Of a stretch of DNA of 64,000 bases, positions 1 to 64,000 are shown piece after piece. Made by a program: the position numbers and the translations under genes. This stretch comes from Cephalotus follicularis (Eukaryota; Streptophyta; Magnoliopsida; Oxalidales; Cephalotaceae). Under the pieces are notes generated by a model. The model searched no databases, was not told the origin of the DNA, and saw only the letters and a program-made list of their open reading frames with translations. Each line of letters opens with the position of its first letter. Position 1 is the stretch's first letter. Location: NCBI GenBank assembly GCA_001972305.1, contig BDDD01001580.1, forward strand, positions 89,039 through 153,038, read 5' to 3'.

Positions 1-592
1 TAGACAGTATCCCATTGAGAGAGTAGTGTGAACGGGTACGACAGAGGACATTTGGACGGCGTACCTTTTGTTTTTGCGCCGACTCGTTTGGAGTCATGCC
101 TATATCTTAGTATTTTGTCAAATACTTTGTTTAGTTAATGCTTTGTTGTATTTATGCTTAGTTTTGCATATGCTTAGTTTTATCTTGTCAATGCTTTGTA
201 TTGTCTTTCTTTGTTTTGACATAGGTTTTATTTCGTCAAATGGTTTTGCTTTGTCATAGGCTTTGTTTGTTATAGTATGAGTTATGTCATAGACTTTGTT
301 TGTGCTAAGTTACCCTTTATCAGAGGATCATCTAGGAGTTTGATCTGATTATGTTTTTAGTGGTGTTATGATCGTGTATAGACCTAGTATTGTGTTTTTT
401 GATTTATGACAGTTTTCAGATTATGTTTTAGATTCAGTTTATGTTTCATGATGATACATGTTTACAGGCTCTTAGAACCACCACGTATTGATGATGATTA
501 AAGATTAAGATTTTGATATGTTTTAGTTCAGTTTGTGTGACACACCGATCCCGAATCGGGAGTGATCCCGGTTCCGAATCGGGGGTGTTACA
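1..592 (+). mobile_element. 3' part of a gypsy-type LTR (family E)
   Basis: This is the end of an LTR that starts before the window. It finishes in the terminal form GGGGGTGTTACA used by several gypsy LTRs here (compare the end at 30193). The sequence at 370-480 resembles the end of the large chromovirus LTR (GATTTATGACAG, TTTCAG, an ACCACCACG box). It is T-rich with degenerate repeats of TGTCATAG-CTTTGTTT at 100-310. The DNA right of position 592 is the inside of a copia LTR, so this LTR was inserted there. No coding potential is seen. Confidence 0.7.
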
Positions 593-822
593 TGAGGTGT
601 GTAATAAATTGTGGGAAAATTAATTAGATTAATTTTTCCATCTGGATTAGAACCACCACGTATTGATGATGATTAAAGATTAAGATTTTGATATGTTTTA
701 GTTCAGTTTGTGTGACACACCGATCCCGAATCGGGAGTGATCCCGGTTCCGAATCGGGGGTGTTACATGAGGTGTGTAATAAATTGTGGGAAAATTAATT
801 AGATTAATTTTTCCATCTGGAT
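473..822. repeat. Direct tandem duplication, 175 bp x 2
   Basis: Positions 473-647 and 648-822 appear identical over the full 175 bp unit. Each unit carries the last ~120 bp of the family E LTR plus ~55 bp of the copia LTR beside it. The duplication therefore arose after the insertion and is recent. The unit holds two CCGAATCGGG near-palindromes 26 bp apart. Confidence 0.95.
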
Positions 823-2007
823 AATATTAGATATTATTATTCTGAGAGCATTTAAATTGGTCGAATACCATTTAGAATGGCTAAACCGAACCCTAGGGGT
901 ATTTCGATAATTTGAGAACACCTCTCGTTTTAACCAAGATTTTAAAGGGTCCCTGCCTTATAATGATTAGATCTTTAATATGTTAGACATATTAAGTCTT
1001 GGTGTAAAATATCGGTTATGTGGATTTTGCATTTCGTGGAAACACATAAGCTTGATCTCACTTAACCAATATTTGAAAGGTACATGAGATCACTAAAAGA
1101 GTTAGACTCTTTATGCTTGACTAGCCAGAAGGTGTCGATGTTTTTAGAAAGACGTCAATGAATTTCTTTGATAAAGACGTCGATGTCTTTTAGAAATCAT
1201 CGATGTGCTTTCATGCCACGTTACATAGGCGTCGACCTCCTTTGAAAGGCGTCGACGTCTTTGAGCAGAACGTGCTACCAGTGCACGAGCTCATTTCTTG
1301 GGCACGATTTCTCTCTCATCTCCAGCAACCATCTCCAGTTCTTGAACGTTTTAGAAATGTGGGAATCATGGCTTCGGACTCCCAGGGAGTGAAGGCCATG
1401 ATCCTAAGTGAATGAGAGATTGGGAGAGAGAATTGGAGGCTAGTTAAAAGTATTCCTGCAGAAAAATGAAAAGGGGGAGAAAAAGGTTTGAGTTTTTGCT
1501 GGGCAATTGAGAGCTCGAATTCCTCTGTAGATTGTGAGTGATTCTTCATCTGGTATACACCAAGCAAAGGCTTATCTAGGGTGGATTGATAGTTGACTTC
1601 ATTGGTCAAAATCAATACATCTTTTCTAAGCTAAGTGTGAGAGAGTGTGAGCTCATATACTTTGTGATTGTTGGTTGGATTTCTTGCTGTTCCTGAGGCT
1701 TGGAGAACATCAAAGGAAATCTACCCAAGCTCATAGCAGCAAAGTAAGAATGAGCCTTCACCCACTGGTATAATCTTTGGCCCCTCTTCTTGCCATGCTT
1801 GTGTGTCACCATTGTTTCCAATGGTGACACCAATTCAATTTAGTTGATGCTTTGGTGATCCATGTGATCTGTGGACGTGTCTTTATGGACTAGTTTTGTT
1901 ATATAGGGTGTTATTCCGCTGCCATGATTGTTTGTTTAAGTTTTATTATGCACCCTTACACCCTTTGTCCATTTTGAAATTTGTTTCGGTTTAATCTGAT
2001 TCCATCA
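593..2007 (+). mobile_element. Partial copia LTR, forward orientation
   Basis: This is homologous, in reverse complement, to the two LTRs of the copia element at 35132-44628. Shared blocks include the TATTAGATATTATT segment, the CCTTATAATGATTAGATC segment, the GTCGAC-like cluster and the final CCATCA. It ends at 2007 and no primer-binding site follows, so it is a 3' LTR, a solo LTR or a fragment. Its start lies to the left, beyond the family E LTR inserted in it. Short open frames at 1203-1833 are LTR sequence and not genes. Confidence 0.8.
1124..1265. repeat. GTCGAC-type motif cluster in the copia LTR
   Basis: Seven degenerate copies of a GTCGAC-centred motif are present, including GACGTCGATGTC near 1175 and exact GTCGAC near 1232 and 1250. 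It matches in position the clusters at 35875-36010 and 43215-43350. Confidence 0.85.
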
Positions 2008-2369
2008 TTGGATAATCATAATACATAACCAGCTTAAACAACCTTCAAATAGCAGCTCCAAAGTAGCCTTAACAGCACTCGTCCGATTGTCTCTGTCAAT
2101 CTGAAATAGTAGGGGGTTAGCCTTTGTCCTCACTCGGCTATGTATAAATACATTTTGGGATCAAGTAATGAATGACATGAAATGAATGCATTCATGATGC
2201 AGTACGTAAATAATACAGGATATACATGAATACATGTGTATAATCACAAGCAGGTATCACCCGAGGGCCACAATAACACAAGTACGGAACTATCCTCGAA
2301 GGAGCTAAATACAACGATCAGGTCACTAAGGACCCATCAAGCCAGATTAAAGTTGCTGACACCCAGGCT

Positions 2370-2710
2370 CAACAATAGGTTACTCACACAACAGTGCTTA
2401 GCAACCAAATAGGAGCCCCTAGCTACTTACCCAACAGAGCTCAGTAACCATTTCGTGGGAAAACCTAGCTACTTACTCAACAGAGTTTAGTGGCTACCTT
2501 ATATGGAACTTCCAACTGCTTTCCCAACAGAGCTCATTAGTGGAATCCCTGGCTACTTACCCAACAGAGTTTAGTAACCGAAACAAGCCATCACAAGTAA
2601 TTAATACATAATAAATACTTGCAATCAAAACATCCCAAATGGGCATTAGTCCTTTTAAACATGGTTTACCGTTTCAGCTACTCACCCATCAGAGTTTAGT
2701 AGTTATCAAT
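2370..2710 (-). repeat. Array of imperfect hairpin units
   Basis: About five units contain the pair GGCTACT...AGTAACC around a CCCAACAGAG loop, for example at 2419-2446, 2465-2493 and 2551-2579. Each can form a short stem. Spacers differ more than the stems. Confidence 0.7.
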
Positions 2711-3309
2711 ATTTCACAGTCCTTCTCAAGAAATTTATAAGTATAAAATCTTGGACCATATATATATATTTTTTCGCTCAAATATATAAGAATCATTACC
2801 AATCCTTTTCACGTAGTTAGTGTATCGTAAAATACTTGAAAATCATACATTTTAAAAATATACTCCGATCCTTCAAAATACTCATGTCCGTATAACATAA
2901 TTTTAATTATGTGAAACCGTTTCGCAATCCTTTTGGAAAATATCCATTTCCGTCATAATCCATTTTCCTAGTAATTTATTATATATAAAAACTTGTCAAT
3001 ATCACATTTGTTCAAATGTATAACTAGTCTTTGCACGGTATTTAATCCTTTGAAACTACTTATTCCGTATACATAATTTCAAGCATTTGAAATCATTTGC
3101 ACAGTCTTTTTTAGGAAATATATATATATATTTCCACACAATATTACACATTTCTCAAATCTAAATCATTTAAGAAGTCATGCGGTATCACAACAAAGCA
3201 AATCACAACAGTATTAAATGCAACCATATGCTCAAACATGCCTAAGGTCGCTTCTAGAATCGTTCCGGAGCTAATGGGTCCAAAATGGGTCAAACCATAC
3301 ATCCCAAGA

Positions 3310-3870
3310 GTAAAGACGTCAATGTCTTTCCCCAAAGCATCGATGTCTATTGCCCCAAAAGCTTCGTGGTTCATTCCCAAAGTCACAGCTTGAAACAGTA
3401 GGAATGCGTCGACGTTTTTCTGTAGGCGTCGATGCCTACGAACGAAAACCCTTAGGCGTCGACGTTTATCACAACGCATCGACGTTTAAGGTAGGAACCT
3501 TAACACGTCCTCGAGTTATGTACAAGACCTAATGCATGGCAACCAAAGACGTCGATGCCTTCCATAGACGTCGATGCTTAAGTGGTACCAGAAGGTGTCA
3601 CCACAACCAAACTCCATTTCAAAGAAGAATCCATCCTCCATTCATGCATACACATCCCAGATACACCACTTATGGCGTAATACGCACCACAGGTTATCCA
3701 TATGTATAACCAAATCATCAACCCATAAAAAGTTCACAAGTCCAGAAGCAAACGTTGCGGTTCTGCAATGTTTGGAATAGACATCGACGCTTAACCAAGA
3801 CGTCGACGTCTATCGTCTCATCGCCTAAAGACGTCGATGCTTATCACAAAAGCATCGACGTGTAAGAGTC
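3310..3870. repeat. GTCGAC cluster, main one of the family B' LTR
   Basis: More than a dozen motif copies occur in pairs about 20-40 bp apart. Exact GTCGAC occurs near 3409, 3458 and 3798, the last inside GACGTCGACGTC. Most other copies differ by CG to TG or CA, for example GTCGATG and ATCGACG. Confidence 0.9.
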
Positions 3871-4584
3871 CAGAACGCTGTCTCTTCCATACAACACCAA
3901 ACAGGGGCACAAAATCCAATTATACATGCAGTCTAACATGGAGAATTCGACATGCATACATAATCCACTTAACCAGACGTTCCTATCATAAAACAAACAT
4001 CAAAACGAACCTCAAAACAGGCATGCAATTCATGCATTTTATTCATGGCAAGACATTAGTTTGAACTCAAAGGTGTACATATACTTCCCCTACCTCTGGT
4101 TTCAAGTTAGAAACCTTGAAATTCCACCTCTTTGTGTTCCAAGGTTGTCCCGTTGCTGCAAGCCTCCAGCTCCAAGTTTCCCAAAGCTCCACTGGTCCAG
4201 CAATGGAGGAAGTGTTTATCTCTCCTCACTGTTCTCCTTAACACTCAGGTGTTTAACCAGACAAGCAGGGAAGAGAGAGCATTTATGCTAGGGAACTCTC
4301 TCCCCTCATCACTATTCCCGTTGCATGCATTTGCAGGTTCCATTTCCCCATTACTTCTCTCCCTGTTTCCTTCTTTATTTTTGATCTTTTCCTTTTTTGT
4401 TTTCTACATTTGAAGGTGAAGATGTGTGCCCTTTTTCATGCACAAGGTTGAGGACACGTTCTGTTGCATGCCTGGTAACATCCCAGCATGCATAACACGT
4501 TGCGTCTGGTGCCTGTAAAGGCCTTGGATCTCCCCTCCCTTGCACGTTATTCTGTCAGTTCATAACGTGACTGATATTCCTCTT

Positions 4585-4740
4585 AAGGACGTCGACGCCT
4601 TCTATAGATGTCGATGTCTTTTCCTTTTTCGTACAAGAGCGTCGATGCCTTCGTCTGCATCAACGTGCATGTTCATGCATTTACGTGCGCCCTTCACGCC
4701 CATAGGCGTCGACGTCTTTACAAAGACATCGATGCGTTTA
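4585..4740. repeat. GTCGAC cluster near the LTR 5' end
   Basis: Motif copies lie at about 4588, 4609, 4640, 4706 and 4725, some 200-350 bp from the LTR terminus. This is a second cluster in the same LTR, apart from the one at 3310-3870. Confidence 0.85.
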
Positions 4741-5035
4741 GTCCAAAACTGCAGCGTTTTGTCTCTAATTGCACCTCTTAGAATTTCCTTATCATTCCAA
4801 TCATTACCTTTTCCAAAAGCTAACTTTTAAGTTTTGGATAGCATCATCTAGGTAAAAAATTATGCTATTCCCATAAATTCAACAATAGTATTTCAATGAA
4901 ATTGAAATATTACATTGTGCCAAATATCGGGCGTTACATTAACTACCTTTATGCAAAGCTGGATCGGAGGAGTTGAAATCCTTACTCTGTGATTTAAATT
5001 GACGGATCATTGCTACACGTCACCTGTACCTGAAC

Positions 5036-5067
5036 CTAACCCATTACATTACAATGCAATGGGTTAG
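5036..5067. repeat. Conserved 10-bp stem hairpin
   Basis: Arms CTAACCCATT and AATGGGTTAG enclose a 12-nt loop. The same structure with changed arm bases occurs at 12507-12546, 20260-20291 and 29277-29318. Confidence 0.85.
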
Positions 5068-5384
5068 CAACATATGGCTGTGTACAATATACATATGCAG
5101 TGAAGTGTGTAGAGTGAATAGATATATCTAATAGAAGTGATGCATCCACAACATAAGAAATATGAGCAACATCATTCATATCACTATAAGTCCATATCAA
5201 AATCCATTATCATTACAATACGATCCATATCCATTTAGCACTCTACTAGGAATCTGGAGTTGACTAGGTATATATGTTGTCCCATACCAACATATATATA
5301 GTTAACATCTAGTGGTTGACTAAACATATATACCATCACATACTAGCATATATAAGTAGTTAACTGCTTCCCCCTTTTAATTGG

Positions 5385-5670
5385 TCGTTCGTTCACTTAG
5401 TCGCTTAATCAATCATTCAACCATTCACTCCATCATTCATTCAATCATTCACTAGCTAGTTCCAGAAGGTTCTAGCTTAGGATCCACTAGCCAATCACTC
5501 AAACACTTATGCCTTTCAGTCCATTAAATCGACCACTCATTCATTCCGATCCATACACCCGGTCACTTATCTATTTTTGTTCATTCGGTCAGTCACTTAA
5601 CCATTTCGGTTCATTCGATCACTATCCGCTCATATCGATCCACTTGGTAGATCACTTAACTATTTCAGAC
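5385..5670. repeat. Degenerate CATTCATTC / GGTCACTTA repeats
   Basis: Repeats of about 20-30 bp built from TTCATTCGGTCACTTA-like words lie in the LTR. They are too diverged for an exact unit to be given. Confidence 0.6.
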
Positions 5671-5879
5671 TTCACAGCCCTCACTATCGCTTCACTTGAA
5701 GTCTCACATAGGACTTCAGGAGGTCTGACTTCTTGAGGTCAGCCTCCCCAGCAAGCCTAGACTACTTGGCAGCCTAAAAAATGGTCTACTCGATAGCCTT
5801 AGGTGTTAGCCTGACCAGGGAATCCCTTAAGGATAAAAACCCAAACAAAAATCAGAGGTTTCATTAAGAAAAAAGGCAT

Positions 5880-6270
5880 TTGGGTATCAACACAATCCTC
5901 TAGGCATTGATGCCATCACTGTAGGCATCTACTCTTCCATTCTAGGCATCAATGTGTTCACGCCAAGCTTTATCAGATACCTTGTTTAGACGTCGACGCA
6001 CTAAGCACACGTTCAGGGTGTGCATCGACGCATTGACCGTCCTCTTTAGCTCTAACAGGCTCCAGGATGGCGTTAACGCATTGTTCCATAATGTTGGTTT
6101 GGATGTCAACATGCTGGTTGCATGCCAGTGTTGGGCGTCGACGTATAACACTGATTGGCGCACAGAAATGAGAAGGAACACCCATCACGTCAAGTGGTTC
6201 TCTTTTAGGCGTCAATCTCTCATTCATAGGCGTCGACGCTATGAACGAATGAGTCGACGCATTGACGGAT
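5880..6270. repeat. GTCGAC cluster in the family C LTR
   Basis: About a dozen copies are present. Exact GTCGAC occurs near 5991, 6137, 6231 and 6250. Degenerate copies include CATCGACG and GTCAAC. Confidence 0.85.
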
Positions 6271-6519
6271 AGAGGGTTCGATAGAGAGAGGAGAAATCGT
6301 GCCATCAATCCCATTATCCATCATTTCTTACACTGAGCATTCAATTCAATTTAAAGTGCATGAAGTTGTATATTGTACCTGGAATTATAGCAACTGAATT
6401 ATGGATTGGAATGGCTTGGTCCAGCTGGCTTCTCCTTGCCGCCACTAGTCTCTCTTCCTGCTTCAACTATTCGTCGCCACTAGCTTTATCGAGCTCAGGA
6501 GATGAGAAGACAGAGTGAG

Positions 6520-6700
6520 AACAGAGAGTGCATCAAGCTCTCTTCTTATTCTCCCTCTTTCTTTCTTCTTTCTTCTTCCTCTTTCTCCTTCTCTTCTTTC
6601 TCTTCTTCTATTCTTCTCCCCCGCTACCTTCTCTCTTTTTTCCTTCTTTTTCCTTTTCCCTTTCTTCTTTCTTTTCCCGTGTTTGCTTCCTTCTTCAAGA
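6520..6700. repeat. Pyrimidine-rich tract
   Basis: About 180 bp of nearly pure CT on this strand (TTCTTC, TCTCCT) occurs. In the family C LTRs the matching purine tract lies in the presumed leader before the donor-like box. It yields serine/phenylalanine-rich open frames that are not genes. Confidence 0.85.
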
Positions 6701-6790
6701 CACATGGCACACACAACACTAATATAGTAAAAGCACCGTTTGCTATTTTATTTTCTTCCTCTCAATAATTAACTCTCCTTTAATTATAAG

Positions 6791-7090
6791 GCTGTGGTCT
6801 CCGATGTTCCACATTTTAATATCGGTTATTCCAATTACTATTTGATAAATACGATGACAATACAATTATATGGCCTTATAATTGTGGGCATTCCATGCGC
6901 AATATATTTTATTGCCTCTGGTCTCTATTGGGCTTTATTGTGGCGATACACAAAACTGCAATTGACAAAAATTATCCGCATAATTATTATAATAATATTC
7001 GAGGAGCTACATGATACCCAAATGAATGGAATGATGCAGCGACAAGTGACTACAAATTTATGGTATCCAATGAGAGGCTAAATTTATTGA
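6791..7090. other. Unassigned AT-rich DNA
   Basis: There is no recognised domain or repeat boundary here. An open frame at 6794-7081 begins like a hydrophobic peptide but matches no family I know. It is probably decayed gypsy internal or LTR sequence. Confidence 0.4.
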
Positions 7091-7530
7091 GTTATCGAGG
7101 ATAGCGGGAAATGGGTACCGAGGTTGGAGGATGTTCCAGTTATTTGTAAATATCTGGATGTATTTACGGATGAATTGATATCTTTACCTCTAGAGGGGGA
7201 TTCAGAGTTTGTAATTGATATGCTTCCAGGGGTGGCATCGATATCGAGAGCTCCTATTATATGGCCCCTCATGAGTTAAAAGTTCAATTGCCAGAGTTGC
7301 TTGATAAAGGTTTCATCAGACCGAGTGTTTCTCCTTGGGAAGCACCTATTTTGTTGCGAAAAAAATGGATGAATCCCTCCGAATGTGCATTGATTATCAG
7401 TAACTCAACAGAGTAGTGTGAAGAACAAGTACACGTTGTATCACAATAATGAATTGTTTAGTCAATTGAAAGGTGTTTCAGTGTTCTCTAAGTTGGAACA
7501 TCAGCAGCTAATGGTTATAGCTGAAAACAT
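7091..7530 (+). pseudogene. Ty3/gypsy reverse transcriptase, N-terminal part, decayed
   Basis: Across shifting frames the translation shows the protease-RT linker of chromoviruses: YLDVFTDELISLP, then [17 protein letters not shown], then LLDKGF, then SVSPW, then KNKYTL...LFSQLKG...FSKL. These match the start of gypsy RT, which primes cDNA synthesis in virus-like particles. The catalytic YxDD region is absent. At least two frameshifts and several stops are present. The fragment belongs to the internal region whose 3' LTR begins at 8897. Zinc-knuckle sequence follows where the RT core should be, so the order is disturbed. Confidence 0.8.
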
Positions 7531-7724
7531 TCAAAGGATAGCTTGGAGGTTCGCAGCAATGGAAAAGAGGGAATGACTCTCAAAAGAGACACTAGAGGAG
7601 GATGGCAGTTTAGTGAGGTCACTCTAGACTTGCCAGTAGTGGTAGTTAGATTTCCTTTGACCCGTGCGTACATTTCCAATGCACACATCATGCATCTGAT
7701 GACTGTTGATGGAAGGCTAGCAAG

Positions 7725-7766
7725 TGTATGATTTGTGGAACTTCAGATCATATGGTTAGAGAGTGT
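7725..7766 (+). pseudogene. Gag zinc knuckle (CCHC), displaced
   Basis: Frame starting at 7725 reads CMICGTSDHMVREC, a C-X2-C-X4-H-X4-C nucleocapsid knuckle. Glutamine/serine-rich sequence with a stop follows, as after many gypsy knuckles. In a normal element this lies before protease and RT. Here it follows the RT start and precedes the RNase H end. The fragment is short but the motif is complete. Confidence 0.75.
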
Positions 7767-8009
7767 CCTCGTGAATAGAATCGTTCTGAGAGTCAGCAAG
7801 GACAGAGTATGGGTCAGTCTCAAGGAGATTTTCATCAAGACTAGAGTGTTGGCTATCAGCCAAGCGGTGATTTTGGACAACTATATCACGACCACCTTGG
7901 TACTAGTTTACCTTCTCATGCGAGAAGATATTGAGGTAAACAGTCTATGGGATCGACGCCTACCGAAGAGTAGAGTTGTGCTATGGACTAAAGGGTTAGA
8001 GAAGGATAT

Positions 8010-8180
8010 AAATATGAGGTCAGGAAAGTGGACGGAGCTGCTCAATGGTTACATCTATGAGAACCAATATCACCCAGACAAGGCTAATGTGGTGGCAGAC
8101 ACCTTAAGTCACCGATTAGCATGCTTGACGATCTCCCAAGTTCAAGCACGACCATGGTTGATGGATAGAATTAGAGAGGC
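8010..8180 (+). pseudogene. Gypsy RNase H to integrase junction fragment
   Basis: The frame reads MRSGKWTELLNGY then NQYHPDKANVVADTLSHR. This corresponds to the end of RNase H in chromoviruses (RRWLELL...[15 protein letters not shown]). It lies in frame inside an open stretch from 7735 to 8184. The acidic catalytic residues of RNase H are not in this fragment. Confidence 0.8.
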
Positions 8181-8269
8181 ATAAGGGATGGATGGTTAAT
8201 TGCTTAAGGCTGCATTACATGATCAAGGTGGACTCAAACCTAAATCCTCAATTCATAGTGAAGAATCGA

Positions 8270-8870
8270 TGAGATCCCAAGGCAGAGTTTGTATCCTTTA
8301 CAATAAATGGCTGCAGGATGAGCTGTGGTCACAAGCCTATCGCTCCAATTTCTCAATACATCCAGCAATTAGCAAGATGTACCAGGATTTGAAGCCCAAT
8401 TTGATGGAATAATACAAAGAAGAGGTAGGCATTATTGCGTACAGGCTTGCCTTACCACTCAACTTACAGGATCGATACCTACCATGAAGGGTAGAGTATA
8501 TGCCATGGAACTTAGTGGCACAGCAAAAGCGTGATGAATTTGGGGTGGTATTTGGAATAAACATATGCCGTTAGTAGAATTTCCAGTGGGAGATCATGTA
8601 TTGCATAATGTGTTCATGTCTCAATGCTCAGGAAGTATTATCCAGATCCTTCTCACGTGCTACAATATGAGCCGTTAGAGTTAAGGATGGATACGAGCAT
8701 GAAGGGGTACCTATCTGGGTGATCAAACATCGAATCAACCAGTTGAAAAAGACTGACATTTTATTGATGGAAGTGTTATGGCATATTATGGGCTTGAGGA
8801 AGCCACATGAGACGTGAAGATGAAATGAAGGCATTATACCCTCACTTGTTTTAACCTAGGGAATCTTGGG
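8270..8870 (+). pseudogene. Gypsy integrase remnants with chromodomain-like tail, decayed
   Basis: At 8310-8410 the frame gives SQAYRSNFSIHPAISKMYQDLK, from the HHCC zinc-binding region at the integrase start. The integrase catalytic core is missing. At 8430-8470 AYRLALPLNLQ and at 8620-8860 a run resembling the C-terminal chromodomain region of Tekay elements (VLW, then a conserved acidic end) can be followed across frames with stops. The end lies ~30 bp before a purine-rich tract and the LTR at 8897, as expected for pol. Confidence 0.75.
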
Positions 8871-8880
8871 ACGAGATTTC

Positions 8881-8896
8881 TCTAAGGAGAGGAGGA
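8881..8896 (+). promoter_or_regulatory. Polypurine tract before the 3' LTR
   Basis: TCTAAGGAGAGGAGGA stands directly before the LTR start TGTAGTGTCCC. Such tracts prime plus-strand cDNA synthesis. Confidence 0.75.
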
Positions 8897-10254
8897 TGTA
8901 GTGTCCCAATTTTTTTTTAAAAAAAAAAAGAAAGAAGAAAAAAAGAAAAGAAAGCTCAGACGTTTTCTAGAAAAAACACCCGGCTCTCTCTTAAGAAGAG
9001 AGAGATGAGAGTGAGAGAGAGAGCCAGATAGAGGGAGAGAGAAAGAGAGAGAGGGTGGAAAGCCAGAGAAGATGAAGACACCAAAACTGGAGGTGGCGCA
9101 CGCGTGTCCTCCACCATCGACGATAATCTCCTATTCCTCTTCTCTTTTATTTTCTCTTTCTCCCCGAGCGCTGCCGTCTCGGCCGTGCGCTTCCACCACC
9201 GGTTATCATTGCGGGTGGGGTTGGTTTTCATCTTGAAGACCTGCTACACCAATCATGATGACTGGCGAGGAGTATTTCGGTTGGAATCGGCCATAATCTG
9301 TTACAGAGTCAACTCAACGAGTTCGACTTGCTATCACCTGTGACACGACGTTAGGCAACGAGTCACGATGAGTCTCAGGTAGAGATGTGTAGAATGGGTC
9401 TTGTGGATGACTGTTTGTGAAGTGGCCAAAGTTGTTGATGACCAGCGAGTCAACTCAGTGAGTTAGACTCACTGTCGGATGTGACGGCACGTTATGTGGT
9501 GAGTCACGGTGAGTCTCTAGCAACAATGTATAGATCAGCCAATTTGGAGCCTGTTTATGGCATGGCAGGAGACCCGATGTGTTGGCCGGAGTCTGGATGG
9601 AACTCCGGTGATGACAGTGTGTGGCTACCTTTGCGTAGGTTGTAACGAAAGTGTGATGGTTATTACAATGGTGCTAAGGGATAAAGAGAGTTCTGTTGGC
9701 ACAAGGAGCTGTGCTCGTGACAATGAGTGAAGCTTAGAGGAGGTGGCAATTCATCGATTCTGCTACATGTCCTCCCAACTCGCAAGCTCAATTTTAAATA
9801 GGTAGGGTTTACATATGCTTCGATGGTATGTGCCTCAGCTGACTATTGACTTGATCCCATTTGTATATGCCGGTATGGGATGGTAGTATACAAATGGTAG
9901 ATCCCTAGATTATGATCATAGTATTTTACTTGCATTCAAGCATTTTTGAACGGAATGCATGGTTTGATATGTTATTTATTGATGATTGCATACTAAATGG
10001 ATTGTTACAGTTATGCATGACTAATGATTTCATATTTATTGCACTGTGTAGGGGTATAATGCATGGAACAGAGAATTGAGAGGAGTTGAATCTCTGCCTT
10101 CTCTCAATTAAAGTGTTTTATAAAATGGATTTAAATGGATTTAAAGGTGTTTTTAACTTACTATTGACCTTAGGAGCATATAGCTACCTTTAGATCGAAC
10201 TTTAAACGATTTTAAAAGAATTTCTCAGATGTTCGACAAATTGCCTAATATTCT

Positions 10255-10475
10255 CAAACCGTCGACGCTTTTGACTAAAGCGACTATGCTTCGAATGGGT
10301 TAACCGTCGACGCCATATGTATTGCAAAAGGGTTGACGCTAATGCATGTGTCGAAGCTTAACACATAGCGCCTTAACCGTCGACACCTAGCACAAGAGCG
10401 TCGACGCTTAGTATCAGCGTCGACACTAAGATGCTAAGCGTTGACGCCTAACATGGAAGCCCCTACGCCTAATGC
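10255..10475. repeat. GTCGAC cluster in the family C LTR
   Basis: Exact GTCGAC occurs near 10261, 10307, 10379, 10398 and 10415, with decayed copies GTTGACGC and GTCGAAG between. Most copies read (CC or GC)GTCGAC(GC or AC). Confidence 0.9.
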
Positions 10476-11629
10476 CTCTGTTTTAACCAAACTTTATTGT
10501 TTTACATGATTTCCAATCCCAAACGGTTTACCCTTTTGATGGATTCCATAGGAAGCCTCCCTAAATCCTTGTAGCCTCCCTAAAGTCTTGTAGCCTATGG
10601 AAATCCTTTTGTAACACTTTTAACTATGGATCAATTTTCAAATGAATCTTTAAAGAAAGTTTCATAAAAAGGAGATTTTATACAAATGATTTTCAACATG
10701 GTTTTAAATGGATTTTTAAATAGTTTTCAATGGCTTTCAAAATCGTTTTCAATGGATGGTTAGGATAGTTTGATTGGGATGTTTGGACGCAGATATCCTA
10801 GTTGAACTGCCTTTATATAGGTTTAACTCCAATAGGGACCAACAAATGATTTATGGTTACAGAAATATGGATACAAATACGGTTTTGACGGATGTGGATC
10901 CTATGTGATCCTTTCTATTAGGTCCCTATCATTTCTACGGTTGTACGGTTACGGACTACGGATACGGCTATGATTGTTATGATTGAGACTTACGGGATAA
11001 CCCATTCATAATCTTCATTTCCGTCATGAAGTATTATGGATGTAGGCCACATATTATACGGATACAGATTCCTCCTTTGCTAGATGACCTTCGCGAATCT
11101 CGCATTGTAGAGCGACACGGTTATGGTTTCCTGCATTTTTGTGTGACTTGAGCAATCATCGCATTATGGAGGGATACGGTATGTCATGAATGACAATGCC
11201 CACAAAGATTTCTATTACGGGCTAGTACCTTCGGATCTAGCATTACGGTACGGTACGGTACAGATTATCTGGCTGGTGTTATCCTATGCTCCACACGGCT
11301 ATGGCACGGAAGGTGCATGGAACGTGGGGAGTACTATCTCAGGCCGGAGAGGCAGAGGAGTACTTGACCTTACGGATTGGTTGTCCCCATGGATGATTAC
11401 AGATTGTTTGTACGTAGTGTCTACAAGCCTATGTCCTTTGATGTGATACTAGGACTAGTTGAGTATACCACTACTTAGGGACAATTGGTATATGGAAGCT
11501 ATCCACACTTGGCATTCATGCATATAGCATGCCTTGCACATATATACTGTTGCACTACATGGCATATTGTTACACTGTTGCATCACATAGAATACTGTTA
11601 TACTGCTGCATAGCATGGCATATAGTATA

Positions 11630-11810
11630 CCCTTCTGCCTTACGGACGGTACTGCTACGGAAGGTATGGTGACTGATGGTACGGTATGGTCAAGGAAGGT
11701 ACGGTCACATATGGGGTACGGTGAAGGACGGTATGGTCACAAAAGGTATGATCACGGATGGTGTATGGTCAAGGATGGTACGGTACGGTTCGCGATGGTA
11801 CGATAGTGAA
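11630..11810. repeat. Degenerate GGTACGGT-type tandem repeat
   Basis: Words GGTACGGT, GGTATGGTCA and AAGGTACGG recur at intervals of about 10-25 bp. Confidence 0.75.
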
Positions 11811-11959
11811 TGGTATTGGCTGGCAAACCTATGGGTGAATTTTACCATAGGAATGGCAATGGCTGGTGAACCTACGGGTGAACTTCCGCCATAAGTATAG
11901 GTGAACCTATGGGTGAGTTCCGCCCAGGAATGGATGGTACGGTTATAAATCGAAGGGTT

Positions 11960-12230
11960 ATATATCGTAGACTATGGATTGTACAATTATGGACCGAATG
12001 GTAATGGACCGAACGGTGATGGACCGTACGCTTATGGATCGAATGGTTATGGATGAAAGGGTTATGGATCGTACGACTATAGATCGAATGCTATGGATCG
12101 TACGACTGTGGATCGTATGGTTATGGATCGTACAGTTATGGATACAGAATGGTTATGGAACGAATACATAATGGTTATGGAACGGATACAATATGGTTGT
12201 GGATCGTATCGTTATGGATCCTAACAGTCC
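11960..12230. repeat. Tandem repeat of TTATGGATCGTACG units
   Basis: About 15 diverged units of roughly 16-18 bp built on TTATGGATCGTACGAC occur. Together with 11630-11810 they account for much of the extra length of this LTR. Confidence 0.85.
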
Positions 12231-14144
12231 AGATTGTGACGGTATAGTTATGGGATATTGGTTAAATGCTATAATATATAGGTAGTTAACCTTTCGAATG
12301 TTTTCATATGGGTGAGATAGAATTTGTAAGGACACAGTTATTGAATGGTGGTTGAGATTATTATGGAAAAAGGTATATCTCTAAATGCTAGTTTTCATGG
12401 CATGGATAATAGTGATTTTTATGAATGCATCTTACATATTGTACACATATCTGCTGCACTTCTATATGATCCTTGCATATGTATATCCTACACAACCTTT
12501 GGGTTGCTGATACATTTCATTGTAATGAAATGGAATAGGTTTAGGTTCAGCTTCAGGTCCAAGTGACGTGCAGTAGTTATCCGCCGGACATAAATCACAG
12601 AGGAAGGATCTACATCTCCTCTGACCTAACTTGTATAAATGTAGTTTTTGTAAATGTACAAATATTATATAAGAGATGTGTTTTATTTCAGCTATTGACC
12701 TACCGACTTGTGGCAGTGCTAGATATATATGTGTGTTCATGTAAAGGATATGGATGGGTTCTGCTATTGTGATATATTGTTGATTCCTCCTACGGGAGTG
12801 TGGATTGTGGATGTCACACCCCGTTTTCTATTCGCGTTAGACAAGCATATGTGGTGATATCAGTAATTGAATATATTCTAGCATTCATTTAAAAAATCAT
12901 AAAATAATATGCGGAAGCATTCAATAAGCCAGAATATAACATAAGTCATTCGCACGCATCCCATACTACGTGCGGTTACAATTCAAATAAATTATCCTTA
13001 CAAGCGGAAGTACAACATTAACGAGGTATGAACCGTTCATTACAAAACAGTACAATATCATGAAAATAACAACCTTAAAACGAAAGTAGAAGCTCTCCAA
13101 GTTTCAATAGCAATCTTCAAAAACCTTCGCTTAATCTGAAATTGTGGGGGTTAGCCGTTGTCCTCACTTGGCTAAGTAGGAAGATAAAGTATGCTAAGGA
13201 ATGTATGAATGCAACATGTATGACAGTTTATATCAAAATAACCTTTAATGAGCCAATATATAAGTACTAATGCCAAGTGTCCATAAACAGTACATATGCA
13301 AGAATACTGCACAAGGGTACAATCAATTCATCCATCAAATGGGTGTCACATGCCGCTATCTCCTAGCTCCGACTGTGCACTACCTAACTATCTCCTACGC
13401 TCCGAGGATGATAGAACAGGTAACATATACTACCGGCGTTGGCGGGTAGTTTAACAAATAAGATCTGCTCTGCAGATAAGTTTTGGAGATCTCCTGGCCA
13501 ACTCCGGGCTCCCAGGATCCCTACCGTAGTCGGTGACCACAGCCATCATTCGACCACCGGCAACAAGCACAATCAATACAAGCATTCAATAATAATATCA
13601 CATATGTCAGCAATATGCAATATAAAAGTGGTTTCTTTAGAAACATATAACAAGTCATTTATCGTACATCTCTTTGGAGGAAAACGATATCAATTCAATA
13701 ATGGTCCTCACTTGGAGAACAAACAGATGGTACCTCTCATAGGAGGAAAATCAATAATTCCTTTAAACAATAGGTTATCATTTGAAATGATAGTTGATTA
13801 TCATAATTTGGGTACATAGCTCATAGTTGGTTTCAATGATTGAAATACAAGTGGTAGTGGTGTTAAATGACACCAAACAGTTTATACTAATATGACAGTA
13901 GCATATTCAGTAATAATATCACAAATCAGTAGCAATGCAAGGATTTACAAGGATAGCATTACATAGTCAATTCATATGTAACTCTCACAAGGAGTGCGTA
14001 CATTGTTTAATTTTGGAATGTAACTGTATATGAGGCCAGGATTAACTATTCTAGTCATCCATATGGAGGCCAGGTTCATTACATTCAAAATTGAGGCCTT
14101 AACAGGACTTATCTCAGTAATTTTACCCAGGACAGTAGGCTGCC

Positions 14145-14250
14145 TTTAAGAATAGCCGGCTGCCTTGGTTGAGTAGTCGACTGCTTTTTCATGGCAGTCG
14201 ACTGGATGGGGTTAAGTAGTCGGCTACCATGAAGAGCAGTCAACTGCTTC
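14145..14250. repeat. AGTCGACTG-type motif cluster
   Basis: Copies include AGTAGTCGACTGC and GCAGTCGACTGG near 14185-14212, with decayed copies (AGCCGGCTGC, AGTCGGCTAC, AGTCAACTGC) on both sides. Confidence 0.9.
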
Positions 14251-15287
14251 GGCCCAGAAAATGCAGGCAGTAGCAGCTTGCAATTTTTCAATCTATAATA
14301 CCAATCCAATCAAACATGCAATAATGCAGAAAAGTAAACATACATGATATGCATGATCATATCTTCAATAACATATCGTTACCCCTACCTCAATCTCTAT
14401 CCCAAGATCAATTGGGTTTGATATTTCTCTTTAAAGCTTCCAAAGCCTTTTCCCAACAATCCTTCGAATCCAGCAAGTTCAATCTATGTATGCATGTTTA
14501 TGGACACATGCATTAGTACCAGTAGGTTTCAGTAAATACTCTATAACAATTAGAATTCCAACAGTAGCTTAATCATCAAGTTCCCTAAGTCTTAACTTCC
14601 ATTTAACCACTTCCTTTAAACTCTATGTCAACTATTATTCAAACTCGGATTCATTGATCTTAAGTGTGTTGATAGAAGATGCATATTTACATTTAGGGAA
14701 CCAGTAAGCATATCCTGACCTTAACATCAACTATAATCCAATCTAGAGGTTATAGTCACCATTCCACTTAATCCATTTACCAACTTCCATTTCAATTCTA
14801 GAATATGTTATCTTTAATTATGTTAACAGAAGGTATTCAACATTCTCCTAGTTACATTATCATCATAACAACAGAGAGTTCGAATTAAGGACTTACCAAG
14901 AATCCAAAGCTCCAATCTTCCTTCTTTGAGCTTTCTAATCCTGCCAATGCAAGCTCTCAATAATCTCCAGCAACTCTCCTTAATGTTCAGTGTTTCTAAC
15001 ACTAGTCTCACAACTCAACACTTGATATAAGCCTTGAATTCGTCAGAGTTCTTTAAGTCCCCTTCTCTCATCACATGTATTTGTTTTCTCTCCTCTTTTC
15101 TATCTCTCTCTCCCTTTCTCTCTTTGATTCTTGCAGGTTGCAGGTCTGAAAGTTGCAGAGGGAATAGAGGACATGCAAGCATGCCTTTTTGCATGCTCTG
15201 GCAGCTCCTGTCTCGTGTGACACCTGCCCACCATGCAATCTCCTCTTGGTTCAGTTTAACAGGCATGCACAGACACCTGTTCTGTAC

Positions 15288-15402
15288 CGATCCAGTCGAC
15301 TGTCCATAACACGCATAAGGCAGTCGACTGCTCCCCTATGACAGTCGGCTGCCCCTTCATAAACCAGACAGTCGACTTCCCCCCTGTGGTAGTCGGCTGC
15401 CA
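15288..15402. repeat. AGTCGACTG-type cluster near the LTR 5' end
   Basis: Exact copies occur at about 15293, 15322 (GCAGTCGACTGC) and 15370, with AGTCGGCTGCC copies between. Confidence 0.9.
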
Positions 15403-15822
15403 AGGGCTGTTTTAGGGTTTCTTAGCTTGTTACTTCACCAATTGTACATCCATTCATCCCAAGCAATTACCAAAAACAATTTTATAATAATTGGACATTA
15501 AATTCAAATGAGTGCACATTTTATTAATCATTATTACAATGTACATGAATTGAATTTGCGGTTATTACAGTTGAGGGCTGAGCCCATATATAAATTGTGT
15601 TTTCCTTACATGGGGCATAGGTCCGATAAACGGATACTACGTGCCCAATTTTCGGGAGATTATAAGAGTTACAATATATATGAATTGATTATTCTGCTTA
15701 CATGGCTGATTGAAAGTTTTAAATTTATAGCACTTTTTGGAGTATGATATGAATGAATTGATCGAATGGATGGAATACCACGTGTCGGGTCGTGGGAGTT
15801 CCCCCACGGTTCGGGGCGTGAA

Positions 15823-15981
15823 AATATCGGCAAATGCCATCGACTCAGCCTACTGTCCTTGTATCTTACGGTATGCCTATACTCTAGGCTCCATAGGAGA
15901 TATATCCTTATCCGTATGTGGTCGGGAGGCTGTTCCACCTCTATCATGGCCACGGCCTCTACTACGACCACAAGACACCAT
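15823..15981 (-). pseudogene. Gag start of the minus-strand gypsy element, truncated
   Basis: From an ATG at 15981 the minus strand reads MVSCGRSRGRGHDRGG and continues with a short serine/proline-rich stretch to a stop. Arg-Gly-rich starts are typical of Ty3/gypsy Gag. The frame is cut at 15822 by the family C LTR. It lies about 100 bp downstream, in sense, of the primer-binding site at 16074-16084, which is the normal arrangement. Confidence 0.6.
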
Positions 15982-16073
15982 TACTTTCACATGGACACTT
16001 AAGATATCACTATTAATTCATATACTCTATATGCAATGCATGAAATGCATAACCCAAGAATCCCAAACCTACA

Positions 16074-16084
16074 CTCTGATACCA
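16074..16084 (-). promoter_or_regulatory. Primer-binding site (initiator Met tRNA type)
   Basis: Minus-strand TGGTATCAGAG stands four bases from the LTR end. It complements the 3' end of plant initiator methionine tRNA and marks the LTR at 16089 as a 5' LTR. Confidence 0.85.
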
Positions 16085-17265
16085 AAACTAACACGACCCG
16101 TCCCACTAACCTTAACCCTATGTAACGAGTCGTGCTTTATTATAGACTAACTACGTTCAACTCAATTATAACTTCCCAAGAGGTCACCCATCTTAAAATT
16201 TCTCTCACCTGAGCGCCCTTAACCGTGAAGTTTATATAATCAATTATCCATTAGACTATTCTTCTAAAACTTAATCACTTATTCAATCCTTTATTCTTAT
16301 ATGAAATCAAACATCTAGCAGTTAAACACTTACTAATTAAGTTCATACTCGACCTCCATGACCTTTAGTATCTCTATTAAACTAAAGATTTTTAATTTGT
16401 CATCAAACGATATCAATACTTTCCTTACTTCTTATTAAACACTCAAATATTTGGGGTGGAATTTCTGCAGAAAAACTGCAAGAGTTTGCACCTAAAAATG
16501 GACGTTTTCCAAAATTTTCACCTATCAAGATATCAAAAAATATATATATATCTCACTCCCGAATAAGGAATCGGCAATTTATTATGTCTAATCCATCATT
16601 AAGATGTCACAATCATATATCAAGTTTATCACATCATTTCATCTATCTATATAATCATATTTCTTATCATATATCTATATTTCAATACCATCAGTGTGAA
16701 CATAATAAAAACATCTTGAATGTCCCCCAATGCATACATGTGAGGCTAGCCAGAACTGCCAACATGCGGTGCCTGACTCTCGTGTTCTACCTTTAACTAC
16801 TCCAACAACTACTATACTGATGGATCAGGGAGATTATGCTCTGCTCTATCAGCTGCAAAATAAACTGGGAGGGGGTTAGTCCAAATGATTAAGTGAGTTG
16901 GGACAAATCATTCCCTATTACATCCCTACAAGGAACTGGATGCTATGAATAAAACAATATAATGAAGTCAAGAAGAATAAGTCAAATCAAATGGGGTAAG
17001 TCATGAAAAAGAAAAATAATAAGGCTCCAAGAACATAACCAGTAACTCAACAATGAAGGTTATTGTACAAATTTCAAGCTCAAGGCAATAACTAAACACA
17101 AAAGAGTCACAAAAAAAAATCAGAATATCAAAACTCAACGATACGGTTATAAATCAACATCAAGTATCAATTTCCAAATATCAAATATCAATATGTGCCC
17201 AATAAGTCATAAGAGTATAAGAGGATATTGGTACCAATCATGTCCCTACCTCATATCTGCAGCCA

Positions 17266-17383
17266 AATCACATGGCAATACCGTCTACTCTACCACCAAT
17301 CACATGGAAATACTGTCTGCTCTGTCACCAAATCACATGGTGATACTGTCTGCTCTGCCACCAAATTACATGGCGATACTGTC
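17266..17383. repeat. Tandem repeat, 32-33 bp x 3.6
   Basis: Units start AATCACATGG and contain ACTGTCTGCTCTG. The third unit contains ATCACATGGTGAT, a short dyad. Confidence 0.9.
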
Positions 17384-20259
17384 AAACACTGCAGTAATAT
17401 AAATGTCTAGGCCATAAGCTACATGACTGTACGAATCTGTCATATACCGGTATAGAGTGCTTATGCCTCTGACTCGTCTGTGGGGCCTGCATGATTAGTG
17501 CACGGACCCAGCCCTCGTCAGAAATAATATATCCAAACCTCGACCAAGGGGACGTCGTGTACCACACAGATCTGCCCTTGTCAGAAATCATGTATGCATC
17601 ATCAAGCAACCACCACGGTCAAATGGATGAGGGAAGGAGCGTCTGTTGCACTCACACTCAGCATAGTATCATAGACCAACGGTCATGCTACAGATGCAGG
17701 TAATGGAACATGGGGGCAGTCCCACTTAACATCTCATCATAGACAATGAGTATGTCAAGGAGAGTTGATCGTCGAACGTCCCTTCACCATAGATGAGCAA
17801 TACATATAAAAAAACCCGGTACCCAGCATCAGAATATAACACAATATAACAAATCACAATGTCACAAGTGTGAGAAGGGGACCAAGTCACCCAGAGCATC
17901 AAGCACGTACCAGTGCGGAATCATATCATAAATCATAAATATGTCAACAGAAGATGAACGAGATACAATTCCTGACCAATATCAGATATCGTAATAAGAA
18001 CAGGGCAAATATTAAAACAACAGGACATTCAATAATGAAATAGAGGAAGGCAATGTCCCACTCATATAATTATTGCAATCCACTATCGTGGACTAGCCCC
18101 ATGATGCTTTGGATCAGAAATAGGATCCGCGTCAATATGACATCACATAGCAATATCCATAAGCATACTTTCCATGCTTATACAATCTTAAATGCACATA
18201 ATTTACATATAAGCTATACAATAGCTATATCCCCCATTGTAACACTTACTAGAATCTTTAGACATCCATAAATCCCAAGGATTCATTATATTATCATTCT
18301 CATATACCTTTCTACATACACCTGGATACAACATTTGCATTACAACCCACATGAACATATATATACTCATTTTCTACGATTTCTCATTTAACCATATCAC
18401 CAATGCAAGAACACACCATTTAAAATCATTAACTACCTTAAACAACTTCAACTGTCCTTAATTTCATACAAAGCCGAAATTAGTTATAAATGTGGTGTTC
18501 TCTATATGAATATTCTTCACACTAATACTGCAATTTAAGCATAAACACATAAAATTTTCCATGGAGAAATCATCTCCTCTTTAATCCATCTCAAACCCAA
18601 AATTTAGGAGTAATAAAAGGGGAACTAAACCATGCTATATTATTTCAATTTATTAACTTTTAATCTCATAACATATATACAAAAATTCAAAATTCACAAA
18701 CACCCATAATCATCTTCAACACCCTTGTAAGAAATCAATTCCTCTTTAATAATCATGTAACCCAAAATTTAAGAGGAAATTAGAGGAGGATTAAAACATG
18801 TTAAAATAATAAAATTCTAACATAATTTCACTTATAAACCATAACATTTCAACCTTTTCTCCTTACATCCTTCAACCCAAAAATTCAAGGAGACAAAGTG
18901 AGATAAAATCCATACTATTAACTTCAATTCTAACACAAACTCATCAAAATTTCATGGAGAAAACCTTATCCCCTTAACTACTCATGAAACCCGAAATTTG
19001 GAGAAGAAGTGGTGAATGAATTCTTCAATCACATAGCTCAATAATGGTCTAATTATCATCAATTATGCAATTAAATGCTTCACCCATCATTTTAATATAT
19101 CAACATCAACCTCTTAATAGATATATAGACTCATGATGCTAAAAAGAGATGAAACTTACTAGTTTAGAGTACGAGGATGGGAGATGCACCACTTTTACTC
19201 TTGCTTCCATGAAGAATTCGTTGTAGAAAGTAGAGAGCTTGAAATAGTTATGAGGTTTGGCCAAGAGGTATTTTGAAGAGATGTCATGCTTCTTCTCTTT
19301 GCAAGTCTCCTAATATGAAAGTTTAAATGGAACAATCTAGCACTTTAGAGAGACTTCAATATTTGGCTGATTTTTAACACACAAATTGGACCTTATTAAG
19401 TCAAATAATCGACCATGTCATGGAGAAAGACTTGGCCCGAATTTCTTGTGAAAAATAATGGGATATTTGGGCCACTTTTGATGGTAAAATTCAGCCACAA
19501 AATGAAGAGAAGGATTTCTCCCAAATTTTAATTTAACAAGCATGGATATTGGGCCATAAATAATGTACATTTGGTGACACACATGATAAAGAGAATTGGG
19601 CCTTTGCAACAAGACTTGGGCCTAAATTTCTTATGGTTTAAGCATCATTTACATTAAAGCATACACACCAAATTTGGGCCATGCATAATGTCACGCCCAG
19701 AACCAGGAGAGTAAACCTCCACGACTAGACACGTGAACGTCGTCCCTTCAATCTATACAATCTCATATATCAACCATACTCCAAAGTGATATATATATAA
19801 ACCTTTAACAATCATATTACATTAGAGGCATGACGTTTTTGTTTATCGGACCTATGCCCCCTAAAAAGAAAACACATTTCATATCCACACTCCCGAATGA
19901 GGAATTAACAAATTATAAATGGGCTCAGCCCTCAGCAATCACAACTTAACTCATAATTACATCTTTCTAATCTCAAGTGAAGAAACCATGCATATCCAAT
20001 ACATCAACACACATATCTCATAAGCACTGCCACAAGTCGGCATGTCGGTAGTTGAAATAAAACATATCTCTAACTCATATTTAGATTTGTCTCTTATATA
20101 TAAAAGGTCTTAAACATCCTCACAGATAAGATAAAAACACAAGGGCCTTTTTATACAAATCATATACAAAACCATAAGCACAATACAACATGGGTAACAA
20201 AACCTACTACAGAGAACACATCCGTCTCAGGCTGTCTCATTGTAATCCATGACCTGGGC

Positions 20260-20291
20260 CTGACCCATTCCATTACAATAAATTGGGTCAG
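20260..20291. repeat. Conserved family C hairpin
   Basis: Arms CTGACCCATT and AATTGGGTCAG enclose an AT-rich loop. This is the homologue of 5036-5067 with a paired change in the arms. Confidence 0.8.
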
Positions 20292-20684
20292 TGACATATA
20301 GTCGGGTAGGTATACTATATGCTATGTATGCAACCCATATAACGATATGCCACGCATGCAGTAAATATAACAGTAACGCGCCATGCGATGTAACAGATAT
20401 AAGAATAGGTATGGTATGTGAAATGTATGAATGACAATTGCGAACAACTTCAGTGTACCAACTGTCCCCAAGCGGTGGTATGCTTAGCTAGTCCTAAACA
20501 CATCAAAGGCCATAGGCCTGCAGACACTCCAAAATAATCCATAACCATCCATGGAGACAATCAATTTGTAGTTCTGAATACTACTCTGCCCCTCCGGCCC
20601 GATATAATACTGCCACCGACTACCTACCCTTTTGGGGTTATAGCCGAGTGGGGGAGAGATAACGATGATCACATCATTTCTAAC

Positions 20685-20783
20685 TCGTAAAAATGGACAT
20701 AGCCCATAATATAATGTTATGTCGTAAAAACGGTCATAACCCATAGTATATTGTTATGCCATAAAAATGGTCATAACCCATAG
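20685..20783. repeat. Tandem repeat, about 37-38 bp x 2.6
   Basis: Units begin CGTAAAAATGG and contain CATAACCCATA...TTGTTATG. It occupies about the same place in the LTR as the 37-bp array at 28718. Confidence 0.8.
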
Positions 20784-21477
20784 GCGCCATTGCTCCATCC
20801 CTAAAGAGATGTCCATACCCTCCAGTGATGTGATCTAACACCCATAATCCTCGTGACAGAAATGAAAACTATGTATGGGTTATCTCATAGGTCTCAAACA
20901 ATAGCAACCATAACAAATCCATACCATACCTATAACCCATAACCATATTTCCATTTAAAAGTTAGGGACCTACCATAAAGGATCACATAGGATCCACGTC
21001 TGTCAAAACCATTTTAAAACCATTTCCATAGCCATAATCATTTCCATAACCATAACCATTTCCCATAACCATAAACCATTTTCCATTTTCTTGGTCCCTA
21101 TCGGAGTTGTAAAACAATGGATAGGAAGTCTAATTAGGATATCCGTGTCCATATGTCCCAATCGAGCTATCCTAACCATTTATTGAAAACCATTTCAAAA
21201 TCCATAAAATGGTGGAGAGGAAGTCTAATTAGAATATTCGCGTCCAGATGTCCCAATTGAGCTATCCTGCCCATTCTTAAAAACCATTTGTATAAACCCT
21301 TTTTTGATAAAACTTTCTTTAAAGATTTACTTTAAAGTTAATTTGAAGAACAAAAGATGTTTAAGGAGGACTCACATAGGTTACAAGGCCTTAGTGATGC
21401 TTCCTATGGATCCATTTGGGGAGAAAACAGTTGAAATAAAAAACCATATAAAACGCATTAGGCGTGACACTTCCCAC

Positions 21478-21640
21478 TAGCTATCGACGCTTAACAACTA
21501 ATCATCGACTGTCCATGCTGGGCATCGACGCTTAATGTGAAGCATCGCTGGATTAGAAGGAAAGAACGCAAAGCGACGATGGCCTTAGTATTAAAAGCGT
21601 AATGCGTCGACGGGTTTAGTTTTGAAAACATAAAGCATCA
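21478..21640. repeat. GTCGAC-type cluster, decayed
   Basis: About eight copies are present, mostly ATCGACGC, CATCGACTG or AGCGACG. One exact GTCGAC lies near 21607. Confidence 0.8.
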
Positions 21641-22235
21641 ACGGTTTTGACAGAAACAACAGTTTTTAAAACAGTTCGCAATTCAGTGGAAGCCATGTCC
21701 AAAATCCATAAAATCAGTTTCAGTTGCAGTAAAAACAGTTCAAAAATCCATTTTCCATAACCCTTGATGTAATGCCCCATTCTCATAAATAACCCCTAGG
21801 TCGTGGCAATCAACATGTTTATTCAGGTTATACAAAATACGAGAAATTTAAAACTTTCTAATCATATCATTTCATTGTGGAAGCAAATAAATCATAAGCT
21901 GCATTAAAAACGTAACATGCATACTATATGTTACATAATTGATGATCAACAATACAATGTCCATCGTTAATTGCCCATAAAACGGAGCATGAACTAAATT
22001 TAGTAAATACATCATTCCATTAATACAATATCCAATTTAACATTTCCCAAAAAAAATACTGTTGAACTCCTCTTCGTTTGCCCCAAGCTCATCGCGATGT
22101 CAATCCACTGCATCAATCTAAAATTAATAGGGTTAGCCTAATCCACTGGCTAAGTATAGAAAATATAAGTGTAGTTTAGGGTCAACGACAATAAGGTCAT
22201 GAAATGAATGCATTATGATGAAATACATAGTATAT

Positions 22236-22237
22236 CC

Positions 22238-22268
<31 letters not shown>

Positions 22269-22277
22269 TATATATAT
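22236..22277. repeat. TATATC/TA simple repeat
   Basis: About 40 bp of CTATAT units pass into pure TA. Confidence 0.95.
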
Positions 22278-22380
22278 AGTGGCTACAACCATGCAATCCA
22301 TCATTCATGTCTCAAAGGACCAATCAATCCAATCCGAGTTAGATATCTACCACTCGAAGGTTGGTAGTATCTCATATCAA

Positions 22381-22500
22381 TGCTAAACGGCACGTAGGTG
22401 GGGGAAAGCTCGATCAAACAATAGAGGCTAACCGGTATATAGTCAGGGGAAAGCTCTATCAAACAAATAAGGCTAACCGGCACATTGGCGGGGGAAAAGG
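22381..22500. repeat. Tandem repeat, 45 bp x 2.7
   Basis: Units begin GGCTAACCGG and contain GGGGAAAGCTC-ATCAAACAA. The large chromovirus is inserted 12 bp beyond the array. Confidence 0.9.
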
Positions 22501-22734
22501 GCATAGTGTGGTTGTAATACCCTAAATCTATGACTTCATGTTATGGTCATATTTTATGTTTTTGCCTTATGTTATGTACTATGTGTTGGTGTAACGCCCA
22601 GGGTTTTCGTTAATGTGTAATGTTGCTTTTCCAATGTAATTTTGCACCTTGTGTTAATGGGAACCATGTTTATCCTCTTTTGTGTGTTGAAAGTTGCAAG
22701 AAAAGTGTGTTGGTGTGTTTTCTGTGCAGGGGGC

Positions 22735-22765
22735 AGTCGACTGCCGAGGTAGTCGACTGCTAGGT
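22735..22765. repeat. Paired AGTCGACTGC motifs
   Basis: GCAGTCGACTGCC and TAGTCGACTGC lie 17 bp apart, about 150 bp from the LTR start. Confidence 0.95.
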
Positions 22766-23264
22766 GCCAGATAGCACACGTGCTGTCAGGCCTGGTGTGA
22801 CAAAAGTGGGTGAGTTTGGCTTTATATGACAGAAGATAGAGAGAGAGGTCGAGTTTCTCCATAAAAACACAAGCTTCTCCCTCCATCTTCATTCTTTTTC
22901 ATAGAGAGTTCAAAGAGAGTGTGAAAGAGTGAAGAAAAGGGAGTGAAAGTGTGTGTGTGTTGTGGATCCAAGGAGCTTTGTGTTGAACCGTGGGTTGAAG
23001 CTTCGACCAGTGGAGGAACCGAACCAGTGGGAGTTACTGGATGAGTTGGGGAGTGCAAAAGCCTCTGTTTTGGACTTAAAGAGGTGGATTACAGCTCCTA
23101 ACTTGGAGTTCTAAGGTAGGGGAAAAGTCATTTTTGCACTTAATTTCAACTGTTAATGTTTTCCATGAAATGAAATGCATGTTTATGTTGTGTTGTGAGC
23201 CTGGAATGTGTTGTTGCATAAATGTGCTGTTTTGGGTTGAGTTGGGTGTGTGTTGTGGCTTGTG

Positions 23265-23595
23265 TAGCTGTTCCAGCTGACTGCCTGTGTTGGGCAGCTG
23301 ACTGTTTAATGGTTCCAGCCGACTGTGCTTGAGGAGACAGTCGACTGTCCATGTGTGTCTCTGGGAAGTGCATGCAGAGGTTAAGTAGTCGATTGCTGTA
23401 GGTCAGTAGCCGACTGTTGAGTGTGGACAGACGAACTGTCCTGAGGGACAACCGACTGTCGAGTGTGAGCAGCCGACTATCGAGGGAGACAGCCGATTGA
23501 TTAGTGTGGTCAGCCGACTGCTAGTGTTGGGCAGCCGACTGTTTGAAGGCTAACAGGCAACTGCCAGTGAGGGACAGCCGACTGTTAGGGCCTGT
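23265..23595. repeat. AGCCGACTG / AGTCGACTG cluster
   Basis: About 14 copies spaced roughly 20-30 bp are present. One is exact AGTCGACTG (near 23338). Most read AGCCGACTG, AGCTGACTG or AACCGACTG, i.e. one strand-specific half of the palindrome is better kept. Confidence 0.9.
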
Positions 23596-24817
23596 TTTGC
23601 ATTATGAACATGTGTATGCATCGTGTATTGTGATGAGTTGCTTTGTAAAGCTTTGTGAACTGTTTTGGGCATTGTGATTTTTGAGTTTGAACTGTTATAT
23701 CACCTTTCTGGAAGTGCATTGTAGTTTAATGCAAATGATTACTTTACACAAAAATGTATGTTTTAAGCAAATATATATTTTCGAACCGTGAAAATGACTT
23801 CCAAAAACACCGTGAACCGAGTTTTGTGATATTGAGAACCGAGAACCATGACATCGTGAAAATGAGCTTGTTTTCAAGTATCTTTGTTTTATCAATTTAC
23901 TTGGAAAACTGTTTTGAGCATCGAGATGACTGTCATTGTGATTGAGTTGACTGTGATTGCTGATTGTGATTGTCATTGTGATTGTGACCGTACTAGTTGC
24001 GTGGTGGAGATGCCAGCGATGACTAGTGGTCGGGTTGACTCAGGGGCCAGGAGTTGGCTGGGTGACTCACTGCATCGTGACCTACTTCGTGTCGTCCGGA
24101 GTCGGGGCCGATGACGGGATGTACGACGTTGGGGCCAGGAGTTGGCGACGCTCTTCGTACCCATCGTGAACCGTGTTTTGTGTAGTCCTTTGGACTTGTT
24201 TGAGATCGTGAATTGTGACATTGTGATACCGTGATTTCTGTGACATCGTGGTTTGGCATATGTATATATATATATATGCATCGCGATATAGTATGTACTG
24301 CATCATGTTGCATTCATGCTTTGGTTTTGTTGATCTTATGTTGCTTTTATGACTTTGGCCGAGTGAGGACAAAGGCTAACCCCCTACTGTTGCAGATTGA
24401 TGCTGCGTTTTGGATATCGCCGGGCATGGCTGTATCAGACTGTGAAGTGATGGAGTTTTATGCTTTAAGTGTTTTGTAACGCAGTGTGTAAACATGTTGT
24501 ACTTTAGTTCATGTACTAATGTTTAACGAGGTTGTTGTATCGACTTTTGGATCACACTCCGTTTGTGGGCTGTTTAAACAATGCTTTACTGTGGATGTTG
24601 TGGGGATCATGTGGTATGGGACGCATGGTTCCATTTTCTTTCAGCTTATAGTTAAATGCTTCCACAAGTTTGATGTTTAATCAAAAGTTCTAAGTTTTAC
24701 CGTTCTCTGTATAAGCTGGATGTTTGTTAAATTTCCATGTTGTATGTTGTTAATGCAAGCGGGGTGTGACAGTTGGACCTTTCGATTTTGTTTTGGAACT
24801 TCTTTTGTTTTTGGGCG

Positions 24818-24958
24818 TTAATCATCGACGCTTTCATTGGAACCGTTGACGCTTTGGTGTTGTGGAACACGTCGACGCCTAAGCTTATGACATTGACGCT
24901 TATGGATTTAAAAGGTTTAACCGTCGACCCTTTTTGCATGCCGTCGACGCCTAAGTCA
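24818..24958. repeat. GTCGAC cluster 1 of the chromovirus 5' LTR
   Basis: Exact copies lie at about 24869, 24923 and 24943, with decayed ATCGACGC, GTTGACGC and ATTGACGC between. It matches 47330-47465 in the 3' LTR. Confidence 0.9.
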
Positions 24959-25549
24959 AGTTTCCTTTTTTTTTTGGACGGTGACTTAAATTTCAAAAGG
25001 GAGATTTTAGCCATTATTTTGTTACCTAGTTTTCCTTATTTATTTGCACGCGTTTTGGCATTTTAGGAAGGTGTAATCCATTAGATTTTTTCCATTGATA
25101 TACATGCTTTCTCAATTAAAAACTCAGATTAATTTCTCTCTTTAAAAATTACTCCATCTGCATTGTTTACAAACATAGAAAACTAGAAACACCATTTTTC
25201 AAAAGCTTTCTCTACTGTTTTCTCACCACCCTCAGGGATTATATTATACCGGTTTTGTTTTCATATGTATATACTGCAATTATTGATAAACATAAGTTTA
25301 TTTCATGCCAAATCCTGTTATTAATCCATGCAAACTATTAACACACCAGAAAATATATTTTCAAGATTTCTATTGATGTATATAACCTACAACTTGTATA
25401 TTTATGCATCAAAAGTTATACTAATGTTTACATGCATAGAAAAAAAGTTTTAGAACTCATATGTATCACTATTTTAATGATTCATGTAAAGAAAATTGAC
25501 TCATATTCAGGATTATTACACAAATACTGCACTGGGTCTCATACTTTCG

Positions 25550-25795
25550 ACGTAAAGCGTCAACACCTATAGTAAGTGTCGACGCCTTTATGTATAAAGA
25601 TGGTTTTAAAATGCATTTATGGTTCTAACCGTCGACGCCTATTCTTTGAACATCGCTGCTTTCCACAGTGTAATATATGTCTTTGTGTCGACGCTTTGCT
25701 AAGCGCTTTGTTCCTTCCTGCATTGAAACCGTCGACGCCTATAGTTAAGAGTCGCCACTTTTCATCCATAACGTCGACGCTTTCTCTAGCAGTTT
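25550..25795. repeat. GTCGAC cluster 2 of the chromovirus 5' LTR
   Basis: Exact copies lie at about 25578, 25630, 25686, 25730 and 25771. It matches 48070-48290, where several copies have decayed further. Confidence 0.9.
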
Positions 25796-26142
25796 AGATA
25801 ATTGCGTTTTTATGTTATGTAATATTTTGGCTTAAATGTTAGGTCTTGATATCATCTTTGGTATAGGTTAGGATACTCCTAGTGTGCTTTTGTTCTGTAC
25901 TCGGATTAGTTTAGATTATTCGAACGACTAAGGTACGAATGTATTCCCTTATTTGCTATTCTTTGATTTATTTGAAATGGATTCAATATTGATTTTGTTA
26001 CGGACTTTTCGTATTTGATACTGCTTTTTCATTTATGAAAATGTATGGATTTTGTTTTCGGATGTTTGTTTGGATTTTTATAAAATCTATTTTATTACTC
26101 TGAGAATAAAGTTTAATATTACTGATTTTATAATTAGACTAT

Positions 26143-26290
26143 GACTTTCAACATCGGAATTATGCTAATTTTGACTAAACGAACATGACTTTCACTATCG
26201 AAGTATGTTAAACGGGTATGACTTTCACCTTCGGAAGTATGCTAATTTTTATTAAATGAATATGACTTTCATTTTAGGAAATATGTTAAT
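26143..26290 (+). repeat. Array of ATGACTTTCA...GGAAGTATG units
   Basis: Four units of about 37-45 bp, each with a short stem (ACTTTC...GGAAGT) around a CTTCG-like loop, are present. The same array is found at 48640-48790. Confidence 0.85.
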
Positions 26291-26415
26291 TTTCGGATAC
26301 ATATATGATTAATGTTTTCAGATATATTCAGAAATTGTTTAGAAAATCTGTTATGTTTTAAATTGTTTTGGAATAAAACAATATTTTGGCATAATAACAT
26401 ACTGAGAAAAACTTA

Positions 26416-26433
26416 CCTATGAGGTCTCATAGG
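26416..26433. repeat. 18-bp palindrome in the LTR
   Basis: CCTATGAGGTCTCATAGG has 8-bp arms. The 3' LTR copy at 48920-48937 is a perfect 18-bp palindrome, and a decayed copy lies at 63429-63446. A second stem, CATGTTCT/AGGACATG, follows at once. Confidence 0.9.
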
Positions 26434-28017
26434 CATGTTCTTTGGAACAGAGGACATGACACCTACCATGGCAGTGTGATCGGTCTATGGCGTCTCTTTT
26501 TATATATATCTTGGGGGTAGGATATGGATCCATTTAAGGCGTATGAGTCGACTATAGTTATTATCGGATTCGGATTCTGGGAAATGATTGTGCAGTGCTG
26601 TACACGACTTTCCATCTGGCATGTGGGCCTTGCAAACCCCTTGGCTATGTATATGTATATCGAATCTCTATTATGGAATTATGAAATCGGATAAATTATA
26701 ATATTTTGCTATGATTTTGCAAATTCGGAAAATTTGATATTTGAGTGTGACAAATTTTATAACTGTTTTATTTAAATATTCTGCTTTACATTAAAGAATA
26801 TTTAAACATGCTATTTTCTGATTTTAAAGTTCTGATATTTGTTTATATTTTAGATTTCGTTTACTGTTTATATTCCTTATCTGTACTGAGGTTTGCTCAG
26901 CCGCATTTTTGTTTCTATGTGGTAGGTTATCAGATGCATTAGGGGAATGTGTGAGAGTTGTCCACCATATATCTTAGGATCACTTAGAAGTTTATCTTGT
27001 AAGCCCCCAATATATATATATATATATATATAAAACACGTCCGCATAAAGCGCCGGTATGAAAGAAAGAAACGGAGAAGAGTGATATGAGAATGAGGGAG
27101 CGGGAGAGAGAGCCACAGACCGGGAGAGAGAGAGAGGCACCGGGGAAGACGACGGCGCTGGTCCAGGAGGTCATTGGTCAGAGCCTCTACTGTCGACGGT
27201 ATGCCTCCTTTCCTGTTATCTTCTCTTCTCTTTTCTTTTTCCTTTGTCTTATCCCTGATGCCAAGTCACTATCGGCGTAGCCGTACATTCCACCGCCGAT
27301 AATCATCGCAGGAAGGCCCAATTTTCACCTAGAAGGCTGGCTACTCCTATTTTAGTGGCCGTTTAGGCGCCATTCAGTCAGAATCGGACGGATTTGAGTT
27401 ACCGAGTTGACTCAGTTAACCAACTCCCTGTCGCCTTTTACCGCGCGTTTAGCGCCTAGTCTCGGGAAGTTAAGGGCGCAAGTGTGTAGAGTTGATGATT
27501 GTGATGCGTTTTTGGGTGGTGACCGGATTTCTGGTTGACCACCGAGTCAACTCAGTGAGTTGAACTCACTGCCAGCGTTGACTGTGCGATTCCACGGTGA
27601 GTCACAGTGGTTCTTTGGTAGCATTGTATAGATCGTCCAATGTGGAACCTGTTTATGGGCGTCCCCGGAGCTGAGTGAGTTTACCGAAAACTGGCCAAAG
27701 CTCCGATGGTGGCTGTGCTTGGTTTCCATGCATAGAGTATAACGGAAACATGTTGTGCATATAGGGTAAAGGAAATGGACAAGGAGAGGAGGTTCTCTAT
27801 CTCAATCGCTAAAAGGTAGGTTATACTATTGCCACTTTCCTGCATTTTGTATGAATATCTTACTGCTATTGAGTGCTTGATGGATTCACATGATAACTAG
27901 ATGATATGGGGAACTGGGTATGTGTATAATCTATTTTTACTGGTCTTAGAATGGATTTTCTGGATTTTGGACATAGTTCCACGAATTTGAAATTTTTTTT
28001 AAATTGTTGTTTCTGAT

Positions 28018-28135
28018 AAAACCGTTGGCGCTTTACTGCTTTCAAAACTGACCCGTCAACGCTTTTGTGTGTTAAACTAAATAGTCGACACTTTATGCTT
28101 TTACGTTAAACCAGTAGACGCCTTCTGCACTGCTT
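28018..28135. repeat. GTCGAC cluster, mostly decayed
   Basis: Five copies (CGTTGGCGC, CGTCAACGC, AGTCGACAC, AGTAGACGCC and one weaker) follow the donor-like box by ~200 bp. Confidence 0.75.
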
Positions 28136-28717
28136 TGCAAAAAATGACTGTGTTTTGCACTGTTTTTTTACTTTAAATGGTTTTTGCCTTAAATGGACTC
28201 CATAGGAAGCCTCCCTAAGGCCTTGTAACCTATGGAGATCCATCTTTAACACTTGGATTTCTAAAATAAAGTTTCAAGGAAAAGATTTAAAAAAAGTTCC
28301 CAAAAAAATAATTCCCTAAACAGTGTACGAAAATGGTTTTCCATGAATGGTTCGGATAGTTTCATCTGCGGGATATCGGGCCGCAGATATTCCCCATTTT
28401 ACTTCCCTTCCATTCATTACAACTTCGATAGGGAATAATCAAATGACTTGTGAAATGGTTATGGAAACATAGAGGACTTATGAATACAAAAAATTACTTG
28501 TGGCCATAGAAATGATTTTAATGATTTGACGGATGTGGATCCTATGAGATCCGTTATGAAATAGCACATATCCTTTAATTAAAAATACGTTTATGGGTTA
28601 CAGTTAGGGGATGAATTTATTTACTATGTTTTATGAGACCTAAATGAGATAACCCATTCATGATCCTCAATTCCGTCATGAAGGTCATGAATACTAGACC
28701 ACATTATCTAGTATCAA

Positions 28718-28875
28718 AATACACTATGTAGACCCCACTTGTTGGGAGGACCCAAATATACTAAGCAGACCCCACTCGTTGGGAGGCCCCAAATACACTA
28801 CGTGGACCCCACTTGTTGGGAGGCCTCAAATACACTACATGGACCCCACTCATTGGGAGGACCCAATACACTACG
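28718..28875. repeat. Tandem repeat, 37 bp x 4.3
   Basis: Units begin AAATACACTA and contain GACCCCACT-GTTGGGAGG. CCC and GGG can pair within each unit. Confidence 0.97.
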
Positions 28876-29276
28876 ATATGAATGACGTGGTCAGTGTTAT
28901 CTCCACGTCACTCATCTACATTGATGGTGGGATGGACCCTATGACTTGATTGTTTCCATGGATGATTATGAATTATGATACGGAGTGTCTGCAGGCATAT
29001 GGCCTTGATGTGATTAGGACTAGCTAAATATACCCCCCTTATGGACGGATGGTATATTGAAGCTGTCCAAAATTGTCATTCATACTCATGACATTATATG
29101 ACACATGATATATATTGTTCACCAAATGACATGTGACTATATTGGTTGCATACATAGCACATTACTACCCTGTGCCATGCCTGACATATTGATATATATG
29201 TTGCATCACATGGCACGTCATATATATATACCTGTTGCACTACTTAGCATATAGTATACCTATCGGCGTTATGTCA

Positions 29277-29318
29277 CTGACCCATTTCATTTCACTTTAC
29301 TGTAATGGAATAGGTCAG
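29277..29318. repeat. Conserved family C hairpin
   Basis: Arms CTGACCCATT and AATAGGTCAG, a longer form of 5036-5067. Confidence 0.8.
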
Positions 29319-30193
29319 GCCTAGGTGATGGGTCACAGTAAAAGGGATCAAGATGTATGAACACTTAAGATGGATCTTGGAGGGTAGAGATGTTGATTGT
29401 GTTCTTATTAAATATGGCCTTGTTGTTGTTGCCACGTTAAGAATTTATCTATATGAATTGTACGGATATATAAGACTTGTTATGAATAAGAGACAAATCT
29501 AAAGATGTATAACAAATGTTTTATTTCAGCTATCGACCTGCCGACATGTGGCAGTGCTTATGATATGTGTGTCGATGCATTCGGCAGGGACATGTCCATC
29601 ATTTGAGATATTAGAATGATGTAATAATGAGTTAAGTTATGATTGATGAGGGCTGAGCCCCATATATATATATAAACTGTTGGATCCTCCTTCGGGGTGT
29701 GGATATAAATTGTGTTTTCTTTACAGGGGGGGTATAGTCTGATAAACGAATACTTCATGCAAAAATTTTGGGAGAATTTAAGAGTTAGTATATATTTGTG
29801 ATTGATTATTCCACTCGTTTGATTTTTTGATTTAAAGTTTTATATATATAGCACTTATTGGAGTATGATTATGATATGAATGGATTGAAGGGAATGTATA
29901 TAACGTGTCAGATCGTGGGGGTTTACCCTCGCGGTTCAGGGCGTGACAAATCCAGTCGTATTCTTTCTATAGTGTTATGACTGTGTGTGGGTCAATCCTT
30001 TGAATAGTATTATGATTTTTGGATTTGGATTTCGGTTTATGATTTTTCAGACTATGTTTCAGATTTGAAATGTCATCAGTTTCTCTTTAAACCACCACGT
30101 TATTTGAATAAAGTTCAGTATTATGTCCTAATATGTTTCTGTTCAATTTTGATATCTGTTCCTGTAAGCATTCCCACCGTCGGGGGTGTTACA

Positions 30194-30213
30194 GATTTTG
30201 GTATCATAGAGGT
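30194..30213 (+). promoter_or_regulatory. Primer-binding site of the chromovirus
   Basis: TTTGGTATCATAGAGG follows the LTR end by about 3 bp. It is close to the TGGTATCAGAGC complement of initiator Met tRNA with one change. Confidence 0.85.
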
Positions 30214-30370
30214 AGGTTTTCTTTTCCTTAGAATCCCTGACTAGGCTTGACCTGTCAGATTGAGGAGAAATTTGAGTTAGGGCTATTCTATTATTGTCCC
30301 TCTGACATGTCTTTTGTTTCCACATTTTGATTTACGTTTGTTATTTGATGTTTCGGTTTCTGTTTCATAT

Positions 30371-30725
30371 ATGGTATGAACAAGGAACACCCCTCAGAGA
30401 AACGCTTAAGCTGAGACTCAAGACGGAGTTAGGAATGAACCTTCCGTCGAAGAATTGGTGCGACAGGCTGTTGCGCAAGAAGTGAACCGAGTGATGCAAC
30501 AGCAAAATCTGGGGCAGGGACGCCAATAGCAAGTTGTTGAGGAAAATGCACCAGTATATGCTCATGCTGATAGGGGATCTGGGGACCAGCCCGACACTCC
30601 AGTTTATGTCTGGCTAGAAAGGTTCAAGAAGCAGAGACCGCAGTCTTCTAGTTCAGCACCGAAACTAGTAGATGCTGAACACTGGATTGCTCACATGGAA
30701 AAGATCTTTGATGTTCTGGTATGTG
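30371..30725 (+). pseudogene. Chromovirus gag, 5' part
   Basis: The frame starts ATG at 30371 (MV-stop-TRNTPQRNA-stop-AETQDG), continues through EELVRQAVAQEVNRVMQQQ, has a third stop, and reaches WIAHMEKIFDVLV at the insertion point. The start MVRTRNTPQ is usual for this lineage. The first two stops fit CGA to TGA and CAA to TAA, i.e. C to T changes. Gag forms the virus-like particle. The frame resumes after the solo LTR at 33502. Confidence 0.88.
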
Positions 30726-31843
30726 TGTAACGTCCCCGACCCGAGTCCACTTTAAGCTCAAAGAGAGCTCCGAAGATCGGTGCGTTATGTGGGTGTAACC
30801 GTTGACCGACAAATCGTTTAATCATTTAACGATCCATTTCATATCATATAATCTTAGCTTAGATTTAAAACCTAACACTATTACTCAATAACTTCACTGG
30901 ATCACATATGCTTACATCTTTGAAACACCAATTTCAAAATGTCATATTCTCGTAATCATGATTGTTTCTAATACCTTTGTATTTATACATCACTAATCAT
31001 GTAATCTTACACAGCGGAAAAACATAATCTTATCACATCAAAAAATAATCATATACTCGCCTTTACCATTAACTTCTCATACACTCAAATGTGTTCAAAA
31101 ACCTTTGATATCATCATCTGACATAAAAAAAAACATCATAATCTATAGCATTTGTTTCTATACATTCACATCTATACATCGTCTATCACAAAACGTTACA
31201 TGGCAGAAAACATTAACACATGACATTAAAACATAACTTCATAGCATATCATACTTCCTTTACTTACACTTCTTTTACGAACTTCCTCTAAAGGTCGCAA
31301 CTACACGTCCAACGTTTCCTGGAAGATTTTGTAGAAAACAAGACATTGAAAGGAGTGAGCTTTAAAGAGCTCAGTAAGAAACATAGTCATAAAACGTTAT
31401 CGAAATCCGTTATTTTTGATAATCTGTATCAAAACGTTTCTAGTTCATGCATTTCAAAATATCTTTGAAAATCTTCTTCTAGTTTTATAAAACCAGAACA
31501 TTTCTAACATTGTACATTTTCTGGTATATATAACCAGCATACTTGAAAACAATCAAAAACATTTTCCAATCATACCTTATTTTGGCTTGTATCACAGCCA
31601 CGCTTGAAAACATCATTAAAATCATTTTCTTCACATTCATAAATAAAACATCTTTAAAACCCTTTTTCTGTTCATATCTCATGAAACAAAACATTTCATA
31701 AAACTTGGTGGTCGTGAACCTCTAATGAACCCTCTTACACCGCTTCACTGGGGCATTGTGCACTCCCCGATTACTATCCTTACATCACATGCATGTCCAT
31801 GAGTACGCTCGGCTCCATTAACTTTGAGCATCTAGCTCCATTT

Positions 31844-32282
31844 CCCTTGGATCGCAATCCAAGGGTGGTTCATTCATTAATCTTTTACTAGATTAATCCT
31901 CACTGGATCGCAATCCAGTAGTTGTTCATTCATTTCATAAAACATTTCTTATACTTTGAGTGACCAGCTCAAAGCATTCATAACACATTTCTTTTTATTT
32001 GAGTATTTAACTCAAATGCATTCATAAAACATTTCTCTTCATTTGAGTAGTTAACTCAAATGCATTCATAAAACATTTCTCTTCATTTGAGTAGTTAACT
32101 CAAATGCGTTCATAAAATCATTTCATAAAATCTTCCTTAATACCTTGAGTGATCAGCTCAAAGCATTCATAAAAAATCATTGTAAAACCTTTCTAAAACT
32201 GGTTTCTCATGTAGAAACCTTCATTTCGTTTCATTTCACAATCATAAAACATTTCTCATCACTTTGAGTAATTAACTCAAAA
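31844..32282. repeat. Array of at least nine short palindromes
   Basis: Perfect or near-perfect dyads occur at 31844-31865 (arms CCCTTGGAT), 31876-31897, 31902-31919 and 31954-31974. Three ATTTGAGT/ACTCAAAT dyads at 31997, 32041 and 32085 are exactly 44 bp apart. Further dyads are at 32143-32163 and 32261-32281. Spacers repeat ATTCATAAAACATTTCT. Confidence 0.93.
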
Positions 32283-33034
32283 ACCTTTAGAAAACAGTTT
32301 TTCATAACTTTTCTAAAATAGGTATTTCGCATAGAAATAATCACTGCCATAGAAAACTTAGAACAAAAAAGTTAAAGTATACATCTCAATGAATCTATAT
32401 AGATGAAAATCATAAAATTCCATTGAGAAACGAAGCTGCAATAAATTTTTAAAGTTGCAGTTTCATTTTGAAAAAAGGACCTGAGCAGTAGAAGAAAACA
32501 TGGCTTTTCATCAAGAATTCGATAGAATTTAGAGATGCATAAAACATAAAAGCTAAAGTAGACATATTAAGGTTTTCAAAACATTGAACCATTCGAAATT
32601 TCATCAAGAAATGAGCAAGATATGAATTAAACTATCTGCTGCATAATTTTGAAGTAAAATAGAGGAATAACTTTGATAAAATGGGTATAGAATCTCCTTA
32701 CCTCACTTGATCTCCTTCTCTTCTTCTCTCCCAAGCATCCTCCTCTCTAATCTCAGCAGAAAAGAAACCCTTCATCGGCTGAATTTACACATATCTATAT
32801 CGGAGAGGGAAACTTGGAGGCCAAGCTCGCATGGTGTCATCCATGACATCACCCATGTGAGCATGCCTCCTTAGCAGCCCATGTGATGGAATTCCATCCA
32901 ATCCAATGATGCCACCTACCCCTTTCTATCAGAAAAACATAAGTCTTCCATCCCTTGCTTGACACGTGTCCCAAAATCCATTTAAATCCTCCGAAACCGG
33001 ATAAAACCCTAGAATTCTGCACCTGACACAGGGC

Positions 33035-33405
33035 AAAGCGTCGACTCTTTATCACTAAGCGTCGCCAGTCACGGCCTTATACTGAGTTCTTCAACTTCTA
33101 TCCCGACTAAAGCGCTGACGATTTCCTATAAAGCGTCACCGCTTTAAGTCCCCTCCAGGTCAACCTCAATACGTGATCTCCAAAGCGTCGTCCGTTAAAC
33201 TTGAAGCGTTGGCGCTTAACTTCAAAGCGTCGTCGCTTTCTTCCAAGCGTTGTCGGTTAGAGGCACTTGTCCAATTTGATATCGCACTAGTTTAAAGCGC
33301 CGTTAGGAGGGGTCAAAGTGTCACCCATTACTACCCAAGCGTTGATGCTTGAAGTGGAACTGTCGGCGCTTAAGCGGAACCCCAGAACCCCCCAAGCGTA
33401 GGGTC
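33035..33405. repeat. AAGCGTCG-type cluster, strongly decayed
   Basis: About 15 copies read AAGCGTCG(A/C/T)CGCTT and relatives. Only one exact GTCGAC remains (near 33039). Confidence 0.85.
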
Positions 33406-33501
33406 ATACTACGGGTCCCTTGAAATATTTGCCAATTACACAACAGCAATCATCTTTCCATAATTAATATCTTTAATGGAAATTCGGGTCATTACAATGT
33501 G

Positions 33502-34340
33502 ATGATGAGCAGAAGGTGAGACTGGATGCATACAGGATAGAAGGAGATGCTCAACGCTGGTGGAAGACGTTGAGGTTGGCTAAGGGTGGAAGGTTTATAG
33601 ATGCGCTATCATGGTCTGGGTTCTGTGAAGTCTTCTATCAGCAGTATTTTTTCACTGCTGATAAGGAGGCTTATGCCAGGGAATATGTGAATACAAGGTA
33701 GAAAGATGGAGAGTCTGTCACTGAGTTCTTAGCCCGGTTCACAAGATTGGCGGGCTTTGATGGCTCCGCGGCGGGGTCAGTAGAGGAGCGAGCTGAGAAA
33801 TTCAAATGAAGCTGCATTATCAGCTCAGGGGTAAGCTGGTAAACTCAAGATTTGCTGATGTTTTTGAGGTCATAAATGCTGCGAATAACATAAAAATGGA
33901 AAGGGTGGATTTCCATTATGCTCGGCAGGAAGGGGAGAAGAAGAGAAACGGAAGAGATTCCCAAGGACAGAATTCTGGGCAGCAAGGTAAGTGAAGAAAT
34001 GATAAGCAACCAAAAAAAAGAATGATAATCAGAATAGGGATGGAGGACAACAACAGAGGCAGATTCAGGGAGCTGTTGGTGGGGTAACCCCAATGTTCAG
34101 ATTACTCATTGTGAGACTTCTGGGAAGAGGCATCCGGTGGGGACATGCTACAATGCTACTGGGGCATGTTTTGTTTGTGGGCAGTTGGGTCATCGTTTCA
34201 AGGATTGCCCAGATCCTCGTGCTAAAGAGAGGAGAGGAAATGGTGGAGATGCAGGGCAGCGCAGTGTGGGAGGCAGTGTCTTTGAATTGACAGGCAGCAG
34301 ATGCTCCAGGTATAGTTTCAGGTTATCTTTCTGTTTGTAA
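33502..34340 (+). pseudogene. Chromovirus gag, 3' part with CCHC knuckle
   Basis: The frame continues CDDEQKVRLDAYRIEGDAQRWW, the conserved Gag core, then FLARFTRLAGF. Stops follow TR (TAG) and KFK. A basic, glutamine-rich linker follows. After a frameshift the knuckle CFVCGQLGHRFKDC (34163-34204) is complete. At least three frames are used. Gag of this family normally is one frame of about 400 residues fused to pol. Confidence 0.9.
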
Positions 34341-34344
34341 TCGT

Positions 34345-35131
34345 ATGGTTTATGTATTGTTTGATACTGGATTGACTCACTCGGTTGTAGTGAGATATTT
34401 TGTTCGGCATCTTGGGGTGCCATATCAGTTTTTAGATCCAGTGTTGGTTCTCTCGACTCCTATGGGGACATCTGTTATGATATCTGAATATTTATGTGCT
34501 TGCCCTATTTCTTTTGATGATGGGGTTTGTTAGGCGGACCTTCTTCCTATCGATATGCATGACTTTGATATGATTCTTGGCATGGATTGGTTGGATCGCC
34601 ATAGAGATACGATTGACTGTCATGCTCGGAGGGTTTTATTTGGACATGTGGATAGACCTGATTTTGTTTATCAGGGTACGAGACTGAGGAAGGATGACAA
34701 GATTATTTATGTATTGAAATCTCATAAGTTGGTTGCTAATGGCACTGATGGTTTCTTAGCTGTGGTGAAGGATGTCTCTAAGGATGAACCTCGCCTTGAG
34801 GATTATCCTCTTGTTAGAGAATTTCCAGATGTGTTTCCGAAGGAGATATCGGGATTACCACCGCAACGGGAAGTGGAGTTCACCATCAAACTCATTCTTG
34901 GAGTGACACCGATATCTAAAGCACCTTATAAGATGGCACTCTTGGAATTGCAAGAGCTAAACAAACAGTTGCAAGAATTGTTGGATCGGGGCTTTATCCG
35001 GCGTAGTGTTTTGTCGTGGGGAGCTCTGGTTCTTTTTGTCAAAAAGAAGGACGGTTCTATGAGGTTGTGCATAGCCTATAGAGAATTGAATCGGATTACC
35101 ATCAGGAACAAGTACCCTTTGGCTATGATTG
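34345..35131 (+). pseudogene. Chromovirus protease and start of reverse transcriptase
   Basis: The protease shows VLFDTGLTHSVV (catalytic Asp in DTG) and later [11 protein letters not shown], with one stop (TAG) between. The linker [18 protein letters not shown] leads to the RT start: [16 protein letters not shown], then [17 protein letters not shown] and RNKYPLAMI. Here A replaces D in the usual CIDYRELN. The frame is open from 34555 to the copia insertion at 35131. The continuation is at 44634. Confidence 0.92.
35127..35131. repeat. TSD gattg, left copy
   Basis: Matches 44629-44633 on the other side of the copia element; the RT reading frame rejoins across it. Confidence 0.97.
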
Positions 35132-36983
35132 TGATGCAAACGGATAAACCGAATCTGGAGCCAAAAATGGACTAGGCATATATGGTGTAGAACAAAACAA
35201 AAACATACTAATCATGGCAGCAGAAGAACACCCAATAAAACAAATGCAGTCCATTATGGCATGTCCACAGACCATATGGATCACCACATCATCAACAGAA
35301 TTGAATTGGTGCCACCATAGCATACAATAGTGACACACAAGCATGGAAAGAATAAAAGGACCAAGAGATATACCAGTGGGTGAAGGCTCCTTCTTTCTTT
35401 GCCGCTACACGCTTGGGAAGACACCAAACACGTTGCTTCCAAAATCCCTGGTACAGAAGCTACTCCAACCAGCAAGAACCAAGAACGAAGTATAAAAACT
35501 CTCTCTCTCTCACTAAGTTTAGAAAAGGTAAATTGATACTGACCAATGAAGTCAATAACCAATCCACCTTAGATAAGCTCTTGCTTGGTGTATTTCAGAT
35601 GAAAAGAACACACTCTGCAGAGAGAAAATCGAAGTCACATTGCCCAGGAAAACTCTCTTTTTTTTTGCAATTTTCTGCAGAAAATGCTTATAACTAGCCA
35701 CCTTCTGCTCTCTCCCACTCTCCCATTCACTTAGGATCATGGTCCTCACTCCTAGGGAGTCTACGGCCATGATCCCACGTTCCCATAACATGCAAAAATG
35801 GGAGATGGCTGCTGGAGATGAGAGATAAAACGTGCCCACGAAGTGAGCTCGTGCACAGGTTGCACGTTCTGCTCAAAGACGTTGACGCCTTCAAAAGGAC
35901 ATCGACGCTCATGCAATGTGGCACTAAAACACATTGATGCTTTCTAAAAGACATCGACGTCTTAAAAAACGTTAAGCATCGATGACTTTCTAAAAGACGT
36001 CGATGCTTTGTCTGGCCAGTGAAGCATTTAGAGTCTAACTCTTTTAGTGATCTCATGTACCCTTCGAATATTGGTTAAGTAAGATGAAACATATGTGTTT
36101 CCACAAAATGAAAAATGCACATAACCGATATTTGACACCAAGACTTAATATGTCTAACATATTAATGATCTAATCATTATAAGGCAAGGACCCTAAAAAA
36201 TCTTTGTTAAAACAAGAGGTGTTCATAAAATACCGAAATACCCCTGGGGTCTGGTTTAGCCATTCTAAATGGTCCTTGACCAATTTAAATGCTATCGGAA
36301 TAATATCTAATATTATCCAGATGGAAAAATTAATCTAATTAATTTTCACATGCAACTCATAAACCCTAGACTTCGTAAGTCGTCGGTTCACATGTACTAT
36401 AATCCCTTGTCATGCTTGGCCCCAATTGAGGTCTAGGGTAAGGATTTGTGTCAACCCTAGATGATACCTCAATGGATAAAATATCTGATCATTACTAGGA
36501 CCTTTGGTAAACTCTTCGAAAATCTAATTTCCAGTCTACCTTAACCTTGGCCAAGGATTTCATAAGTCCAAAGTATAATCAGACCATAATAGGGCCGATC
36601 ACCTTCGCTCAGGTGTGACAATCCCATATTGCGCACTCACTTATATTCGTATAGATTCGATCATACCCATGAGTAGGCAACATACGCGCAAGTCTATCCG
36701 GTTCACTAATGCCCACAAAGTGAACCTATGACTTGGAACTAATTTGACATAAGGAATAAGGTAACCTATCTCACAGCCTCCATGCTAGGCATCCAACCTT
36801 ATGTCAAGGCATCACAAGTGTAAGCAGGTAAATAATAAACTACTTCAATTAAGTGATAAAACACAAGTGATATTGCCATAACAAAGTAGCACACATCATA
36901 TACAAGGAATAAGATTGTTTCATACAAGATAAGATATAAAATGACAACCCATCTAATGGCTTGACGGGTCACTAGATCTAACA
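35132..36983 (-). repeat. Copia 3' LTR, 1852 bp
   Basis: The + strand runs TGATGCAAACGG...AGATCTAACA. A decayed GTCGAC cluster lies at 35875-36010. It lacks about 300 bp found at 44008-44312 in the other LTR. Confidence 0.95.
35875..36010. repeat. GTCGAC-type cluster, copia 3' LTR
   Basis: Seven copies are seen (GACGTTGACGCC, ACATCGACGC, ACATCGACGTC, GACGTCGATGC). None is an exact GTCGAC. Confidence 0.85.
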
Positions 36984-36996
36984 ATATCCCACTTGA
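36984..36996 (-). promoter_or_regulatory. Copia polypurine tract
   Basis: Minus-strand TCAAGTGGGATAT abuts the 3' LTR, in the usual form for plant copia elements. Confidence 0.85.
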
Positions 36997-37014
36997 CACT
37001 CAAGTCATGAACTC

Positions 37015-37655
37015 CTATAGCCTAGACCCATCGTCCCACGATGATGTTCCAGAGCCTTGGCGCCCATTGCCTTGGTCAATGGATCTGCTGTGTTCTACTT
37101 TGAGTAGACCATATCAAGCTGTATATCTCCCCTAACAATAATCTCACGGATCAAATGATAGCGCCGCTCAATGTGTTTGGATCACTGGTGAGACCGCGGT
37201 TCCTTGGATTGTGCTACAGCCCCATTATTATCACAGTGTATTACAACTGGACTAATAATGGATGGAACAACTCCTAGTTCAGTAACGAAATTACGCATCT
37301 ATACACACTCCTTGGTGGCATCTGAGGCTGCTATGTACTCGGCTTCTGTGGTAGAATCTGTAATAGTCACTTGCTTAGAACTGCGCCAGCTCACAGCTCC
37401 ACCATTAAGTACAAAAACGTACCCTGAGACCAATTTGTGATCATATGGATCACTATCAAAACTGGAGTCTGTGAAGCCCTCCAATTTCAGCTCACTATCT
37501 TTTCCATAGATCAAGAACATATCCTGAGTCCTACTAAGGTACTTTAGGATTCCCTTGACCACTTCCCAATGCTTCTCACCAGGATCAGACTGAAAATGAC
37601 TTGCCATACCCAGTGCAAGTGCAACATCAGGCCTAGTAGATAACATGGCATACAT
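37015..37655 (-). pseudogene. Copia RNase H
   Basis: The frame reads MYAMLSTRPDVALALGMASHFQ, then LEGFTDSSFDSDPYD (acidic residue of the active site), VSWRSSKQVTITDSTTEAEYIAASDA, then, past a stop at 37296, CDNNGAVAQSKEP and a further stop. It ends ~30 bp before the PPT. This is the expected C-terminus of copia pol, with three stops. Confidence 0.9.
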
Positions 37656-38550
37656 GATCTACTGCCGAAGCATAAGGTATCAAACTCATGCGTGCTCTCT
37701 CTTCAGATGTCTGAGGAGACATCTTTTGAGAAAGGTGAATTCCTTCACCTATTGGCAATAGGCCTCTCTTGGAATTCTTCAAGCTAAACCTCTTCAGCAC
37801 CTTGCTGATGTACTGGCTTTGGGAAAGCCCAAGCAACCTAATGGATCTATCCCTGAAGATCATAATATCTACTATATAGGTGGCTTCTCCCAAATCTTTC
37901 ATGGAAAAATTCTTAGTTAGCCATATCTTTGAAGACTGTAACATCCCTACATCATTCCCAATGAGTAGGATGTCATCTACATATAGCACTAAGAAAGTGA
38001 TACTAGGTCCCTCTTGCTTTCGATAAACACAGGGCTCATCTACATTTTTAACGAAGTCAAAAGCTTTGACTGCTTCTTCAAAACGTAGATTCCAGCTACG
38101 AGATGCTTGCTTTAGTCCATAGATGGACCGTTCGAGCTTGCACACCATGTGCGGGTGCTCGGAAGATGTAAACCCCTCGGGTCGTGACATATAAATATCC
38201 TCTTCAAGACGCCCATTTGAGAATGCCATCTTGACATCCATTTGCCATATCTCATAATCATAATGAACGACAATAGGAAGCAAAATCCTAATGGATTTAA
38301 GCATGGCGACAGGTGAGAAAGTCTCAGTATAGTTGACTCCATGTCGTTTCCTATACCCTTTCACCACTAATCGAGCTTTATAAGTCTCGATTTTTCCATC
38401 TGCATTCATCTTCTTCTTGAAGATCCATTTGCAACCAATAGACACTATGCCTTCGGGTGCTTCAACCAAATTCCATACTTGGTTGGAGTACATGGAATCC
38501 ATCTCGGATTTCATGGCTCCTAACCATGCTTTAGATTTAGTGCCTTGCAC
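37633..38550 (-). pseudogene. Copia reverse transcriptase
   Basis: A 305-residue open stretch has the RT fingers and palm: CKWIFKKKMNADG (residues 40-52), YKARLVVKGY, TFSPVAMLKSIRILL, WQMDVKMAF, YGLKQASRSW. The catalytic LYVDDILLIGND is near residues 190-201. Within the open stretch no stop interrupts it, and the YVDD box is kept. K replaces the usual N in DVKMAF(S/L)NG. A frameshift near its end separates RNase H. Confidence 0.93.
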
Positions 38551-38556
38551 TGCCTC

Positions 38557-39768
38557 TCAGTAGCTAGAAGGCTCGTCATCTTCAATGACATTTATCTCAT
38601 AAGTACCATCAATGAGGAAACCATACCTCTCAGGAGCTAATGGGATTCTGCCTGATCTCCTCAAAGGAGCTTTGCCTAACTGAGAACCATTCTCAGTCTG
38701 AGATCCAATCTCAACTGTGTCTGTTGAAGGTCTAACCTCAAACTCCTCCATCTTCTGTGTGGTTTCTACTTGTGGAAACTCCTTGAGTTCCACCTTACTC
38801 CCACTGTTTCCTTTAAGAAGGTATTCCTTCTCTAGAAACACAGCATTTCGCAAAACAAATATCTTTTGATCGCTAAGGTGGTAAAAGTAGTATCCTTTTG
38901 TTTCTTTAGGATACCCCACAAACCTGTAACGGTCCGACCACGCTTCCAGCTTATCTGAGTCAAGCCTCTTGACATAATCCAGACAACCCCAAACCTTCAA
39001 ATGGTTCAGGCTGGGTTTCCTCCCTGACCATACCTGGTATGGAGTAGAAGACACAGATTTTGAAGGAATCTGATTCAAGATATAAGCAGCTGTATCTAGG
39101 GCATAACCCCAGAGATAGGTAGGAAGGTCAGTAAAAGACATCATCGATTGAACCATGTCTAACAAAGTCCGATTCCTCCTTTCGGACACACCATCATGCT
39201 GTGGTGTTCCAGGAGGAGTCCACTGAGATAGAATTCTGAGTCTAGCATCACTAAGATGACCAAGTCTACAATGCCAGGTATAGGTTTTATTTAACTCAGT
39301 TTCTCTTTGTCTTTTCTTATTACTTTCCTCTATGGATAGGACTTTAGATTGTGTAGTATTTAAGACAAATAATCCATTGTTGATAAAACCATTATCGACA
39401 CAACCATTGTCAGAATAAACAAAACATTGAATGTCTTGGAATCTGAGCTCCAAGCCCAAATTACATAAGTTTGAAACACTTATAATATTCCTTACAACGT
39501 TTGAAATGAAATAACATGGATCAAGTGTCAATACATAACAATTACATAAAGTAATATCATAAATCCCTACAGCTTCAGCAATGATCCTAGATCCATCCCC
39601 AAGCCGTAAGTCAAAGTCTCCAACTCTAAGCTTTCTAACTTTTCTTAGTCCCTGCAACGAATTGCAAAGGTTAGTTCCACATCCAGTATCCAATACCCAT
39701 GAAGAACTACTATTCAAAGCTAGATTTAGTTCAATCATGAACATACCTGATGTACTTGCACCATGCAA
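38557..39768 (-). pseudogene. Copia protease and internally deleted integrase
   Basis: The protease signature WVLDTGCGTNLC is at residues 34-45 of this 403-residue stretch. The GAG-pre-integrase motif TWHCRLGHLSDARL follows near residue 163. The next residues jump to WTPPGTPQHDGVSERRNRT. The zinc-binding Cys pair and the first two acidic residues of the DDE triad are therefore missing; only the Glu (SERRN) is left. The C-terminal part is intact up to the hinge before RT. The element could not integrate by itself. Confidence 0.92.
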
Positions 39769-39799
39769 AACATCAGAAGAGACTCCAGCACTAGTAACT

Positions 39800-40653
39800 C
39801 GACAATCCTTTTTCTAGTGTCCGGTCTTACCGCACTGGAAACAAGCACCTTCAGCAGCTAACTTCTTCAATCAATATTTGGCAACACTCCCACTAGCTCC
39901 AAGCTTCCCCTTCTTCTTCTTTTGCTTCTTCTTACCCTTGCCTTTTGTGTTGACAGGCATGAGCATGCCCTTCCCTTTATAGGAAGACGAGGCACTACCC
40001 TTTACTTGGGCAGACCTAGAAGATGGAAGAAGTAGGGAGTGGCTCTTTGACTTCCCAGAGTCAAAATTGGCCTCAGCCGTCCTCAACATAGCAATCAGCT
40101 TAGACAGAGTCACCTCTATCTTGTTCATGTGAAAGTTCACCAAAAATTGTGAGAACGACTTAGGAAGGGACGTCAAAATAAGATCCACATATAGATCATG
40201 GTCCATGACAAACCTTAACTGAGCCAGCTGCTCAATCATGTCTATCATCTTCAATCCATGCTCATGGATTGAAGCTCCCTCTAACATCTGAGCCTTAACG
40301 AGTTTACGTGATAGATTGAACCTTTGTGTCCTAGACTCAGCTCCATACATCTCCTGGAGATGGAGTAGTATAGCAGATAAGGTCTCAATCTTCTCATTAT
40401 GACGCTGAAGCTCAGGTGTCATCCCAAGAAGGGAAAGACACCTAGCCTGCTCGTCATCTTCTAGCCATTTGGCTAGTCGCTCACTCTCTTCAGGAGTCGG
40501 ATCTCCACCCAGTGAAGGAGGCCCCCCAATCATCACATGGGACATTTTATTTTCCGTAAGGACGATCTTGAGGTTTCGGTGCCAATCGTTGAAGTTGGGC
40601 CCCTCAAGTTTGTTTGTCTCTAGAATGCGGGATATAGCAGATTGTAAAGCCAT
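39800..40653 (-). pseudogene. Copia Gag with CCHC knuckle
   Basis: The frame begins MALQSAISRI at 40653. It has the UBN2-type Gag core (LEGPNFNDWHRNLKIVL near residues 16-32, then the LxxMYG region), a Lys-rich tail KGKGKKKQKKKKGK near residue 240, and a stop after 260 residues. In frame beyond it lies the knuckle CFQCGKTGH-stop-KKDC near 39800-39840. All C and H residues are kept but a stop falls after H. It would encapsidate element RNA. Confidence 0.92.
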
Positions 40654-40830
40654 TTTTATAGCAACCTAGATAAGGAAATATAAAGTTGAGTCAGCATCTA
40701 TTCCATTTCAATCCCCACTTGGTCTTTAGTGCTTATGGTTCCTCCCACTATTCTAATCGTATCCCATACCCCCATATGGAACTCGAGAAGTCTAACTTCC
40801 TAGTGGGGATTGAAATCCAACGCAACCATA

Positions 40831-41140
40831 TTATAGCCTTAGCTAGGGCATGACAAACTATAATATGTCCAATGGGTAGGCTTTCTTGCCAATTTGCATC
40901 CAATACAAGATCCAATCATAAAATTCGGCCTTAGATTCAATATGGCCTTAGCTAGGGCATGACAAACCATCAGAATCTTGATAAGTCCAGTACCCACAGT
41001 TTTCATTGGAATGCACTAGTTTTAACACCCACACGTAGGCGTGTCCAAGTGCTAAAACATAGCCACCCTTTGCGGAGCCCAAAACCGACGTTAAAATAAT
41101 ATCCCCAAGTCAACAGCCTCAGCTAGAGCATGACAAACCA
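40831..41140. repeat. Three dispersed 25-30 bp repeats in the leader
   Basis: CTTAGCTAGGGCATGACAAA recurs at 40831-40860, 40941-40970 and, with CTCAGCTAGAGCATG, 41111-41140. Confidence 0.9.
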
Positions 41141-41927
41141 ACAACCAAGGAACACTACTCAACGAAAATTGTGGAAGGCCACGGGGAACCACTCCATGGG
41201 TTCCTACGTTAAGACTTATTATTAAAATGAGGGAATTTACGGTCTCATGTTTCAAATACCATGCTATTAATTAATTCATTGGTTGTATTAGCCAATTCCA
41301 ATTAATTATGGCTTAGCATGCAAGACGTGTATCATATGCACCTTGGACATATTTCTAAAATATGTCAATGGATTGGCAAGGACATTAGTAGTAGTGACTT
41401 GAGCCCAAAATCACTACTAGGTCATCCTAGGTGTAAAGATTTAAATATATTTATTACAACAATAACCATGCATACATGGCCTTCAAAAGTCTTCTACTCC
41501 ATTTCTCCTTTCCTCCATCTCTCCTTGTAAGGTCTTCTTTTACATAAAAGTACTTTACATTTTCAAAAGGAAAAATACATTTTTTAAAAATTACAAGGAA
41601 AAATAACAAAAGTAAGGAAAAATAAATGGTGCACGCAGGCATCTTATTACAGACCTTTAAAATAATAAATAAATAAATCCATCCATGCAAGAAAACCACA
41701 AACTAGGTCTATGTCCTTCTTGGGCCATCCATTGTGCATAAGACTTATATAATATCAAATATTATAAAACACAAATAAAACAAATGTCATAAATAATAAC
41801 CAATTATACAATTTAATATAAGGATTGTTAACTGATCAAACTCCCACTAAATCAAGCAATGATTTTTGATTTTCTAAGAGCCAAAATGTATAAAATCCAA
41901 TTTTATTAAAAATAGTTTTTTTATAAA

Positions 41928-42175
41928 GAGGTCGACGCTTCCCAGAAGGCGTTAACGCATTTCACAAAAAAATGTTGAAAAAGGCGTCGACGTTTATCAA
42001 CAACGTCGACGCGTTTCCTGGGAATAGATGAACAAGACATCGATGCATTCCAAAAACATCGACACGTTTCATGAGAAAATGAACAAGACATCGACGTCAA
42101 TCAAGAACGTCGACGCGTTTCCTGGGAACAAGAACAAGACATCGACGTCTATCAAGAACGTCGACATCTATAACC
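41928..42175. repeat. 51-bp tandem array carrying GTCGAC motifs
   Basis: AACAAGACATCGA starts at 42031, 42082 and 42133, exactly 51 bp apart, with an older, diverged unit before. Each unit holds two motifs, one ATCGACGTC-like and one ACGTCGACGCG-like. Exact GTCGAC occurs near 41933, 41986, 42005, 42110 and 42161. Confidence 0.93.
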
Positions 42176-42450
42176 CCTTGGGCAGTTTCTGCATTTTGAA
42201 AAATGCAAAAAATAATGGTTTAGACTTTGGCATTCCAATCTGGCAATCCAAACTGCACTATGCATGTTCCAAAAATAATTCAAAACACATTATATCAAAA
42301 TCACCAGGTCTTAAACACAATGAAATCCAATTTCATGCAATTTTCATTAAGGCACTTTGAAAATCTAGTTCGATCATAAAACACATCCATTAATTAAACC
42401 AGTAATCAGTACATCATCTAAGGCATTAATTCAATCAGGGATGATGTGGG

Positions 42451-42464
42451 ACGCTCTGATACCA
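42451..42464 (-). promoter_or_regulatory. Copia primer-binding site
   Basis: Minus-strand TGGTATCAGAGCGT, one base from the 5' LTR, complements initiator Met tRNA. Confidence 0.93.
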
Positions 42465-42465
42465 C

Positions 42466-44628
42466 TGATGGAAACGGATAAACCGAATCCGGAGCCAAAA
42501 ACGGACTTAGGCATATAGAGTGTAGAACAATACAAAAACATACAAATCATGGCAGCGGAAGAACACCCAATAAAACAAAAGGCAGCCCATTATGGCATGT
42601 CCACAGACCACATGGATCACCACATCATCAACAGAATTGAATTGGTGTCACCATAGCATACAATGGTGACACACAAGCATGGCAAGAAGAGAAGGACCAA
42701 GAGCTATACCAGCGGGTGAAGGCTCCTTCTTTCTTTACTGCTACACGCGTGAGAAGACACCAAACACGTTGCTTCAAAAATCCTTGGTACAGAAGCTACT
42801 CCAACCAGCAAGAACCAAGAATGAAGTATAAAAACTCTCTCTCTCTCACTAAGCTTAGAAAAGGTAATTTGATATGGACCAATGAAGTCAATAATCAATC
42901 CACCATAGATAAGCTCTTGCTTGGTGTATTTCAGATGAAAGGAACACACTCTGCAGAGAGAATATCGAAGTCACATTGCCCAGCAAAACTCTCCTCCTTT
43001 TTTTTTGCCATTTTCTGCAGAAAATGCTTATAACTAGCCACCTTCTTCTCTCTCCCACTCTCCCATTCACTTAGGATCATGGTCCTCACTCCTAGGGAGT
43101 CTATGGCCATGATCCCACGTTCCCATAACATGCAAAAATGGGAGATGGCTGCTGGAGATGAGAGAGAAAACGTGGCCACGAAGTAAGCTCGTGCATAGGT
43201 TGCACGTTCTGCTCAAAGACGTCGACGCCTTCCAAAGGACATCGACGCTCATGCAATGTGGCACTAAAACACATCGACGCTTTCTAAAAGACATCGACAT
43301 CTTTAAAAACGTTAAGCATCGACGTCTTTCTAAAAGTCATCGACGCTTTGTCTGGCCAGTGAAGCATTAAGAGTCTAACTCTTTTAGTGTTCTCATGTAC
43401 CCTTCGAATATTGGTTAAGTAAGATCAAACATATGTGTTTCCACAAAATGCAAAATCCACATAACCGATATTTGACACCAAGACTTAATATGTCTAACAT
43501 ATTAAAGATCTAATCATTATAAGGCAGGGACCCTTTAAAATCTTGGTTAAAATAAGAGGTGTTCATAAAATACCGAAATACCCCTAGGGTCCGGTTTATC
43601 CATTCTAAATGGTCCTTGACCAATTTAAATGCTATCAGAATAATATCTAATATTATCCAAATGGAAAAATTAATCTAATTAATTTTCCCATACACCTCAT
43701 AAACCCTAGACTTTCTAAGTCGTCGGTTCACATGTACTATAATCCCTTGTCATGCTTGGCCCCGATTGAGGTCTAGTGTAAGGATATATGTCAACCCTAG
43801 ATGATACCTCAATGGCTAAAATATCTGATCATTACTAGGACCTTTGGTAAACTCTCTGGAAATATCATTTCCAGTCTACCTTAACCTTGGCCAAGGATTT
43901 CATAAGTCCAAAGTATAATCAGACCATAATAGGGCCAATCACATTCGCTCAGGTGTGACAATGGCATTTTACGCACTCACTTATATTCGTATAGATTCGA
44001 TAATACCCAAAGACCACCCGATTGCCAGCCCTACGCAAGGACTGGGTAAGGTGGAGATCAAACCATAACCGTCTCCATACAATATAGACTAGTCGCTCAG
44101 GTCTAAGGATCAGACGATTTTGAGAACTCGCTAAGTGATGATCACTTATACACAACCGGAGCAAGTAGGAGTCACTATTCACACGAGAATAATGACTATC
44201 CAAATAGTGTCTCCTACGCAGGTCCAGTTCAGTGTACACGCTCCCAGCATGCACCCCGTATTTTTCCTAGTGTCCAACACAAATGGTAGTTAGAGAATCC
44301 ATCCTCCAATTCCATGAGTAGGCAACATACGTGCCAGTCTATCCGGTTCACTAATGCCCAAAAAGTGAACCTATGACTTGGAACTAATTTGACATAAGGA
44401 ATAAGGTAACCTATCTCACAGCCTCCATGCTAGGCATCCAACCATATGTCATGGCATCACAAGTGTAAGTAGGTAAATAACAAACTACTTCAATTAAGTG
44501 ATAAAACACAAATGATATTGCCATAACAAAGTAGCACACATCATATATAAGGAATAAGATTGTTTCATACAAGATAAGATATAAAATGATAACCCATCTA
44601 ATGGCTTGACGGGTCACTAGATCTAACA
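42466..44628 (-). repeat. Copia 5' LTR, 2163 bp
   Basis: It runs TGATGGAAACGG...AGATCTAACA on the + strand. It has a GTCGAC cluster at 43215-43350 and about 304 bp (44008-44311) absent from the other LTR. Confidence 0.95.
43215..43350. repeat. GTCGAC cluster, copia 5' LTR
   Basis: Seven copies are seen. One is exact GTCGAC (near 43220, GACGTCGACGCC) and four are ATCGACG. It is better kept than the 3' LTR copy. Confidence 0.88.
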
Positions 44629-44633
44629 GATTG

Positions 44634-45660
44634 ATGACTTATTTGATCAACTCCAAGGTGCGAGATATTTTTCCAAGATAGATTTAAGGTCAGGATAACA
44701 CCAACTACGGATTAAAGATAAGGATGCACCTATGATTGCTTTCCGCACATGGTACGGGCATTACGAGTTTCTGGTGATGCCGTTCGGACTTACCAATGCG
44801 CTAGCAGTCTTCATGGATTTGATGAATCGGGTATTTCATAAATATTTATATAGATTTGTGATTGTATTCATTAATGATATACTGGTGTACTCGAAGTCAA
44901 GAGAAGAGCATGAAGAATAGCTTCATATAGTGCTGGGTTTTTGAGGAAGAATCAGCTGTATACGAAGTTTACAAAGTGTGAGTTTTTGTTGGAACAAGTG
45001 GCGTTCTTGGGACACGTGGTGACAGTTGAAGGCATCAGTGTAGATACTGCCAAGGTTGAAGCTATTAACAAATGGCCAAGACCTACTTTTGTGATGGAGG
45101 TTAGAAGTTTTCTGGGTTTGGCAGGATATTACAGACGGTTTGTGGTGGGATTTTCCTCGACAACCTTGCCTTTAACTCAACTTATGAGAAAGGGGGATAA
45201 ATTTGTGTTGAATGATGAATGGGAGAGAAGCTTCGAGAAGTTGAAGAGTGGTATTGTGTCTGCACCAATTCTTCAACTACCATCTGGGTCAGGTGGGTAC
45301 CAGATATATAGTGATGCTTCCAATAGAGGATTGGGACGTGTATTGATGCAGCATGGTCAAGTGATAGCTTATGATTCGTGATAGCTTAAGCCTCATGAGA
45401 TGAATTACCCTACGCATGACCTTGAGTTAGCAGTAATTGTTTTTGCCCTAAAGATCTGGAGACATTACTCGTACGGAGAAACTTGTGATATTTTCACCGA
45501 TCACAAGAGTCTCAAGTACATTTTCACTCAAAAGGTGTTGAACATGTGACAGAGGCGGTGGTTGGAGCTTCTGAAGGACTATGATGTCAACATTCAATAC
45601 CACCCTGGTAAGGCGAATGTGGTGGCTGATGCTCTTAGTAGGAAGAGTTCAGGACGTGTG
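44634..45660 (+). pseudogene. Chromovirus reverse transcriptase core and RNase H
   Basis: RT resumes with DDLFDQLQGARYFSKIDLRSG, a stop, then [25 protein letters not shown] and [15 protein letters not shown]. The catalytic FIDD box reads FIND: Asn (AAT at 44873-44875) replaces Asp. After a stop and frameshift come FLGHVV, GYYRRFV, and RNase [11 protein letters not shown]. Two adjacent stops then replace Arg-Gln, followed by [13 protein letters not shown], a stop, and [16 protein letters not shown]. The domain order is normal. Confidence 0.93.
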
Positions 45661-45839
45661 GTGGCCTTGTACACCCAACCTTAGTTGATTGCAGATATGG
45701 AGTGAGTGGATTTGAAATTGTTTGTTCGGGTTTCTAGAGGTTATGTTGCTAGCATGAATATAGAACCCGCTCTCATATCGGATTAAGTCATCTCCAGAAT
45801 GTCGATGATGGTAAGTAGTCGGAGTTCCGTGTAGATGAT

Positions 45840-46560
45840 CGTGGAGTGATATGGTTGGGTAGACGTTTATGTGTGCCTGCTGATCCTAATATCAGAGAAG
45901 TTTTTTTGTCTGAGGCGCACAACTCTCCGTTCTCTATACATCCTGGTTCTACTAAGATGTACAGAGACTTGAAGAAGAATTTTTGGTGGAATGGAATGAA
46001 GAGGGATGAAGCAGATTTTGCTGCGAAGTGTTTGATTTGTCAGCAGGTAAAGATTGAACACCAGCATTCTAGTGGATTGTTGTAACCCTTGTAGGATTGA
46101 ATGGGAGAGTATTTCGATGGATTTTATTACGGGATTGCCAAGAAAATTCAAGAGGAACGATGCTATATGGGTTGTGGTGGATCGATTGACCAAATCGGCT
46201 TACTTCTTCGCTATTCAAGAGAGCTTTTCTGTGGATCGTTTGGCAGAGGTTTTCCAGAATGAGATTGTGAGACTTCATGGGACATCGGTATCCATTATTT
46301 TGGATAGGGATCCCCATTTCACATCTAGATTTTGGAAAGGGTTTCAGAAGGCTTAGGGTACACGACTCAATTATAGCACAGCTTTCCACCCACAAACAGA
46401 TGGGCAATCTGAGAGGACCATACAGACCTTAGAGGATATGTTGTGGTCTTGTACTTGAGAGTGGACTGGGAATTGGGATGTGTATTTGAGCTTGGTGGAG
46501 TTTGCTTACAACAACAGTTGGCATGCTAGCATTTAGATGGCGCCGTTTTAGGCTTTATAT
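45840..46560 (+). pseudogene. Chromovirus integrase
   Basis: The zinc-binding part reads AHNSPFSIHPGSTKMYRDLKKNFWW, then CLICQQVK. The catalytic core carries SMDFITGLP (first Asp), IILDRDPHFTS (second Asp) and HPQTDGQSERTIQ (Glu), so all three acidic residues remain. A frameshift lies near 46085 and stops near 46355, 46455, 46535 and 46550. Integrase joins cDNA to the target. Its 5-bp TSD use fits the flank gtggt. Confidence 0.92.
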
Positions 46561-46739
46561 GGAGGTAGTGTCGTGCTCCGACTTGTTGGGATAAGGTAGG
46601 AGAAAGAATCATTGAAGGGCTCGAGCTTGTCCACGTCACTACTGAAAAAGTGGCTATAGCAAGGGAGAGATTGAAGTCGGCTCAATCTCGATAGAAGAGG
46701 TATGCAGATAGACATCAGAGGGACTTGGAGTTCAAAACA

Positions 46740-47156
46740 GGTAAACATGTGTTTCTGAAGCTTTCACCTTGGAAAGGAGTTTGACGGTTTGGACTGAAGG
46801 GAAAGTTGAGTCCTCTGTTTATAGGACCATTTGAAGTTCTGGAAAAGGTTGGCATCGTGGCTTATCGATTAGCTTTGCCTCAACAGTTATCTCATGTCCA
46901 TAATGTGTTCCATGTGTCTATGTTGAGGGGTTACCAGTACCATCCCCTTCACGTAGCTTACTATCCTTTGGACAACATTCGAGAGGATTTGTCTGGTGAT
47001 GAGGAGGCGGAAGCTATTCTGGATCGGCAGGAAAGAGTTACACGTAGCAAGACCAATCCATTTGTCAAAGTATTGTGGAAGAATCATCCGGAGAGGGAAG
47101 CTACGTGCGAGTTGGAGGAGCACATTCAGGAGGAATATCTTCGTTTGATTGAATAA
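46740..47156 (+). pseudogene. Chromovirus integrase C-terminus with chromodomain-like tail
   Basis: The open stretch from 46806 reads FIGPFEVLEKVGIVAYRLALP, HNVFHVSMLRGY, then the tail AILDRQERVTRSK...FVKVLWKNHPEREATCELEE. This is the chromodomain-type end of Tekay/Del integrases, thought to direct insertion to heterochromatin. In the usual ATWELE the Trp is Cys here. It ends in a TAA at 47154-47156. Confidence 0.92.
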
Positions 47157-47190
47157 GGTATGTGAATGGTTATGATTTCGAGACGAAATC

Positions 47191-47212
47191 CATTTTAGGG
47201 GGGGGGGATGGA
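47191..47212 (+). promoter_or_regulatory. Chromovirus polypurine tract
   Basis: TTAGGGGGGGGGGATGGA stands directly before the 3' LTR start TGTAATACCCC. Confidence 0.92.
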
Positions 47213-47329
47213 TGTAATACCCCGTTTCTATGCCTACATGTTATGGTCATATTTTATGTTTTTGCCTTCTGTTGTGTACTCTGTGTTCGACCATTCGATT
47301 TTGTTTTGGAAATTCTTTTGTTTTGGGGC

Positions 47330-47470
47330 GTTAAGCGTCGACACTTTCATTAGAACCGCTGATGCTTTGGTGTTGTGGAACACGTCGACACCTAAGCTTA
47401 TGACATTGACGCTTATGGCTTTAAAAGGTTTAACCGTCGACGCTTTTTGCATACCATCGATGCTTAAGTC
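47330..47470. repeat. GTCGAC cluster 1, chromovirus 3' LTR
   Basis: Exact copies at about 47336, 47384 and 47437, with decayed ones between. Confidence 0.9.
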
Positions 47471-48069
47471 GAGTTTCCTATTTTGTCTGGATGGTGACTT
47501 ACATTTGGAAAGAGAGATTTCAGCCATTATTTTATTACCTGGATTTCCTTATTTATTTGCACGCGTTTTTGCATATTACGAAGGTGTAATCGATCAGATA
47601 TTGGGCATTGATATACACATTTTCTCAATTAAAAACTCAGATTACATTCTATCTTTAAAAACTACTCCATTTGCATTGTTTACAAACAAAGAAAACCAGA
47701 AACACCATTTTTCAGAAGCTTTCTCTACTGTTTTGTCACCATCCTCAGGTTTTATATTATACCGGTTTTGTTTTCATATGTATATACTGCTATCATTGAT
47801 AAACATAAGTTTATTTCATGCAAAATCATATTATTAATCCATGCAAACTGTTAACTCACTAGAAAATATAATTTCATGATTTCTATTGATGATTATAACT
47901 TGCAACTTGTATATTTATGCATCAAAAGTTATACTGATGTTTACATGCATAGAAAACATGTTTTAGAACTCATATGTATCACTGTTTTAATGATTCATGT
48001 AAAGAAAATTGACTTATATTCATGATTTTTGCAAAAATACTGCACTGGGTCTCATAATTTATACGTAAA

Positions 48070-48292
48070 GCGTAGTAAACATCGACGCCTTTGTGTATAA
48101 ATTTAGTTTTAAAATGCATGTATGGGTCTAACCATTCACACCTATTCTTTGAACGTTGCCACCTTCCACTGTGTAATATATGTCTTTGTGTTGACGCTTT
48201 GCTAAGTGCTTTGTTCCTTCATGCACTAAAACCATCGACGCCTATAGTTAAGCGTCGCCGCTTTTGGTCCATAACGTCGACGCTTTCTCTGG
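48070..48292. repeat. GTCGAC cluster 2, chromovirus 3' LTR
   Basis: One exact copy (near 48277). Others read ATCGACGCC, GTTGACGC and GTCGCCGC. Confidence 0.88.
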
Positions 48293-50189
48293 CAGTTTTG
48301 ATAATTACGTTTTTATGTTATGTAATATTTGGGCTTAAATGTTTAGGTCTTGATATCGTCTTTGGCGGAGGTTAGGATACCCCTAGTGTGCTTTTGTTTT
48401 GTATTCGGATTTGTTTAGATTATTCGAATGGCTAAGGTACAGATGTATTCCCTTCTTGGCTATTCTTTGATTTATTTAAAATGGATTCAATATTGCTTTT
48501 GTTACAGACTTTTTGTATTTGATACTGCTTTTTGGTTTATGAAAATGTAAGGATTTTGTTATCGGATGATTGTTTCGATTTTTTTAAAATTTGTTTTATT
48601 ACATTGATAATAAAGTTTAATATTACTGATTTGATAATTAAAGTATGACTTTCACCTTTGGAAGTATGCTAATTTTGATTAAAAGAACATGACTTTCACT
48701 ATCGAGGTACGTTAAACGGGTAAGACTTTCACCTTCGGAAGTATACTAATTTTGATTAAATAAACATGACTTTAATTTTAGGAAGTATGTTAATTTTCGG
48801 ATACATATATGATTAATGTTTTCGGATATATTCAGAAATTGTTTAGAAAATCTGTTATGTTTTAAATTGTTTTGGAATAAAACAATATTTTGGCATAACA
48901 ACATACAGAGAAAAATAAACCTATGAGGCCTCATAGGCATGTTCTTTGGCACAGAGGACAGGACACCTACCATGGCGGTGTGATTTGTCTATGACATCTA
49001 TTTTTATATATATCCTGAGGGTAGGATATGGATCTATTTGAGGCGTATGAGTCGAATCTAATTATTATCGGATTTGGATTCAGGGAAATGATTATGTAGT
49101 ATTGTACACGATTTTCCATCTGGCATGTGGGCCTTGCAAACCCCTTGTCTATGTATATGTATATCGGATCTCTATTATGGAATTATGAAATCGGATAAGT
49201 TATGATATTTTGCTATGATTTTGCAAATTCGAAAAATTTGAATATTTGAGTGTGAGAAATTTTATAACTATTTTATTTAAATATTATGCTTTACATTAAT
49301 GAATATTGAACCATGCTATTCTCTGATTTTAAAGTTCAGATATTCGTTTATCTTTAAGATTTTGTTTACTGTTTATATTCCTTATCCGTAGTAAGGTTTG
49401 CTTAGCCGCGTTTTTGTTTCCATGCGGCATGTTATCAGGAGTATCAGGGAAATGTGTGAGAGTTGTCCACCATATATCTGAGGATCAATTAGAAGTTAAT
49501 CCATTCTTATGGCTTCTGTAGTGTTATGACCGTGTGTAGGTCAATCCTTTAAACAGTATTATGATTTTTGGATTTGGATTTCGGTTTATGATTTTTCAGT
49601 TTCATATTTTATATGTTATCAGTTTCTCTTTAAACCACCACGTTATTTGAATAAAGTTCAGTATCATGTCCTAATATGTTTCTGTTTAGTTTTGATAACT
49701 GTTCCTGTAAGCATTCCCGCCATCGAGGGTTTTACAGTGGTGTCCTTGCCATCTCCTGGCCCCTAAGGCACAACCTGCCATTAGCATAAGTGATAACCTC
49801 CGTCACCGGACTAACAGCGTAACAATCACAATCGATCAATTCATTCAATTATGTTCCAAGTAGTTTATAAATTGATAAACGATTGGAATCATATACACAT
49901 TTGGATATATATAAAATAATCCTTTCCAAAATCATCATCAAGTAGTTTATATGTAATAAAATACTTGCCAAAAACATTTATTCAAAATATGTATTCGTCT
50001 TTGAAACCCGTTTCAAACTATCAAAATATAATATTTCGTGCAAAACATCAGTTGTGATAACCATAATTACAATTATCTAAAATGTTAAAAACACTTTAGA
50101 AAACATATATGTTTCAATCCACAATCCAGTTCATAGCAATATGCAATGCAAACATATGCTCCAATGCAACCAGGTTCTCGGCGTCGCAC

Positions 50190-50490
50190 CTATGTCTACT
50201 ACTTCCTCTAAGGGTCGATTATTTCCTTTAATAGTCGGCTGTTTCCTCTAACAGTCAGCTGTTTCCTTGAGTAGTCAGCTACTTCCTTCAGTAGTTGACT
50301 ATTCTGGGTCGAGTAATACATGAGCAGTCAACTGTTTTCCTTCAACAGTTGACTATTTCTGTGAAAAAGTACCCATACGATCCACTGAGTCATATCTTCC
50401 TGCCATATCTGGCGAAATAACACATGCACAGTCGACTGTTTCTGTTTAACAGTCGGCTGTCTACCTTGAACAGTCTGATGTTTTCCTTCA
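50190..50490. repeat. AGTCGACTG-type cluster in the family B LTR
   Basis: About 13 copies in a repeated frame with TTTCCTT(C/T) spacers (AGTCGGCTG, AGTCAGCTG, AGTTGACTA). One is exact CAGTCGACTG near 50430. Confidence 0.9.
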
Positions 50491-51171
50491 TCAATCAGTT
50501 GTTCTGCAAAACAAGAGTATGCAAATCATTCTATTTTATCCAAACAGGTTATTGCAAGCTATTCAACTATATTCATGCAACAGAATATCATCAATGGTCA
50601 TCATACGGTCCATAGAACACAACCATCATTCATGCATTTCACCAAATGAACTATTACTATAATTGAACTGAAATTACAATTATAAAGTCCCTACCTTAGA
50701 TTCCAAGTTAGGAATCGAAGTCCACCTCTTTAAGCTTTTATCCACCAGTAGCTTTTGAGCTCCCCAAGTCCGGTCCAACAGCTCCAAACCAGTCCAACCA
50801 CAAGCTTTCAAGCTTGTCCAAGAATGGAGAATGAGACTTCTCCCCCTTTCTCCACCTTTCTTTATGGTTTTACTGTGTTTCTCTTTATGTTTCCACTCTT
50901 TTCTTATTTCTGGATGCTGGGCGAAAGATATGAAGTTAAGGGTATTATACAGGTTCTTTTCTCTCTCCTTCTCTCCCCACCCGTTTGCATGGTGCCTAAG
51001 TGCCATTTTCTTCCTTTCCCATCAGCTTGCATGTGCCACATGGTTGAATTCCACTTCCATCCAGCCTGAATGGAGTACACTTGTCATTTTCTTTCTCTAC
51101 TTGGGCCGCCTGACGCACAGGTAGAGTCTCCCATAGTTGCTGCATGCATGGAGTTGCGTTGTCAGGCAAAC

Positions 51172-51262
51172 TCAACGTCGTCCAGTCAACAATCCCTTCT
51201 AGCCAGTCGACTGTGTGCTATAAGCGTCACCCAGTCTACTATTTTCCTCAACAGTCCACTAT
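51172..51262. repeat. AGTCGACTG-type cluster near the LTR 5' end
   Basis: CGTCCAGTCAACAA, CCAGTCGACTGTG and CAGTCCACTATT lie ~150-240 bp from the LTR terminus. Confidence 0.85.
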
Positions 51263-52680
51263 TTAAGTGCACTTTTTTCGAAATTCAACTTATCAAGATA
51301 TTCCTTAATACTTTTCACTCGAGATTTAGTATTTCAAGATGGAAATTCATAATTCTCATTTATTTATGATGAAATTGCATTAGAAATAAAACGAAGGAAT
51401 TTTCTAAGCATTACACTTGAACTGAGAGAGAGCAGAAGATCTACTCCTCTCAATTCTCCATTCAGCCCATTATACACATATACAATACCCAATGCATCCA
51501 TACACCAATCAATCCATAACAATAATAGACCATACAATCCATTCAAATGCATGAATGAAAACAGATAGTATATCCTACTAGTTAGCAATTGAGCTCGGAA
51601 AGCTCCTATCCTTGGCCACTTCTTCACACTGCATACATAATGCATTTTCATTACACTCTATACACAGGAATAAAATACTGTCACCACCGGAGCTCCGGAC
51701 AGATTACGGCCAACAACACGAGCTCCGATCGTGCCATAAACAGGCTCTACATTGGCCGATCTACACAAAAATGCCAGAAACTCAATGTAAAACGTGATGT
51801 CATGGCCGGCAGTGAGTCCAACTCACTAAGTTGACTCATAGTACTTCAACAACTCTGGCCACTTCACAAATAAGCTTCCACAGCGCCCATTCTATGCCTC
51901 TTTACCTTAGACCATCCAAGAATCGGCATTGACTCACCTCGCCGGAGCTCTGGCCAGATCGCTCGAGCTTCGATCACGCCATAACCGGCCTCAAAATCAT
52001 TCCATCAAACCATTGGTGGCCGAGACTTGCCACGACGAGGAGCCAAACGCCATGTCACAGGCGACAGTGAGTTAAAATGACTGAGTTAACTCAGTCGGCT
52101 AATTCCCATCGATTTAGGATGACAAACGCCTTGACTGACACCAAAATGAGGGTAGCTGGTCCTCAGAATGAAAACCAGCTCCAACCGCAATGCTATCAGC
52201 GGCAAAAACCTCATCAACAGTGGCAAAGCGTCGGGCGACAAAGAAAAGAACACAACAAAATAGGAGAAGAGAGAAGAGGAAACACTTTATCGTCGGCGGT
52301 GGAGGACTCGTGCGCATGCCTTCTCTTCCCTACGTCTGGCTTCGATAGATGGCGTTTCTCTCACGCGCTCTTTCCTTTCTATGCCCGGGGTGCTCTATGT
52401 CTCCCTCTTTCTATTCATATGGGTGCATTCCTGTTTTTTTTTTTTTTTTTTGTACTTTGGGCCTCTATATGAAATTTGGGCCATTACACATAATATTAAA
52501 CTTAGGTCTTTAATCCATCTTAATAATTAGCCCACCATCAAATATAATGTCTTTGCCTAGAAATCCATTACTGCATGCTTAAAAAAAATCACCATGGTCA
52601 TATCTCAAATTATAATTGGTATGCCCACATAATTAAGCTCTTTGATCAACTATACTTCAAATTTAACGCGGGGTGTTACA

Positions 52681-53653
52681 ACAATAGAGAAAGACTGCAT
52701 CCAATATGTCAGTAAATTCAATAATTGTCAAACTCACACAGGCAAGGTACATGTATCCCCATAAACCCTACACGTAATGACATCGCCATGGCCTTTTGCC
52801 ATGTGGGACAGAGACATGATTGGGACAATCAATCCAAAGGCTTCTAGTGGTCATCGTTTCATCCTTGTGGTAATTGATTACTTCACCAAATGTATGAAAG
52901 CTGCATCTTATGCTAATGTGATGAAGACAGTCGTTGCCAAATTTATCAGAAAGGATAAAATCCGTCGATACGGTCTTCCCGAGAAGATTATAACGGATAA
53001 TGGGTCAAATCTAAATAATAAGATGATACAAGAATTGTGCGATCAATTCAAGATCAAGTATCACAATTCGACAAGTTAGAGTCCCAAGATGAATGGTGCT
53101 ATTGAGGCAGCCACCAAGAACTTGAAGACGATCATTGCTAAAATAACTGTAACTCATAAAGACTGGATGAGATGTGTCATTTTGCTTTACATGCATATTG
53201 AACTTGCGTTCGTACATCAACTAGGGCGAGTTCATTCTCCGTGGTATATGGGATGGAAGCAGTTTTACCTATTAAGGTTGAGATCTCGTCATTGAGGTTT
53301 CTAATGGAAACAGAGTTAGAAGATGCATAATGGCTTCACTCTTGGTATGAATATTTGAACTTCATTAAGGAGAAAAGACTCTATTCACTATGCAACGGAC
53401 AATTGTATCAGGGTAGAATGATGCAAGCATCAATAAGAAGATTTGTCCATGCAAATTCCAAGTGGGAGATTTGGTGTTACAAAAGATTCTCCTGTATCAA
53501 CAAGATTCTCAAGGGAAATGGGATCTGAATTATGAAGTTCCATATGTAGTCGAGAAGGAATTCTCTTGAGCGTCACTCATTTTGATCAATATGGATGGGG
53601 AAACACTGTAGAACCCCGTTAATACTGATGCAGTTAAAAAATATTACTCCTGA
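52681..53653 (+). pseudogene. Tat-like gypsy integrase, 3' part
   Basis: The frame opens right at the family D LTR: DCIQYVSKFNNCQ (zinc-binding Cys pair), a stop, then SPWPFAMWDRDMIG (first Asp), GHRFILVVIDYFTK, IITDNGSNLNNK (second Asp), a stop, and MNGAIEAATKN (Glu). After a frameshift VVYGMEAVLPIKVEISS and a final NTDAVKKYYS are seen. These are signatures of the Tat/Ogre/Retand group. No chromodomain is present. The 5' part of the element is outside the window. Confidence 0.92.
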
Positions 53654-54980
53654 AGCATCTTTGTAAAATGATTCCGATCAATGAAGTATCACTTTTATTT
53701 GAGTCTATCTCTCTCTCTCAAAAAAAAAAAGGAGAAAGCAAAAAAAGAAAATGAAAAAAAGATGCCCGCTAGGTTGAAAGCCTGAAAAGGGGGCGTCCGT
53801 TGAGTTCAAAACCTAAAAGGGAAACTCTCACAGAAGTGAGGACAAAAGAGAGATAGGGAGAGAATATCGCTAGGTTGAAAACCCAAAAGGGCAACCTAAG
53901 CAAAACTGGGGCAGTCGGTGAATCAAAAACTTGAAAAGGCGGTTCCTCCCAAAGATGAAGAAGAAAGGAGGTTGCAGAAATCTATGCTGAAAGAGAGATT
54001 GTTGCAAGTTTCCCCAAACTTGGCATTCAATAAGATAAAAAGGGTTTTGTCCAAAGAGAAACGTGGCGCCACATATGGCGCATTCCTGGAACTATTGTCG
54101 GAGGATCATAACCTTTTTGAAACGAAATCTCTCATGGTGACCTCCTTTGTTCGTTTCTTTTTCTTAAATTGTTTAGTGATACTTTCCTCAGAGTCACCTC
54201 CTTTGAGCCATTCTTTTTCTAAATTTGTTTAGCATTATCCATATTCCTAGATGTGCTTTTATATAGAAAAGCTCTGTGTCCTTAAAAAGCAAGCCATATG
54301 TTGTATTCTCTTGTCTCAAGTCTCACACATTTAGTTATATTATGTTATGGGCAATAGAATTTAAAATACAGGGGAAAATGATAAAAAGGAATCATAGCTT
54401 TTTTCTAGGGTGACTTCAACGCTCTCAGAATACATGAGTTCACTAAGAAGTTGATAAGAGTTTGGGTCCAAAAGGGAACATGTGCACTCCATAATAGTTT
54501 AAAGGATGAATCAACCTTGAAAAGGTGGGGCTCTTGTGACATGATGGTGAAGGAATTCCTCTGTCACATCATGGAGTTGAAAGGAAAGTAAGAGTCAATT
54601 TGATTGCTAAAGTATGAGTTAATGTATTCTTTCGTACGCAACTGTGGAAAATGAGGGATGGACAATTTTATGAGGCGCAATAAATATGCTCAAAGATATT
54701 TGGGATTCGATCATATCATGACGAAACTGTCATGACATCAAATATGATAAGGGGATTCTCATGGTCAATTCATAATGCATGTGTTAGATATGGGTGTCCC
54801 TGCATGCCACGAGTGGTGGCTGTACGCAAATGTATAGACACTCTTTATGTAAACATTCTTAATTCCATTATTGTTTTAAGTGCAATTTTTATTTTAAGTG
54901 GCATTTTTTGTTATATGTATTATCCCAAACCATAATACTGGATCAATTAATCACCATGTTAATTGAATACACATATAACG
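53654..54980 (+). other. Tat-like 3' untranslated region and unassigned DNA
   Basis: Between 53760 and 53930 the phrase GGTTGAAA(A)CC-AAAAGGG recurs three to four times, as known downstream of Tat pol genes. An open frame at 53918-54232 is charged at first (MNQKLEKAVPPKDEEERRL) and hydrophobic later. I do not recognise it. From 54300 to 54980 I see no domain or repeat. Confidence 0.5.
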
Positions 54981-54984
54981 CCCT

Positions 54985-55735
54985 GTCGATAAAGGGTTGG
55001 ATCTCATGTCTAGGGACGCTATGAGAATGAGAACCTTACTCCCTTCTGACAAAAAGTTCCAAGTCATAGGTTCACTCTCTTGGGGCAATTGATGAACCGT
55101 AAAGACTTGTCGTGTTATGCTTGCTCCCGATGTTGGGGAGGATAGATCATCTCATTGCCATTTGGGTTTACCCTAAAGCTGATGCGGGGTGCATGCGCGG
55201 AGGCATGACACTGAACCAACCCACCATCAGATGCCTATTTGGAATGCTCGTACCTTTGTCAATAGGATTCCTATAGTCTAGGTAGTGTATAGTCGAAGGT
55301 GACTAGTAGATCATACGTGATTTACGTTGTATCCTTATACCTGAGCGACTGGCATGCATTGCGTAGTAACTACTTGGCTTTGGTTTCTGCCTTCCCCAGC
55401 ACTAGCCACGTGCTGGAAAAAGGGTTGTCTCTGGGCCTTGTGGAAGCTGCATTGAGATGTATGTATGAGTGCGCGATATGGGATCGTCACACCCATAATG
55501 AGGGGTGACTAGCTCTATAGCATTTATGTCCGTTGAGACTTAAATCCTAGCCAGGTGAAGGCAGACTGGAATAAGAGGTTCCTGGGATGTCTGCCGATAG
55601 TCTCAGTGTGTTCATAAATATTATAGCTATCACGGTATTACATGGGGTGACATTAATCCAAACCAGAGTCCGCGATCGGAGCCAAGGATGACGAGGGTTA
55701 CATGAAACATACACCGATGACTGTGAGCACTGTAC
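54985..55735 (+). mobile_element. Diverged copia LTR-like fragment, forward
   Basis: It shares blocks with the reverse complement of the copia 5' LTR: TTCCAAGTCATAGGTTCACT, GGGGTGCATGC, CCTGAGCGACT and GAGTGCGCGATATGGGAT. Block order is the same. It includes the segment that is missing from the 36 kb LTR, so the longer form is older. Confidence 0.7.
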
Positions 55736-55984
55736 AGGTTATCTGGATAACGTATGATAGACGTGGTACTCTTTTCCATGGATCCGAGGGTGATTGGAGA
55801 TCACACTGGGGCCATCAAGATAGTCGAATGGCTATTGGGGTGGTCGTACCAGAACCGTGGAATTTTCTGGGAAATATATCATTTTACCGGAATCCAACCT
55901 GGCTTTCGGGTCCCGCTTGATTTTTGGAATCAGTTGATATGTGAAGGGACACATATCATTTAGTGAGAGGATGGCATCTAGAGA
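55736..55984. other. Unassigned DNA
   Basis: There is no domain, repeat or element end that I can support. Two overlapping short open frames are not convincing. Confidence 0.4.
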
Positions 55985-56840
55985 GATGTTACTTAGTGCG
56001 AGTGTCCAGGAGGGGGGCAAAGTTATTGTAGGATGGGACAGGCGCCATTCTCCTGGGTGAATCACCCCTCCTGGAGAGCTTGTGACTGAGGTCGTCCTTT
56101 GGCAGCTTGGACCTCTCTTTCCTCTTCTCTTTCTTCTCCGGAGCGTTTTGCGAACACTCCCCCTTCTCCCTCTGATGACCTAACCATGGTGTTTTTTGTT
56201 TCCTGGCTGCCATCTCCTCCTTTGCATTGACATACCTTTCTGCCTTCCTTAGCAAGTCTGCCATATCCACTGCAGGTTTCTTCAAGAGAGAGAAAGTGAA
56301 GGATGAGTTGTTTCTCAATCCACTATTCAATGTTGCCAGGGCAAAAGAAAGCCCCAGGTCTTTCATCGTGAGGGACTCCCTGTTGAATCTGGTGAGGTAG
56401 TCTCTCAACGATTCATCTCTGCCCTTTACCACGTTGATTAGATGGGTGGAATTCCTCCTTTGTGTGGTGATATTGAGGAACGGTGTCACGAACAGTTGCG
56501 CAAACTGCTTGAATCACCCAATAGACCCTTTTGCAAAGGGTTGAATACCACGATTGGGTAGCTCCATTCAGTGTTGCCGAGAATCCTCGGCAAAGGATTG
56601 CGTCCGAAACCAGGTACACCAACATGGTTTGATTGTAGGTGCGTACATGTTGAATGGGATCTGCGGTCCCATCATACTTGTCAAGACTGGGGTGCCTGAA
56701 TCCGCTGGGGAGATGCTTTTCCATGATTGATGACGTGAAGGGGTGGATGGCTTCGATTTGTTAATAAGAACACTGTAATCTGTCAGAGAAAGATGGCTTT
56801 GATGGTTGAGGATCCCTCCATAATAAGAGCACAAAGGTTG
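55985..56840 (-). pseudogene. Tat-like Gag, minus strand
   Basis: The 5' frame (from 56724) reads MEKHLPSGFRHPSLDKYDGTADPIQHVRTYN then GAAT-like WYSTL. A frameshift near 56490 leads to FVTPFLNITTQRRNSTHL, then DESLRDYLTRFNRES, then PAVDMADLLRKAERYVNAKEEMA and a basic tail. This is the retrotransposon Gag core of the Tat group. It is opposite in strand to the Tat integrase at 52681 and so belongs to another copy. No knuckle or protease follows. Confidence 0.88.
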
Positions 56841-57260
56841 AAGGTCCAGGAGGTTGTTCTCCTGGGGACACTCCGACGCTTAAGTTAGTAATTGCACAGA
56901 GAATGCTAGGTTCTTTTGAGTGCTAAAGTGGCTGACCTATGTAATGTCATTGCTTTTAGTATTTATAGACCTTGAATGTAACTATTGAGCGTGGAAATCA
57001 GAGTTAACAGTTGCCCCTAAGGAAAATGCCCGAGGAGCCAGGGCATTTCCCCTGATCTCTGCCGGATTTGGTGGTCTTTCTTTGTAGGATGTGGTATGTT
57101 GGCATGTACGCTTCTCTGGTCGTGGGCTGGCAGCGCCTGAGGATCATGGCACATTAATGCCCTTCAAACTGTAACGCCTGGCCACGTGCCCAGTCCAGGA
57201 GAAGGCATCTGTCATCTTCTCCTGAGGGCACGTGGCACTATGCTTTAAATAGAAAATTCC
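56841..57260 (-). promoter_or_regulatory. Upstream region of the Tat-like gag with TATA box
   Basis: On the minus strand CTATAAATACT stands at about 56964-56974, some 130-250 bp before the gag frame. Further upstream are two CACGTG boxes within a long inverted repeat (57181-57236). It may be the U3 of a truncated LTR. No PBS was seen. Confidence 0.5.
57181..57236. repeat. Long hairpin with G-box arms
   Basis: GCCACGTGCCC + CAGGAGAAG pairs with CTTCTCCTG + GGGCACGTGGC, a 20-bp stem with one small bulge and an ~11-nt loop. CACGTG lies in both arms. Confidence 0.93.
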
Positions 57261-57281
57261 GCACATCATCCACATATCTGT

Positions 57282-57395
57282 GTTAACTCATTTTCTCCAC
57301 ATAATTACAAACCCCTTTCTCTTTCTATATATATATAATTTTTTTTCTTTCTTAACTCATTTTCTCCACATAATTACAGACCCCTTCCTCTTTCG
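57282..57395. repeat. Direct duplication, 70-bp step
   Basis: TTAACTCATTTTCTCCACAT and the following ~25 bp occur at 57282 and 57352. Confidence 0.9.
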
Positions 57396-57399
57396 CTTT

Positions 57400-58870
57400 C
57401 TCTAGATTTTTCTTCTGCCCATAAATTTTCTCTCCATCCTTCCTCTCTCTCATATTGTTTTCTTCTCTTTTATGCTTTATTGTCGCACCAACCATCAAAT
57501 CACACTTCCAACACCACCTATGCAGTACGCACAACCCTTACACTCCAACCCATCCTACACAATCATCGCATAACTTCTTCCCCACTTTTGTAAAAATTAC
57601 GACAACAATTACTTGCATCCCCCATTGATGTCTACTTTAATTAGTCAGTAACAATTCTTTGGCCTCTAACTTTGATATATAATCATTACATAGTTTTGGT
57701 TTGATGGAATCCATTGTTTCTATTCAATTCAACAACCCGTTCATTATTAATCTCTCTCATAAAAGCTTATCTGACGATCACCCAATACCTGAGGCCAGCC
57801 TAGGAAATGTCAACTAGATTGAGCTCGTTTTTTCGATATCATCTCAAAGTGAGACTTCTAACTATTGTTGTCCTATTAGTTTTAATTGCTTTATTTTATT
57901 TTTAATAAAAACATTAAACTGTTAATATAACACTTTGGAACTTGACTTTTAACAATTTTATATTTATGCACATGTTTCAATTATTGACGAGAACTTTAGT
58001 TCGATATGATTTTAATTATGTTTTAAGAAAATTTGAGTTTTCACATCAGAATTTTAATTATGAGAAATGTTGAATATTTTTTAATGTTTTATGAATATAT
58101 GTGACATGCGGCATTGAGGGATTGTTTCAGCTTTTGGGGTCAGGCCTTTAGGGCCTCTCTACACGTATATGATTGAGATATTGCACGTGGTAAGACGGTA
58201 CCTCATTACCTATGTTTGCACGTGATACGACGGTATTACATTGCCTTTGTGATTGAACATCTCGCTCCTATGTTCAGATCACATGTATACTGATATGTTT
58301 TCATGTGAAATCTCAAGTTTATGCACGTTCAAATATGCTCCAGAAAAACTGCAGATTTCCTTTCAAGTACATTTAATTAAGTTTATTTCTTGAAAATTTC
58401 TATATTCAGCTAAGTATTTATTATTTAACAAGCTTGACATGTTTATCAAATTTATTAATATTTAAAAGATTTTACTTGTTTTAAGATTTATAACCATAAA
58501 TTCAAACGATGCACTTTTAATTATTTAGATTTTACGAGCAAACAATAGACCTATAGTAAGTTGTTTTACTCACAAGTCTTTCAGACTAGCCCCTCTTCTC
58601 CCAAAAGTTTTGCAGGTCAGTCAAGGTCAGACCACGAGGGTATGCCTACCAGAGTTTCAACACTTGCATTTCATCCACAACATTATCATGTGCATCATAT
58701 CATCGCCATCAACTTTTACTTTTTGTTTATATATTTTTGGTTATGTACATTTATTTAAATTATGAACCTGAAGGCCTGGTACCTAATTTTGTTTTTATGT
58801 CTTGAACTGAGGTTGTAGCGGAGTGTTCATGAATTTTGAATGTTTTAAATTTATACCTCAAGTGCACGGT
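57400..58870. mobile_element. LTR-like AT-rich DNA, unassigned
   Basis: There is no coding region. A 35-bp step duplication of GCACGTG-TA-GACGGTA lies at 58183 and 58218. The region 58060-58620 has the look of a chromovirus LTR, but I see no terminal TG...CA pair or TSD. Confidence 0.4.
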
Positions 58871-58899
58871 TGTGTAGTAACGGGTCGTCAGCTAGGAAA

Positions 58900-59155
58900 C
58901 AAGTTAAATCAATTTTAATCTATCCAACCTAAGTGAAGTATGCAAAATTGAGGTTGATTATGAAAAACTACTCCTTAAACAAGCAAATTAAACTACTGAA
59001 TTGAAATAGAGAACAAAGGCGTCACGCTTTGTCACTCAGCGTCGACGTGAATAAACAAAAGCACATAATGCTTCGACAGAATGCGTCGACGAAAATTTAA
59101 GAAAACACTTAAAACGTCAACGCTTACAAGGTAGGCATCGACAAATTTGTCAATC
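58900..59155 (-). repeat. GTCGAC motifs joined to an Athila reading frame
   Basis: Motif copies at about 59007, 59040, 59083, 59115 and 59140 lie within the last ~45 codons of the protease-like frame. Exact GTCGAC occurs at about 59040 and 59083. Sequence left of 59000 is non-coding. Confidence 0.8.
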
Positions 59156-59809
59156 CTATCAGGAATCGAGTGTATGACATAGACTTCATCAAAGTCAGCT
59201 TGATGCTTTCCCAAACAGAAAATGTTAAAGTCCATTGACAAATTTCCAAAACTCAACTTCATGAAACCATTTTGGCAATTTATCAAAGCATTACTCGTTT
59301 CCAAGAATGGTTTACCAAGGATAACCAGGATTTGATCGTTTATATTCGCAACAGGCTAAGTATCTAAAATGACAACGTCGACAAGAAAGAAAAACTCACT
59401 AACCTTGATCAAAACAACCTCAATTTTCCCTCTTGGTATTTTCACCGACTTATTAGCTAATTGCAAAGTCATCATGGTCGGGCGCAACTCTCATAAACCA
59501 AGTTGCTCAAAAACCTAAGAAGGCAACAAATTCACACTTGTTCCTAAATCGTGCAAAGCATGTTAAATTTTGGTATTCCCAATCACACGAGATTGTCGGG
59601 CAGTCAGGATCTTTGTACTTTGGAACCTTGGCTTGTGAAATAATCGCAGTGATATTTGCTGCCAAGAAAGCCTTTTTCAGATTCTGAAGGATCCTCTTTT
59701 TAGTGCATAAGTCTTTTAGGACTTTTGCATAAGAGGGCACTTGAGCAATAGCATCAAGCAATGGAAGGTTGATTTGGACTTGTTCAAATGTTTCTACTAT
59801 CTTTTCCAT
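59032..59809 (-). pseudogene. Athila-like protease region
   Basis: In sense the frames read FEQVQINLPLLDAIAQVPSYAK, LKDLCTKKR, CPTISC, then, shifted, LHDLGTSVNLLPS (the DLG form of the protease motif used by Athila), KSVKIPRGKIEVVLIKV, and finally ETSNALINCQNGFMKLSFGN near 59300. At least two frameshifts and stops exist. The last ~45 residues do not look like Athila and are encoded by the GTCGAC cluster. RT and integrase are absent. Confidence 0.9.
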
Positions 59810-60349
59810 TACTGGGGCTTTCTGATTCTTCTCTAATCTCTTTGTAAAAGGAATTGGTGGATCATATGAATGCTTGGGTATAGCCGCTGGTTGTTCCTTC
59901 TTCTTGTCCTATTCTTCTTTCCTAGATTCCTCGTGTGAGCTTGAATTCATTGGTTTTGCAAATGAGTCAACCAACTATTATTTTAAATTTTCTTGAGCGT
60001 AAGACTTATCCAACTGCTCGTTCACATTTTCAGTTTGATCCGTCAGTTGGTACTCATTTCCACTCCTTAGGACAAAAACTTGTTTTGATGGGCCCAAGGA
60101 GGAAGAGGAGACTTGCAGATTAGATGGGTTGGGTATGAGCGAAATGGTTCATGGCCGACCTTGGATTCGGGTTGGGCTTGGAAGGCATTTTTCCTTTCTC
60201 TCTTTCATACAGAGCAGATGCTAGTTGTGAAATTTGTTCTCCATGTTATGCTGACAAGTCATCACAGTGCTGATGAGAAGCTCCATGCTCTTTTCTAATG
60301 AGGAAATCCTAGACGTGTCTTCCCTTTGGTTCAACAATCGAAGTGATTG

Positions 60350-61464
60350 TTAATTTTGAAATTGATTTTGTGGTGGGAAGGATGGTTGGACATTATTTAA
60401 AGTCGGGGGAAACCTCTGAAAGGTCAGCTGTGGTGCAGACTGGCCAGAGAAGCACGAAGGTTGCCCCAAAAAGTTTGAAGATTGACCAAAAAAATTCAAT
60501 GTTTGACCAGAAAAATTTGATGGTCCTCTTTGGTTATGCCCTTGACTCCATGAGAAATTTGGATGGTTTCGCCAACCCGGATTACAGGTTTTACTATACG
60601 GGTTGTATTGATTCATTGTGGAAATATTCTTTGGATGATACTGATTTTCAAAGTAGTTTGGGCATTCTTCAAACACGTGACTTGGTGATTGGCACCAAGA
60701 AAACATAGGGGACACTTTGATTAATGTGATTTACTTGCGCTGAACCCCTAAATATCGACTCCAATCTCGTGAGAAGGCTATCTAACTGTGCCTCCCTAGC
60801 CACTGTCCCTTCTATAATGCACGCCTTACTTGGCATAGCTCTCTCCGAAACTTGAGTGGACTCCCACTCACTAGTTTGCTGACCCAAATCTAGAAGGAAA
60901 TTCCAAGCCTCATTTTTATCACTGTTCAAGGTGAACCCATCAGGACATATTGACTCGACCAATTTTTTGGTCTGGTAGTAAATGCCTTCATAGATGATTT
61001 GGCACAAATGCCAAGTGTTTAGACTATGATGAGGACACTCTAAGAGAAGGTCTTTGAAATGTTCCATGCATCAAGAGAATAGTTCATTGGGTCCCTGGAG
61101 AAACTTGAGAATTTCGTTCCTAACTTTATTGGTTTTGTGGAGCGGAAAGAATTTCTTGATGAACGCAACAATGAAATGGTCCCATGTAGAGATGGAATCG
61201 TTGGGGAGACTATAGATCCACTTCTTAGCTCCATATTTGAGAGAAAAGTTTATGAAGCACAATTTAATAGCATCATATGATTATTGTTGGAGTTTCATGA
61301 GGGCACACACCTCATCGAACTCGCGAAAGAAGAGATATGCATCCTCATTGGGTAATCGGTGAAAGTACAGGACCATGCTAATAAATTGGGATTTTAGCTC
61401 AAAAATGTTCCCTTAAGGGGCCGGCAACAGGATACAAGATGGTTGAGATGTCCTCACAGGATTT
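60350..61464 (-). pseudogene. Athila-like Gag
   Basis: The sense frames give IYSLPNDSISTWDHFIVAFIKKFFP (61071-61262), then FKDLLLECPHHSLNTWHLCQIIYEG and EAWNFLLDL (60669-61067), then a Cys/His region (CQSPSHVFEECPNY) and YNPGWRNHPNFSW (60350-60715). Order and wording match Athila Gag. The upstream part up to 61464 is also gag-like but broken. It is cut at 61465 by LTR-like DNA starting TGTGACGACCC. Between 59810 and 60350 lies the decayed Gag-protease linker. Confidence 0.9.
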
Positions 61465-62602
61465 GTGACGACCCAGATCCACTTTGGTATTGGGCATTTG
61501 GTTTTGGGCCTTAGAATTTTTCTTTGGTGAAGAGTTAGGCCTTATGTGGTTTGGGCTGATTGGTTTTCTTTTCTTCTTTTGTTTTTTGCTTTGGCTGGAT
61601 GGCTTTTGGGGCTATGTGCAAATGTGGGCTGTAGGCGTGTGTAAGAGAATTCAATGCCCCATCTTGTCAAGCACATAACCATTTCACATCAAGACAGTAT
61701 AAGTAGGTGAAGGAGCCGTTGTAGCAGTTTTTATGCCAGAAGAGTGTTAGTTGAGAAAAGTGTGAGTTCTCAGTGCTTCTTATTCTTTTCTTCTAAAGTT
61801 TCCTTTGGGGAAGGCGAGTTTTGCTTTGATGATCTTGGACCTTGAGTTCTGAGCACGACTTGGTGACGGTGAGCAAGCGTGGATTCCCCTCTCATAACTT
61901 TAGTGGCATTGGTCTATGATACGCTGTAACTGTGAGTGCCCCCAGGTTCCTCTACCCGCATCTGTAGATTCCCGTTGTCAATGATGGGATGTGAGTGTGA
62001 GTGCAGCCGAGGATCTGCTCCTCTTCCCAACAGGCCTTGTAGGATGCCCTACTATGAGATTTTCGACGATGGATGGCTTGTGTGGTGATCGCCGATCTCT
62101 CAGTCAATGTTCTTATACACGATTTACCGACGGGGGTGGTGCCTGAGCGGTGATTCGCTGGCCCCTTAGTCCATGTTCGCCATCCGCTCCGTCTCTCAGG
62201 GGCTGGGTTCGACACTGATCCGTTGGCACCTCTGATGGAAGAGCAAGACATGTGGCTCTCTATACAGGTAAATGATAGGTGGTGCACTTCCTGTAAGCCT
62301 ATGATCTTCATCTGCAAGTTTTGGTGGACTGTGTGAGATTACCACCGTGAAATCCGGCCTCAATAGATGTATGGATATGGCCGAGGTGGTTTGGGTAATG
62401 TGACAGGTACCAGTGTTCCTCTGATCTACTTGATCCCTGGAGTCTAAGATCCTTTTTGTTGGGTCCGCAGGATGTTGGTTTAGATACTTTCTTTACTTTG
62501 CCTCTCTTGCTTTTTTTCTCAGTATTATTGTTTTTACATATCCCTTGCTATTTTATCCTACAAGTAGTATGTCGATTCTTGTAGAGTATCCTCGGGTGAT
62601 GA
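61465..62602 (+). mobile_element. LTR-like insertion, interrupted
   Basis: It begins TGTGACGACCCAGATCC directly after Athila gag. It has a TATA-like GTATAAGTAGG at about 61697 and a CT-rich leader. Its end is not in the window because another LTR starts at 62603. The open frames within are not genes. Confidence 0.55.
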
Positions 62603-64000
62603 TGTAACACCCCCGATGGTGGGAGCCCTTACAGGTCATAATACAAAACTGAAACATAACGGAAATCTTAAACAAAAGACTTATACGAAACGGATGTGGT
62701 GGTCTAAAAGCATATCTTATAACAAACTGATATAAAACAGAGTCTGAAAACTTTAACAAATCAAAATTAAAAACAAACCATAATCTGATATCCAAATACT
62801 GAAAACATAACCGAAACAAAACCAAAATCTGAAACTGATGAAAACTAATCTGATTCTACTAGAAAACACAAGGACCAATTCCTAGATATTCCTCTGTCAA
62901 TTGGGTAACTCTCATCACACGTTTCCCCCATGCTCCTGAAAACCTGCCGCATAGAAACAAAAATGCGGCTGAGCAAACCTCAGTACGAATAAGGAATTAA
63001 AACTGTAAACGGTAGACAGAATAATTTGAACTTTAAATTCAGTAAAGTAACATAGTAAATATTCTTGAAAAGTAAAACAGAATATTTAAAAACGAGCAGT
63101 TGTAAAATCATCATAACTTTGCGGAAACATAACATCATAATTCAAAACATTATCTGCTTTCAAAATTCCATAACAGAGAATTTCTGATATACATACATAT
63201 ATAGGTGCAAGAGGTTCGCGAGGCCCACATGCTCTGACGAAAAAGTCGTGTACGGCACTAAACAAACAATCCCAAATACTGAATTTCTGAATTTCTACAA
63301 TAACTAGAGTATACTCATACGCCTCAAAAGGATCCATATCCTACTCTCAGAATACATATTTAAAAGAGACGTCATAGACCGATCACACCGCCACAGTAGG
63401 TGTCATGTTCTCCAAGCCAAAGAACATGCCTATGATACCTCATAGGTGGGGTTTTTCTCTGTATGTTATTATGATAAAACTTTGTTTTATTCTAAAACAG
63501 TTCTAAAATGTACTTATGTAAACTGTCACCAGACATATCTGAAATTATTTAAAAAGAATCATACTTTCATATCATAAGTCAAAATCAAAATCCGATCTTA
63601 AAATCAAAATCTGATCTGTATCTGAAGTTTAACATACTTCCGAAAGTGGAAGCCACGTCTAAAACAAATAACATACTTTCGATAACAGAAAATATGCTTA
63701 TTAATAATCAATATCCGAAGTAACAATGTTGAAATCCATTTCATTAAGATTATTATCAAAATGAGAATATCCGTAACAAAATACAAGTTTTATCTCTAAA
63801 AAAACCAGGGACATAATCCGTTAAATAAAAAGTACAAAATCATCAATTATTGAAAATTCAATCGAAGGAGTACCAAAGAACGAAGAATCCGTACCTTAGC
63901 AGGTCGAAAATCGAAACAAACTAGAATACCGGACAAAAGCACCCTAGAAGTGTCCTAAACTCCACCACGAATGATATTAAGTCCTAAACATACGAATCCA
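62603..64000 (-). mobile_element. LTR of the chromovirus family, minus strand, cut by the window end
   Basis: It starts TGTAACACCCCCGATGG (reverse of the GGGGGTGTTACA end). It carries in reverse order the landmarks of 22513-30193: the GCGGCTGAGCAAACCTCAG box at ~62965, the decayed 18-bp palindrome at 63429-63446, the dyad array near 63600-63720, and the donor-like box at ~63893. The flanking 5-mer is gatga. The open frame at 63086-63337 is LTR sequence. Confidence 0.9.

Follow-up and report, generated by a model that had tools for sequence, protein, structure and literature searches.

Phased GTCGAC-type arrays shared by copia and gypsy retrotransposons are candidate binding sites for a host activator

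The window, by which we mean the whole 64,000-base stretch of DNA analysed, contains a Ty1/copia element, Ty3/gypsy LTRs of more than one type and a solo-LTR-like insertion, together with arrays of GTCGAC sites. Its features are given here by position and, where assigned, strand:

35132-44628, minus strand: Ty1/copia element, target-site duplication GATTG
35132-36983 and 42466-44628, minus strand: LTRs of the Ty1/copia element
40665-37314, minus strand: gag-pol coding stretch of the Ty1/copia element
42454, minus strand: PBS-like motif of the Ty1/copia element
41931-42165, minus strand: C/G-flanked copia leader array, five exact GTCGAC plus RTCGAY variants
43221-43226, minus strand: exact site in the copia 5' LTR, then a degenerate period-20 array at 43264-43349
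22513-30193, plus strand: 5' LTR of gypsy B, split by two insertions, the solo LTR (22590-24771) and a second one at 26997-29948
22590-24771, plus strand: A/T-flanked solo-LTR-like insertion, TGTAACGCCC...GTGTGACA, target-site duplication GTTGG, inside the gypsy B 5' LTR
23317-23583, plus strand: oriented AGYCGACT array, pattern >=>>>>>, TRF period 21 at 23408-23542
47213-49736, plus strand: gypsy B 3' LTR, starting TGTAATACCCCG, purine tract before it, sites at +124, +171, +223 and +1063
12812-15569, minus strand: gypsy A-type LTR with two A/T-flanked arrays, ends set by similarity, of the family of L013, L015, L020 and L024
15295-15398, minus strand: array 1 of the gypsy A-type LTR, spacings 28, 21, 27 and 21, pattern ==<=<
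14176-14227, minus strand: array 2 of the gypsy A-type LTR, two exact sites and one GTCGGC variant
1231-1256: site pair 20 bp apart, in a stretch resembling the copia LTR on the opposite strand
3408-4713: C/G-flanked sites at 3408, 3458, 3802, 4591 and 4708, one-base variants in between
5992-6258: C/G-flanked cluster of four exact sites, element not delimited
10261-10424: C/G-flanked array of five exact sites, element not delimited
33181-33259: C/G-flanked array of period 20-21, unit with GTCGGC or GTTGTC forms
50194-50295: degenerate A/T-flanked period-20 array
59041-59090: site pair adjoining a gypsy gag-protease remnant (59137-60443, minus strand)

The delimited array-bearing elements carry copia or gypsy genes. 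Their arrays lie within LTRs in the L015 gypsy element, gypsy B (whose 5' LTR has C/G-flanked arrays at 24871-24948 and 25578-25778) and the solo LTR; the copia array lies in the leader instead, about 290-520 bases downstream of the PBS, with an internal 51-bp tandem structure and leader ORFs all of at most 110 aa. No target-site duplication was seen at the gypsy A-type LTR (12812-15569). The L015 LTR spans 7279-9790 (2,512 bp), with a purine tract before it and a PBS after the 5' copy, and has arrays near +225 and +1110; the reading of an L015 array as lying beside the 3' LTR was rejected, as the purine tract puts it inside a longer LTR. The L021 copia carries no array. ORFs of at least 110 aa in L015 comprise gag, pol, a further one similar to the terminal part of the pol region in the window, and two short ones lacking any Pfam match; ORF scan and Pfam matches pointed to no additional gene in the L015 gypsy interior or the window's copia. 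The best named match of the copia RT is from Dionaea muscipula (69%).

The window holds 52 exact GTCGAC, in line with an early estimate by eye of about 50, against expectations of 8.8 from base composition, 5.2 from order-1 Markov and 5.4 from order-2, and a mean of 5.2 (maximum 13) in 300 dinucleotide shuffles; the initial expectation had been fewer than ten. Order-3 and order-4 models built on the window expect more (19.2 and 35.8), because they already include sub-words of GTCGAC. Among the 64 six-base palindromes it is the most over-represented in the window, at 10-fold. Sites are also clustered: 38 pairs lie at most 120 bp apart, whereas the 300 shuffles never gave more than 1 such pair and 2,000 random placements of 52 sites never more than 16. 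Under a 150-bp gap rule, 40 of the 52 fall into 13 clusters of at least two sites, so that the initial count of about 20 clusters is reached only if the 12 singles are included, and the span first given for the sites stops short of the last one, at 59377. One-mismatch variants, initially described as many, number 190, whereas 50 shuffles averaged 139.5 and reached at most 162, an excess that is modest overall but strong at phased spacing. The non-coding location also held, in that only the site at 59377 lies inside a tblastn match to 14 retroelement ORFs, in a non-exhaustive annotation.

GTCGAC clustering is confirmed as real and genome-wide. Nineteen other 10-kb stretches (182,408 called bases) contain 90 GTCGAC, and by deviation from order-1 Markov (90 versus 14.0) it ranks first of 4,096 six-mers in these stretches, with the satellite part of L013 dropped from the ranking; density in these stretches is far above the order-1 Markov level. 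Extrapolation from 90 in 182 kb gives about 780,000 sites genome-wide. Two GTCGAC spaced 15-36 bp apart occur at 213,413 places in the 1.58-Gb genome against 3,180 for the backwards control, and CAGTCGACTG alone at 197,377 against 939. The matches listed for a phased GTCGAC triple include viral contigs and bacterial and archaeal genomes, which we attribute to chance. A DnaJC2-like host-gene exon lies in L026.

The palindrome is only part of the repeat unit, and the view of it as the shared unit is not supported in its initial form: the A/T-flanked site is oriented, and a large class is the non-palindromic GCCGAC. In the one LTR family aligned, the A/T-flanked site reads CAGYCGACTR, CGAC being followed by T and then G or A, and 27 of the 30 cells counted carry the sense-strand slot CAG(T/C)CGACT (T in 19, C in 8); orientation relative to the element is based on two LTR families. 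The C/G-flanked class is centred on CGTCGACG, with flanks WARR...YYTW. Genome-wide, same-direction CAGCCGACT pairs number 40,081 and back-to-back pairs 866, counts that cover these two arrangements of pairs only. All nine clusters with at least two asymmetric sites are one-directional, and neighbouring asymmetric sites are identical (6 GCCGAC-GCCGAC, 6 GTCGGC-GTCGGC, 0 mixed); the symmetric AGTCGACT (57) is more frequent than the asymmetric forms (37). RYCGAC is retained in 50 of 84 one-mismatch variants at phased spacing versus 110 of 502 far from sites, and the commonest forms at phased spacing are GTCGAC, GCCGAC and ATCGAC.

Spacing peaks at 20-22 bp, so that GTCGAC pairs at 23-27 bp occupy only 7,726 places genome-wide. 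Among 142 sites, distances below 70 bp fall at 19-22 (31), 28 (4), 40-43 (20) and 62-63 bp (9), with none at 23-27 bp; a further 19 pairs spread more loosely over 44-56 bp, and the C/G-flanked class is less strictly spaced. As 20-22 bp corresponds to two helical turns, proteins bound to successive units would sit along one face of the DNA.

Unmasked, 35 multi-site clusters form two large groups (15 and 13) and 7 singles; with cores masked they form 13 single-linkage groups, the largest of 13 clusters, and the copia array aligns with none of the others. The clusters thus do not reduce to one family, and the initial suggestion that unrelated elements share the motif array is borne out genome-wide by the Ty1/copia leader and several Ty3/gypsy LTR types. 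Tandem gain inside elements is visible in alignments, including a 48-bp, two-unit difference between copies, and some gypsy LTR arrays share ancestry, many being distantly homologous. Repeated capture, also suggested at first, is not needed to explain array growth.

The arrays resist decay, with conservation that is strong in the copia family and moderate to weaker in two gypsy families, judged on the copies most like one query. Across 40 copia leaders, 224 of 238 central CpGs are retained, versus 391 of 600 for other CpGs (p = 9e-21) and 334 of 476 for flanking CpGs (p = 4e-15); this family shows no contrast in private to shared variants (12:15 versus 212:171, p = 0.32). As flanking CpGs are kept about as well as other CpGs, their decay explains ATCGAC and GTCGAT in the C/G class better than binding tolerance does. 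Five diverged gypsy A copies are 83.7% identical in cores, 62.3% in spacers and 58.4% in flanks, A1 copies having been chosen for holding sites and slots defined by exact sites. In 40 young gypsy copies, private and shared variants stand at 20:3 in cores versus 142:100 outside (p = 0.007, or 0.074-0.083 when counted more strictly). Gypsy B, with 22 copies compared, retains the central CpG in 68 of 86 cases versus 204 of 336 (p = 0.0015), and no better than flanking CpGs (p = 0.54). The young family shows no deficit of private mutations at core CpGs (10/480 versus 2/399), and protection of these CpGs from deamination after insertion is unsupported there.

We propose, as a moderately probable reading, that the clustered GTCGAC sites form arrays of a cis-element bound by a host activator in many LTR retrotransposon families. 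The unit would be an RYCGAC-type core in an A/T-flanked or C/G-flanked context, the A/T-flanked form lying on the sense strand wherever an LTR's orientation could be assigned, and the array would sit in control regions, namely LTRs and a 5' leader. Arrays would expand through tandem duplication within the element, after which spacers would drift and transposing lineages would keep cores and spacing. Most likely, a host DNA-binding activator would occupy the arrays and drive transcription of the element, which would keep the docking site because it helps multiplication. A host factor, among the explanations offered initially, is thus kept as the best of the readings weighed; the enrichment, phasing, location, polarity, tandem growth and core conservation of the sites are observed, while binding by a protein, activation and the protein's identity are our inference. 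Of named proteins, an AP2/ERF factor of CBF/DREB type is the strongest candidate, though a candidate only. Against an activator, the roughly 780,000 sites could titrate a host factor, constraint is uneven across families, and the looser 44-56-bp group and the C/G class depart from strict spacing. Against a DREB factor, the A/T-class flank differs from the typical DRE flank, RCCGACNT, and symmetric sites outnumber asymmetric ones.

The arrays might instead serve anti-silencing, with a transposon-encoded protein, perhaps of other elements, binding them, removing DNA methylation and acting in trans for copia and gypsy. VANC targets are dense, same-orientation, non-coding motifs of two types, grown in tandem, and those of VANC6 are found as well in AT9TSD1, which is unrelated (PMC5735166); the arrays here are likewise tandem, non-coding, one-directional and of two classes. 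We nevertheless judge this unlikely, as VANDALs are DNA transposons that carry their own VANC, neither the L015 gypsy interior nor the window's copia showed a recognisable additional gene, and the core-CpG mutation counts give no sign of lasting methylation protection in the young family.

Visible tandem growth, the distant homology of many gypsy arrays and the weakness of several constraint tests could also fit arrays without function, that is, ancient tandem repeats passed down among related LTRs, the cores persisting through slippage, gene conversion or biased mutation. This seems quite improbable, because cores and phase outlive spacers, the copia central CpG is far better kept than neighbouring CpGs and the same core occurs in an unrelated copia. 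Origin of GTCGAC by decay of GCCGGC was rejected on counts (CAGCCGGCTG 0 and GCCGGC 8 versus GTCGAC 142).

A role in RNA, in which neighbouring palindromes pair in the transcript to form hairpins for dimerisation, packaging or processing, is highly doubtful: four array stretches do fold strongly (z -3.4 to -7.5) and asymmetric sites are confined to one strand, but strong folding is expected of any palindrome array, neighbouring asymmetric sites are the same rather than complementary, which weakens a hairpin between them, and a 20-22-bp phase suits duplex DNA. Least credible is a host repressor or a centromere- or kinetochore-type box marking elements for silencing or chromosome organisation, for although the sites are extremely numerous and widespread, transposing lineages would be expected to lose a silencing site, yet these are kept, and the sole satellite seen (L013 37-5046, 163-bp unit) holds no GTCGAC.

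If the host-activator reading is true, unrelated retrotransposon superfamilies have taken up and retained a single regulatory site, so abundantly that it heads the six-mer ranking of a 1.6-Gb plant genome. It becomes directly testable whether one shared host (or anti-silencing) factor drives parallel transposon expansion, how the host deals with decoy sites in the hundreds of thousands, and how transposon enhancers evolve through duplication with helical phasing. More tentatively, one trans-acting DNA-binding system, possibly transposon-derived, might serve many LTR retrotransposons of this one plant genome; copia and gypsy would have gained phased arrays separately, the two site classes would stem from two binding specificities, paralogous or switched, and both superfamilies would share the arrays as activation or anti-silencing platforms.

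No description of such arrays appeared among the best-ranked matches in the literature searched for the motif, for shared palindromic LTR arrays and for the suspected clade. Three known systems offer comparison. The CRT/DRE core of CBF/DREB target promoters is RCCGAC (PMC3602543, PMC5578212), and the barley cold element is written (G/a)(C/t)CGAC (PMC3602543), a form that covers GTCGAC, GCCGAC and ATCGAC. However, the flank here is CGACT followed by G or A and does not match RCCGACNT, and the sites form phased transposon arrays in which symmetric GTCGAC is most frequent.

VANDALs are Mutator-like DNA transposons. Their VANC21 and VANC6 targets, with the motifs YAGTATTAY and AGTTGTCC/AGTTGTAC (PMC5735166, PMC10398659), resemble our arrays as dense, same-orientation, tandem-grown motifs in non-coding transposon DNA, but most sites here are symmetric, the carriers are copia and gypsy, and neither L015 nor the window's copia has a recognisable factor gene of its own. 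In ONSEN/COPIA78 and other Brassicaceae COPIA LTRs, heat-responsive elements were strengthened when a proto-site was duplicated, were gained in several families and, in ONSEN, have been conserved over time (PMC5059998). The arrays described here are alike in being short putative host-factor sites in LTRs, grown by duplication, gained in several families and conserved; they differ in their RYCGAC core, longer arrays, phase of about 21 bp and two flank classes, and in reaching hundreds of thousands of sites across both copia and gypsy carriers.

GTCGAC occurs 52 times in the window, where base or dinucleotide content predicts 5 to 9. The initial annotation's by-eye count of about 50 was therefore correct, and the excess also withstood the shuffle control it had called for, as 300 dinucleotide shuffles of the window averaged 5.2 sites and never exceeded 13. 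Its figure of some 20 clusters was too high: with sites joined across gaps of at most 150 bp, there are 13 clusters of at least two sites, holding 40 of the 52. Pairs no more than 120 bp apart number 38 in the window and at most one in the shuffles. Among palindromes, GACGTC comes second in over-representation (21 versus 5.2), perhaps from overlap with GACGTCGACGTC. Separately, a segment of 175-176 bp is duplicated in tandem without mismatch at positions 472-822, and this duplication is probably young given its 100% identity.

GTCGAC arrays are a property of the genome and not of this window. Across the assembly (1,577,397,061 bases, 9,746 contigs), GTCGAC-N9-30-GTCGAC is found at 213,413 places against 3,180 for a backwards control (the same pattern read in reverse), and CAGTCGACTG at 197,377 against 939, so that the excess of clustered sites, which the initial annotation proposed to seek genome-wide, is present there. 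Nineteen additional 10-kb stretches, chosen at fixed and not random positions (a twentieth is 93 bases long), contain 90 sites in 182,408 called bases; with one satellite excluded, GTCGAC leads the ranking of all 4,096 six-mers in them. Extrapolation from the sampled stretches suggests a genome total of order 780,000 sites.

Arrays lie in LTR retrotransposons, including two gypsy families, gypsy A (sampled stretches L013, L015, L020 and L024, and a window LTR) and gypsy B (in the window). The delimited elements are as follows.

L015: gypsy element with gag and pol ORFs; a PBS follows the 5' LTR and a purine tract precedes the 3' LTR
L015 7279-9790: its 3' LTR (2,512 bp), carrying arrays at about +225 and +1110
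Window 22513-30193: gypsy B 5' LTR, split by a solo LTR and another insertion
Window 22590-24771: solo LTR, TSD GTTGG, inside the gypsy B 5' LTR
Window 35132-44628: copia element, TSD GATTG, inserted in the gypsy B pol region
Window 47213-49736: gypsy B 3' LTR, after a purine tract, with sites at +124, +171, +223 and +1063

The L015 ORFs match Pfam Retrotrans_gag, RVP_2, RVT_1 and RNase H. Window positions 22513-49736 record a nested history in which the solo LTR, another insertion and the copia element all entered gypsy B, the last separating pol pieces 34300-35130 and 44630-46688. The copia array lies in the leader, 290-520 bases past the PBS, and the best named relative of this element's RT is from Dionaea muscipula (69% identity). 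Altogether, 29 of the 52 window sites are inside delimited elements and 23 outside. Arrays are not universal, as a copia element in another stretch (L021 3210-9890, TSD AACTA) has no internal GTCGAC site. A 163-bp satellite (L013 37-5046; 30.8 copies, 82% matches), from which GTCGAC is absent, directly adjoins a gypsy A-type LTR.

Distances below 70 bp among the 142 sites of the window and 19 stretches fall at 16 (1), 19-22 (31), 28 (4), 37 (1), 40-43 (20), 44-56 (19) and 62-63 bp (9), the intervals 23-27 and 29-36 bp being empty; genome-wide, 7,726 of the 213,413 places, which span spacings of 15-36, lie at 23-27 (backwards control 443). Two turns of B-DNA measure 21 bp. The bases adjoining GTCGAC are A..T in 57 of 142 sites and C..G in 45, the remainder being mixed or half, and symmetrised profiles are informative within roughly 8 bases of the centre and only slightly so farther out. 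Nearest spacings in the A/T-flanked class, counted with asymmetric sites, are 20 (10), 21 (33), 22 (5) and 27-28 bp (6), with 10 others at 16-69; the C/G-flanked class is looser (22 at 19-22, 9 at 30-34, 18 at 41-52, plus others). One-mismatch neighbours are GTCGGC/GCCGAC in 17 of 25 cases for A/T sites and GTCGAT/ATCGAC in 14 of 22 for C/G sites. Both classes are combined in one array at L003 1490-1725, where A/T-flanked sites accompany a C/G-class stretch (ACATCGACGTC). At window 33181-33259, the TRF unit of a C/G-class period-20/21 array has GTCGGC in place of GTCGAC, and thus counts of pure GTCGAC miss arrays.

Arrays grow by tandem duplication. A 48-bp two-unit segment distinguishes two gypsy A copies from two others, and in the window TRF detects arrays with periods of 20/21 and 51. 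Unmasked, the 35 multi-site clusters fall into two large groups of 15 and 13, which largely track the flank classes, and 7 singles. Masking the cores leaves 13 single-linkage groups: similarity in flanks or spacers joins many gypsy arrays, through links that are in part short and in part caused by nested neighbours, and the copia leader array groups with no other cluster. The gypsy arrays are thus partly inherited, and the copia array represents, relative to gypsy, either an independent gain or an exchange too old to see. The gypsy A LTR at L015 7279-9790 and the gypsy B LTR at window 47213-49736 show no mutual alignment. Their arrays occupy comparable positions (roughly +120 to +245 and +1060 to +1130) with different flank classes, as if the class had been switched in place.

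The array unit is oriented. AGCCGACT and AGTCGGCT are unmixed within clusters, each of the nine clusters that hold two or more asymmetric sites being one-directional, and adjacent phased asymmetric pairs are GCCGAC-GCCGAC (6) or GTCGGC-GTCGGC (6), never mixed. GCCGAC is on the sense strand wherever element direction is known, in seven arrays from two LTR families only: gypsy A (L013, L015, L020, L024 and the window) and that of the solo LTR at 22590. Sense-strand slots of five gypsy A copies, with gapped or poorly matching cells left out, read CAG, T (19) or C (8), CGACT, then G (11), A (15) or T (1) in 27 of 30 cells, with single exceptions elsewhere. Genome-wide, CAGCCGACT-N11-13-CAGCCGACT is found 19,914 times on one strand and 20,167 on the other, against control counts of 124 and 111, and the count of 866 for back-to-back AGTCGGCTG-N10-13-CAGCCGACT (control 2) supports polarity. 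Thus, of the forms that an RYCGAC element takes, the GTCGAC palindrome is the one most readily seen.

Conservation was compared in four sets of copies, with p-values serving as guides because copies and columns are not independent. In five diverged gypsy A copies, selected for having sites (L020b and L009 dropped), cores are 83.7% identical and the two bases on either side 86.8%, compared with 62.3% for spacers and 58.4% for flanks, and the central CpG is kept in 25 of 28 cells versus 3 of 13 for other CpG columns. Among 40 copia leaders (39 fetched plus the window; best 40 scored of 3,058 candidates), central CpGs are kept in 224/238, against 334/476 for flanking (p=4e-15) and 391/600 for other CpGs (p=9e-21), with no difference in private:shared variants (12:15 versus 212:171, p=0.32). 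As flanking CpGs are kept little better than others, GTCGAT/ATCGAC in the C/G class is best explained as decay of core-flanking CpGs. In 22 gypsy B copies (the window's two and 20 fetched of the best 40 scored among 1,577 candidates), central CpGs (68/86) exceed other CpGs (204/336, p=0.0015) and are no different from flanking ones (130/173, p=0.54).

A young family (38 fetched copies plus two from L020; best 40 scored of 5,560 candidates) has 20 private variants in its 36 core columns and 142 in the remaining 438, against 3 and 100 shared (Fisher p=0.007; p=0.074 with sharing set at three or more copies, p=0.083 by columns with shared variants). Core CpGs deviate less than others overall (16/480 versus 31/399, p=0.004), with private deviations in the opposite direction (10/480 versus 2/399, p=0.076), and these 40 copies give no sign of core protection after insertion. 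Together, the four sets point to selection on the core in transposing lineages. The signal is clear for the copia family and moderate for the gypsy ones.

PMC3602543 describes a cold-responsive core GCCGAC, in barley (G/a)(C/t)CGAC, and binding of GCCGAC by a DREB and several ERF proteins; the barley form takes in the GTCGAC, GCCGAC and ATCGAC found here. Of 84 one-mismatch variants at phased spacing, 50 retain RYCGAC on one strand or both, versus 110 of 502 far from sites. Within a host-activator model, we judge a DREB-type protein a tentative candidate binder, weak to moderate because the flanks of our sites are unlike the DRE flank. A factor encoded by another transposon may possibly act on the arrays instead. 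A self-encoded VANC-like factor is argued against by ORF content, since the L015 ORFs of at least 110 aa are gag, pol, one at 6388-6768 matching the terminal part of the pol region in the window, and a further two that are short, these last three having no Pfam match and no additional gene being recognised, and the copia leader has no ORF above 110 aa.

Among the best-ranked matches listed, our literature search found no paper on arrays of the GTCGAC motif in retrotransposons. As characterized in PMC5735166, VANC targets are likewise dense, same-direction and tandem-grown but, unlike the arrays here, lie in DNA transposons encoding their own factor. ONSEN-type heat elements in COPIA LTRs resemble the arrays in three respects described in PMC5059998: a proto-element was duplicated, several families gained such elements, and they are conserved.
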